A DNA stretch of 64,000 nucleotides, from assembly GCA_963931925.1 (NCBI GenBank), contig OZ007582.1, positions 21,634,224-21,698,223 on the forward strand. The letters run 5' to 3'. The stretch's first letter is position 1. Each line of letters begins with the position of its first letter. Source of the DNA: Onchidella celtica (taxonomy: Eukaryota > Mollusca > Gastropoda > Systellommatophora > Onchidiidae). The position numbers and the translations under genes are program-made. The notes under the pieces were generated by a model. The model saw nothing but the letters and a program-made list of their open reading frames with translations, was not told the origin of the DNA and did no database searches. Of this stretch, positions 1-64,000 are shown one piece after another.

Positions 1-2816
1 TGCGAATTCCACACCATTGGTTGTCTCACAGTGAAGTCCCTTTCTTTACATATTGCAGATTGGTCAGTCACAAATCACTTTTACAAGAATAATTATGAAT
101 TGCATGCAAGACTCGTACATCCACACCGTTAAGTTATTTTTGTGAAGAGTATAATGTCACAGATTATAAATAATATTCATAATGTAATCATTGGACATAA
201 TCCGTCAGGCTGCCTTAGTCAACAATTTAGCAACACTACTGGGATGAGAATTTTAGCCATCCTCAAAACAATTGACAACAACAACAAAAGTTATAAGTCT
301 TGAAACCAACAACAAAAAAATTAAAAAATGAATACAGTAGCATTACCGATGATTGGTTTGGTAGGAATAATATTAATAATGCTTACAAGTTACAGATGAC
401 AAGTAAGATATTTGCAATGAATCTGTAAAGGTGATGTACATAATAATGATATTATCAAGTTAACACTCGTACAACATCCCAGTCATTGATTTACCATGTA
501 GTATTTTGGCCCTTGAAGACCTCAGTGAAACAGTGATCAAAGTTACAATTCTGAAAGAGGTTAATACTATACCAGGCCCAAGTCCAAACACCTGGACTCT
601 GAGACAATCTCTACAGCTGTGCATAAAGATCAGTAAAATTAAATGTCATTTGTGCAGAGCACATTTTTCCAAGACTGATATTCATTATTTGAATGAAGGT
701 CTTTGAAAGAACTGAAACATTCTAAAAATTCATGGAGAACACTCATTGCCTCAGTTTTAGCTTTCTGTGACATTGGCACTAACTGACTAAGTAGAAATAA
801 GCTCATCCTTTCAATATTCAAAACTCCTGGTCGCTTTGTGTTTTTTTTTAGAGGGCGAGCCTATCTCACGATTGTGATAATTAATTTTTCGTTTTCGTAT
901 ACCCCGAGTGAAACATTGGCACTAGAAGTAGAACATGCCAAAGTAGCTAATAAACAAAAGGGGAAAATGGACTGTTTTTTGTTGTTTTTTTTCAGTCTTC
1001 AACTGATATCTCAGAGCAGAATGAAAATCGACAAATAATTAATGACAACGGGCCAAGTACAAAAGACGTTGCTAAAACTTTCAGGCTGTTAACCAGGCTT
1101 TGTATAAATATCAGGATTAGGCCTGCTAGGCTTAATAAACGCATGGTAAATCTAGGTCTTGAACATGTGGAAAAGATGTATGGCACGGAAAGGAAGAATA
1201 CAGTAATATGAAAAAAAGCGTGGAACATTCTCAATGGACGTTTTTTAAAGAATAACCAACAACATGGATTGTACAATTAGAAGATTATTGTCATTGTAAC
1301 TATTTAAATTTGGTAAGAAAATCACAAAGATCACAGCTTATGTCTTGATGGTGTAATTTGGTCCATTGCATTAGATATTGGACATGTAATGTGGTCCTTT
1401 ACTGTAGAAAATGGTCGTGTAATTTGGTCCACCACATTAGATACTGGACTTGCAGCTTGGTTATCCACATTGTGTATTTGACTCGTTATTCTGAAAATAG
1501 AATAAACCCAAAAGCAGAAAAAATGAACATCGTTAAGATGGAAATCAGGAACATACTACAAAGTTACATTTACTCTAAATACTAATATTATCATCACTAC
1601 ATGATACAATTACAAGATGAACTAATATTACTTCTACTTTACAACTATTAATACTACCAACCATCGCTACTCCTATTCTTTGTTTTAATGTACACTACCG
1701 CCACTGATGCTGCTGCTAGCACTACTATCAATATTACAGCTACCGTACTTTAACTTTAACACCGACATCTACTGTCATGCTTTGCTCTGTTAGTGTTATT
1801 ATCGAAAAGATACTCTCACAATTCAACTTCTACACAACTGCTTATTCTTTCCTACCACTGATACTGTTACTTATTGCACTAAATATATTAGGTTGAGCAA
1901 CATATAGAGTAAACAACAAAATAGGCTCAGTTTTAAGAGTTTACAGATTCATTCATTTGCTGTGTCCAAAAAGCAGTCTCTATGGCTGTGTTGTGCAGAG
2001 AAACGTTCCTAAACACCTGTGAGATAATTTACTCATGTTATCTGCCTCTTTTCCTCACAATTATCTCTTAGTCGCCTTCAGTTTCTTCTTATTATACTGC
2101 CCCCTCTTGTTGAAGCTGAAAGAAAAACTACTCGAGTTCCAGTGTGTTACTGTTACATTTTTCATCAGAAGTGGAAAACTGAATAAGATGACTCTTGCCA
2201 CAGACTGTTCATTTTCAAGTAAACGCAGGCCTACCCCCTCCCCTCTGTTTACACACAAAAAGAATCTATAATAAACCGTTGTGCCCAAAATTAATCAATG
2301 ACTCGAACCATTGTTATCATCTTAAGAAAAGAAGAGAAATTAGACTGATTGGTTCTTGTTGTTTGTTCAATTAGTACTCCAATTTGAAATACAGCGGTGC
2401 ACACAGATTTGTGTTTACATCAACAAATCAGTCAGTTTTGCTATTTGGTATTACTATAACGTCATGTCATGTAATTATAAAAGAACAACATTACAGCAGA
2501 GTTGTCACTAGATCTAGATCTAGATTTATTACAGCTACCGCTCACAAAACCTCCATGTACAAAAAACCCTGCCATCTCCTACGAAAGCTGATATGGCCAT
2601 TAGCCTCTTTTTTAATATATGGTCTCATTTTTTCATGGCCGCATTCAAAACGGAAAAATTATTTGGAGGAGTTCCGAATGCGTTACATGCTAAAGAGGGT
2701 TTATTTTGAGGGGTTTGAAAAAAAAAAGGGGGGAGGGGGCTAGGTATTCTGTGGAGTCGAGGGTTTACTAAAGAAAGAGAAACAAATAACGCATGATATG
2801 TTTCGCGTTCTTTATC
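1..2816. other. Intergenic, nothing recognised
   Basis: AT-rich sequence with only short open frames of no recognisable content. There is a weak partial repetition of ACATTAGATA(T/C)TGGAC units around 1365-1450. Confidence 0.6.
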
Positions 2817-2849
2817 GCTCTCTCTCTCTCTCTCTCTCCCCTCTCTATC
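2817..2849. repeat. (CT)n microsatellite
   Basis: CTCTCT run with a CCCC interruption. Confidence 0.9.
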
Positions 2850-2910
2850 TCATTGACATCTCTCTGCACTAGAAACATCTGAAAGAGAATACATGTACAT
2901 AATTATAAAT

Positions 2911-3055
2911 AACTAGCTGAGTTCCCGGCCCTGCCCGGGATAAATCGATTTATTAGTTTCAGTTCTGTGTGATTATTATGGGCCTGCTTCATTTTGCCAG
3001 TTCCTTTAGCTTTTATTTTATTTTTGTTTGTTTGTTTGTTTTTAGATAGGTTTTA
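2911..3055. repeat. Dispersed repeat X, diverged head
   Basis: CTAGCTGAGTTCCCGGCCCTG followed by CCCGGGATAAATC is the same hairpin head as at 47372, 49213 and 57888. The body beyond about 3055 is too diverged to bound. Confidence 0.45.
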
Positions 3056-4409
3056 TTCCTCTCCTTTTGCGCGTTGACGTCCTGCGCGTCCCGCCAGCAT
3101 CCGTCAAATGGCTACGATTTGCGCACGGGTTTAACGTGTGAACTGAGTGGATCCGATTTAGACTCCTCTTCGTGTCGCAACCCTTAACTGAATGGGCGTA
3201 AAATGGCAGGAAAACGAACGCTGCACGTTTTTGATTCAGCTTGCTCTCCGCTCGTGAACATTGGGCTGGAGGTAAGAACTGACGGGACACACCAGTCTTT
3301 TAACCTCAGAACAATGGAGACTTTGCAACTATTGTTTTTGTTTTGGGTGAAAAGAAGACGCCATACAAGACGTTACTAGACTCACAGTATATTTCAACGA
3401 AGAGAGGAATTCGGTGAATATCATCATCTTTTGTGATGTACACTCGATTTGAATAATTATCATCACTTTTGTCATACAGAGGTTGTCTTTTTTGAACCGC
3501 AACAATAAGAGCTTCGTTTTGTGAAACGGAATCCATTGTAACTGAAGGCGTAGCTAGCTAGGTCGTGTGTAGTAATGAAATTGCTGGAAGGAAACTGGAA
3601 GAAATTTTAATTGCGAGATAAAACCTTCGTGATCGGTTCAGCAACTGGGAGTGGCAGGGAAGGGACACGAAAGGGAAACTGACGCATTCAGTCTGCGATG
3701 ATGAAATATTGAGACGCTTCCGGTGATTCGGCAACTGGGACTAAAGGTCAAGCTGAGGACAAGCGGGAACGGAGAGGAAATCGGATCCACTCAGTTTACA
3801 CTGTTAGTTTGTTTGCACATCGCAGGAAGTGATAACGCCATGTGTTAATGGAAAAGAAATATAATACTTTCCTAGGCATATTGAAAACACAAACCTGTAC
3901 TTTTGGCCCTGCAGCGCGCGTCAATCTCCCAATTCCAGACCCTTTCTTTTTCCTGGTCTAGGCATATTGAGAACACACATACAAAGTTTCATATTTCATA
4001 GTCTTAGAGCTCAATCTCATCATTCAAACCAGTGCTAACCGGAAGTTGCTTTGTGAGTGTGATACAGTCAAAACCGGAACCAATCTTAGTTACATTAATT
4101 TGCCGAAAAAATAGACCGAACGCCAATGTGTCGCAACCTAGAAACTAATACAAACGTTTTGCGAGTTATTAATCATTTTTTTATTTTCTGTGCCGGGAAC
4201 ACGACGACAGTCTATACTAAGCGTTGTATAAAATCTGAGGGCCACCGAATCAGCATTAACAGAGGAGTAGCGAAAGGCGCCCTGCAATTGTCGTAAGGTT
4301 TCACTTTTATTAATATAGATGACAGTAGTCTGATCCGCACCCACAGCCCTTCGCTCCAAAATCACACGTCCAAACACTTTCGCCACGTAGGAGAGTGACT
4401 AGAATGTCG
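3056..4409. other. Intergenic, probably old transposon sequence
   Basis: More GC-rich than its surroundings. Short internal similarities exist (GGCATATTGA(A/G)AACACA at about 3875 and 3962). No protein motif was recognised. Confidence 0.4.
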
Positions 4410-4414
4410 GAAAT

Positions 4415-5515
4415 TGTCAACGTTCGAGGTGAGTAAGGTCTTGGGGATAATAGCGCATTCGACTAATCGAAAGGTCACTCACACTCGTCCAGGCACAATC
4501 ATAATAATTAATAACACACTCGAATATATATATCAGGCCTGAAGGGACATACTACTTTATTACTACGGATACAATAGGTATGATTGCAGATACAATAAAT
4601 ATGGTTGCAGATACAATAGATAGGATCGCAGAATACACTAAATATGGTTGCAGATACAATAGATAGGATTGCAGAATACAATAAATATGGTTGCAGATAC
4701 AATAGATAGGATTGCAGATACAATAAATAGGACTGTCTTAATTAGTGGCTACATCAAAGCCCCGTTGTGGGAACTCAGCTTGTCGCTGAACTTATTAACT
4801 GTAATTCAAAAGTTCTAATCTCACATGGGATACAACTAAGGCATTCAATATAACATGAGATACAATATCTACGTACTACGTCTACAAAAGATTATTTTTC
4901 TATGACTGACTTCAATACTTCTTTCTTTCCACACACACTATCATTCTACACTGTATTAATCCTGTCTCTATTGTGAGGATTGCCAGGTGGCTTTCCTACT
5001 ACTCAGCTTCGTCACTGGGCTGATCTAGTAATTCCTGTCTCTATTGTGTGGACTTATGAATTGCCTACCATTATACGCTCGTAGCCAAGTACGAGCGTAG
5101 ATCCAAAGGACACGGTTCGCACTTTTGGTCTAGTGCGTCGAGGCGTTATCAATTCTCTGGATGACGACACGGTCACTCCACTTCGACTTCACTTGTATCT
5201 ATTCTGTCTGTGCTCGACTCCTATTGTCAGGCCCTGGAGCTCGAGCCGAGAGGAACCTCACTGGATCGAATGATTTCCACAGCCGTTCTCTGCTTAAACA
5301 ATGGCGACTTAAGCTTATATATCTCCAGCCAAACCCCGTGAAAGTTTCTTGTCTCACCTTCCGAAATCCTGCCGGGTTCACGTGCCCCGTGCACTGCTTG
5401 CAAAACTCACCGCCTTAGGGCGTGAGTCCACTAACCTATAAAATCCCACCGTTTTATTCTAAGGGTCGGATCACCCTAACACTACTCACTGGATCCCAAA
5501 AATGAGATCATGACA
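4415..5515 (+). mobile_element. Solo LTR, copy 1 (1,101 bp)
   Basis: Starts TGTCAACG and ends ATGACA (TG...CA, with TGTCA/TGACA inverted ends). It is flanked by an exact 5-bp target duplication GAAAT (4410-4414 and 5516-5520). It is nearly identical to 50754-51853. It contains a tandem array around 4565-4735 (GATTGCAGATACAATA-type units). No internal retroelement genes are present. The plus orientation is assigned by similarity to the 12853 copy. Confidence 0.8.
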
Positions 5516-5520
5516 GAAAT

Positions 5521-7553
5521 GATTTACTAATACTCACAGTCACAAGTACTAAGATTTTAACGCATAGTCCCTATTCATAATTACTCACCGTGGGCAATTT
5601 ATTTTGGTCTGTTTATCTTGCATTCCTAATGAAAATAGAACTGAAAACAATGTTATGAATTTATTGGTCAGATACAAGTGAAATGAGTAAACAAGTATGA
5701 TCAAGCATGAAAGCAAACGAATCAACAAAAGGCACATTAAGTAAACAGAAGGAAAGATAGACAGACTGACATTGAGACAGAGAGATAATATATGACAGAA
5801 AAAAAAAGCAGACAGGTATAGAACCAGACAGACAAACACATAGGCCGCCCCTGTAATCAGTACTTACTCGTGACTTCAGTTAAACCCAAGAAAAAGATAT
5901 TTGAAATTGAGCCATTGAGCAACAAATCTTCATTTCTCTTACAGCAGAAACCAATACAAATGTGGATACAAGGTAAGAACATCAGTACGAAAAACTGCCT
6001 GTTCTTCTTTGGGCTATGAATTAATATAACAGCTGAATAATTTCCTAAACAATTTTATGTCCTCTGGGAAAGATGACAGAGGACTGAATGGACGCCTATA
6101 GGCTATATTATGTTGCAGTTGGTCTGGGGATAAAAGATCAGGCCTGCACTAGAGCAAATGAACGAAAAATCCTGTAATTGAAGAGCCCTGCCGACCATAA
6201 AACTGAACACAAAGCTAGCTTTGAAGGGAGACCATATCACGCTTATGAAGCACGCAGGCTGTCGGTCTTTGGTGTTTTCTTTACGCAAATATAAAGTATA
6301 TAACAATGAGCATTGTTAATTCCCCGCATTGATATAGGAATAAATGAATGAATGAGTAGAAATAATGATAATCTATAAACTAATGAACAGTGTGAGAAGC
6401 AGGAGGCTAACCAGAATTAAATTGGAGAAACAGAGGAGAACTAAGGAAGAGTAGTAGGAAGATGAAAAGAAAGTAAGGACTGTGAGATAGAGCAGTATGA
6501 TTTATAGGAAGAAGGAAACATAAACATGTATAAATGGAAGAATAAACAAAGGTTGGGGAGGGGGGAGGGGGGTGGGGAGCAAAGATGAAAAAATAAAAGC
6601 AATGATATTTATAGGTCTGGGAAACAGATTTTGCATCCTCATCATTTTGTTTTATTACACAATTATAATTCAGGATAGGGCGAAAGTTTGAAACAGGAAA
6701 AATACGTACAAATTATTATTTAGAAACTCACTTACTTCTACACCTAACCAGGAAAGGTTAGCCTCTTGATCACCTGAAATACATGATCGGTATTATAGTC
6801 TAAAGATACATGCTGTCAATTTGCACTGATTGCTAAAATAAATCTAACGGATGACTTATAAATGTCAAATCTGATACAAAACAGCCCTCTATTCTTTTCT
6901 TTCCTTATCTGGTAATCCCTGCTTAGTCAGCTCTGACCGACACTTTATTCCTGACCAATTGAAGTCATGACCTGAACGCTGAAAAAAGGCTCATTTTTTT
7001 ATCTCCCCAACAGTCACCAAAAACTGAATTTCAAGCTGTTTTTTTTATATATTTGAAACAATAGTCTGGATCGTGATGCCCATCAAAGTATACAATAGCA
7101 TACATTATTTGTAAAAGAACATAAATTGCACACCTGAGAAAATCGAAAACCTGACCTTAGATAGGTTTAAATCCAAATGAAATTTGAAGTTGAAACAGAT
7201 CATACAAATGTCACATTGGTTGTTATCACCGATAATGACAACAATACCAGTTTGAAATTGAATTGCGTAACGCCACAGTCACAGAATCAACAGTTCTGCA
7301 GTATCTAAGACAGAGTGCCAAATCTGGCAGAAGAGCGACAAGAGAGTAAGACACCCCCCCCCCCCATTTTCTCACAAAGATCACCAAGTTTAAGTCCACA
7401 GGTTAACTCAATGGATGATTCCCCTTGTCCTAAATATTTTTTTCAATCAAGAGCAAAAAACGATGCTGGGCCGGAAATCTTTCAGTGAGTTTGGCCTCGG
7501 CTCACAAACAGTCTAAAAAAAGAAACGTATGAATATGATTGTACTCAGCTCTG
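5521..7553. other. Region downstream of the mucin gene
   Basis: No gene recognised. It would hold the 3' UTR of the mucin transcript. An AATAAA on the minus strand is at 6944-6949, about 600 nt past the stop, with no supporting evidence. Poly-C and G-rich runs lie near 7352 and 6555. Confidence 0.4.
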
Positions 7554-7914
7554 CTATCTCAAGCATTGGGGCTTTGATGGCAGAGCGAGCAGATAGTAGG
7601 GAGAACAGGAATCGTCTGTAAAATGTGTGTATGTTTGCGCAAGGGGTGGGGGTGGGGAGGAGGTCGGGATTAATATCTCCTGTTGACTACAATCTTCTTT
7701 TCGACGCCTGATACCAGGGTGAGTCTTTGAAGTTAAATGAGAATGTTGTAATGTATTGCCACCTGGACGATCGAGTCCCTTCCTGCGTGTCCTGCTCTGA
7801 CCCGAGGTACTGGAGGTGGTAGATGCAGCATCGCTGAAGTACTGATCTGGACGTTCTCGGCGATCCCATGTACCACGGGTGGGGATGTTATTCACCACAC
7901 CAATGGGGTAGAAC
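7554..7914 (-). CDS. Cytoplasmic tail exon (long-tail form)
   Basis: 361-nt terminal exon. The acceptor is tccgcctcgtgctccag, it is entered in phase 2, and it ends at a stop at 7554. Joined to the 9452 donor it reads ...[13 protein letters not shown], then a basic and Ser/Thr-rich tail with [22 protein letters not shown] and a proline run near the end. It adds 119 codons. The other two frames hit stops within about 30 nt of the acceptor, so only phase 2 is usable. A second frame further on ends in [11 protein letters not shown] at 7687. If that were the true C-terminus a frame change would be needed, and I see no support for one. No known tail motif was recognised. Confidence 0.6.
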
Positions 7915-10115
7915 CTGGAGCACGAGGCGGATATATAATTATGCCAAAAATGCAGAATTTTACATAAGATCTTGGACGGGCGGGGAGAAGACTGGACACA
8001 ACAGTCACCTTGCACTTTCATTCTATTTGTGGTTACCGTATTGTGGACTGTCTGGTGTTTACAACCGAAAGATAATTCAAGTGCAGAAAAAGTCATTACC
8101 ATTCAGTTAATACTTAACAGCTTTATAATTTCCCAGACAGCCTAAAAATGCTGTTTTAGCAATTGAAAACGAGAGAATGAATATTCAGGCTTATTTCAGT
8201 ACTTGAAATAAACATAACCAATTTAAACTTGGAAGAATTTTTTTTTTTTTTTATTCTGAGAAAAACGAAACAACAAAACTAAACCAGAAACATTTTCGTG
8301 GACAAAGAACAAGTAAAAAACAACACCCGAAAAAAAAAAAAGAAAGAACAAGAAGAAAACAACAAAATAAAAAAAAAATCCCCATTTAATGGAGGGATAA
8401 AGTCAAATCTAATCTAGCAAAAAAGTACTTTCATTAAATTGAACGATGTCCAAGGTAGAAGGTGCAAGGGAAGATGAATCAAAGTATTGAAAAAAAAAAA
8501 AAAAATGAAATAAAATAGTTAAAGAACGATAAAACATAAGGATAACAATGCAAAACGGGGCAAAAAAAAAAAAGCAATTAAGGAATGTTCAAATCTGAGT
8601 AATTTATGAAGAGGTACAAAAAACAAAACAACAAAAATCGACAGTAACAGTCACCGACGACAAAATACCGGCACAGAAAAAGAACTAGCATGGTGATTTA
8701 ATAAAATTTAATGAAAATCAGGGAATGATTTCTCAGTCGTGTAAGCTGATGATTGGTTCTTCAAAGCCGATGCAAAGTGCTACAGCCTAATCACCGTGTT
8801 TCAGTGTGCATTGACCGAGCAAACTTTTCACTTTCACTTGGGTCCCTTGCCAGTCTAGTTGTTTTTTTTTTAAATGTCTTTTTATTTCCTCATTTATGCA
8901 CAGTTTTAACTCAGTCAGTGCCAGTCGATTCTTTATAGATGATATAAGTTGTTGTTTGTGCCGATAGTCGATATATAGACGATATCACGGTTTTGTTCCT
9001 CGGGTTGTGTTAGTGAAAATGTTTATAGTTTCTCAATAAACGACCATATATCGGCAGAGCTTTAGCCATTTTTCAATAATATCACCAAAATGGTACATTA
9101 TTTTGAGAATGCCGTGGAAATTCCACTGGTACTGTATGGGGTAAAAGAGTTAAGTAAGTAGTAATTATTGTTGTATGACAGAAATAAGATTATTATAAGT
9201 CATAATATGTCTATGTAGTGATGCGCAAGATATGTGCACCGTGTATGTGCTCTTAAACGCTGTGTGAAAGAAAACTTCCCTCATGGGAAATAAAAAGTGA
9301 TTCTTCTCTCATCTTGTTATCACTGCACTATTCCTTTACCTTTGGTGGCAGTCCAACATTCCTGTATGTGAACGTGTGTAAAAAATATTGCACGTCTTTA
9401 AGAGTTAAATAACATGTAAGATCTTAGCGAATGATTCGCCCGACTCCTGACCTTCCAGCGCTGGCCTCTGAACTGTTGGAATCTGCTGGAGACAACCTAC
9501 GTTTCCGCCCGCCGCACTTGTACACCAACGCAGCCACAATGAAGCACAAGACGAAAAATAGTGGAATGCCAACACCCAATCCAATGATCAGTTTTACGTT
9601 GTCTTCTACAGCATAGAAATAAATCAACGCATAAGTCAAATTATGTTAGCACATAAACATTGGTGCGGTACATACATAGGCATAAAACATTCTGAAATGC
9701 ACTGAACTCCATCTGAACCATGCAGTCCATCGGAGTATGCCTACAAAGTGACACAAAATACATGTATCTAAGATTGTGTGTTTGCTGCATTGAATTCCTT
9801 CACACTGACTAACACAATCATATATAATAGTAAATTTAAAAATAATAAATGTCCTCTAAATGTTCACTGCCAACTTCTTTGCCATTGAATCCAACACGGG
9901 ATACAGAGGCATTTTTGCCGAAAGCCTTCAGTCGAGATGAAAAACGGAATGAGACGAAAACAGAAGTAACATAAGCTCTAAAAGGCGCCGTGAGGATTTC
10001 TGACATCTCAGCTTTTTGGCAAGACATGATTCGAGCTGAAAGCAAAACGAATCCCAAGCCAATGCGTCTGGGCTCCTATCCATGGCAAACGATGAATCCA
10101 TTCCGAAATTAAAAC

Positions 10116-10147
<32 letters not shown>

Positions 10148-13100
10148 CAATAATCACCATCATCATCATCGTCATAATAATAATAATAATGGATCACTCA
10201 CCATTGCACTCAGCCTCCCTGCAGTGATGAAAAAGAAAAATATGACACGTTTTTGTTGTTGTTTTCTTCACAAAGAAGTCTAAAATTTTAATATCAATGC
10301 TCTAAAAGGGAGGCGGTGATGTGACTCGAGGACAAGGCCATATGGTCACTTTAAGGGACAATAAAACTTAGGGTAATAAGACCTGAATGCTCTTCCTAGG
10401 ATATCTGCTGAACTGTTTCGTGCATGTTATGAGTATTTGTCAGCCACAGTTACAATTAATGTATCTTGACTGTCAGCTTTTCCTTGAATACAATGATGTC
10501 ATAAAAATTAACTTTCCGCTGTTTTATGTCTTTGTGGTGTTGATATATCCGCGGGCTTTTCTCCAGCAAATTCTTCAAGTCTCAAATATTTTAGCATTAA
10601 AATATAATATACGTGGTTCCGTTATCGAAAGCATGTGCATTTTAGATCGTTACTGCTTGTTGAGCTCAAGTTACTTTAATAGTTGTAAAATTGCTAGTGG
10701 ATATAAGTATATTAAGCAGATTTAATTGTATTTAAACATTAACAACCTTTGTTGTGGTAATCTAACAATGTCCACTTAACAATATAAGTAGTGTGGATAT
10801 TGCAAGCACAGAAGATAGGAGATACGAATATAATTTTCAGTACCTGCACCGTGGAAATGTATATTCAACTTCACAGCTTTCCCCATCAGCACAACCCCCT
10901 AGTACCTCTTGGATAGTGCAGGAGTCGTCACTGGCATTAGCTGAAATAAAAGTATATGACATTCAAAACGTCGTATCATTTTACCTGACAGTGCCTTAGT
11001 GGTCAGTGGCTCATCCAAATTACATTTAAATATACTACACCCTAAACTTTCTCATTTGTTACCGGTTGGCAGATCAGTCGTCGATGGTAGACCCAACTGG
11101 TAATGAGAATATTATACTACATTCATACATTTTTGTCGGATGTTATTTTAATATCTTAAGTGAATTTTTATGACATACCGTATTATTAACTCTAAACACA
11201 AATCATAATAGATCAAGTGATTATTGATACATGCATTTCTTATTTCAGGACATTGAAATTTGAATCTTAGAAAAATTTGATATTTTAGAAATGCTGATCG
11301 TTAAGTAATAAATGATCTTGTAATCATAATAGTAATAAATTAATAGCAAAATAATAATTAATTAATGAACAAACGTTGTTTAAATATTGTCGAAGAAAAA
11401 TCCTTCAGCGAGTATCCCGTAAAGTTTAAAACCACTAAGGAAACACTTTACGGTATAGGAATTCTAAAATTGTACAAGACAAATAAAATGTAAGATCATG
11501 ATAAGGAAATGATACAAAAACGAACGAAGATATTGATTTAAATACTAGTTGGAAATGGCATTTGGTCTAGAAGTGGAATAAATGTTGGTAGGAAAAGAGT
11601 TCATTAGTCTACCACTCAGCAAGCAAAAAAAAACACTAAGTCATCTGGCTTTCCATGATCACAATAAATAATTTCCGACCCTACTCCAACTGGGAAGAAT
11701 TACAATACCTTGTCACATTAAAGGTCTTCATGCTGCAAGCAATGATGTTATAATTTTTTTTTCTTTTCATGCATGAATCTTGTGCAGGTCTTGAATTGGC
11801 CGTTAGGCCTACAATACAAATTTAAACTTCAAACTTGAAAGTTAGTATTAGGAGCTATCATGGACCAAACATCCCAAGGGAGGACACATTTCTAGACCAT
11901 GTTTTTCACGAGAAACTGCCACGCTGCATTGGAAAAGTACAATATTTAATTGGTTTATACGAGTATTGATCAAAATGTCAGCACCACAACAAGATAAATC
12001 ACTGATGATCAGCGCTGCCGGTGAAGATTTTCAAAATTCCTAAAAATCTCTCTTCAAAAATCCCAAGATGTGGTAAAAAATCCCAACTTTTTTTCCAATC
12101 CCCAAAAATACATTTAAAATTTGCAACTTCGTTATATGATATAATATTGAATTTAAACCAAGCAGCGCAGTGATTGGCTCGCAGACCAAGCAAAAGAACA
12201 TCTCATACAGGCAATGCCAAACTGCATCCCAGGCCATTTACTTTACTTTAACTTTTAAGTCGCAAAATGGAAGGGTAATTTTTGAATTTTTTTTTTCTTT
12301 TTTACAAAGAAATGAAAGCAAACTACAGAGCGTACATCAAATCCCAAGATTAGTAGAAAAACGCCAAGATGCCAAAATATAACTCATAAAATCCCAAGAT
12401 CTTGGAAAATTCCCAAGGACCGACAATATAAAGCATTTCCAATTCACCCCAATGCCATAGTACGTAGCAGTAAAGAAATTCATTCATCCTATTAACAAAA
12501 CAAAGACAACAACAACAACAAAGCGCAGCATCTTCACCGTGTACTTCAAGTGTGCAGCTTACCGGTCTTATAACCATCTGAAAAGTTTGTCATTGTAGCA
12601 TTTTTTCCGGCAATGACGTACTGTCTTGTAGCTGAATCTCTTAACGTCTTGGCCAGTGAGGCTTTTGGGTTGAAGTTCTGGTTTTTATCGATGCTCGTGG
12701 AGATATTGACAATAAGGCTTCCTGGCCTGAAACTATGACAACATTTAATACTACCTAGGTGTACACCGTGACTAATGACAAAATTATATTAATCTGGAAT
12801 TCAGTCAATGACACAAATACAATACAGTTTAAAACTGGAATTTATTGTTGACTGTCACGAGCAGGTGAGCTGGGATCAGTAGTTACGGGGGAAGGGGGTC
12901 GAGTAAAGTTAACCCACGGCCCACGGGTAATGAAAAGCGTGCTTGTTGTGAGTGGGGGGGTCTGCATGAGGCGAGAGCGCTGTACTACTATCACTGCAAG
13001 TTAGAAGGTCCCAGGGGACGGACGTGAGTGAGAACAGTCGGGAGATTGTGACAATGTTTCCAATGATGACTGGTAGGTGGAACGATAATTGATAATTATG

Positions 13101-16100
13101 ATTGATGTATTATATTCGTCTACGACCATGATGTAAATAAGTATATGTGAGGAATGTGGAAGTCCTTGATACTGTATATAGCAATGTGCGCCATGAGCGA
13201 TAGATGGAAGTTAGCTTCATGGATTTGTAGCGAGAGTGAGTAGGGTGTAATACGGTGGAGGTGTTACCGTAAGATGTTGGTGAGTGAAATGTGAACTATT
13301 GTGTGTACGCTTCATGAGTTGTAATGAGGGGTGAAGTGATTAGAAATGGTATGGTATTATACCAATGTAATGTTATTTTTGTAGGTGCCGGGGTCGGGCC
13401 GAAGAGCCGCCTACGGTGAGCACAGGGGATAGGCCGGCATAGAGCCGAAGGCCACACATAGGCCAGGAGTGAAGCTGTCGGTGTAGGACAGTCGCAGCAC
13501 ATGAGTCGTGGCAGTCTGGCCACAGATAGGGATGTATATATGATCGTGAATGTGCTATTAAGATGTACTACTGTGACATGGATGTATTACTGTGCGAATG
13601 AGATATTCATGTGAATTGAAGTATTAACGTGTTATGGCCACGTGAGGTGTATAGGAGGCTAAAGTGTATTGCCATAGGGAGGCGCTATTGAGAGACTGTG
13701 GTGTGAAAGAATACTAGTGTGTCATTAAGACCCTGAGTGGAGAGGCTGAGGCCGAGATGTCTTTAGAAGTAATTACCGGGTTGTGGACCCGAGGAAGTGT
13801 GCTTACGGAAGAAGGCCGTGGACGGCAGTTAACTTGAAGAATATAATGTATGTATGTAATTGCACTGTTATCCTTATCTTTATATTTATGTTTAATAAAT
13901 GTGTGATTCTGATGGGTTGTTCTGTTAAGTGTTATACTTGTTCGTTCGTGATTGTTGTCCTGTTATAACCATCGCATCTCCCAGTCTGGGATTTGTGACA
14001 TTGACTACTGCCTAATATAATGTTTGTTAATCAAATCATCACTAGAAAACGTTTCGTAAACCTTCATCTCTGCTTCAACTCGTGTTTGTTTGTTTTTTTC
14101 TACTATAGGTCCCGACTGCCCCGTCAAGATGCCCTAAATCTATTCCTAACCGTATCCTTCTCTACTGGTAAGCCTTTGATTTTTCTGTTGAAGAAATAAA
14201 GCAAAGGATTTGGGGATAAGGACAGGGTTAGGGATAGGTTTAGGGCCGACACGTGCAGCCTTTCATGTGGTAAGGACCAGACCTGAAAAATGTGCCGAAG
14301 CAGAGGGCTGGATACTCTCATATTAAAGCTTTTATGTAAATGGTATGCTACTTATTTTGGCATTGATTTTAGGAGCAACATTTCTTGTTTGATTTGACAA
14401 TGGTTGAGGGAGGATGCACGTGTGTGTTATATTCATGTTTTTAAATAGCTCAGTGACCGGTGAAGAAAGGAATTTTCATTCAATCTCGAAGTCGGGCCTA
14501 AATTGCTGGAGTGACTGGATTGGGCCTCCGTCTGATTAGGGTCTTTTGAGTAGGTGGTCTGGACGGTAGGAGCTCTTTCAAGTGTTTTATTCTTTTTTTT
14601 TTTTATCATCATTTTTTATCCGGCCACTAAGAAAATTTGCCCATATCTGTCTCTTTAAAATTCATGTAACAGAGCCCATGCCTCGTTTTGTGCTAAGGCA
14701 CACCTGCCTCCATATTAGTACCTTTTTGGACAATTGCTTTACTCTTCAACAACAGTCGAACCATCAAAGCAGACAAATGGACAAAATAAGCACAACTTGA
14801 TTGACCCTACAGTGATTCTCGCTATGTCAATTTCTCCCACATGGAATGGGTTTCAGCCAACTCAAGTCTACTATTTGTTCATCTACAGACAAGGAGCAGA
14901 GAAAACAATGAACTCTCAATCCTCAATACATACAGAGAATCCAACACAACCGCCAGATAAATATATTATGGCTTGGTTGCGTATCAGATACCGACAATGC
15001 GACGTCTTAAAGGAAAATTATTATACATGTAGAAATAACATCATTGATATACGTTACTACATACCTCATACTGATGACAGTGATCACAATTCCTGTCACA
15101 GTTTTTTTCATCTTGCCTTGCAGCTGAAGTAATAAGGAAAAGAGAATTGCTACACGACATATATTTTGTTCTCTTTCATATTGGTAGTCCACATGTCCTT
15201 ATCGAAGATAATAATGGAGATAATAGTGAGAAAAGGAAGATTAATTTCAAAGATTATCTAAAATGCAATTCTTTAGTGAATTGTCACACTATAATACTAT
15301 ATTATTGAGATCAGAATGAAGATCTTCACACAAAATTTAGTTTTACTAACCTTTGGCACAGAGCATTATGAAAATTGTCAACTGAATTCTAATTTTAAAT
15401 TTAGAATAAATGCCTATGTGAAAATGGAATAAATTCTAAAGCGTATAGAGCACAAAGACGAGATTACTTTTTCCTTGGTTCTGTAGAAAGTTATTAAACG
15501 GGGCTTCAGGCACTGGTGAGACAGAAACAAATCTGTCTCATTATGTGATCCAGAGGGAGTTCAAGTCTAAGTTAAAACCGACGCAAAACAGCATTGACGC
15601 AATGCATTTCTAGACTCAGCCAATTACAACATTTTAAAGTATCATCAAGCTTAGAAATCATGATTTGGTTCAATGTTTTACTTGTGTAAAGTCATTCTTG
15701 ACACCAGTGCAAAAGACTACGTTTTTAGTAAGCTACACGTGGCTCGTACGTCTGGGTGAGAACATGTCGATTTAGTTACAAAATATCAAATTTTCAAAAA
15801 TCGGGGCAAACGATACTTCATTGTCTTTAGAATGGACAACACAACCCCGTTTCCTTGTCTGAAGCATAGACGTCCGTGACAAAAAGTGTTTTAGTAACCC
15901 AACCCACCCACCAAAAGTCACGATCATAAATTTTCGAATGCCATTTTCTCAAAAGTTGATTTTTCATGGGGGTAGTGATTTTATAATCTCAAAATCTCAA
16001 CATCTATTGAAGCCAGAGCTCTGGAATTTGGCATGAACTTAGAGATATAAAAATTATAGGGAACTGTCTATTTTTTGTAGAGTTTGCTAAACAAATTATA

Positions 16101-16686
16101 TATATTATAGCTAATTACTTGTAAAGTGAATATGTAATTTCCGGCATATTTTGAAAAGGCAATTTTTCAAAAATAAAAAAACAATGACGGGACAAATAGA
16201 AGACTAAAATTATAGAGTTCCCCACACGGTCATTTGGAGTATCATTATAGAGTTCCCCACACGGTCATTTGGAGTATCATTATAGAGTTCCCGACACGGT
16301 CATTTGGAGTATCATTATAGAGTTCCCTACACGGTCATTTGGAGTATCATTATAGAGTTCCCTACACGGTCATTTGGAGTATCATTATAGAGTTCCCTAG
16401 ACGGTCATTTGGAGTATCATGATAGAGTTCCCTACACGGTCATTTGGAGTATCATTATCAAAAAGAATTTTGATTGTAGCTTTCTTAGATTCAGAGATTT
16501 TGAGATTATAAAATTATGTCTCAAAATCCAATATGGCCGCCATTACCACCGCAACGACAAGTGAAATTCCAAATTCAATTAATCGATACACATTAACTTA
16601 CCCCTACTTAACGGGTTCTTACATCAATTCACTAAATTTGGTCCCAATAAAAAATGTTGTTCTCTGAGTAGGACGCCCCCTTAAAG

Positions 16687-16726
<40 letters not shown>

Positions 16727-19700
16727 TGTCTGTCTGTCTGTCTGTCTGTCTGCCCCCAACCCCCACCCCCCTACATTTCCCCCATTAACATTCTTTGACA
16801 ATGAATGAATGGCAATTGCAACTTTCATCCAGTATTTATCACATTTGGATAATTCGTGTTTTTCAGGTGATTTTTAGACATTCAAATAAATTTAGTACCA
16901 GTGAATTGACTTTTTTTTTTTTTTAAATTCTTTCAGATACTTCTAAATACGAGGACATAATTATTTCGATGAAAACATTGATGATCATGACGGTACAACA
17001 TTCTGTCGTTGATACTAAGCTTAGAACAGCACTATTATTTACAATGATACATGTATTAAAGATACTGGAGAAGAAATAATTTTCTACCTACCTGTTTCCC
17101 AACGTCTTGCTTCACCTTTTTGTAACGACCAGATTCGGTGTTATTTAAGAACTCCAAGTCAAGCTGCACGAAGTTAAAGGTAATCTCTATATGGAAAGTA
17201 AGCCTCGCACCTGCTGAAAAAAAGGTTGAAACTTTAAAGAACAATGGGTTTTACTACACTGACAGGGTAATATATTTTCAGACTAAACATAGGTTTTCAT
17301 TTGCACTGAAACGGAAACGGCAAGGAAAACGCCAAAAAAACTTCAAGTAATGAAAGAGATAGAATGCTTTCATGCCGTCTCCGTATGGAAACTACTATTT
17401 GATAGATTTTTGACAGTTTTCTTCTTTTTTTTTAAAAATAATGGTTGATCTTTCAGGTGTTATTTTACCGGAGGTTAGGGATTTTGCTTCATCGCCAGAT
17501 GTGTCCGAGACTGATGGTTCATCGTCACATGTATTAGTGGCAAGGGTTGTTGTTTCATCTGTTGATGTATCTGTGGAAAGCATTGTTGTTTCATCTGTAG
17601 ATGTATCGGAGGCCAGAGGTTTTATTTCATCTGTAGATGTATCGGAGGCCAGAGTTTTTGTTTCATCTGTAGATGTATCGGAGGCCAGAGTTTTTGTTTC
17701 ATCTGTAGATGTATCGGAGGCCAGAGTTGTTGTTTCATCTGTAGATGTATCGGTGTCCAGAGTTCTTATGTCATCCGTAGATACATATATGGAAGGCATT
17801 GTTGTTTCATCTACAGATGTATCTATAGCCACAGTTGTCCTTTGTTTTGTAAATGAACCTGCCTCAACTGATGTTCGTACATCTGTAGATGTATCAAATG
17901 GAAGGGTAGTTGTTTCATATTTAAACGTATATTTGGCCAGGGTTGTTGTGTCCTCTGTTGATGAATATGTGTCAATGGTTTCTCTATCTCCCGTAAATGT
18001 ATCTGTGGCCAGGGTTGTTGTGTCGACTGTTGATGAATCTGTGACCATGATTTCTCTGTCACATGGATATTTAACTGTGGCAAGGGTTCTTGTTTCATCT
18101 GTAGATGTATCTGTCTCCACTGCTGTTGTTTCATCTGCAGACGTATCAATGGCCATAGTTATTGTTTCATCTGTAGATGTATTGATGGAAAGGGTTCTAG
18201 TTTCATCTGTAGATCGATCTGTGGCCAGTGTTATTGTTTCACCTGTAGATGTATCTGTGGAGAGAGTTTTTATTTCAACTGTAGATGTATCTGTGGCCAA
18301 AGCTCTTGTTTCATCTGAATATATTTCTGTGGAAAGCGTTTTTGTTTTATCTGTAGATGAATCTGTTTCCAGCGTTATTGTTTCATCTGTAGGCCTAGAT
18401 TTATCTGTGGCCTGAATTGTTGTTTCATCTGTAGATGTATCTGTGGCCAGAGTTGTTGTTTCATCTGTAGATGTATCGGTGTCCAGAGTTCTTATGTCAT
18501 CCGTAGATGCATATATGCAAGGCATTGTTGTTTCATCTGTAGATCGATCTGTGGCCAGTGTTATTGTTTCATCTGTAGATGTATCTGTGGAGAGAGTTTT
18601 TATTTCAACTGTAGATGTATCTGTGGCCAAAGTTCTTGTTTCATCTGAATATATATCTGTGGAAAGCGTTTTTGTTTTATCTGTAGATGAATCTGTTTCC
18701 AGCGTTATTGTTTCATCTGTAGGCCTAGATTTATCTGTGGCCTGAATTGTTGTTTCATCTGTAGATGTATCTGTGGCCAGAGTTGTTGTGTCATCAGTAG
18801 ATGTATCTCTGGGCAGAATTGTTGTTTCATCTCTAAATGTATCTCTGACTAGAGTTGTTGTGTCTTCCCTAGATATATCTGTGGCCATGATTGTTGTGCC
18901 ATCTGTAGATGTATCTGTGTCCAGACTTGTTATGTCACCAGTAGATGTATCTGTGGCCAGAGTTGTTGTGTCATCCATAGATGTATCTGTGGCTTGAGGT
19001 GTTGTGACACCAGTAGATGTATCTGTGGCCAGGACTGTTGTGTCATCCGTAGATGTATCTGTCGTCAGAATTGTAGTGTCATCCGGAGATGTATCTAGCG
19101 TTATTGTTTCATCTGTAGGCCTAGATTTATCTGTGGCCTGAATTGTTGTTTCATCTGTAGATGTATCTGTGGCCAGAGTTGTTGTTTCATCTATAGATGT
19201 ATCGGTGTCCAGAGTTCTTATGTCATCCGTAGATGCATATATGCAAGGCATTGTTGTTTCATCTGTAGATCGATCTGTGGCCAGTGTTATTGTTTCATCT
19301 GTAGATGTATCTGTGGAGAGAGTTTTTATTTCAACTGTAGATGTATCTGTGGCCAAAGTTCTTGTTTCATCTGAATATATATCTGTGGAAAGCGTTTTTG
19401 TTTTATCTGTAGATGAATCTGTTTCCAGCGTTATTGTTTCATCTGTAGGCCTAGATTTATCTGTGGCCTGAATTGTTGTTTCATCTGTAGATGTATCTGT
19501 GGCCAGACTTGTTGTGTCATCAGTAGATGTATCTCTGGGCAGAATTGTTGTTTCATCTCTAAATGTATCTCTGACTAGAGTTGTTGTGTCTTCCCTAGAT
19601 ATATCTGTGGCCATGATTGTTGTGCCATCTGTAGATGTATCTGTGTCCAGACTTGTTATGTCACCAGTAGATGTATCTGTGGCCAGAGTTGTTGTGTCAT

Positions 19701-22700
19701 CCATAGATGTATCTGTGGCTTGAGATGTTGTGACACCAGTAGATGTATCTGTGGCCAGGACTGTTGTGTCATCCGTAGATGTATCTGTCGTCAGAATTGT
19801 AGTGTCATCCGGAGATGTATCTAGCGTTATTGTTTCATCTGTAGGCCTAGATTTATCTGTGGCCTGAATTGTTGTTTCATCTGTAGATGTATCTGTGGCC
19901 AGAGTTGTTGTTTCATCTATAGATGTATCGGTGTCCAGAGTTCTTATGTCATCCGTAGATGCATATATGCAAGGCATTGTTGTTTCATCTGTAGATCGAT
20001 CTGTGGCCAGTGTTATTGTTTCATCTGTAGATGTATCTGTGGAGAGAGTTTTTATTTCAACTGTAGATGTATCTGTGGCCAAAGTTCTTGTTTCATCTGA
20101 ATATATATCTGTGGAAAGCGTTTTTGTTTTATCTGTAGATGAATCTGTTTCCAGCGTTATTGTTTCATCTGTAGGCCTAGATTTATCTGTGGCCTGAATT
20201 GTTGTTTCATCTGTAGATGTATCTGTGGCCAGACTTGTTGTGTCATCAGTAGATGTATCTCTGGGCAGAATTGTTGTTTCATCTCTAAATGTATCTCTGA
20301 CTAGAGTTGTTGTGTCTTCCCTAGATATATCTGTGGCCATGATTGTTGTGCCATCTGTAGATGTATCTGTGTCCAGACTTGTTATGTCACCAGTAGATGT
20401 ATCTGTGGCCAGAGTTGTTGTGTCATCCATAGATGTATCTGTGGCTTGAGATGTTGTGACACCAGTAGATGTATCTGTGGCCAGGACTGTTGTGTCATCC
20501 GTAGATGTATCTGTCGTCAGAATTGTAGTGTCATCCGGAGATGTATCTAGCGTTATTGTTTCATCTGTAGGCCTAGATTTATCTGTGGCCTGAATTGTTG
20601 TTTCATCTGTAGATGTATCTGTGGCCAGAGTTGTTGTTTCATCTATAGATGTATCGGTGTCCAGAGTTCTTATGTCATCCGTAGATGCATATATGCAAGG
20701 CATTGTTGTTTCATCTGTAGATCGATCTGTGGCCAGTGTTATTGTTTCATCTGTAGATGTATCTGTGGAGAGAGTTTTTATTTCAACTGCAGATGTATCT
20801 GTGGCCAAAGTTCTTGTTTCATCTGAATATATATCTGTGGAAAGCGTTTTTGTTTTATCTGTAGATGAATCTGTTTCCAGCGTTATTGTTTCATCTGTAG
20901 GCCTAGATTTATCTGTGGGTTGAACTGTTGTTTCATCTGTAGATGTATCTGTGGCCAGAGTTGTTGTTTCATCTATAGATGTATCGGTGTCCTGAGTTCT
21001 TATGTCATCCGTAGATGCATATATGCAAGGCATTGTTGTTTCATCTGTAGATCTATCTGTGGAAAGGATTCGGGTTTCATCTCTCGATATATCAGTGGCC
21101 AGAGTTGTTGTTCCATCTGTAGATCTATCTGTGGCCAGATTTATTGTTTCATTCGTATATGTATCTGTGTTCACGGCTATTGTTTCATCTGTGGATGTGT
21201 CTGTGGACAAAATGGTTGATTTATCAGAAGCCAAAGTTCTTGTTTCATTTGTAGATATATCTGTGGCTAGGGTGGTTGTTTCGTTTGTAGATGTGTAAGT
21301 GGTAAATGTTGTTGTTTCATCTGTAGATTTGCCAATGGCAAGGGTTGTGGTTTCATCCGTAGATGAGTCAGTGGCAAGGTTTGATGTTTCATCTGTAGAT
21401 GCATCTATAGAAAGCGTTATTGTTTCATCTTTAAATGTATCTGTGGTCAGGGTTGTCCTTTCTTTTGTAGATACATTTGTGGCCAGGGTTCTTGTGTCAT
21501 TATCCGTAGATGTATCTGTTGCCAGGGTTGTTGTGTCATCCGTAGAGACATCTGTGGCCAATGGCATTGTGTCACCCGTAGATGTATCTGTAGCCACAGT
21601 TGTCCTTTGTTTTGTAAATATATCTGCCTCAACTGATGTTCGTACATCTGCAGATGTATCAAATGGAAGGGTGGTTGTTTCATATTTAGACGTATATTTG
21701 GCCAGGGTTGTTGTGTCCTCTGTTGATGAATATGTGTCAATGGTTTCTCTGTCTCCCGTAGATGTATCTGTGGCCAGGGTTGTTGTCTCGAGTGTTGATG
21801 AATCTGTGGCTATTATTTCTCGGTCACATGGATACTTAACTGTGACCAGGGTTGTTGTTTCATCTGTAGACGTATCTGCATCCAATGCTGTTGTTTCATC
21901 TGAAGACGCATCAACGGCCATTGTTATTGTTTCATCTGTAGATGTATCTGTGGAGAGGGTTTTTATTTCAACTGTAGATGTATCTGTGGCCAGATTTATT
22001 GTTTCATCTGTAGAGCTATCCATGGAAAGGGTTGTTGTTTCATCTGAAGGTGAAACTGTGGCCGTGGCAGTTGTTTCATCTGTAGATGTATGGGTGGCTA
22101 GTGTTGTTTCTTCTTCTTTAGATGTATCGGTGGCCATGGTTGTTATTTTATCTGTATATGTATCTGTCACCATGCTTATGGTTTCATCTGTAGATGTATC
22201 TGTCACCAGTGTTATTGTTTTAACTGTGGATGTATCTGTGACTGGGGTTTTTATGTCATTAGTTGACGTATCTGTGGCGAGGGGTGTTGTTTTATCTGTG
22301 GATATATCTATGGCCAGGGCTGTTTTTTCATCTGTTGATCTAACCGTTGACACGGTTGTTGTTTCATCTGTAGATTTGTCAGTGACAATGGTTGTTTTTT
22401 CATCGGTAGATGTGTCAGTGGCAATGGTTGTTAATTCATCCGCACACGTATTTGTCGCCAGAGTTGTCTCATTCGTCACTGTATCTGTGGCCAGAGTTGT
22501 TGTGTCTTCCCTAGATATATCTGTGGCCGGAGTTGTTGTGTCATCCGTATATTTATCTGTGGCCAGTGTCGTTGTGTCATCCATAGATGTATCTGTGGCT
22601 TGAGATGTTGTGACACCAGTAGATGTATCTGTGGCCAGGACTGTTGTGTCATCCGTAGACGTATCTATGGCCATGATTGTTGTGTCATCAGTAAATATAG

Positions 22701-25700
22701 CTGTGGCTAAAATTTTTGTATCATCCGTAGATGAATCTGTCGCCAGAGTTGTTGTGTCATCCGGAGATGTATATGTGGCCAGATTTATTTTCTCATGCGT
22801 CGATGTATCTGTGGCCGTGGTTGTTGCGTCATACGTAGATGTATCTTTGGCCAGACTTGTCGTTTCATCTGTAGGTGTATCTCTGGGAAGAACTGTTGTT
22901 TCATCTTTATATGTATCTTTGCTCATGGTTGTCCTTTCTTTTGTAGATATATCTGTGGATGGGGTGTCATCATCGATAAATGTATGTGTGGCCAAAGTTG
23001 TTGTGTCATCCGTAGATGTATTTTTAGCCAGACTTGTAGTTTCATCTGTAGATGTGTCTGTGGCAAAAATTGTTGTTTTATCTATCAATTTATCTCTGGC
23101 TAGAGTTGTTGTGTCATCCGTTGATGAAACTGTCGCAAAATTTGCTGTGTCATCCGTAGATGTGTAGGAGGCCAAAGTTGTTGTGTCGTCCGTAGATGTA
23201 TCTTTGACGAGAGTTGTTGTGTCATCCGTAGATGTATCTTTGACGAGAGTTGTTGTGTCATCCGTAGATGTATCGGAGGCCAGAGTTACTGCATCGTCCG
23301 TAGATGTATCTTTGACGAGAGTTGTTGTGTCGTCCGTAGATGTATCTTTGACGAGAGTTGTTGTGTCATCCGTAGATGTATCTTTGACGAGAGTTGTTGT
23401 GTCGTCCGTAGATGTAGCTTTGACGAGAGTTGTTGTGTCGTCCGTAGATGTATCTTTGACAAGAGTTGTTGTGTCGTCCGTAGATGTATCTTTGACGAGA
23501 GTTCTTGTGTCATCCGTAGATGTATCTGTCGCCAGAGTTGTTGTTTCATCTGTAGATGTATATGTGACTAAAGTTGTTGTGTCATCCGTAGAGGCCAGAG
23601 TTGTTGTGTCATCCGTTGATGTATCTTTGACGAGAGTTGTTGTGTCATCTGTAGATGTATCTGTGGCCAGAGTTGTTGTGCCATCAGTAGATGTATTTGT
23701 GGCCAGAGTTCTTGTTTCGTCTGTAGATGTTTCTGTGGGTAGAGTTGTTTTGTCATCCGTAGATGTATCTGTCGCCAGAGTTGTGTCATCCGTAGATTTA
23801 TCTGTGGCCAGACTTGTTGTGTCACCAGTAGATGTATCTGTGGCCATGATTTTTGAGTCATCCGTAGATGTATCTGTGGCCAGGATTGTTGTGCCATCCG
23901 TAGATGTATCTGTGGCAATGGTGGTTTTTTCATTTCTTGACCTATCTGTTGCCGGGGTTGTTGTTTCATCTGTAGATGTGCCAGAGGCAGTGGTTGTTGT
24001 TTCATCTGTATATGCACCTAGCAAAAGCTTTGTTGTTTCATCTTGAAAAGTATCAGTGATCATGGTTGTCCTTTCCATTGTAGATATATCTGTGGAGGGG
24101 GTATCATCATCCGTAGATGTATAAGTCGTCAGAGTTGTTGTTTCAAACGCAGAGGTATCTTTGACTAGAGTTAATGTGTCATCCGTAGATTTATCTGTGG
24201 CCAGAGTTAATGTTTCATCTGTAGATGTATGTGTGGCCAGAGTTGTTGTGTCATCCGTAGATTTATATCTGGCTAGAGTCGTTGTGTCATCCGTAGATTT
24301 ATCTGTGGCCAGAGCTTTTGTGCCATCGGTAGATTTATCTGTAGCCAGAGTTCTTGTTTCATCTGTAGATGTTTCTGTGGGTAGAGTTGTTTTGTCATCC
24401 TTAGACTTATTTGTGGCCAGACTTGTTGTGTCACGTGTATATATATCTGTGGCCAGTATTGTTGTGTCATCTGTAGATGTATCTGTGGCCAGAGTTCTTG
24501 TGTCATCTGTAGATGTATCTGTGGCCAGGATTGTTGTGTCGTCCATAGATGTATCTGTCGTCAGAGTTGTCGTGCCATCCGTAGATGTATATGTGACCAG
24601 ACTTGTCGTGTCACCAGTAGATGTATCTGTGGCCATGATTGTTGTTTCATCTGTAGATGTATCTGTGGCCAGGAGTGTTGTGTCATCCGTAGATGTATCT
24701 GTGGCCAGAGTTTTTGTGCCATCCGTAGATAAATATGTAGTCATGTTGGTTTTTTCATCTGTTGCCGGGGTTGTTGTTTCATCTGTAGACGTGCCTGTGG
24801 CAATGGTTGTTGTTTCATCTGTAGATGCACCTAGCAAAATCTTTGTTGTTTCATCTTTAAATGTATCTGTGCTCGTGGTTGTTTTTTCTTTTGTAGATAT
24901 ATCTGTGGAGGGGGTGTCATCATCCGTAGGTGTATGTGTGGAGGGGGTGTCATCATCCGTAGGTGTATGTGTGGAGGGGGTGTCATCATCCGTAGGTGTA
25001 TGTGTGGAGGGGTTGTCATCATCCGTAGGTGTATGTGTGGAGGGGGTGTCATCATCCGTAGGTGTATGTGTGGAGGGGGTGTCATCATCCGTAGGTGTAT
25101 GTGTGGAGGGGGTGTCATCATCCGTAGGTGTATGTGTGGAGGGGGTGTCATCATCCGTAGGTGTATGTGTGGAGGGGGTGTCATCATCCGTAGGTGTATG
25201 TGTGGAGGGGGTGTCATCATCCGAAGGTGTATGTGTGGAGGGGGTGTCATCATCCGTAGGTGTATGTGTGGAGGGGGTGTCATCATCCGTAGGTGTATGT
25301 GTGGAGGGGGTGTCATCATCCGTAGGTGTATGTGTGGAGGGGGTGTCATCATCCGTAGGTGTATGTGTGGAGGGGGTGTCATCATCCGTAGGTGTATGTG
25401 TGGAGGAGGTGTCATCATCCGTAGGTGTATGTGTGGAGGGGGTGTCATCATCCGTAGGTGTATGTGTGGAGGGGGTGTCATCATCCGTAGGTGTATGTGT
25501 GGAGGGGGTGTCATCATCCGTAGGTGTATGTGTGGAGGGGGTGTCATCATCCGTAGGTGTATGTGTGGAGGGGGTGTCATCATCCGTAGGTGTATGTGTG
25601 GAGGGGGTGTCATCATCCGTAGGTGTATGTGTGGAGGGGGTGTCATCATCCGTAGGTGTATGTGTGGAGGGGGTGTCATCATCCGTAGGTGTATCTGTGG

Positions 25701-28700
25701 AGGGGGTGTCATCATCCGTAGGTGTATGTGTGGAGGGGGTGTCATCATCCGTAGATGTATCTGTGGCCAGATTTGTTGTGCCATCCGTAGATGTATATTT
25801 GGCTAGAGTTTTTGTGTTATCCGTAGATTTATCTGTGGCTATAGTAGTTTTGCCACCAGTAGATCTATATGTGGCCAGGATTGTTGTGTCACCAGTAGAT
25901 TTACTTGTTGCCAGGGTTGTTCTGTCATCCGTAGATGTATCTGTGGCCAGATTTGTTGTGGCATCCGTAGATGTATATTTGGCTAGAGTTTTTGTCTCAT
26001 CCGTAGATTTATCTGTGGCTATAGTAGTTTTGCCACCAGTAGATCTATATGTGGCCAGGATTGTTGTGTCACCACTAGATTTACTTGTTGCCAGGGTTGT
26101 TCTGTCATCCGTAGATGTATCTGTGGCCAGATTTGTTGTGGCATCCGTAGATGTATATTTGGCTAGAGTTTTTGTCTCATCCGTAGATTTATCTGTGGCT
26201 ATAGTAGTTTTGCCACCAGTAGATCTATATGTGGCCAGGATTGTTGTGTCACCAGTAGATTTACTTGTTGCCAGGGTTGTTCTGTCATCCGTTGATGTAT
26301 CTGTGGCCAGAGTTGTTCTGTCATCCGTAGATGTATCTGTGGCCATGGTTTTTGTATCATCCGTAGGTGTATCTGTGGACATGACGGTTTTTTCAACTCT
26401 TGACCTATCCGTTGCCGGGGCTGTTGTTTCATCTGTAGATGTGTCTGTGGCAATGGTTATTGTTTTATCTGTAGATGCATCTTTAGATGTATCTGTACTC
26501 ATGGTTGTCCTTTCTTTTGTAGATATATCTGTGGAGGGGCTTATTCTTTCATCATCTATAGATATATGTGTGGCCAGAGTTCTTGTTTCAAATGTAGAGG
26601 TATCTGTGGCCGGAGTTGTTGTGTCATAGGTGGATGTATCTTTAGCGAGAATTGTTGTGTCATCCCTAGATATTTCTGTGGCCGGACTTGTTGTGCCATT
26701 CGCATTTGTATTTGTTGCCAGTGTTGTTGTTTCATCCGTAGATGTAGCTGTGGCTAGAGTTTTTGTTTCATATTGAGATGTATCTGTGGCTAGAGTTGCT
26801 AAGTCTACCGTAGATGTTTCTGTGGCCAGAGTTGTGTCATTTGTAGGTGTATCGGTGGCCAGGGTCGTTGTGTCATCCGTAGATATATCTGTGGAGAGAG
26901 TTGTTATTTCATTTGCAGATGTATCTGTGGCCATGGTTGTTTCGCTCTCCATAGATGTAGCTTTGGCCAGACTTGCTGTTTCATCTGTAGATGTATCTCT
27001 GGCTAGAGTTGCTGTGCCATCGGTAGATGTGTACTTTACGAGAATTTTTATGTCGTCCGTAGATGTATCTGTGGGCAGAGTTGTTGGGCCATCCGTAGAT
27101 GTAATTGTGGCAAGAGTTGTTGTGTCATCGGTAAATGTATCTTTGACCAGAGTTGTTGTGTGATCCGTAGGTGTATCTTTCGCCAGGGTTGTTGTGTCAT
27201 CCTTAAATGTATCTGTGGCCAGGGTTGTTGTTTCATCCGTTGATGTCACTGTTTCCAGATTTGTTGTTTCATCCGTAGATGTATCTGTGGTCAGAGTTGT
27301 TGTTTCATTTGTAGATGTATCGGTGGCCAGGGTCGTTGTGTCATCCGTAGATGTATCTGTGGCCAAAGTTGTTATTTCATTCGTATGTGTATCTGTGGCC
27401 ATAGTTGTTGCGTTCTCCGTAGATGTAGCTTTGGCCAGAACTGTTGTTTCATCTGTAGATGTATCTCTGGCCAGAATTCTTGTTTCATCCGTAGATGTAT
27501 CTTTGGCAAGAGTGGTTGTGCCATCTGTAAATGTTTTTGTGGCTAGAGTTGTTGTGTCATCTTTAGATGTATCTGTGGCCACACTTTTTGTTTCAATTGT
27601 AGATGTATCTGTGGCCAGAATTGTTGTGTCATCTGTAGATGTATCTGTTTCCAGACTTGTTGTGTCACCAGTAGATGTATCTGTGGATAGAGTTGCTGTG
27701 TCGACCGTAGATTTTTCTGTGGTCAGAGTTGTTGTGTCATCCGTAGATGTTTTTGTGCCCAGAGTTCTTGTTTCATCTGTAGATGTTTCTGTGGCTAGAG
27801 TTGTTGTCTCATCCGTAGATTTATCTGTGGCCAGAGTTGTTGTGTCGTCTGGAGATGTATCTGTGTGAAGACTAGTTTTTTCACCCGTAGATGTATCTGT
27901 GGCCATGATTGTTGTGTCATCCGTTGATGTATCTGTGGCCAGAGTTGTTGTGTCATCTGTAGATGTATCTGTGGCCAGAATTCTTGTGTCATCCGTTGAT
28001 GTATCTGTGGCCATGATTGTTGTTTCATCCGTTGATGTATCTGTGGCCAGAGTTCTTGTGTCATCTGTAGATGTATCTGTGGCCAGAGTTCTTGTGTCAT
28101 ACGTAGATATATCTGTGGCCAGAGTTGTTGTCTCAACTGCAGATGTATATTTGGCCAGAGTTCTTGTGCCATCCGTTGATGTATCTGTGGCCAGAGTGGT
28201 TGTGTCATCTGTAGATGTATCTGTGGCCAGGCTTGTTGTGTCATCTGTAGATTTATCTGTGGCCAGGCTTTTTGTGTCATCTGTAGATGTATCTGTGGCC
28301 AGAGTTGTTGTGTCATCTGTAGATGTATCTGTTGCCAGAGTTGTTATGTCATCTGTAGATGTATCCGTGGCCAGAGTTGTTGTGTCATCTGTAGATGTAT
28401 CTGTGGCCAGAGCTGTTGTGTCATCTGTAGATGTATCTGTGGCCATGCTTGTTGTGTCATCTGTAGATGTATTTGTGGCCAGAGTTGTTGTGTCATCTGT
28501 AGATGTATCCTTGGCCAGAGTTGTTGTGTCATTTGTAGATGTATCTGTGGACAGTCTTGTTGTGTCATCTGTAGATGTATCTGTGGCCAGAGTTTTTGTG
28601 TCATCTGTAGATGTATCTGTGGCCAGAGTTGTTGTGTCATCTGTTGATGTATCTGTGGCCAGAGTTGTTGTGTCATCTGTAGATGTATCTGTGGCCAGAG

Positions 28701-31700
28701 TTTTTGTGTCATCTCTAGATATATCTGTGGCCAGCGTTGTTGTGCCATCTGTAGATGTATCTGTGGCCAGCGTTGTTGTGTCATCTGTAGATGTATCTGT
28801 GGCCAGAGTTGTTGTGTCATCTGTAGATATATCTGTGGCCAGAGTTGTTGTGTCATCTGTAAATGTATCTGTGGCCAGTGTTGTTGTGTCATCTGTAGAT
28901 GTATCTGTGGCCAGGCTTGTTGTGTCATCTGTAGATGTATCTGTGGCCAGAGTTGTTGTGTCATCTGTAGATGTATCTGTGGCCAGAGTTGTTGTGTCAT
29001 CTGTAGATGTATCTGTGGCCAGAGTTGTTGTGTCATCTCTAGATGTATCTGTGGCCAGAGTTGTTGTGTCATCTGTAGATATATCTGTGGCCAGAGTTGT
29101 TGTTTCATTTGTAGATGTATCTGTGGCCAGATTTGTTGTGTCATCTGTAGATGTATCTGTGGCCAGAGTTGTTGTGTCGTCTGTAGATGTATCTGTGGCC
29201 AGAGTTTTTGTGTCATCTGTAGATGTATCTGTGGCCAGAGTTGTTTTGTCATCTGTAAATGTATCTGTGGCCAGAGTTGTTGTGTCATCTGTAGATGTAT
29301 CTGTGGCCAGAGTTGTTGTGTCATCTGTAGATGTATCTGTGGCCAGAGTTGTTGTGTCATCTGTAGATGTATCTGTGGTCAGAGTCGTTGTGTCATATGT
29401 AGATTTATCTGTGGCCAGGCTTGTGGTGTCATCTGTAGATGTATCTGTGGACAGATTTGTTGTGTCATCTGTTGATGTATCTGTGGCCAGAGTTCTTGTG
29501 TCATCCGTAAGTGTCTCTGTGGCCAGGCTTGTTGTGTCATCAGTAGATGTCTCTGTTGCCAGATTTCTTGTTTCATCCGTAGATGTATTGGTGGCTAGAT
29601 TTGCTGTGTCAACCGTTGATTTTTCTGTGGCCAGGGTTGTTGTGACATACGTAGATGTCTCTTTTGCCAGATTTGCTGTTTCATGAGTAGATGTATCTGT
29701 TGCTAAAGTTGCTGAGCCAACCGTAGATTTTTTTGTGGCCAGTCTTGTTATATCATCTGTAGATGTATCTGTTGCCAGATCCGTTCTGTCATTCGCAGAT
29801 GTATCTGTGGCCAGAGTTGTTGTTTTGTTCATAGATGTATCTGTGGCCATGGTTGTTGTTTCATCTGTAGATGTATCTGTTGCCAGGTCCGTTCTGTCAT
29901 TCGCAGATGTATCTGTGGCCAGAGTTGTTGTTTCATCTGTAGTTGTTTCTGTGGGTCGACCTGTTGTGTCATCCGTAGATGTATCTGTCTCTAGAATTGT
30001 TGTGTCATCGGTAGATGTATCTGTGGCCAGAGTTTTTGGATCATCCGTAAGTGTATCTGTCGCCAGAGTTGTTGTGTCGTCCTTAAATGTATCAGTGGCC
30101 AGGGTGGTTGTGTCATCCGTAGATGTCACTGTTGCCAGATTTGTTGTTTCATCCGTAGATGTATCTGTGGCTAGAGTTTTTGATTCATCTGTAGATGTAT
30201 CTGTGGGTAGATTTGCTGTGTCAACCGTAGACGTTTCTGTGGTCAGAGTTGTTGGGTCATTTGTAGATGCATCGGTGGCCAGGGTCGTTGTGTCATCCGT
30301 AGATATATCTGTGGCCAAAGTTGTTATTTCATTCGTAGATATATCTGTGGCCAAAGTTGTTATTTTGTTCGTAGATGTATCTGTGGCCATAGTTGTTGCG
30401 TTCTCCGTAGATGCAGCTTCGGCCAGACTTGTTATTACATCTGTAGATGTATCTCTGGCCAGAATTGTTGTTTCATATGTAAATGGATCTCTGGCTAGAC
30501 TTTTTGTGTCTTCCGTAGATGTATCAGTTGCCAGAGTTGTTGTGTCATCCGTAGATGTATGTGTGGCAAGAGTCGTTGTGCCATCCGTAAATGTTTTTGT
30601 GGCCACATTTGTTGTGTCATCTGTAGATGTTTCTATGGCTAGAATTGTTGTGTCATCCGTAGATGTATCTGTGACCACAGTTGTTGTGTCAATTGTAGAT
30701 GTATCTGTGTCCAGACTTGTTGTGTCACCAGTAGATGTATCTGTGACCAGAGTTGCTGTGTCAACCGTAGATTTTTCTGTGGTCAGAGTTGTTGTGTTTT
30801 CCGTAGATGTTTTTGTGGCTAGAGTTCTTGTTTCATCTGTAGATGTTTCTGTGGCTACAGTTGTTTTGTCATCCGTAGATGTATCTGAGGCCGTGATTGT
30901 TGTGTCATCCGTAGATGTATCTGTAGCAAGAGGTTTTGTGTCATACGTAGATTTATCTCTGGCCAAAGTTTTTGTTTCATATGTAGAAGTATCCGTGGAA
31001 CGGGTTATTGTTTCATCTGCAGATGTAACTCTGGCCGTGATTGTTGTTTCATCTGTAGATGTATCGGTGGCTAGTGTTATTTTTTCATCTTTAGATGTAT
31101 TGGTGGTCATTATTGTTGTTTTATCTGTGAATGGATCTGTGGCCAGCCCTGTGGTTTCATCTTTAGATGTATCTGTGGCCAGGGTTGTGGTTTTAACTCT
31201 GGATGTATCTGTGGCTAGGGTTTTTCTGTCATTAGTTCTTGTAGCTGTGGCGAGGGATGTTGTTTTATCTGTGGATATATCTATGGCCAAGGTAGTTTTT
31301 TCATCTGTTGATCTATCCGTTTCCAGGGTTATTGTTTCATCTGTTGATGTGTCACTGACCATGGTTCTTGTTTCATCTTTAAATGTATCTGTGGTCAGGG
31401 TTGTGGTTTCTTTTGTAGATATATCTTTTCTCAGCGTTGTTGTGTCATCATCCATAGGTGTATATGTGGCCATAGCTGTTCTTTCAAAAGTAGATGTATC
31501 CATGGAAAGAGTTGTTGTTTCATCAGTAGATGTATCTTTGTCCGGGCTTATGGTTCCATCTGTAGATGTATCTGTGACCAGGATTCTTGTTTGTAGTGTA
31601 GCTGTATCCGAGTCTGCTGCTGTTGGTTCGTCTGCATGTGTATCTGTGGCCAGAGTTATTGTGCCATCCGTAGATCTTTTTGTGGCCAGCGTTCTTGTTT

Positions 31701-34700
31701 CATCTGTAGATGTTTCTATGGCTAAACTTGTTGTGTCATCCCTAGGTGAATGTGTCGCCAGAATTGTTGTGTCATCCCTAGATTTATCTGTGGCCAGAGT
31801 TATTGTGTTATCCGTAGATGTATCTGTGGCCAGAGTGGTTGTGTCATCCGTAGATGTATCTTTGCCCAGAGTTCTTGTGTCATCCGTAGATGTATCTGTG
31901 GCCAGAGTTGTTGTGTCATCCGTAGATGTATCTGTGACCAGTGTTGTTATGTCATCCGTAGATGTATCTGTGACCAGTGTTGTTATGTCATCCGTAGATG
32001 TATCTGTGGCCAGAGTTGTTATGTCATCCGTAGATGTATCTGTGGCCAGAGTTGTTGTGTCATCCGTAGATGTATTTGCTGCCAGAGTTATTGTGACATC
32101 CGTAGATGTATCTGTGGCTAGAGTTGTTGTGTCATCCGAAAATGTATCTCTGATCAGACTTGTTGTGTCATCTGTAGATTTATCTGTGGCCAAATTTGAT
32201 GTGTCATCCGTTGATGTATCTGTGGCCAGAGTTGATGTGTCATCAGCAGATGTATCAATGGCCATGGTGGTTTTTTCTTCTCTTGACTTATCCGTTGTCG
32301 GAGTTGTTGTTTCATCTGTAGGTGTGTAAGTGACAATGGTTATTGTTTCATCTGTAGATGCATCTAGCAAAAGCGTTGTTGTTTCATCTTTAACTGTATC
32401 TGTGCTCAGGCTGGTCCTTTCTTTTATTGGTATATCTGTGGAAATGGTTGTTCTGTCGTCATCCGTAGATTTATCGGTGGCCATGGTTGTTGTTTTATCT
32501 GAAAATGTATCTTTGTCCAGGCTTGTGATTTCATCTGTATTTGTATCTGTGACCAGGATTGTTGTTTGTATTGTAGCTGTATCCGTGTCTACTGCTGTTG
32601 GTTCGTCTGCGTGTGTATCTGTGGCCACAGTGGTTGTGTCATCCGTAGATGTAGCTGTGGCCAGAATTTTTGTTTGTAGTGTAGCTGTATCCGTGTCTAC
32701 TGCTGTTGGTTCGTCTGCATGTGTATCTGAGGCCACAGTGGTTGTGTCATCTGTAGATGTATCTGTGGCCAGAATTGTTGTTTGTAGTGTAGCTGTATCC
32801 GTGTCTACTGCTGTTGGTTCGTCTGCGTGTGTATCTGTGGCCACAGTGGTTGTGTCATCCGTAGATGTAGCTGTGGCCAGAATTGTTGTTTGTAGTGTAG
32901 CTGTATCCGTGTCTACTACTGTTGGTCCGTCTGCATGTGTATCTGTGGCCACAGTGGTTGTGTCATCTGTAGATGTATCTGTGGCCAGAATTGTTGTTTG
33001 TAGTGTAGCTGTATCCGTGTCTACTGCTGTTGGTTCGCCTGCATGTGTATCTGTGGCCATAGTGGTTGTGTCATCCGTAGATGTAGCTGTGGCCAGAATT
33101 GTTGTTTGTAGTGTAGCTGTATCCGTGTCTACTGCTGTTGGTTCGTCTGCATGTGTATCTGTGGCCATAGTGGTTGTGTCATCCGTAGATGTAGCTGTGG
33201 CCAAAATTGTTGTTTGTAGTGTAGCTGTATCCGTGTCTACTGCTGTTGGTTCGTCTGCATGTGTATCTGTGGCCATAGTGGTTGTGTCATCCGTAGAAGT
33301 AGCTGTGGCCAGAATTGTTTTGCCATCCGTAGATATATCTGTGACCATGGTTGTTTTATCATCCGTAGATGTATCTGTGGCCAGAGATCTTGTGCCGTCC
33401 GTAGTTGTATCTTTGGCCAGAGTTGGTATATCATTCATAGGTATATCTGTAGCCAGAATTGTTGTGTCATCGGTATATGTATTCGCTGCCTGAGTTGTTG
33501 TGTCATCCGTAGATGTGTCTGTGGCCAGGGTATATTTTTCATCTCTGCACCTATCAATTGCCGGGGTTGTTGTTACATCTGTAGATGTTTCAGTGGCCAT
33601 GGTTGTTGCTCTGTCGTCATCCGTAGATGTATCTGTGGTCAGCGTTCTTCTGTCATTCGTAGATGTATCTGTGGCCAAAGTTGTTCTGTCTTCCGTAGAT
33701 GTATCTGTGGCTACAGTTGTTGTGTCATCCGTAGATGTATCTGTGGCCAGAGTTGTTGTGTCATCCGTTGATGTATCTGTGACCAGTGTTGTTATGTCAT
33801 CCGTAGATGTATCTGTGACCAGAGTTGTTATGTCATCCGTAGATGTAACTTGGGCCAGAGTTGTTGTGTCATCCGTAAATGTATCTATGGCCAGAGTTGT
33901 TGTGTCATCCGTAGATGTATTTGCTGCCAGAGTTATTGTGACATCCGTAGATGTATCTGTGGCTAGAGTTGTTGTGTCATCCGAAAATGTATCTCTGATC
34001 AGACTTGTTGTGTCATCTGTAGATTTATCTGTGGCCAAATTTGATGTGTCATCCGTTGATGTATCTGTGGCCAGAGTTGATGTGTCATCAGCAGATGTAT
34101 CAATGGCCATGGTGGTTTTTTCTTCTCTTGACTTAACCGTTGTCGGAGTTGTTGTTTCATCTGTAGGTGTGTAATTTACAATGGTTATTGTTTCATCTGT
34201 AGATGCATCTAGCAAAAGCGTTGTTGTTTCATCTTTAACTGTATCTGTACTCAGGCTGGTCCTTTCTTTTATTGATATATCTGTGGAAATGGTTGTTCTG
34301 TCGTCATCCGTAGATTTATCGGTGGCCATGGTTGTTGTTTTATCTGAAAATGTATCTTTGTCCAGGCTTGTGATTTCATCTGTATTTGTATCTGTGACCA
34401 GGATTGTTGTTTGTATTGTAGCTGTATCCGTGTCTACTGCTGTTGGTTCGTCTGCATGTGTATCTGTGGCCACAGTGGTTGTGTCATCCGTAGATGTATC
34501 TGTGGCCATAATTGTTGTTTGTAGTGTAGCTGTATCCGTGTCTACTGCTGTTGGTTCGTCTGCGTGTGTATCTGTGGCCACAGTGGTTGTGTCATCCGTA
34601 GATGTAGCTGTTGCCAGAATTTTTGTTTGTAGTGTAGCTGTATCCGTGTCTACTGCTGTTGGTTCGTCTGCATGTGTATCTGAGGCCACAGTGGTTGTGT

Positions 34701-37700
34701 CATCTGTAGATGTATCTGTGGCCAGAATTGTTGTTTGTAGTGTAGCTGTATCCGTGTCTACTGCTGTTGGTTCGTCTGCGTGTGTATCTGTGGCCACAGT
34801 GGTTGTGTCATCCGTAGATGTAGCTGTGGCCAGAATTGTTGTTTGTAGTGTAGCTGTATCCGTGTCTACTATTGTTGGTCCGTCTGCATGTGTATCTGTG
34901 GCCACAGTGGTTGTGTCATCTATACATGTATCTGTGGCCAGAATTGTTGTTTCTAGTGTAGCTGTATCCGTGTCTACTGCTGTTGGTTCGTCTGCGTGTG
35001 TATCTGTGGCCACAGTGGTTGTGTCATCCGTAGATGTAGCTGTGGCCAGAATTGTTGTTTGTAGTGTAGCTGTATCCGTGTCTACTGCTGTTGGTTCGTC
35101 TGCATGTGTATCTGTGGCCACAGTGGTTGTGTCATCTGTAGATGTATCTGTGGCCAGAATTGTTGTTTGTACTGTCGCTGTATCCGTGTCTACTGCTGTT
35201 GGTTCGTCTGCATGTGTATCTGTGGCCACAGTGGTTGTGTCATCTGTAGATGTATCTGTGGCCAGAATTGTTGTTTGTACTGTCGCTGTATCCGTGTCTA
35301 CTGCTGTTGGTTCGTCTGCGTGTGTATCTGTGGCCACAGTGGTTGTGTCATCCGTAGATGTAGCTGTGGCCAGAATTGTTGTTTGTAGTGTAGCTGTATC
35401 CGTGTCTACTACTGTTGGTCCGTCTGCATGTGTATCTGTGGCCACAGTGGTTGTGTCATCCGTAGATGTATCTGTGGCCAGAATTGTTGTTTGTAGTGTA
35501 GCTGTATCCGTGTCTACTGCTGTTGGTTCGTCTGCATGTGTATCTGTGGCCATAGTGGTTGTGTCATCCTTAGAAGTAGCTGTGGCCAGAATTGTTGTGC
35601 CATCCGTAGATATATCTGTGGCCATGGTTTTTTTATCATCCGTAGTTGTATCTTTGGCCAGAGTTGGTATATCATTCATAGGTATATCTGTAGCCAGAGT
35701 TGTTGTGTCATCGGTAGATGTATTCGCTGCCAGAGTTGTTGTGTCATCCGTAGATGTGTCTGTTGCCAGGGTATATTTTTCATCTCTGCACCTATCAATT
35801 GTCGGGGTTGTTGTTACATCTGTAGATGTTTCAGTGGCCATGGTTGTTGCTCTGTCGTCATCCATAGATGTATCTGTGGTCAGCGTTCTTCTGTCATTCG
35901 TAGATGTATCTGTGGCCAAAGTTGTTCTGTCGTCCGTAGATGTATCTGTGGCTACAGTTGTTGTGTCATCCGTAGATGTATCTGTGGCCAGAGTTGTTGT
36001 GTCATCCGTAGATGTATCTGTGACCAGTGTTGTTATGTCATCCGTAGATGTATCTGTGACCAGAGTTGTTATGTCATCCGTAGAGGTATCTGTGGCCAGA
36101 GTTGTTGTGTCATCCGTAAATGTATCTATGGCCAGAGTTGTTGTGTCATCCGTAGATGTATTTGCTGCCAGAGTTATTGTGACATCCGTAGATTTATCTG
36201 TGGCTAGAGTTGTTGTGTCATCCGAAAATGTATCTCTGATCAGACTTGTTGTGTCATCTGTAGATTTATCTGTGGCCAAATTTGATGTGTCATCCGTTGA
36301 TGTATCTGTGGCCAGAGTTGATGTGTCATCAGCAGATGTATCAATGGCCATGGTGGTTTTTTCTTCTCTTGACTTATCCGTTGTCGGAGTTGTTGTTTCA
36401 TCTGTAGGTGTGTAAGTGACAATGGTTATTGTTTCATCTGTAGATGCATCTAGCAAAAGCGTTGTTGTTTCATCTTTAACTGTATCTGTGCTCAGGCTGG
36501 TCCTTTCTTTTATTGGTATATCTGTGGAAATGGTTGTTCTGTCGTCATCCGTAGATTTATCGGTCGCCATGGTTGTTGTTTTATCTGAAAATGTATCTTT
36601 GTCCAGGCTTGTGATTTCATCTGTATTTGTATCTGTGACCAGGATTGTTGTTTGTATTGTAGCTGTATCCGTGTCTACTGCTGTTGGTTCGTCTGCGTGT
36701 GTATCTGTGGGAACAGTGGTTGTCTCATCCGTAGATGTAGCTGTGGCCAGAATTTTTGTTTGTAGTGTAGCTGTATCCGTGTCTACTGCTGTTGGTTCGT
36801 CTGCATGTGTATCTGAGGCCACAGTGGTTGTGTCATCCGTAGATGTATCTGTGGCCAGAATTGTTGTTTGTAGTGTAGCTGTATCCGTGTCTACTGCTGT
36901 TGGTTCGTCTGCGTGTGTATCTGTGGCCACAGTGGTTGTGTCATCCGTAGATGTAGCTGTGGCCAGAATTGTTGTTTGTAGTGTAGCTGTATCCGTGTCT
37001 ACTACTGTTGGTCCGTCTGCATGTGTATCTGTGGCCATAGTGGTTGTGTCATCCGTAGATGTATCTGTGGCCAGAATTGTTGTTTGTAGTGTAGCTGTAT
37101 CCGTGTCTACTGCTGTTGGTTCGCCTGCATGTGTATCTGTGGCCACAGTGGTTGTGTCATCCGTAGATGTAGCTGTGGCCAGAATTGTTGTTTGTAGTGT
37201 AGCTGTATCCGTGTCTACTGCTGTTGGTTCGTCTGCATGTGTATCTGTGGCCATAGTGGTTGTGTCATCCGTAGAAGTAGCTGTGGCCAGAATTGTTTTG
37301 CCATCCGTAGATATATCTGTGACCATGGTTGTTTTATCATCCGTAGATATATCTGTGGCCAGAGATCTTGTGCCGTCCGTAGTTGTATCTTTGGCCAGAG
37401 TTGGTATATCATTCATAGGTATATCTGTAGCCAGAATTGTTGTGTCATCGGTATATGTATTCGCTGCCTGAGTTGTTGTGTCATCCGTAGATGTGTCTGT
37501 GGCCAGGGTATATTTATCATCTCTGCACCTATCAATTGCCGAGGTTGTTGTTACATCTGTAGATGTTTCAGTGGCCATGGTTGTTGCTCTGTCGTCATCC
37601 GTAGATGTATCTGTGGTCAGCGTTCTTCTGTCATTCGTAGACGTATCTGTGGCCAAAGTTGTTCTGTCTTCCGTAGATGTATCTGTGGCCAGAATTGTTG

Positions 37701-40700
37701 TTTGTAGTGTAGCTGTATCCGTGTCTACTGCTGTTGGTTCGTCTGCGTGTGTATCTGTGGCCACAGTGGTTGTGTCATCCGTAGATGTAGCTGTGGCCAG
37801 AATTGTTGTTTGTAGTGTAGCTGTATCCGTGTCTACTACTGTTGGTCCGTCTGCATGTGTATCTGTGGCCACAGTGGTTGTGTCATCTGTAGATGTATCT
37901 GTGGCCAGAATTGTTGTTTGTACTGTAGCTGTATCCGTGTCTACTGCTGTTGGTTCGCCTGCATGTGTATCTGTGGCCATAGTGGTTGTGTCATCCGTAG
38001 ATGTAGCTGTGGCCAGAATTGTTGTTTGTAGTGTAGCTGTATCCGTGTTTACTGCTGTTGGTTCGTCTGCATGTGTATCTGTGGCCATAGTGGTTGTGTC
38101 ATCCGTAGATGTAGCTGTGGCCAAAATTGTTGTTTGTAGTGTAGCTGTATCCGTGTTTACTGCTGTTGGTTCGTCTGCATGTGTATCTGTGGCCATAGTG
38201 GTTGTGTCATCCGTAGAAGTAGCTGTGGCCAGAATTGTTTTGCCATCCGTAGATATATCTGTGACCATGGTTGTTTTATCATCCGTAGATGTATCTGTGG
38301 CCAGAGATCTTGTGCCGTCCGTAGTTGTATCTTTGGCCAGAGTTGGTATATCATTCATAGGTATATCTGTAGCCAGAATTGTTGTGTCATCGGTATATGT
38401 ATTCGCTGCCTGAGTTGTTGTGTCATCCGTAGATGTGTCTGTGGCCAGGGTATATTTTTCATCTCTGCACCTATCAATTGCCGGGGTTGTTGTTACATCT
38501 GTAGATGTTTCAGTGGCCATGGTTGTTGCTCTGTCGTCATCCGTAGATGTATCTGTGGTCAGCGTTCTTCTGTCATTCGTAGATGTATCTGTGGCCAAAG
38601 TTGTTCTGTCTTCCGTAGATGTATCTGTGGCTACAGTTTTTGTGTCATCCGTAGATGTATCTGTGGCCAGAGTTGTTGTGTCATCCGTAGATGTATCTGT
38701 GACCACTGTTGTTATGTCCTCCGTAGATGTATCTGTGACCAGAGTTGTTATGTCATCCGTAGATGTAACTGTGGCCAGAGTTGTTGTGTCATCCGTAAAT
38801 GTATCTATGGCCAGAGTTGTTGTGTCATCCGTAGATGTATTTGCTGCCAGAGTTATTGTGACATCTGTAGATGTATCTGTGACCAGGATTGTTGTTTGTA
38901 TTGTAGCTGTATCCGTGTCTAGTGCTGTTGGTTCGTCTGCATGTGTATCTGTGGCCACAGTGGTTGTGTCAACGGTAGATGTATCTGTGGCCAGAATTGT
39001 TGTTTGTAGTGTAGCTGTATCCGTGTCTACTGCTGTTGGTTCGTCTGCGTGTGTATCTGTGGCCACAGTGGTTGTGTCATCCGTAGATGTAGCTGTGGCC
39101 AGAATTGTTGTTTGTAGTGTAGCTGTATCCGTGTCTACTGCTGTTGGTTCGTCTGCATGTGTATCTGTGGCCACAGTGGTTGTGTCATCTGTAGATGTAT
39201 CTGTGGCCAGAATTGTTATTTGTAGTGTAGCTGTATCCGTGTCTACTGCTGTTGGTTCGTCTGCATGTGTATCTGTGGCCATAGTGGTTGTGTCGTCCGT
39301 AGATGTAGCTGTGGCCAGAATTGTTGTTTGTAGTGTAGCTGTATCCGTGTCTACTGCTGTTGGTTCGTCTGCATGTGTATCTGTGGCCATAGTGGTTGTG
39401 TCATCCGTAGATGTAGCTGTGGCCAGAATTGTTGTGCCATCCGTAGATATTTCTGTGGACATGGTTGTTTTGTCATCCGTATATGTATCTGTGGCCAGAG
39501 ATGTTGTCTCATCCGTAATTGTATCTGTGGCCAGAATTGGTGTATCATTCATAGGTATATCTGTAGCCAGAGTTGTTGTGCCATCCGTAGATATTTCTGT
39601 GGCCATGGTTGTTTTGTCATCCGTATATGTATCTGTGGCCAGAGATGTTGTGTCATCCGTAATTGTATCTGTGGCCAGAATTGGTGTATCATTCGTAGGT
39701 ATATCTGTAGCCAGAGTTGTTGTGTCATCGGTAGATGTATTTGCTGCCAGAGTCGTTGTGTCATCCGTAGATGTTTCTCTGGCCAGGGTAGTGGTTTCAT
39801 CTCTGCAAATATCAATTGCCGGGGTTGTTGTTATATCTGTAGATGTTTCAGTGACCATGGTTGTTGCTCTGTCGTCATCCGTAGATGTATTTGTGGTCAG
39901 CGTTGTTCTGTCATTCGTAGATGTATCTGTGGTCAGCGTTGTTCTGTCATTCGTAGATGTATCTGTGGTCAGCGTTGTTCTGTCATTCGTAGATGTATCT
40001 GTGGCGTGAGTTTCTGTGCCATCCAAAGATGTATCTATGGCCAGAGTTCTTGTGTCGTCCGTAGATGTATCTGTGGCCAGAGTTTTTGTGTCAGTCGTAG
40101 ATGTATCTGTGACCAGAGTTCTTTTGTCATCCGTAGAAGTATCTGTTGTCAGAGTTGTTGTGCCATCCATAGAGGTGTCTGTGGTCAGAGGTGTTGTGTC
40201 TTCCGTAGATGTATCTGTGGCCAGCATTGTTGTGTCATCCGTAGATGTGTCTATGGCCAGGGTGGTTTTTTCATCTCTGCACCTATCAATTGCCGGGGTT
40301 TTTGTTTCGTCTGTAGATGTTTCAGTGGCCATGGTTGTTGTTTCATCTGCAGCTGCAGCTATGGAAAGCTTTGTTGTTTCAACTTTAAATGTATCTGTGC
40401 TCGGGGTTGTCCTTTCTTTTGTAGATATATCTGTAGCCAGGGTTGTTCTGCCGTCATCCGTAGATGTATCTGTGGTCAGAGTTTTTGTTTCAGTTGTAGA
40501 TGTATCCATGGAAAGGGTTGTTTTTTCATCTGTAGATGTATCTGTGGCCAGAGCTGTTATTTCATTTGTAGATGTGTCGGTTTCTCGCGTTGTTTTTTCA
40601 TCTTTAGATGTATCGGTGGCCATGGTTGTTGTTTTATCTGTAAATGTATCTGTGACCGAGCTTGTGGTTTCAACCCTCAATGTATCTGTGGCCAAGATTG

Positions 40701-43700
40701 TTGTTTTAACTCTCGATGTATCTTTGACCAGAGTAGTTGTGTCACCTGTAGATTTATCTGTGGCCAAGATTGTTGTTTTAACTCTCGATGTATCTGTGGC
40801 TAGGGTTGTTCTGTCATTAGTTGACGTAACTGTGTCGAGGGGTGTCGTTTTATCTGTGGTTATATCTATGGCCAGGGTTAATTTTTCATCTGTTGATCTG
40901 TCCGTTGGCGGGGTTGTTGTTTCATATGTTTCAGTGGCCAGAGCTGTTGTTTCATCTGTAGATGTGTCGGTTTCTCTTGTTGTTTTTTCATCTTTAGATG
41001 TATCGGTGGCCAAGGTTGTTATTTTATTTGGAAATGTATCTGTGACCAGGCTTGTGGTTTCATCTGCAGATGTATCTGTGACCAGAATTGTTGTTTGTAT
41101 TGTAACTGTGTCCGTGTCTACTGTTGTTGGTTCGTCTGCAGACAAATCTGTATCCATGGTTGTTATGTCATCTGTAAATTTACCTGTGTCCAGTGCTGTT
41201 GGTTGATCTGCAGATGTATCTGTTGCCACAGTTATTGATTCACATCTATATATATCTGTGGCTATGGTTATTTTTTCATCTGTAGATGTATCTGTTTCCA
41301 TACTGGTTGTTTCATCTGTAGGTGTATCGGTGGCTATTGTAGTTGTTTCATCTTTGGATGCTTCTGTGGCTATATTTGTTTTTTCATAATTAGATATATC
41401 TGTGGCCAGGGTTGATGTTTCATCTGTAGATCTGTCTGCGGAAAGGGTTGTTGTTTCATCTTTAAAAGTATCTGTGGTCATTGGGTTTTTTTCCTCTGTA
41501 GATTTATCTGTTACTATGGTTGTTGTGTCATGATCTGTAGAAGTATCAGTTGCCAGATTTGTTGTGGGATCAGTAAATGTGTCTGTTGAAACCGTTGTTG
41601 TGTCATCCGTTGGTGTTTTTGTGGCCAGTGTTTTTGTATCATCCGTAGATGTATCTGTGAAAAGGGTTGTTGTATCATAATTAGATGTATCTGTAACCAG
41701 TGTTGTTGTTTCATCTGTAGATGTATCTGTTTCCATGGTTGTTGTTTTATCGGTAAATGTATCCGTGGCCAAGCTTGTGATTTTGTCTGTAGATGTATCT
41801 GTGGTGAGGGTTGTTCTGTCATTTGTTGATGTATCTGTTGCCAGGGTTATTGTGTCATCTGTAGCAACATCTGTGGCCCTGGGCGTTGTTTCACTTGCAG
41901 ATGTATCTGTAGCCATGGTTGTGATTAGTTTTGGAGATGTATCTGCCTCCACGTCTGTTTGAATATCTGCAGATGTATCAATTGGAAGGGTAGTTGTTTC
42001 ACATTTAGACCTATATTTTGCCAGGGCTTTTGTGTCGTCTGTTGATGAATATGTGGCCATTGTTGTTCTGTCATCCGGAGATGCCAGTGTTGGTTTTTCA
42101 TTTGTAGACTTATCTGTTTCCATGGTTGTTTTTTTTTCTGTAGAGGCATCTGTGACCAGGATTCTTCTTTCAATTCTAGATGTATCTGTGGCCAAGGTTG
42201 TTCTGTCATTAATTGGTGTATCTCTGACCAGCGTTGTTGTTTCATTTGTAGATGTATCCGTGTCTGCTGATGTTGGTTCATTTGTAGATGTATCTGTTTC
42301 TTCATTTTCATCTGCACATTTATCTCTGTCTTCAATTGATACTTCATCAATGGATGTATCTGAATCCACACTTGTTGTTTCATCTTCAGATGTGTATGTG
42401 TCCATAATGGTTGACGTGTCGTCTGTGGATACATCTGAGCCCAAGGTTGGTATTTCAACTGTAGATCTATCTTTGGCCGGGTTTGTTTCATCTGTAGATG
42501 TGTCGGTGGTCAGGTTTGTTCTTTCATTAATAGGGTTATCTGTGTCCAGAGTTGATTCTTCATCAGTTGTTGAAGATCTTTCGTAAACCGATGTATCTTT
42601 TTCTTCAGTGGATGTTTCATTTGCAATTGTATCTGTGTCTTCAATTGATACTTCATCATTGGATTCATCTGATTTCATAGTTGCTGTATCATCTGCAGAT
42701 GTAGCTTCGTCCTCACTGGATGTTTCATCTATAAATGTATCTGTGGCCTCAGTTGACCCTTCATCAATGGTTGTATCTGAATCCACACTTGTTGTTTCAT
42801 CTTCAGATGTGTATGTGTCCATAATGGTTGATGTGTCGTCTGTGGATACATCTGAGCCCAAGGTTGGTATTTCAACTGTAGATCTATCTTTGGCCGGGTT
42901 TGTTTCATCTGTAGATGTGTCGGTGGTCAGGTTTGTTCTTTCATTAATAGGGTTATCTGTGTCCAGAGTTGATTCTTCATCAGTTGTTGAAGATCTTTCG
43001 TAAACCGATGTATCTTTTTCTTCAGTGGATGTTTCATTTGCAATTGTATCTGTGTCTTCAATTGATACTTCATCATTGGATTCATCTGATTTCATAGTTG
43101 CTGTATCATCTGCAGATGTAGCTTCGTCCTCACTGGATGTTTCATCTATAAATGTATCTGTGGCCTCAGTTGACCCTTCATCAATGGTTGTATCTGAATC
43201 CACACTTGTTGTTTCATCTTCAGATGTGTATGTGTCCATAATGGTTGATGTGTCGTCTGTGGATACATCTGAGCCCAAGGTTTGTATTTCAGTTGTAGAT
43301 CTATCTTTGGCCGGGTTTGTTTCATCTGTAGATGTGTCTGTGGCCAGAATAGCTGTTAGTTCGTCTGTAGATGTATCGGAGGCCGTGGTTGTTGTTTCAT
43401 CTGTAGATGTAACTGTAGCCAGGGGTGTTGTTTCCTCTGTTAATGTATCCCTTTCCATAATGGTTAAGGTGACATCTGTAGATGTGTCGGTGGTCAGGTT
43501 TGTTCTTTCATTGATAGGGTTATCTGTGTCCATAGTTGATTCTTCATCAGTTGTTGAAGATCTTTCGTAAACCGATGTATCTTTTTCTTCAGTGGATGTT
43601 TCATCTGCAATTGTATCTGTGTCTTCAATTGATACTTCATCATTGGATTCATCTGATTTCATAGTTGCTGCATCATCTGCAGGTGTATCTACGTCCTCAC

Positions 43701-44324
43701 TGGATGTTTCATCTATAAATATATCTGTGGCCTCAGTTGACCCTTCATCAATGGATGTATCTGAATCCACACTTGTTTCATCTTCAGATGTGTATGTGTC
43801 CATAATGGTTGATGTGTCGTCTGTGAATACATCTGAGCCCAAGGTTTTTTTTTCAATTGTAGATCTATCTTTGGCCGGGTTTGTTTCATCTGTAGATGTG
43901 TCTGTGGCCAGAATAGCTGTTAGTTCGTCTGTAGATGTATCGGAGGCCATGGTTGTTGTTTCATCTGTAGATGTAACTGTAGCCAGGGGTGTTGTTTCAT
44001 CTGTTAATGCATCCCTTTCCATGATGGTTAAGGTGACATCTGTAGATGTGTCGGTGGTCAGGTTTGTTCTTTCATTGATAGGGTTATCTGTGTCCATAGT
44101 TGATTCTTCATCAGTTGTTGAAGATCTTTCGTAAACCGATGTATCTTTTTCTTCAGTGGATGTTTCATCTGCAATTGTATCTGTGTCTTCAACTGATACT
44201 TCATCATTGGATTCATCTGATTTCATAGTTGCTGTATCATCTGCAGATGTATCTACGTCCTCACTGGATGTTTCATCTATAAATGTATCTGTGGCCTCAG
44301 TTGACCCTTCATCAATGGATGTAT
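7554..44324 (-). CDS. Giant SEA-domain transmembrane mucin-like gene (eight exons found, 5' end missing)
   Basis: Composite gene on the minus strand. Exons are 44324-17469, 17210-17092, 15123-15065, 12726-12563, 10940-10844, 10218-10202, 9605-9452 and 7914-7554. Every junction has AG/GT borders and every intron phase matches its neighbour (1, 0, 2, 1, 2, 1, 2). The spliced length is 27,827 nt. After the two bases of the first split codon it divides exactly into 9,275 codons including the stop. Predicted order: about 8,950 residues of Thr/Asp repeats, SEA domain, five-cysteine EGF-like segment, one transmembrane helix, basic stop-transfer residues and a Ser/Thr-rich cytoplasmic tail. This is the plan of large membrane mucins such as MUC16, so I infer a heavily O-glycosylated surface protein. 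The first exon enters in phase 1, so one or more upstream exons (signal peptide) are missing and were not recognised up to 64 kb. A possible AATAAA on the minus strand lies at 6944-6949. Orthology to any named mucin is not claimed. Confidence 0.8.
7915..9451 (-). other. Mucin intron, A-rich
   Basis: The intron between the transmembrane and tail exons. 8245-8580 is dominated by poly-A-like runs. Nothing else recognised. Confidence 0.5.
9424..9605 (-). CDS. Transmembrane exon with juxtamembrane basic segment
   Basis: The acceptor is atttctatgctgtag, entered in phase 1. The peptide begins (E)DNVKL, continues with a membrane helix of about 24 hydrophobic residues ([12 protein letters not shown] then [11 protein letters not shown]), and then KCGGRKRR as a stop-transfer signal. 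The orientation is type I (outside N-terminal). Two endings are possible. The frame reaches a stop at 9424 after about 27 tail residues. Alternatively a donor at 9452 (GGAAG|GTCAGG) leaves in phase 2 and joins the next exon, which has matching phase. The coding part is therefore 9605-9424 (short tail) or 9605-9452 (spliced). Confidence 0.85.
10103..10192. repeat. (AAT)n/(CAT)n microsatellite
   Basis: An AATAAT run, CATCATCATC, then AATAAT again, directly downstream (gene sense) of the 17-nt microexon donor. Confidence 0.95.
10202..10218 (-). CDS. 17-nt microexon closing the EGF-like segment
   Basis: A 17-nt exon between a strong acceptor (tttttcatcactgcag) and a perfect consensus donor (GTGAGT). 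It enters in phase 2 and leaves in phase 1. It encodes the end of a split Arg, then E-A-E-C-N and the first base of the next codon. Only this exon converts the phase-2 end of the EGF-like exon into the phase 1 needed by the transmembrane exon. Without it the frame would break. The small size makes it easy for gene finders to miss. Confidence 0.65.
10844..10940 (-). CDS. EGF-like cysteine-rich exon after SEA
   Basis: 97-nt exon. The acceptor is acttttatttcag and the donor GTGCAG|GTACTG. It enters in phase 1 and leaves in phase 2. The peptide starts [11 protein letters not shown], carries [13 protein letters not shown], and ends FPRC plus a split Arg codon. With the next microexon the segment has five cysteines in about 35 residues, between the SEA domain and the membrane helix. 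Membrane mucins commonly place EGF-like modules here. A sixth cysteine, expected in a complete EGF fold, is missing, so this is either a divergent EGF module or another small disulfide-bonded stalk. Confidence 0.75.
10941..12562 (-). other. Mucin intron
   Basis: AT-rich, with no further exon or element recognised. The short phrase 'atcccaa(g/c)' recurs several times between 12050 and 12420 (aaatcccaag, aaaatcccaa), suggesting a decayed local repeat. Confidence 0.5.
12563..12726 (-). CDS. SEA domain exon, C-terminal half with GSLIV motif
   Basis: 164-nt exon. The acceptor is catagtttcag and the donor ACCG|GTAAGC. It enters in phase 2 and leaves in phase 1. It begins (R)[13 protein letters not shown], continues through a helix-like stretch containing [10 protein letters not shown], and ends in a Thr/Asn-rich segment with a possible N-glycosylation site (N-A-T). 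Gly-Ser followed by aliphatic residues is the position at which SEA domains of MUC1 and related mucins undergo autoproteolysis (G|SVVV). The match suggests a non-covalent two-subunit surface protein, though cleavage itself cannot be seen from sequence. Confidence 0.8.
12853..14000 (+). mobile_element. Solo LTR, related family (1,148 bp), in a mucin intron
   Basis: Starts TGTCACGAGCAG, ends ATTTGTGACA, and is flanked by TTGAC (12848-12852 and 14001-14005). An AATAAA at 13894-13899, about 100 bp before the end, fits an LTR polyadenylation signal and sets the plus orientation. It lies in the intron just upstream of the GSLIV exon, antisense to the mucin gene. Confidence 0.8.
14006..15064 (-). 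other. Mucin intron remainder
   Basis: The part of the intron beyond the solo LTR. No recognisable element or exon. Confidence 0.5.
15065..15123 (-). CDS. SEA domain exon, central segment (59 nt)
   Basis: Short exon with a good pyrimidine-rich acceptor (ttccttattacttcag) and donor ATGAG|GTATGT. It enters in phase 0 and leaves in phase 2. Its 19 complete codons give [19 protein letters not shown], and the split codon makes Arg. This places a hydrophobic strand directly before the P-G-S-L-I-V of the next exon, as expected where a SEA domain reads '...v..frpGSvvv'. Another frame of the same bases is cysteine-rich but does not match the phases of the flanking exons. Confidence 0.75.
16208..16459. 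repeat. 35-bp minisatellite, seven copies
   Basis: Seven copies beginning TATAGAGTTCC at 16211, 16246, 16281, 16316, 16351, 16386 and 16421, each followed by ACGGTCATTTGGAGTATC. The period is exact and there are only a few substitutions. It is intronic within the mucin gene. Confidence 0.95.
16687..16756. repeat. (TG)n-(TCTG)n microsatellite
   Basis: A TG run followed by about eight TCTG units, in the intron between the first and second SEA exons. Confidence 0.95.
17092..17213 (-). CDS. SEA domain exon, N-terminal half
   Basis: Exon two of the recognised set. The acceptor is tandem (tttcagcag, NAGNAG), so it can start at 17213 or 17210, adding or dropping one Ala codon. The donor is AAACAG|GTAGGT. 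It enters in phase 1 and leaves in phase 0. The peptide contains [10 protein letters not shown], then [17 protein letters not shown]. That is the usual SEA pattern: a beta strand, then 'L.N..S..Y..(L/V)...V...(L/Q)'. SEA domains sit next to the membrane in mucins and adhesion proteins and often cleave themselves. The intron separating it from the giant exon is only about 255 bp. The exon identity rests on the motif pattern and on phase agreement with both neighbours. Confidence 0.8.
17469..44324 (-). CDS. 26.9-kb single exon encoding the Thr/Asp repeat domain
   Basis: This exon is 26,856 nt (8,952 codons) without a stop. The acceptor is at 44325 (tttctttctcag, pyrimidine-rich) and the donor after 17469 (CCG|GTAAAA). 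Both ends are phase 1, so the exon is symmetric. The basic unit is 12 residues, consensus [12 protein letters not shown], giving roughly 745 units. About half the residues are Thr or Ser and about a quarter are Asp or Glu. Proline and cysteine are rare, which differs from classical Pro-Thr-Ser mucins. Dense Thr suggests O-glycosylation, and the acidic residues following Ser/Thr also resemble casein-kinase-2 sites; both are inferences. The open frame continues to 44853, but that extension translates CA/GA/GATG microsatellite and is probably not coding. Past the donor the frame runs 24 more codons to a stop at 17395, which would be a retained-intron ending. Sense never stops over 8,952 codons while the antisense frame is cut many times, so the sense frame is under selection. 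Confidence 0.9.
18415..21055 (-). repeat. 726-bp higher-order repeat array
   Basis: Units start at 18415, 19141, 19867 and 20593 with an exact 726-bp period (242 codons, about twenty 12-residue units). The last copy is partial and changes after about 21055. The 19141 and 19867 copies look nearly identical by eye. The 18415 copy differs at a few sites. All stay in frame with the giant exon. Confidence 0.9.
24903..25758 (-). repeat. 33-bp minisatellite, about 26 copies, inside the exon
   Basis: Perfectly regular 33-bp period encoding the 11-residue unit [11 protein letters not shown] on the minus strand, about 26 copies. Only a handful of single-base variants are visible (for example at about 25014, 25223 and 25406). 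It breaks the 12-residue rhythm and is the only part of the domain rich in Pro and His. Confidence 0.95.
25753..26292 (-). repeat. 180-bp tandem triplet inside the exon
   Basis: Three copies starting at 25753, 25933 and 26113 (60 codons each). They encode a more basic, Lys/Tyr-containing variant of the 12-residue unit (for example [11 protein letters not shown]). They directly adjoin the 33-bp array. Confidence 0.9.
27880..29390 (-). repeat. Most regular 36-bp (12-residue) repeat field
   Basis: About 42 nearly uniform units of [12 protein letters not shown] with a strict 36-bp period. This stretch best shows the ancestral unit of the whole exon. Confidence 0.9.
31560..39420 (-). repeat. Nested higher-order duplications built on a 108-bp unit
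   Basis: A 36-residue triple unit ([36 protein letters not shown]) is repeated many times. Larger blocks are duplicated around it. For example, the segment at 32154-32336 recurs at 36240-36422 (4,086 bp apart) with a further copy 1,845 bp after the first, and segments at 37.5 and 38.4 kb are 942 bp apart. Confidence 0.85.
42300..44324 (-). repeat. N-terminal acidic modules, 417 and 567 bp
   Basis: Four module copies at spacings of 417, 567 and 564 bp (equivalent points at about 42608, 43025, 43592 and 44156). They are richer in Glu, Ser, Asn and Arg (for example [16 protein letters not shown]) than the rest of the domain. The 417-bp unit is a deleted form of the 567-bp one. Confidence 0.85.
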
Positions 44325-44337
44325 CTGAGAAAGAAAT

Positions 44338-44340
<3 letters not shown>

Positions 44341-44375
<35 letters not shown>

Positions 44376-44502
44376 GGATGGATGGATGGATGGATGGATG
44401 GATGGATGGATGGATGGATGGATGGATGGATGGATGGATGGATGGATGGATGGATGGATGGATGGATGGATGGATGGATGGATGGATGGATGGATGGATG
44501 GA
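44341..44502. repeat. GATA/GATG tetranucleotide microsatellite
   Basis: About eight GATA units followed by some thirty GATG units, immediately upstream (gene sense) of the splice acceptor of the giant exon. Confidence 0.95.
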
Positions 44503-44825
44503 GAGAGAGAGAGAGAGAGGGGGGCAGAGAGAGACACACAGACAATCAGACAGAGAGAGAGGGAGACATGGAGTGAGAAAGAGACATAGAGAGACAGGAG
44601 ACAGAGAGAGACAGTGAGAGACAGACCTAGAGAGAGAGGCAGAGAGACAGAGACAGAGAGAGCAAGACAGAGAGAGAGATAAAGATAGAAAGAGAACAAA
44701 GAGAGGCGCAGAAACAGAGAGACAGAGACAGACAGAGAGCGACAGATAGAGAGAGACAGAGGCACAAAGAGAGAGAGACAGAGAGAGAGAGAGGCACACA
44801 CACACACACACACACAGAGAAACAA
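44500..44825. repeat. GA-rich and CA low-complexity tract
   Basis: Interrupted (GA)n with CAGA and a (CA)n run near 44795-44817. On the minus strand it is a long pyrimidine tract (TCTCTC..., GTGTGT...). It translates as Ser/Leu/Cys runs at the start of the open frame, which I judge intronic. Confidence 0.9.
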
Positions 44826-45659
44826 AGAGAGAGATTTGCATGAAATTTACCACCCAGATGTTCTATGAGTAATGTCTATGAACAGAATTCTTGGAACATT
44901 CTTGTGCCATCTGAAATGCTTTTTCTTTCATTGATTTTCAGATCTGTGAATGTCCCGGAGTAGTTATAGGAAACGTAACAACACAAGAGCGATTATGTAG
45001 GAGAGATATAATTTTGTTTAGCACTGCGTTTAACAACTTGTCCCAGAAGCTGTTTTATATTTCCCAGAGATTTACTGTTCTTTGGGTTCGCAAGTGAAAT
45101 TATAAGTGCTCGAGTACATGGCTTAATAAATAGCGAGAACACAAAGCTAGACAAGTTGCATTCTTTGTCATGATCGGCTTCGCGAAGCCCAGTTACATCA
45201 TTTGAATTGAAAATCCTTTGTGTCCGGACTTTCAGTATTGATTGCAACAATACCAACGTAAAAAATACTATTAGTAATTGTCATGATTCGGATGTTATTA
45301 AAACTCACGCAGAGAGTGAGTTGTTTTTTTTACCAGGGCCATGAGAAGTTGGCTGGTGGCCTTGAACGGTCCTCGCCAATTATAGTTGGTGAGTAAATAA
45401 ATGTAAAGTTAAACTGTTAGATTCACGCTTGTCGGTTTTAATGTTCGTGATTAATAAGTAATGGAGTAGGGGTGAAACAAGGTGGGGCTAGTTGACATTG
45501 TTAAGTATGACTAGACAAGTTTTTGCACGTTAACTGGCTGGTAGAATAGTGCAGACGTATTACTACAATTAAAATGGTGGGAGGTTTCGACCTATGAGAT
45601 AGCTGAACTAATTGGGCCAGCGGACTAGCACGCTGGGTAGCCAGATAGTAGAGAGTCCG

Positions 45660-46168
45660 CGCATAGACGTGACGTCGGCGAAAGTTACCCAACGCGGAGG
45701 AATTTGTCCGTTATCGCACTATCTTGGGTCGCGCTTAGTTGCGATTCGGCTGTGAGAGTTACGAAAGTAACTTTGCAACTTTGTCGATACGGAGCTTCTG
45801 TTTGTGAACTTTTCACCTGGAAACAAGCTTTTTTCCACGATATGAATGGATTTTGATGACATATTAACCTTTTTTCGTGCGAATTTGATGGCCATTTTTT
45901 TCTGCCCATGACTGTTGTGTTCACTAATCTTCATTTTTCAACATGTGGTAAAACCCGATTTCGCTGTGGTAGCGTAGCATCCTTGTGGTAGTGTAGCGCC
46001 CTACTGTTTCATGTTCGCATGGCCTTTATCAAAGTGGGGCTGCCTTCCCGATTCAGAACTTTAAAATCAGATTAATCTTCGTTCCGTAATCCTGTTGGTA
46101 CCACATTATTGTGGACACGACTTTATTCTGACAACTTACTAACATTTATCCTTTTTTTTTACAATAGG
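45660..46168. repeat. Direct repeat, copy A
   Basis: Matches 48693-49207 over about 510 bp with scattered substitutions. Shared landmarks are AACGCGGAGGAATTTGTCCG and GATATGAATGGATTTTGATG. The match ends in a T-rich stretch at about 46168. Confidence 0.85.
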
Positions 46169-46559
46169 AGGGCGCAATCACGGGCATGCTTGAAAAAAAT
46201 GTGTGTGACTGCGAACGTAGATTTAGGTCACACTGATTTCGTTGTTCATTCAACTTTCTGAAAGAGAGAGGGAAGGGGGGGGGGTGGAAATGTTACACCT
46301 CGTGATTACATAGGTCTAATGCAAAAGATGTACAAAAAAATGTAGCCGCAGAGAGATGGACCAACAGGCTGTGAGCCAAAGACTTTTTGAAAACATACTT
46401 TCAAGTCCCAGAATTTGGCCATATTCAAACACCGCTAAGTCAGTGCGACACGTGTGTGTCGTACGACGAGGTAACATGGAAGGCTCATAAAAGCAAATGA
46501 TGCACAGACTTCTAATGCCAAATAAAAACTACTTGCTGAGCATGGGGATGTTGTAGTGA

Positions 46560-46948
46560 CAACGATGGGTTTGCAGGCAAAGGTCATCGCTCCATGTCTA
46601 AATGCACTGGCGTCATGTTACAAAAAGAAACGTGTATGTCCATAACTTTTCAATCCACAACCTGGCCATTAAAGATGACGTGGAATGCTTCTTGTGGCAT
46701 GAGGTGGAAGGAAAGCTAATGCCCAATGAATTCGCATCTTGTGTGTCTTACAACTTGGGAGCTACAAAAGGTGCATCCAGTACATCGAGGGCTGTACCTA
46801 CGAGAAGAGCAACCTTATTCTGGCCAAGGCTCTTCTCCGCTTTTCAAGACTAAGAGCTACTAACATGGAGCAGAAGTATTTAAAGAAGGGTCACACTATA
46901 GCGGGATGTGACTGCGTGCATTCAGCAGTATTGTTCCACCGCACGAAA

Positions 46949-46950
<2 letters not shown>
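46560..46950 (+). pseudogene. Fragment of a transposon-encoded protein
   Basis: One frame over 46760-46940 reads QYIEGCTYEKSN, then LAKALLRF, then EQKYLKKGHTIAGCDCVHSA. The 'GCTY..(R/K)N...(A/S)(N/K)ALL' and 'KGHT...(C/D)D..HS' spacing is one I recall from repetitive transposon-associated proteins in molluscs and insects. Earlier parts of the same protein seem to fall in other frames, so it is frameshifted. The tail runs into a (GA)n tract. The family name is uncertain. Confidence 0.45.
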
Positions 46951-46987
<37 letters not shown>

Positions 46988-46994
46988 GAGAAGT
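46948..46994. repeat. (GA)n microsatellite
   Basis: GAGAGA run within a broader purine-rich region, about 46930-47280. Confidence 0.9.
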
Positions 46995-47354
46995 AGGAAG
47001 TCAGGGAGAACAAAGAGAGGGGGCTGGGTGAACGAGGAAAGAGATAAAACGTGAGAGCGAAAAAACGAAAGAGAAAGAAATAAAGAAAAGTGGAGAGGAG
47101 GCCGGACGGGTGAGAAAGAGAGAGGGGGAGGGGGAGATGGGTGAAGAGAGGGAGGGCCGAGAGATGAGACCTGGTAAGAGGAATTATATAGAAGGAAGGA
47201 GGAAAAAGGGGGAAAGCATGGAAGGAATGGATGAATGAAAAGGCGGAAAGAATGAGCCGAAAAGGCTGAAAGAGAAAGTCTGCACGTTTTTGTTTTTCTT
47301 TTTTAAAGTTTATTTTTAATTGATAAACCGTTTTTTTTAATTCCCACAATATAA

Positions 47355-47757
47355 AGAACTAGATGACCTACAGGGCATTGCCCGGAATAAACAATCATAT
47401 GCCCCCCCCCCTCTCTCTCTCTCTCTCTCATATAATAAAAGTAATAAACTACAGTCTTGCTTCAGAACTCATGCGCACCAGAACACTACGCACCAAACTG
47501 AACGCTTGATACGGTTACTTTATATGACCTGCACGGTACTATACATTACGAAACAAACATGCAAAAATACAGATGTTACATAACAATAAATACTGTTATT
47601 TAAAAAAAATACATGCTTGAAGTAAACAACTTTTAATTATAGCCACCATCTTCCTTATCCCAATTGCCACCTTCCTGCCAAATTTAAGGCCTGAAGAGTG
47701 TATAGTTTGGTCAGTTAGTCATGCCAAAGGTTGCGAAGTTACTGAAATATATAATAG
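47355..47757. repeat. Dispersed repeat X, copy with CCGGGCATTGCCCGG-like head
   Basis: Begins with a short palindromic head (AGGGCATTGCCCGGAATAAA), then poly-C and (CT)n. It then runs about 300 bp to TTACTGAAATATATAATAGAT. It is about 90% alike by eye to 57880-58282. The family is not identified. Confidence 0.8.
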
Positions 47758-48344
47758 ATTGCCCATGCATTGTATGTTTTTTAATGTTTTTATGTGTCTA
47801 TCTGGAACGTCTTTAACGTCTTCTAGTTTACTTCATTGCGGTTACCCGTCTTCCATTTTCTCCAAATATTTTTCCACTTTTACTAAATACACTTTATATC
47901 CCTCCTGTCGCTATACAACTTCATCCATGTCTGGTACACACCTGATTTGCCCTCGAAAACTAGCCTTCACAAAGGCAAAACGAAAACATGCCTGGATAAA
48001 GAGGTTTGCTGGCCAGTGAGAGAGGGGAAATGCGCACAATAAAACCGCCTTAAGGATAAGGAGGTTTTATCGTGCGGATTTCGGGTCAGCAAACCTGCGC
48101 AACACCTAAAACATAATTGTAATCATAATCATCAGGATGAGACATCAGGCAGTGTATTAAGTTGTAAAAGCAAATGTATACTAGTAAGAAAATTTCAAGA
48201 ATCTGCGACCTGTGGTTTGGAATAAATCAGTTTTTTCCTTCTCCTGTAAAATTTCCCAAACCAGCTTTGTGAGGTTTTATTATGCGGACGACGACATGTA
48301 GCTTAGTTAAGCCACCTTCGTTGAACAGCCGCTGCAGTGCACAT

Positions 48345-48508
48345 GAATCACTATTGTTCTATTTTTTTTTTACACTTGAAAAAGGTGAAAGCCGAAAATT
48401 TGTGTATTTTCCGGTCTTCTCTTTAGTTTGCTTTGTATCGTTTGAGTTTTATTTCTCACGCAGAGCTTCGCTACATACAACTTTTTCTTTTTGCCCAATT
48501 TTGACAAT
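48345..48508. repeat. Dispersed repeat, 3' segment copy
   Basis: CACTTGAAAAAGGTGAAAGC... TTTTTGCCCAATTTTGAC matches 63556-63715 over about 150 bp. Confidence 0.8.
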
Positions 48509-48692
48509 CACTGAATTAGTAGGGAAGACGCCGGAAGGAGTGATGCATGCAAGGCTAGCCTAGCGTCCTTTCTGGTCTGCTGTTCCACGCGAATAAGCTC
48601 CCGTCTCTCCCCTTAGCACCGAACAGCACGTCGATGCGCCTCCCTACGATAATGTGTGTTTCACGATGCACTTCGGGTGGTTTATAGACAGT

Positions 48693-49207
48693 CCGCGCAT
48701 ATACGCACCGTCGGCGGAAGTTACGCAACGCGGAGGAATTTGTCCGTTATCGCACTATTTTGGGTCGCGCTTTGTGGCGATTCGGCTATGTCAGATACGA
48801 AAGTGACGTTGGAACTGCTGTCATTACGGAGCCAAAATTTTTGAACTTTTCATCCAGAAACAAGCTTTTTTTCACGATATGAATGGATTTTGATGACATA
48901 TTAACCTTTTTTTCGTGCGAATTTGATGGCCATTTTTTTCTGCCCATAACTGTTGTGTTCACTAATCTTCATTTTTCAACATGTGGTAAAACCCGATTTC
49001 GCTGTGGTAGCGTAGCATCCTTGTGGTAGTGTAGCGCCCTACTTTTTCATGTTCGCATGGCCTTTATCGAAGTGGGGCTGCCTTCCCGATTCAGAACTTT
49101 AAAATCAGATTAATCTTCGTTCCGTAACCCTGTTGGTACAACACTATTGTGAACAAGACTTTATTCTGACAACCTATGAACATTTATCTTTTTTCTTTTA
49201 CAAATAT
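48693..49207. repeat. Direct repeat, copy B
   Basis: Second copy of the 45660-46168 sequence in the same orientation. It is preceded by a segment like the right end of the nested element. Confidence 0.85.
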
Positions 49208-49640
49208 ATGAATTTCCCGGCATTATCCGGGATAAAACTGTGAACCCACCCTTCCATCTCTCTCTCTCTTTTTGGTCTAGAAAGCTTCCCATATTTTACA
49301 GTCGTACTGCAGATTTCATGCGCACCAGAGCACTATGCACTCATTTCTGGTAGGGAAATGGCGCGCACTGAATTGAACGCATATTAATACATCGTTTCCG
49401 GTGCGGTGAGCTTACTACAGGGAGCCAAAACAAAGATCATTGTATTTTACTTTTTTACGACTTTTAATTTAAAAATACCTGAAACTTGAATTAACACAAT
49501 CAGTCGATAGAAAAGCGATTGAACTGGATTTACTGACACATAAGAAAATTAATTTTATAACTTTTGAAACTGTCATTTAGGTTGTAAAGTCGAGCAAAAA
49601 ATGGGGCAAAACTGCACCACAATGAATACCGAACAGAACG
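49205..49640. repeat. Dispersed repeat X-related segment
   Basis: Head TTTCCCGGCATTATCCGGGA followed by (CT)n. The body, with GTCATTTAGGTTGTAAAGT and TGCACCACAATGAAT, resembles 58330-58665. Confidence 0.6.
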
Positions 49641-50753
49641 TAGGTGCGCGGAGTGTCCTTCGCTACGATAAGGTGTGCATTACGATGCGCTTCGGGTGGC
49701 TTTTGATAAGTAACTTTAGGCCAACATGATGCCCCGGCGCGGACTCTCTAGTATAAAACATCGTGTAACGTTCAGATTTGGTGAATACAGACGAGCAGAA
49801 GCATCGTGTCGTGAAGTATCTCCGGTTGACCAGTACCTGAACTGTGTGCTTTGAAGACAAGAAGTCCTTGCTAACGGACTGACTGAGCTCTAGAAAGAAA
49901 GGTCTGAGTGGGCTGACCTTTGAAAGCCCACGCTGCGCTATATTGATGTTCGCGCCTACCAGTAGGCGTGAGCAATGGTAATATATCTTATTTATTCAAG
50001 CATAATAGAGATCGGAGATAGAGAGAGAACTACAGCCTCATAGGAAGACTAAGGAAACCCCAGCTGGCACTCGACCACGAGTGTCCTGTATCATAGATCT
50101 ATTGCCATAGTATGATTGGAATAATATAGCACATTGTTGATGAATTGAATAGTGATTGTGCATAAAATATAGTCTTTTGGCAAGTGCTTAAATTACCTAC
50201 AAGCCGAAGAGTGCTTCTGTAGGCTTTGAACGTACTGGGCTCTCCTAACATTTAAGCCCATATGATCTATGGAGAGTTTGCCTGGCGACTGGCCAGTGGC
50301 GACTCAACGGTCACTTTAAATTGATATCTAGTTTCGTATAATATACCTATTTGCTATTGATTGCAGTACCTCCATAGTTACATGAATATCATTGGTTAAG
50401 TTATTAATTAGAGTTTTTTGGTTTGAATATATACCCCTATTGTCTTTTGTTTTGTTATTAATATTTATGTAAACTATGGCCTGACCGGCCTGACATATAT
50501 ACGCTCTAGTTATTTAATACTTTTCTTGTGTGGTTGTGTCCGAGTGTGAGTTAGCTGCCTCTCGTGCAGTCGTAACATCCCCAAGACCCTAACTCTGCTC
50601 GTGACAGTAATGTATCATTTTCAAGAGCTACCAATATCTTTTGTTCGTGCATTTACATTTGGGATGAAAAACCGTTGCTGTTTAAGTATCAACAAGATGT
50701 TAAGAATGGCGTGTCCCTCGTGATAGTTTCACACAGTTTATGTTTTCTAATGT

Positions 50754-51853
50754 TGTCAACGTTCGAGGTGAGTAAGGTCTTGGGGATAATAGCGCATTCG
50801 ACTAATCGAAAGGCCACTCACCCTCGTCCAGGCACAATCATAATAATTAATAACACACTCGAATATATATATCAGGCCTGAAGGGCCATATTACTTTATT
50901 ACTACGGATACAATAGGTATGATTGCAGATACAATAAATATGGTTGCAGATACAATAGATAGGATCGCAGAATACAATAAATATGGTTGCAGATACAATA
51001 GATAGGATTGCAGAATACAATAAATATGGTTGCAGATACAATAGATAGGATTGCAGATACAATAAATAGGACTGTCTTAATTAGTGGCTACATCAAAGCC
51101 CCGTTGTGGGAACTCCAGCTTGTCGCTGAACTTATTAACTGTAATTCAAAAGTTCTAATCTCACATGGGATACAACTAAGGCATTCAATATAACATGAGA
51201 TACAATATCTACGTACTACGTCTACAAAAGATTATTTTTCTATGACTGACTTCAATACTTCTTTCTATCCACACCCTATCATTCTACACTGTATTAATCC
51301 TGTCTCTATTGTGAGGATTGCCAGGTGGCTTTCCTACTACTCAGCTTCGTCACTGGGCTGATCTAGTAATTCCTGTCTCTATTGTGTGGACTTATGAATT
51401 GCCTACCATTATACGCTCGTAGCCAAGTACGAGCGTAGATCCAAAGGACACGGTTCGCACTTTTGGTCTAGTGCGACGAGGCGTTATCAATTCTCTGGAT
51501 GACGACACGGTCACTCCACTTCGACTTCACTTGTATCTATTCTGTCTGTGCTCGACTCCTATTGTCAGGCCCTGGAGCTCGAGCCGAGAGGAACCTCACT
51601 GGATCGAATGATTTCCACAGCCGTTCTCTGCTTAAACAATGGCGACTTAAGCTTATATACCTCCAGCCAAACCCCGTGAAAGTTTCTTGTCTCACCTTCC
51701 GAAATCCTGCCGGGTTCACGTGCCCCGTGCACTGCTTACACAACTCACCGCCTTAAGGCGTGAGTCCACTAACCTATAAAATCCCACCTTTTTATTCTAA
51801 GGGTCGGATCACCCTAACACTACTCACTGGATCCCAAAAATGAGATCATGACA
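50754..51853 (+). mobile_element. Solo LTR, copy 2 (1,100 bp)
   Basis: Near-identical to 4415-5515, with the same TGTCAACG start and ATGACA end. It has its own 5-bp target duplication AATGT (50749-50753 and 51854-51858). Different duplications at the two sites show independent insertions rather than a segmental duplication. Confidence 0.8.
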
Positions 51854-51858
51854 AATGT

Positions 51859-54423
51859 CATCACTGAATATAATGACATTTCAGTTGCTCTTTCGGGACA
51901 GCGACATAAGCAAGTGTTTTTTGTTGTTGTTGTTTTTTGGGTGCGAAAGTACGAAAAAGGAAAATATTACACTTACCTGCTCTTTGTAGAACCAAATTCT
52001 TTTGTCCCCGGAAACCATTGTTCTCTGTTACGAATGACAAAAATTTTAATGCATTATAACTTTTTTTTGTCCAGCTTTTATTATGACTATTAGAGTAGTA
52101 TAGGCCTGCATATTATGTGATCTGTCATAGTGAAAGGTGAGATGGGCATAGCCTTAAGCATAATGGATTTCACACACTTTTGACTACTTATTATGGAAAA
52201 CTGTGTATCTTCCTTGAAAAGTGTTGAAAAGCAATTCAATGCATGAACTTAGGAGGGTGACGATATGGAACTTACGTGGAGATGTGCTTGCAAGTCCATA
52301 GTGGCACAGAGCTAGACAAATCCACCAGACATGTTGGAGTGTGGCCATAGCTGAGTGCTAAACTCTCAATAAACGGCAGGCTGGTTCTGCGGACTGGACA
52401 TTGTGATATCAAAGTTAGCTTTGGCATAGTTCATAAACGCAGTGGTTAGTAGATGCGTTTTAGTAAGACAAAATACAACATTTAGTTATTTTCATGGCAC
52501 ATCTAAGGCAAAATTTGTCACATCCTTATTGAATTATATGAAATGAATAGGACTGAACTTTTCTTCAAGGTTCGTTAGAAGGTACAGCCGAATGTGAATT
52601 TCTTTATTTAATGAGCTTAGTAGCTGATATTGACCCGAGATAAGAAAGAAGGTACTATGTGAAGGAAAACAGTGTCAAAAGTATGAGATCTATGGGTTGT
52701 TATGGTTAAGGCGGTCCCACTGTAAGATATAAGACATACTTTTTTTTTCAACGTTCGGCCTACCGAAGTCGCCTCAAGCCAATTGTTAAAAATGCCAAAT
52801 TTTTGGATTTCAATAGCCTTTGAAAATCGAATGATATCAGTCATTAAAAGAAAAATAAAACGGTTCACAATATAGGCCCTCTGTGTGGATTCAGGAGCTT
52901 CCATAAACATTTTCATTGAGATATGTCAGAAATTACGATAGCCATTTACAATAATTATACTATTTCCACTCTTTTTCCAAAGCTATACAACGTTTCCCTT
53001 CATATTGTGTGATCCTAGTTATTTGTTGTTAATATTAGCTTCCTGGCACCATAATCAAAAATACACATTTAGCTTTACCGCCGCCCCTTAAAGAACTGCT
53101 ATGATTTTTCATTTTTTAAATGACCGGGTCTGAAAATGCACTGCATGTATTATTTTTGTCTTAATCCCATACTGCCGTGCCGCCATAAAGCCCGATAGTA
53201 GCAAAGCAAAGTGTTTTGTTGTGTGGCACTACAATGAAGCTAAGGTAGCCCTCCTGGCCTGTACATTCTATCACTAAGAAAAAACTAAGACTTTCTTGTC
53301 AGATGACAAAGAAACAGTCACACAAACCCTTCAAAATGATCAGACGAAAACTATGGGTACTGTGTGGTAGGGGTATGGGGATGTACCAAAAATACTATCC
53401 GTTCTGTGTTTACGTTTTCCACTTTTATAAAAGTGCTGGTGATCAAAATCTTTCCAATAACTTATTTATTTATTTGTTTATTTATTTACTTATTTTTTTA
53501 TTTCAGAAAGTGTGTTATATATTTTTTTATATTTGGTACTGTTTTGTGCGTTCAAAATATAGATCTAGTTGTTGTTTTTTTTCCCTTTGTTTTTTTTGTT
53601 AAATTTTTTTTTTTTGCTGTTATTTTTATTTAGCCACCGTCCAGCTTTAAACAAACCCCCTGCCTGTATGACAAAATAATTTTAAAAAGGAAAAAAAGCA
53701 TTTTAGTTTTAGTTGTATAAGAGCAACATGTATTTGTACTATTTAGGTGGTTCCAAATATTGACTCCTCTATACATTCCCTTAGAAGAATGACCAGCAAG
53801 TTAAGAGGGGAGGGGGATCTTGGTTACCTGTTAGATACTTTGCCTTCTAGGGCCACGTTCGGAATACTTACAGTACTTCCATTTAATATTGCCACTGAAA
53901 TAAGGATATTATTATTTGTTTTATTACAAATTATGATACTAATTACTATATTTCATCACTACATACACCCCAAGTCTTGAAACTTACCCTAGACAGCAAA
54001 CTCTCTGTTGTAAGGTATAGCCTGTTCCTCTCGCCAGCAATGGCATATTACATAACAACAACGACATTAACAACGAAGACAACATTAATGCCAAGCCAAT
54101 AATGTATATCTTGAAATACCCATATAAGCATTCATTGCTGACGTTTGAGAATTGTTTGAAAAGAGGTTCGGCTGCACCACGATTCAGCCCACTCTTCACT
54201 TTCTTTGAACTTCCGACTCCAAAGGGTGTCAACACCTTGGCCATGCAGGTAACCTCTTTTCAGCCCAGTATCGGTCAGGCCAATTGATGATGATACGCTT
54301 CGATACTAAAACTTTCCCATATGCGTTCAACAAGGTTTGGACTGTCATTAATTTGCTTGTTTCAAAGTGGCCGCATTAAAAAGTTTTGTTGTTATCGTTG
54401 GTGGGAAGTAAATTTATTTATAT
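51859..54423. other. Intergenic, nothing recognised
   Basis: AT-rich, with a T-rich low-complexity stretch at about 53460-53630. No coding motif was recognised on either strand. Confidence 0.5.
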
Positions 54424-55407
54424 TTAGATTAAGATGCTAAAATGCGTTATTAAAATCATTTTTACAAAGTTGGGGGGGCACATCTTTTTCGAGATCTGGC
54501 GTAGAAATTCGGTGAGATCAATTTCTCCGTCTTCGTATTTTTTATACAACTGTTCTTTCCTCCGTCTTTTTCTCTCTTTGTTCCTTTCTCCTCTTAGGCG
54601 AAGGTTGGCCAGCACAAAGAATCTTTAGTTTGATCTTTTCTTGTTCATACTTGAGCGTCTCTAAAAATCTGAAAATGTTTGGGTGCTGCGGTGTCTGGCA
54701 CAGGTATTGCTGGAAGATGTAATCCGCAAATTTCTCTGCTTGGTCTACTGAAGGCTGGATCGGCATCACCGTGAAAACAAAACAGTCTTCAATATCTCCT
54801 GCTGGCAGTACTGGAATGGCGAAAAATGGTTTGAGCCATTAATCCAGTGTTGATTGACCGTCCTTATAAAATGTTGTTAAGCCAAGTGCCTGCATTTTTC
54901 TATACCATGTTTGACTTAGATAGAAATTACAAATCTTTATTTTGCAAGAAGGCCACGTAGATGCGAGAGCTGAATGAAATGAAATCTCTAAATCTACCTG
55001 TATCTCTTTCGGCCGTAGATCAATGTTAAAATATTTGACCGCGTCCAGAATCATTGTCAACATCTTTTCATACCTTGATTTCTTCTTGTCTGGTAAAAGG
55101 TAAAACATACAGGGTGTATAGCGCCCGTGCTGGAATCCATGCAAAGTGTACATTTGTGGGAAATATTCAGGATTTGAATGTGCCATCACCAAGGAGCTTG
55201 GCCATCACTGAAAAGGCACTGGCTGTTTGCTAGGAAAAGTAGATTCTCCTCAGTTGTCGGCGAGCCATATTCCGCATTTGTCTTACATATTGATAAGTTG
55301 TAATCTGCTAGGTCTAACTGTTGGAGGGTTTCTAATATTTCTTCTTTGCTCTGAGGCAGTTTGTGTCTTTCTTTCAGTCTTTGACGATAGAATGAGTTGT
55401 TTTCCAC
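54424..55407 (-). pseudogene. Broken MULE-type transposase gene
   Basis: Minus-strand pieces in several frames match a Mutator-like (MULE) transposase. In order: an N-terminal segment (55407-55186); a GDGTF motif holding the expected first acidic residue, in a shifted frame near 55190; YTLHGF and MFYLLPDKKKSRYEKML; QVDLEISF with the second acidic region; and KIKICNFYLSQTW, the usual C-x(n)-H/Q region. A stop follows at 54839, then a downstream part (PSVDQAEKFADYIFQQYL) and a Lys/Arg-rich C-terminal part in another frame (LYKKYEDGEIDLTEFLRQI). At least two frameshifts and one nonsense codon show it is dead. The MULE domain catalyses cut-and-paste transposition of its own element. Terminal inverted repeats were not found. 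Confidence 0.7.
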
Positions 55408-55410
55408 GTG

Positions 55411-57879
55411 GCCAATGTAGTCTGGTTTCTTTATTTGGCAAGGGTATCGAATACCTAATTACAAGTCAACAGGGCTGAAACGACATCATCGGCTTGAGCT
55501 AAGAACTTTGTTTACTTACGAGCTGTCAGCTGTCAGCGATTAAAGTTTTGTTGGAGAAAGTGCTTCCATTCAATTGTACTCCTAATATGTTATAAAGAAA
55601 ATTAATGGGTTTTCATATTTTTTACTGAATGGCTGATTATTTGGGCACGTTTTGCTTTGGTTTTTAAATTCTAAGGTTTTAGGTGTATATAGCAACAGTA
55701 ATAACTAGTCTGTAAATAGATTCACAGTAAGCCGCTTTATTGAGTAAAGGCCACGCGTCCCAGTCTAGTAATCTCCCAGACGCCAATCCAAAATGCTTTG
55801 AATACGGCCGTGTGTGGGTAGATTTTGATTACAAAAGGTGATGGTTTTCGGATAAAAGACAATTTAAGGAGAGCATGCCGCACCACGAGACCATTGTGCT
55901 ATATATAGCATGAATTAATTTTTGACAGTAGGATTACGGAGAGAGATGGGGCGGAATTAAATTTATCCCGGGCTAAGGCTGGGGTAATTAATAATTATGT
56001 CATTACTATTACATTTTAATTCAACTAACAACGGTGTCTTATTAATACCCATATTATAGGGTGTCGATTATTATTTTTATTAATATACATACACTCCTGT
56101 TAAACACAAATGAACGCAGGTTAGAAAGAAATAAGATTCAGGCCACTTAATTAAATTTGAGTGTTTGGTGTGCAAAATGCATGTGTTTTGTTTTTTTCGT
56201 GATGTTTAACAATAATATTTTATACTTAAAAGCTATATTTGAATATCACAGAAGCTGCCGCAATCAAAATAGGCAATCAATGTCATTGTAACTGTTGGAG
56301 GTCACGGGGTAGTTTTTTTTTTTTTGCAGGTTTTACACCCTAACACGCCCAACAGATAGTTGGGGAGGCTCGGCATGGGGCAGTCTCGGCGTGCCATGAT
56401 CAAATTTACAACCCACATCCTTTTTTCTGCTAAATTCATTAAGAAGATTTTGCTCCCTTCGGATCATCTATTCACTAATTATTGCGTCCTCTCTGTCCAT
56501 ACCACTTCGCACTTTGTCTCATTCAGTTAGGAGTAGGTTAGGACATTAACAGATCTAACATAAACAGCCACTTTAGAGCGGACCTCTTCAGTTTAGAGAC
56601 GTTTATTATTGTTGTGGCATCAGGACTAACAATCGACGCTTCTTTTGATGAAGTGGGAAAGTGGGAAGAGCTCACCCCTGGGTTCCGTATAAACCAGAGC
56701 CAGTTGAAAACTAACAAATATTTGCAGTAACAGATCTTATTTCCTCTTTGTTTCTCAAACAGCAACTAAAACATAAAATACGAAAAAGACAACTAACAGG
56801 ATATCACAGTACTGACAGTATTGTCTAAACATAACCATATTTAACAAGTTAGACTGACTCGCTAATGGGGTCGAAAAAAAAAGTATAGTGAGCTCGGGGA
56901 AAGAAATAGGCAATCAAGAGAAAAAAAAAACACATGCAGAGCAAATTTATGATGGTAAATGAGTTCAAAATACACTGTCATCTTGTCTTCAGAGTGTTTA
57001 CCTAGATGCTGTGTATGGGTAAAACGACTGATTATAAAAGAAAACAAACCAAAATTACAACAAAAAAAAACTATTAAGAGGGAAAATGGAAGTGAGGGAA
57101 TGTAAGGTTAAGCCAGTACTGGCGGACAAGGCACCTGGCCAAGGTGGAACAATAGAAAAAAAAAAGAAAATAATTATATCTGTGCTCAGAAAGCTGTTTT
57201 GGGCACTATAACAACAACTTCAGACTTAGGTATCAATCAATTCCATTAATAAAGCAACATAATATTAGCGATCTGAAGTCTGCACTCAGCATACAGCGCT
57301 AACATGCTCTTTTTATTGGATGTTCAGCGATGTAGTATCAGTAGAAACAATTTCATACGATTTCAACTATGAAGCCCCCACTTGCCTCCCAAATTGAAAT
57401 CTCATTTATATCAGCAAGTCTTTAGATCTCTCCTCGGATGGGGACTAAAGCAAATAATGAATCATAGGTAACACTGGGATCCCCTGGCTCTTAGCACCTC
57501 CAAGTATGATGAGAGTGTAATCTGGCTATGGACTGCGTTATGTATATCTCATTGCCATTGCATTTTCATAATAATAATATTGATAGTACCTAATAACAAA
57601 AATAATCTTCAACTACGGACCACCTGTTTTATTCCTTTTAAAAATATGTGCACACCCAAATGGATAGTATATCAGTAGCGAACTCTTCTTCCCCCATTCT
57701 CCATTTCTCATTCTGTCCAGGATAAGATAGCACAGATCCCTTACATGTACATCGGATTCTGTAACATTGTGAATGAGTAATCGATAGTAGGACTCAGTAA
57801 ATTGCCTGAGCATGATAAGATGTTGCCTGAGCATTCTTCTTTGTTGCCGATTTGTCTCTCAATCAGAAAATATATTATA
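55411..57879. other. Intergenic, nothing recognised
   Basis: AT-rich noncoding sequence. No exon with a signal-peptide-like start and a phase-1 donor on the minus strand (as the mucin gene needs) could be recognised. Confidence 0.45.
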
Positions 57880-58282
57880 CTAGAGGACCTACCGGGCAAT
57901 GCCCGGAATAAACGATCATGTGCTCCCCCCCCCCTCTCTCTCTCTCTCTCTCATATAATAAAAGTAATAAACTACAGACTTGCTTCAGAACTCATGCGCA
58001 CCAGAACATTACGCACCAAACTGAACGCTTGATACTTTTACTTTTTATGACATGCACGGTACTGTATATTACGAAACAAACATGCAAAAATACAGATGTT
58101 ACAAAGCAATAAACATTGTCACTTTTTAAAAATGCATACTTGAAGTAAACAACTTTTAATTATAGCCATCATCTTCCTTATCTCAATTGCCACCTTCCTG
58201 CCAAATTTAAGGCCTGAGGAGTGTATAGTTTGGTCAGTTAGTCATGCCAAAGGTTGCAAGTTACTGAAATATATAATAGATG
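57880..58282. repeat. Dispersed repeat X, second copy
   Basis: Same order as 47355-47757: head ACCGGGCAATGCCCGGAATA, poly-C/(CT)n, then the shared body to ATATATAATAGATG. Confidence 0.8.
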
Positions 58283-58329
58283 CTGAAACCAAACCCACCG
58301 CCTGCAGTGATGTGATTAAAATTTTATGT

Positions 58330-58665
58330 CAATCTCCCTTGTGTCATCCAGGCCATCTCCAGAACTCATGACCCGCAGGTCACTACACACCTACTCAACG
58401 CTTGCCAAATACAGTCTCCCGTACGGGGGGCTTCTCGACCGGAGCACATAAAAAAAGATTATTGTATTTGTACTTTTACATTTTCACAACTTCCAAAAAA
58501 AAAAACAATTTGCGAAATTTGAATAAACACCATAGTTCCATATAAAAGAGACTGGGTTAGATTAGATGACAATTGAGAAAATTATTTGTTAATTTTGTAA
58601 GCTGCCATTTAGGCTGTAGCGTGGGGCGAAAGTATCGCCAAAATTGCATCACAATGAATCACTCC
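58330..58665. repeat. Dispersed repeat X-related segment, second copy
   Basis: Diverged match to the body at 49320-49630: ACTACACACCTACTCAACGC, GCCATTTAGGCTGTAGCG, TGCATCACAATGAATC. Confidence 0.55.
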
Positions 58666-59860
58666 TGCCACTTTTCTTTTTCATTATCAGATTTATTTAT
58701 TTATTTATTTACTTATTTATAGAAGTGTACAGGTTTTAGCCAAACAGTTAAAGGCAATCGTTTCGCTGGATATGGTGAGAAATACTGACTCAGTTAAGCA
58801 ATTGTAAGATACGAAATACTTCTATCTCACCAAAGAAAGTCAATACATAAAGAAAGATTTGAAATTCTTGGGAGGCTAAGACTACTCGAGGAGATATAAT
58901 TATCATCTTTTAAGAAACAAACAAACAACGAAAAACAAAACGTGTGAATTCTCTGCTGTCGCAACAGCGTTTGGAACAAAGCTAAAACATGAAAAAAAAA
59001 ACGCCTGTATGTTGAGCAGCCTTTCAATTAAAAACAATAGTGACATGCTACAACAAAATGTAAAAGATTTAGAAAGAAAAAACAACAACATGTGTTAGGT
59101 CCTGACACACCTTCGTCACACAAAAAAAAACAAAAAAACACAAGTTCAAAAAAAATTCAAACAATTATTTAAAACAACAAGAAACAATTGCCACTGTCTT
59201 AACTGTTGCAAGTTCCTCGAGAAGAAAAAAAGATCTGTCCTGAGTTTGCAATGTAAAACTTTTTTTTTTCTCTCTTGCCATTCAAGAGATGTCTGTTATC
59301 TCGGTCTTTGTCTTCCTTTGAAGGGTGGTAAATATAAATTGTACCTGAGAAAGTCAATGGCAGTTACAAATCGCGAAGAAAACAAGAAAGGTAATTAAAA
59401 GAAAACAAAACAAACCTCTTCTTGATGTAAAACTGTGAGACTCATAAGCTGTCAGAATTGTGAAAGAAATCAGTCACTTCTCCAGATTATCCGAATCATC
59501 ACTAAAAACTGTCGCAGAAATTCCTCGATGTGAACATTAAACAACTGAAGAGCTACAGCAAAGACGAGTCCCTTATAAACGCACACCCTGTCAGCATCAC
59601 ACAGATCACCATATCGTGTGGGCTACAAAGTAAAAAGGACGGAAATCGAACAATCTTTCAGAGTATAATTCTGGGATGGGCCAAGAAAACTCTGCGATTA
59701 GCGGTTTTGTCTGGTACTACAAAGGCCTTTCAAACTAAGCTAACCTAGGGCTTATTATTAATTTCTCACTTCTCACTTCTTCCAAATTCTCTCCTATTGA
59801 CTAACCCGGGATTTTTCAAACATTCTGAAAAATCTACCCGGGAGACCGGCTTTTTACTTA
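58666..59860. other. Intergenic, A/T-rich
   Basis: Several poly-A/poly-T runs and a TTTA run at about 58690-58720. No gene recognised. Confidence 0.5.
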
Positions 59861-60018
59861 TATAGGTGTCACAGAAATAGCAGCCAATCTATGGCTGCTA
59901 TTTCTGTGACACCTATATAAGCACCTTGCCTCTAGACCACCTTGTCCCCCCATAGATTGGCTGCTGTAGAAATAGCAGCCAATCTATGGGGGGACAAAGT
60001 GGTCTAGAGGCAAGGTGC
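59861..60018. repeat. Double hairpin made from inverted SINE-head sequence
   Basis: Two adjacent inverted repeats. Arms 59861-59883 and 59895-59917 are a perfect 23 bp. Arms 59921-59965 and 59974-60018 are 45 bp with one mismatch and an 8-nt loop. The second hairpin mirrors the start of the tRNA-like region (GGTCTAGAGGCAAGGTGC). Confidence 0.95.
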
Positions 60019-60335
60019 TCGCCTCTCATGCCAAGGGTCCCGGGTTCTAAACCCGGGCAGTGCAGGCATGTTGGAAAGTGGATTTTTCTCATATTTTCAA
60101 GTCCCTGGTCCTATTGGGGGGTAGGATCGAGTAGTTCTTGGAAATTGGATTTTTCTCATATTTTCAAGTCCCTGGTCCTATTGGGGGGTAGGATCGAGTA
60201 CCTAGTCTTCTCGGATAAGGACGAAAAAATTCGGAGGGCCCGTGTGCACGTTGCGCACGTTAAAGATACCTTGGCAGTTGGAAATCGTAAAGAGCAGGCC
60301 GAAAGGCCGCTGCCCGGGCAAAATTGAAATTAGTA
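59986..60335 (+). mobile_element. tRNA-derived SINE
   Basis: The head has an A-box-like AGTGGTCTAGAGG and a B-box-like GGGTTCTAAACCC with a CCCGGG...CCCGGG stem, as in a degenerate tRNA. The body has TGCACGTTGCGCACGTTAAA and CTTGGCAGTTGGAAATCGTA, and ends at GCTGCCCGGGCAAAATTG. I recall a 'CACGTTAAAGAtcCCTTGGCA' core from invertebrate SINEs. Transcription by RNA polymerase III is inferred. An internal duplication is listed separately. Confidence 0.65.
60070..60199 (+). repeat. Tandem duplication of about 65 bp inside the SINE
   Basis: TTGGAAAGTGGATTTTTCTC...GGTAGGATCGAGTA is followed by a second copy starting TTGGAAATTGG and ending at the same GATCGAGTA. The copies are nearly identical. Confidence 0.9.
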
Positions 60336-62739
60336 GATTAAAATTTATCCATATCATCTCCCCCCCCCCCCCCCCCCGCCAGAACAAGAAATAATAAAAC
60401 AAGTAAAGTGAGGTGTAAATGCCAAGGGCAGCGAACCTCCTAAAATAAAGACCTCAAATCAGCCAATCTATGGTGCCGGCAGGTCTTGCGTAGAAACAAT
60501 TCAATTACTGATTTGACAAAGCTCTAATTCCTGCGTCCAAGAATAAAATCGTGGGCAGACATAATGATAGTGAAAGAATTGAAAAAAAACAGAGTGCAAA
60601 TATGGAGACAGGCACCTAGACAGACATGCGGCCAGACACAAAGACAGATAGAGTATCGAGAAAACTAAAACAAGAAAATAGACATACAACATGCAAACAG
60701 GAACGGTGGGGGAGGGGGAGGGGGAGGGGGTGGCTGCAAACTCACGATTAGTATAATATTAGATACAAATCATGAAGTGATTATCTTAGTGAAATGGCCA
60801 CTTCTTTTTTTTAAACGTACATTTCCGGAACGTGTTAGGGCAACGTTTCAACTAGGAATAGATTTGGCCAGTTGGCCGCAAATAAACATTCCGTTGGAAA
60901 ATGACTAAATTGACCTTATCAGAAGTTATCCACAAATAATCGTTTTGTGGTTATTTTGTCTCTCTGAGCACACGGACCACACCTTACAAAATAAATAAAG
61001 CTACTACCCTAGTTTGACTGATTTCCTACTTAAACCGATGTTTACTTCAATCCATGAAGGGTCGCGAACACCCTAACTGGCTAGATATCGAAACATTTGG
61101 GGGACCTGTAATTTCATGACTACAAAAAGACATTATTAAATAAGAGAAAACTGCTTTTGTTGGAGAGTGGGTGCGGTTTTTGGCAAAACTGGTATAACAA
61201 ACAAAGTAACAGTGGCGCCCATACTTGAAACTTCGCGTAATTCTAGCCTGGTGTATAAATATCGACAAACATAATTATTTTGATCAAATAACAAATCCTT
61301 GGCTGTAAAGAATTAAACTTAAAGTGTGAACAAAAGAGGTGATATCAGTTTCTATATTGTAAGCTTACTTGGCACATTATTGCTTGTTTTTTTGTTGTTT
61401 CGTTGTTGTTGTTGCTGTTTTTCTGGTGTTCAACAAGGCTCGCATTGTTTAGGCAACTTGTAGGTGTCAAAGGTTCCCAATCTGTGGCAGTTCAGTGCCA
61501 GTTTCAACAGATCCTGACTCTTTTCCTCTTGTTTCTCCGAAATGCAATGTTACACTGGGATATTGCTATACTCGTTTTTGATAAAAGAAAAAAAAAAGAA
61601 AGTTCAAATTCAGATTCAGCGTCGGTGCTCATAGTCGGGGGGGGGGGGGGCAAGCCTTCATATGGCCGGGAACCTTGCACCAAACAAAAACAAAAAAACA
61701 TATTCTCCAGATTTTGCTACAAATGTTAGGAGAACCCCTCTGGGCTACTGAAAATATCGGATATATTGAGATAAAGGGTGGCAAAGCTAAGAAATTCCTC
61801 AAAAACACCTCTACGTAACATTTCGGATTAGCGCTCTTTTCAGCCAAAACGATAATGATAAAGTCGTATCCAGCCAAATATCAAGGAGATACTTGTACTT
61901 AATGTATACCAAATTAAATCGAAGCCAATTTCTTTTCACATGAAAGTTATTGGTACTGGTTTCTGCTTATTGTAAGACATTTATTGGACAAAATCAAAAC
62001 AATACCCCTTATATCGCTAAAGTGAGCGAGTCCAATATTTTTTTTTAATCATATAAAATATACCAGATGGCTACGGTTTATTTTTTACTGTACATTATCA
62101 TAAACGAATACCTACAGAAGTTTTTGGAAAACATAATGCAACAATTCGAAGATCAAATTATTAACAATTAACCATTAACAAATTACTGCAATATGTCTCT
62201 TTTTAAGATCTACAGTGAAATGCTTCACATATTGAGAAATGTTAGAATGTTATGTCTCACGTTGAGGCATAGTTATGAACGCATTACTTGCAATAGTTAA
62301 TTATTTCATATCTGCAGCTCAGGCCAGGTTCATTCAACTTGAATTATCTTGGAATGTTGAGAAAAACAGTATGTTAGTACTAAAGAAAAAAGACAAATAC
62401 ACAAACCGTCTGTGTTGTCCAGTGCAATCTGCAGACAGTAATATTAATTATGAAGATTTTAATTCCTGGTCTATCTATTTGAGAGTAAGTATGGAAAGTA
62501 TCGACGTTTTTGGCAGAAAACCAAGAAAGTAGTTGAATATTTTTTTACCCCACCCCCGTTAATATTGAGCTATTTTATCTAAGTAAAATAGGGAACATCA
62601 TCGCGTCTACAATCGAAATGCCACCTTTTAGCCAATTATATCCAACAGTTTCTTAGGCCCAGGGGGTCACTTTAAATGGAAATACAACAAACAAAAGTAT
62701 ATTTTTCAGTGCAGGGTTCAATCTTATTTGAAAGGATAG
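60336..62739. other. Intergenic upstream of the receptor fragment
   Basis: Poly-C at 60361-60377, GGGGGA repeats at 60708-60730 and poly-G at 61636-61649. TM1-3 of the receptor were not found here. Confidence 0.5.
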
Positions 62740-63471
62740 AGTCATGGGGCAGTCAGGTCAGTGCACGTGCTAATACTAATCCTTCTCATCGTTGTCATCT
62801 GTGGCATCACTGTCTGTTTTAGCTTGATCTACGGCGACATCCAACACGTTGACGCGAGTCTGAATGCGACAGTGGTCAAACGTTGCTCGAAACGGTTTCA
62901 GGGGAAAACTTTGAACCCAGTGGCATGGATTGTGGAAGCCATCTTGTTTGCATTTCTCCCTAGTTTTATCATTAAAATCTCAAATATCATCATCGTTATA
63001 GGGGCAGCAAGGAGTCGCAGTGCTGTGTTGAAATCAAGGTGGAATACTGAAGCAGGTCACCAAGTCAAATCTCAGTTCCTCAGCGAAACGTATGAATCCA
63101 TTCTCAAAGTACTTCATATCTAATGATGAACATACTCGCAATTAGAGAATATGCCAGCAGCGCAGAGTGGATCCAGGTCCAGACCAGAAACATCCATGAC
63201 CAGAACCCTTGTGGTCATCAACACTGCCTTTGTTGTCTGTCATTTCCCAACAGCAGCGTTCCACGCCTTTGGCCCTCATTACCGTACGCCTGAAGGGATG
63301 GGGCCAATCGGGGACGCCATCACAGATATTTTAACCGTCCTCATGTATACAAACAACGCTCTGAACTTCCTGCTCTACTGCCTCATAGTAGTCATAGGAT
63401 CCAAATTCAGAGCGGAACTTCGGGCAGTTTTCCTTCAGAACTACTGTTCCTGGCGACAAAGGATTGGTTAG
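62740..63471 (+). pseudogene. 3' half of a class A GPCR, interrupted by stops
   Basis: One frame encodes the end of intracellular loop 2 and TM4 (VHVLILILLIVVICGITV), an extracellular loop with a Cys, TM5 (FAFLPSFIIKISNIIIVIG), TM6 (TLVVINTAFVVCHFPTAAF), TM7 (NNALNFLLYCLIVV, an NPxxY variant) and helix 8 (SKFRAEL), ending at 63471. This fits a peptide-type rhodopsin-family receptor; the FMRFamide-receptor-like group is a guess. Three consecutive in-frame stops (TAA TGA TGA, 63121-63129) and another TAG (63144-63146) fall in intracellular loop 3, and a TAG lies just upstream of TM4. TM1-3 are not in the window. It is either a pseudogene or a terminal exon with a small unspliced intron in loop 3. 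I favour the pseudogene. Confidence 0.6.
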
Positions 63472-63555
63472 ACTGATGCTACCGGACTTGAATACGCTTA
63501 CACGTACATCATATTTCACTAAATATCATAAAAACCACAGAAAAACTGTTAAAGT

Positions 63556-63715
63556 CTTTTATTGTTCGTTTTTTTTTCTTCACTTGAAAAAGGCGAAATC
63601 CTAAAATTTTGTGTATTTTCTGTCTTCTCTTTAGTTTGCTTTGTATTGTTTGGGTTTTATTTCTCACGCGGGGTTTTGTAACATACAACCTTTTCTTTTT
63701 GCCCAATTTTGACTT
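63556..63715. repeat. Dispersed repeat, 3' segment copy
   Basis: CACTTGAAAAAGGCGAAATC... TTTTTGCCCAATTTTGAC matches 48361-48507 with scattered changes. It begins about 85 bp after the stop of the receptor fragment. Confidence 0.8.
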
Positions 63716-64000
63716 TGATCATATTTCACTGTAGTTTAAAGCCGTTGATGCACAATGTAAAGTGCAACACAGCCAGGTGGTAAAGTTCAGTGTATTTGGT
63801 AAGAAGAAGGTTAACGGAGACAAAGCGCTAAGAAAATTAATTCCTTAAAACTGCGAGGCGCTCTAATCAGCACACCCCCCCCCTCCCAAAAATTGGCGTT
63901 TAAAATAGTTACGCTTAAAATTATGGAAATGTGAATGTTAGTGATGAAATTGTTGCCGCTAACTTGTTACTGCGATGTTGCTTCAGTCCTCGATATGGAA

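Follow-up and report, generated by a model that had tools for sequence, protein, structure and literature searches.

The window analysed here, a stretch of 64,000 nucleotides from the gastropod Onchidella celtica (GenBank assembly GCA_963931925.1, contig OZ007582.1, positions 21,634,224 to 21,698,223; all positions below count from its first letter), carries on its minus strand a single stop-free frame of 9155 codons, measured stop to stop from 44862 to 17398, in sequence that contains no N. The runner-up among the stop-free runs in any frame of the window has 880 codons. Within the long frame lies a predicted giant coding exon (17469 to 44324, minus strand; 26,856 bp) that encodes a mucin-type repeat domain of Thr/Asp 12-mers and comprises 8,951 whole codons with a split codon at either end. 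It is preceded by tttatttctttctcag and bounded by an acceptor of the form tttctcag|AT and a donor of the form CCG|GTAAAA, both in phase 1. An earlier note on this DNA, made from the letters alone, had proposed one giant open coding frame with phase-1 splice sites at 44325 and 17468, and the sequence bears out the frame and both of its ends. The same note had called the donor usable: the site is indeed present and in the right phase, but its score is a modest 5.3 bits, and no fewer than 10 internal donors are stronger. We interpret the exon as encoding the repeat region of a giant tethered (membrane-anchored) mucin whose gene lies on the minus strand, a reading to which we assign a probability of about 0.78.

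The encoded residues are chiefly Thr (35.6%) and Asp (17.4%), followed by Ser (8.6%), Ala (7.5%), Leu (5.7%), Glu (4.5%) and Pro (2.3%), with Ser/Thr at 44% (44.2% over 8,951 aa), Asp/Glu at 22%, 19 Cys and no Trp. Without sugars, the product of this exon would have a mass of about 947 kDa, a pI of 4.05 and a net charge of about -1478 at pH 7. As in mucins, a Ser/Thr-rich tandem-repeat domain is present and is housed in one large predicted exon; the Ser/Thr content lies between 32 and 55% in every 100-aa segment sampled (178 of 178). Mucin PTS domains usually have about 5% proline or more, and by this measure the repeat is below the threshold, since the overall proline content is 2.29% and at least 5% is reached in only 9 of the 178 segments.

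The consensus unit is a 12-mer encoded by GAT ACA TCT ACA GAT GAC ACA ACA ACT CTG GCC ACA. Tandem Repeats Finder (TRF) reports a period of 36 over 17529 to 42554, and the autocorrelation of the protein peaks at lags 36, 12, 24 and 48. The figure of about 745 repeats given earlier amounts to the length of the exon divided by 12; the units that can be recognised number 616 at the protein level (non-overlapping, covering 7,392 of the 8,951 aa) and 674 as matches above 12 bits to a DNA model of the unit. One further match starts 1 base before the exon, its first G being the last base of the acceptor, and the model finds none on the remaining minus strand or on the plus strand of the window. The units diverge from the consensus by 16.9% on average, and the array is a mosaic of blocks with different periods and higher-order repeats. 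In the N-terminal block (42277 to 44322, limits approximate), 108-bp and 417-bp higher-order repeats are seen. A second higher-order block (31741 to 39669, limits approximate) contains copies that are 89-94% identical at lags of 1845, 2241, 4086, 4920 and 6114 bp. These are followed by an extended stretch of 36-bp units close to the consensus (28150 to 29664), an array of 11-mers with two prolines in 11 (24893 to 25766; TRF period 66/99, 33-bp subunit, 98% matches), and nearly four copies of a 726-bp (242-codon) higher-order repeat (18305 to 21097), the longest pair of which is 95.5% identical, all on the minus strand. A self-match scan at 85% identity or more over 300 bp gives 1,574 segments, with much redundancy among them, and the lag is a multiple of 3 in every one. 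Such an architecture would have arisen by tandem and higher-order duplication. Microsatellites and arrays are abundant in the window.

That the survival of the sense frame implies selection was a further claim of the earlier note, and with respect to stops and frameshifts it is upheld. All 674 unit matches are in one common frame, and each of the 49 spacings between them that is not a multiple of 36 is nonetheless a multiple of 3. No stop occurs in the 616 units, against 16.15 expected from the base frequencies at each position. The sense-offset control frames contain 225 and 607 stops against 248.8 and 610.0 expected, and the antisense frames 162, 669 and 31 against 143.4, 670.6 and 51.4; the model of stops is thus inexact, four controls deviating by no more than about 13% and one, an antisense frame, falling 40% short, but no control comes near 0. 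Because the repeat copies are related, the P value for the full set is inflated. On thinning to 203, 123, 75 and 36 dissimilar units, the expected stops fall to 9.65, 6.85, 4.84 and 3.0, with none seen in any set, and P weakens from 6e-5 for 203 units to 0.05 for 36.

These counts bear directly on the proposition that no working gene exists here, and that a recently expanded satellite-like array has stayed open by chance by virtue of a stop-poor unit. Each consensus codon, as read off the consensus, is at least two changes away from a stop, and over the whole frame only 1,389 of 80,559 single changes create one; the shortage of stops in one antisense frame and the wealth of microsatellites and arrays in the window would fit such an origin too. 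However, at 16.9% mean divergence the array would be expected to hold the 16.15 stops of the full set, or the 6.85 and 4.84 that persist after strong thinning, where none is seen, and its off-register spacings are in frame in 49 of 49 cases. Together with the matching downstream exons and the homology of the membrane anchor described below, this renders a chance-open array highly improbable.

The dN/dS comparison across repeat copies that had been suggested as a check gives a divided answer. It draws on 3,279 codon pairs from seven higher-order repeat pairs, the counts omitting 137 codon pairs that differ at more than one site. Omega is 0.84 under uniform rates, 0.92 (bootstrap 0.74-1.14) with a kappa of 2, 1.00 with a kappa of 4, and 0.72 (bootstrap 0.59-0.89) with a fourfold-site spectrum, itself derived from 91 differences. 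It exceeds 1 in two of the seven pairs (2.03 and 4.4), on 5 and 1 synonymous changes, respectively. Thus, with omega at 0.72-1.00 depending on the mutation model, the residues are weakly constrained: what selection chiefly maintains is an open frame and the overall composition, which persist while individual residues drift.

The exon is also poor in GT and in splice signals. The consensus 36-mer contains no GT, the unit boundary included, and the exon as a whole has 353 GT dinucleotides on the sense strand against 3,986 on the antisense strand. Scored with a simple matrix of our own, built from recall, the exon holds two donors of at least 7 bits, where 36 are expected per equal length of the other minus-strand sequence, and no acceptors of at least 7 bits, where 14 are expected. 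Several controls nevertheless speak against the view that this splice silence is selected. The antisense strand, despite its 3,986 GT, has just six such donors. Synonymous shuffles of the exon average 5.6 donors of at least 7 bits against the two seen (2 of 100 shuffles as low) and 20.7 donors of at least 5 bits against 16 (14 of 100 as low), the latter being little of a deficit, and no deficit of AG or of acceptors relative to the shuffles is found in the exon. The GT count itself, at 353, is lower than in any of 100 shuffles, which average 412.8 (SD 7.8), a deficit that is suggestive only, as shuffling breaks the repeat context.

The donors that persist may nevertheless affect the extent of the mature transcript. 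The donor that ends the exon at 17468 scores 5.3 bits, and the internal donors that surpass it range from 5.8 to 9.1 bits, the best being 41183 (CAG|GTAAAT, 9.1 bits) and 18242 (7.2 bits), both in phase 1; shorter isoforms are therefore possible. In an extreme form of this scenario, short isoforms would dominate, with donors such as 41183 joining the first downstream exon and most of the 26.9 kb being skipped, so that its inclusion would be occasional or its sequence decaying. The strength and phase of the site at 41183 speak for this, as does an omega of 0.7-1.0, which signifies weak constraint on residues. But DNA that is habitually skipped should gather stops and frameshifts, and none are found over the 23.7 kb beyond 41183; moreover, over the final 770 bp of the exon no other donor scores as high as the one at its end. 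Predominant skipping is accordingly a decidedly improbable outcome.

Past the donor at 17468, the sequence turns K-rich and D-free, and a phase-1 acceptor 255 bp downstream opens the first of seven more predicted minus-strand exons, which begin with a SEA-like module and lead to a transmembrane (TM) exon. All of the introns are GT-AG and the phases chain as 1-1-0-2-1-2-1-2; the downstream splice sites were chosen by eye, so this consistency is by itself no proof. The first exon, SEA1 (17092 to 17213; 122 bp, phase 1 to 0), would encode the first part of the SEA-like module; its acceptor is a NAGNAG, both choices of which are in frame. It is followed by SEA2 (15065 to 15123; 59 bp, phase 0 to 2) and SEA3 (12563 to 12726; 164 bp, phase 2 to 1), then by an exon for a Cys-rich module, Cys1 (10844 to 10940; 97 bp), and a 17-bp microexon (10202 to 10218) that completes that module with CREAECN. 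The TM exon (9452 to 9605) supplies a predicted helix, with a mean Kyte-Doolittle hydropathy of 2.84 over a 19-residue segment, a stop-transfer sequence KCGGRKRR and the start of the tail. The cytoplasmic-tail exon (7554 to 7914), read to the first stop, has an uncertain 3' limit. Neither Rfam, at the gathering threshold, nor ARAGORN reports anything in the window.

The junction between the giant exon and SEA1 is where a different gene structure has to be weighed, namely one in which the giant exon terminates a gene of its own, for a secreted protein that is acidic and rich in Thr, and the SEA and TM exons belong to another gene. The frame remains open for 23 codons beyond the modest 5.3-bit donor, to a stop at 17397-17395, and SEA1 is without homology support, so that phase, site and position are what tie it to the giant exon. 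In a calcifying animal, furthermore, a secreted protein of this acidic, Thr-rich kind is plausible. Against a terminal exon stand the lack of any AATAAA or ATTAAA between 17400 and 16401, the turn to K-rich, D-free sequence after the donor, and the phase-matched acceptor with which a consistent series of exons for the anchor begins. We consider a separate secreted protein quite unlikely, and infer that SEA1 and its splice to the giant exon are part of the tethered mucin gene.

The later exons can be placed on firmer ground through a single relative. A search with a 626-aa query against a database of 5.8 billion proteins, in which 1,753 candidates were scored, recovered only one protein at E<=1, the hypothetical protein RRG08_065079 of another gastropod, Elysia crispata (E=9.1e-11). 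BLASTP of the spliced model against it aligns the region from late SEA2 through SEA3, the Cys module and the TM segment into the tail, with 64 of 222 columns identical, including 15 consecutive identical residues in the TM segment. In the reverse direction, tblastn of the Elysia protein against the window recovers the TM exon in the DNA at E=5e-8; that exon is also its sole match at E<=10, and no upstream EGF exons appear. The two proteins share the late SEA-like module with G-S-L-I, four aligned cysteines, the TM segment and the tail, at 29-30% identity, with the elements T-x-G-[ST]-W and Y-x-x-DA-x-S common to both tails. They differ in the ectodomain, as the Elysia protein, deposited as a partial sequence of 913 aa, has tandem EGF/EGF_CA domains and no Thr/Asp repeat. 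The comparison strongly supports homology of the predicted TM exon to the Elysia protein, and supports the assignment of the exons from SEA3 to the tail; the 3' part of SEA2 also falls within the alignment. A shorter C-terminal query of 355 aa (1,352 candidates scored) gave nothing at E<=0.001; it missed the Elysia protein because the 913 aa of the latter exceed the length limit for that query. A query made of the initial 3,400 repeat residues likewise found nothing at E<=0.001 among 528 scored candidates, and the two halves of the repeat matched no Pfam family at E<=0.01. AlphaFold, run without an alignment, gives a mean pLDDT of 35 for the Elysia protein, too low to be informative.

The identity of the module that precedes the Cys-rich segment calls for more caution. 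The SEA2/SEA3 junction creates I-S-M-R-P-G-S-L-I-V, whose R-P-G-S-L-I-V we take to be a SEA-type cleavage motif of the G-S-[VIL]-[VI]-V type; MUC1 has FRPGSVVV. G-S-L-I is retained in Elysia, and in both species a single TM helix and a short cytoplasmic tail follow the module. At the equivalent place, the Elysia protein, in addition to EGF_CA, has a sub-threshold match to the Pfam SEA family (PF01390, residues 559-646; E=0.004, with a score of 17.7 bits where the cut-off is 26.4). In the O. celtica protein, Pfam finds no SEA domain, and Pfam, NCBIfam and PDB searches with the C-terminus give no SEA or other credible match; C-terminal hits to Prominin (E=0.021) and PPP1R35_C (E=0.067) were judged to be due to chance. 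PDB chains, those of MUC16 and other SEA domains among them, gave no match at E<=1 to a query spanning SEA to TM and none at E<=10 to the SEA region by itself. A profile of our own from seven solved SEA sequences lends no support, its score of 3.6 bits being reached by 262 of 5000 shuffles. When only the SEA region is aligned to Elysia, 99 of 2000 shuffles score as well, and the figures for SEA1 with SEA2 and for SEA1 alone are 826 and 412 of 2000. Since Pfam sees no SEA and the profile gives no support, we label the module SEA-like.

At the 5' end, the giant exon is abutted by a microsatellite block of (CT)n/(CCAT)n/(CTAT)n (44325 to 44840, minus strand), which ends in the acceptor tttctcag (score 11.0, the second of eight in the gene model). 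An intron probably ends with this block, because similarity to the repeat starts at this high-scoring acceptor. The reading frame nonetheless continues open through the block as far as an ATG at 44841, and the protein could instead start there, with the CT microsatellite encoding a hydrophobic leader and no acceptor in use at 44325. The frame, open from 44862, and a 16-residue leader more hydrophobic than that of any other upstream start passing the donor filter of our scan would suit such a start; the leader would, however, run on into L/S and SIHP simple sequence for well over 100 residues, and repeat similarity sets in at a highly ranked acceptor, so that we regard this start as unlikely. 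It would alter the 5' end alone and is compatible with a membrane mucin. No good candidate for a signal-peptide exon emerged from a scan of the minus strand between 64000 and 44330. The best phase-1 candidate besides ATG 44841 (51879-51828) was rejected, its donor lying within an interspersed repeat (50753-51853) that recurs at 4414-5515.

Vertebrate SEA-type tethered mucins are laid out as a repeat region, a SEA module, a TM segment and a short tail, and MUC16 carries many SEA modules. The O. celtica gene model resembles MUC1, MUC3A, MUC12, MUC16 and MUC17 in its giant repeat exon, its SEA-like module with a cleavage-type motif, its TM segment and short tail, and its huge size. It differs in that no sequence homology to them is detected, in that its repeat is Asp-rich and Pro-poor, and, relative to MUC16, in having one SEA-like module rather than many. 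The model thus points to an invertebrate tethered mucin with a MUC16-like layout, homology to MUC16 not being detected. Among the listed titles and abstract openings of open-licence PMC literature, no molluscan SEA-type transmembrane mucin was found, which is weak evidence of absence. A review (PMC8542881) describes animal mucins as largely uncharacterized, and a mucomics study of Cornu aspersum (PMC10475054) states that repeats hamper the detection of mucins and that A-B-A mucins, known from aquatic snails and other molluscs, had not been found in that species.

As to size, the earlier ranking of the exon among the largest known is sound, but the yardsticks used for it are outdated. A 2026 preprint (PMC13345508) gives predicted MUC12 proteins of 4,677 to 23,080 aa, states that, to the knowledge of its authors, no coding exon in some humans is larger than the central one of MUC12, and reports that one VNTR allele of MUC4 reaches 27,843 bp. 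In that account, the VNTR exons of human MUC12 and MUC4 are likewise single tandem-repeat coding exons of comparable or greater length; they have longer maxima and are highly polymorphic. Because these alleles reach greater lengths, the 26.9-kb exon is among the largest coding exons reported and not the largest.

If the tethered mucin reading is correct, the approximately 9,000 Ser/Thr-rich acidic residues, presumably unfolded, would form a bristle leaving the cell. Its Thr and Ser would carry O-glycans, and its Asp and Glu would leave the bare protein with a net charge of about -1,500; on account of this charge and the O-glycans, the chain is expected to be stiff, hydrated and cation-binding. 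The SEA-like module may cleave itself at G|S, with the halves staying joined non-covalently, and through such a joint the bristle could shear off without the membrane being torn; the brush would be kept or released depending on a break of the SEA type. The short Cys module, the single TM helix and the tail would serve as an anchor and could signal. At the cell surface, such a protein may have a role in barrier formation, lubrication or cation binding. The survival of the repeat can be ascribed to its robustness, in that its consensus codons are distant from stops and its 36-mer is devoid of GT. With such a unit, drift would rarely yield a stop or a splice donor, and this should help the splicing of the 26.9 kb in one piece. 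If transcribed whole, the exon would be among the longest coding exons reported, and would provide a clear invertebrate case for the recognition of exons far beyond the usual range of exon definition.

A broader scenario may tentatively be drawn from the Elysia comparison, one that we consider less likely than not. Spiralian tethered glycoproteins could constitute a lineage with one conserved anchor, on which the ectodomain has been swapped between arrays of EGF domains and an independently evolved giant, polyanionic Thr/Asp brush. The brush exon would have remained intact because its unit is splice-silent and stop-proof, with selection acting on length, charge and the lack of processing signals, and not on residues. 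The conserved anchor of this proposed lineage consists of the SEA-like module, the Cys module, the helix with its match of 15 residues and the T-x-G-[ST]-W tail.

At least 10 donor sites within the giant exon, which encodes the Thr/Asp 12-mer repeat domain, outscore the donor at its end, the two strongest lying at 41183 and 18242 on the minus strand. Both of these two are phase 1, and short isoforms that retain the anchor, namely, the downstream exons for the SEA-like module, the Cys module, the transmembrane helix, and the tail, are therefore possible. Within this anchor, the Cys module is completed by a predicted 17-bp microexon (10202-10218, minus strand).

A long CT/CCAT/CTAT microsatellite (44325-44862) shares the frame of the giant exon and is stop-free over its roughly 180 codons, and the intron between the predicted exons SEA1 and SEA2 contains seven copies of a 35-bp tandem (16209-16458; 97% matches).

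Upstream of the giant exon is a transposon, as judged by a MULE transposase domain (PF10551; 54842-55204, minus strand; E=2.1e-7) embedded in a series of minus-strand ORFs (54542-55458). Among the interspersed repeats, a 1.1-kb element with an internal 21/43-bp tandem is present in two direct copies (4414-5515 and 50753-51853) that are 98.5% identical. Two further pairs (45649-46164/48685-49203 and 47358-47759/57879-58281) show 91-93% identity across the two, and a shorter one (48352-48505/63560-63713) shows 88%. Finally, two ORFs at 62743-63471 on the plus strand, the one opposite to that of the giant exon, contain fragments of a rhodopsin-type GPCR, with 7tm_1 matches (E=0.0064 and 0.00013) that both fall short of the cut-off; these probably represent an adjacent gene.
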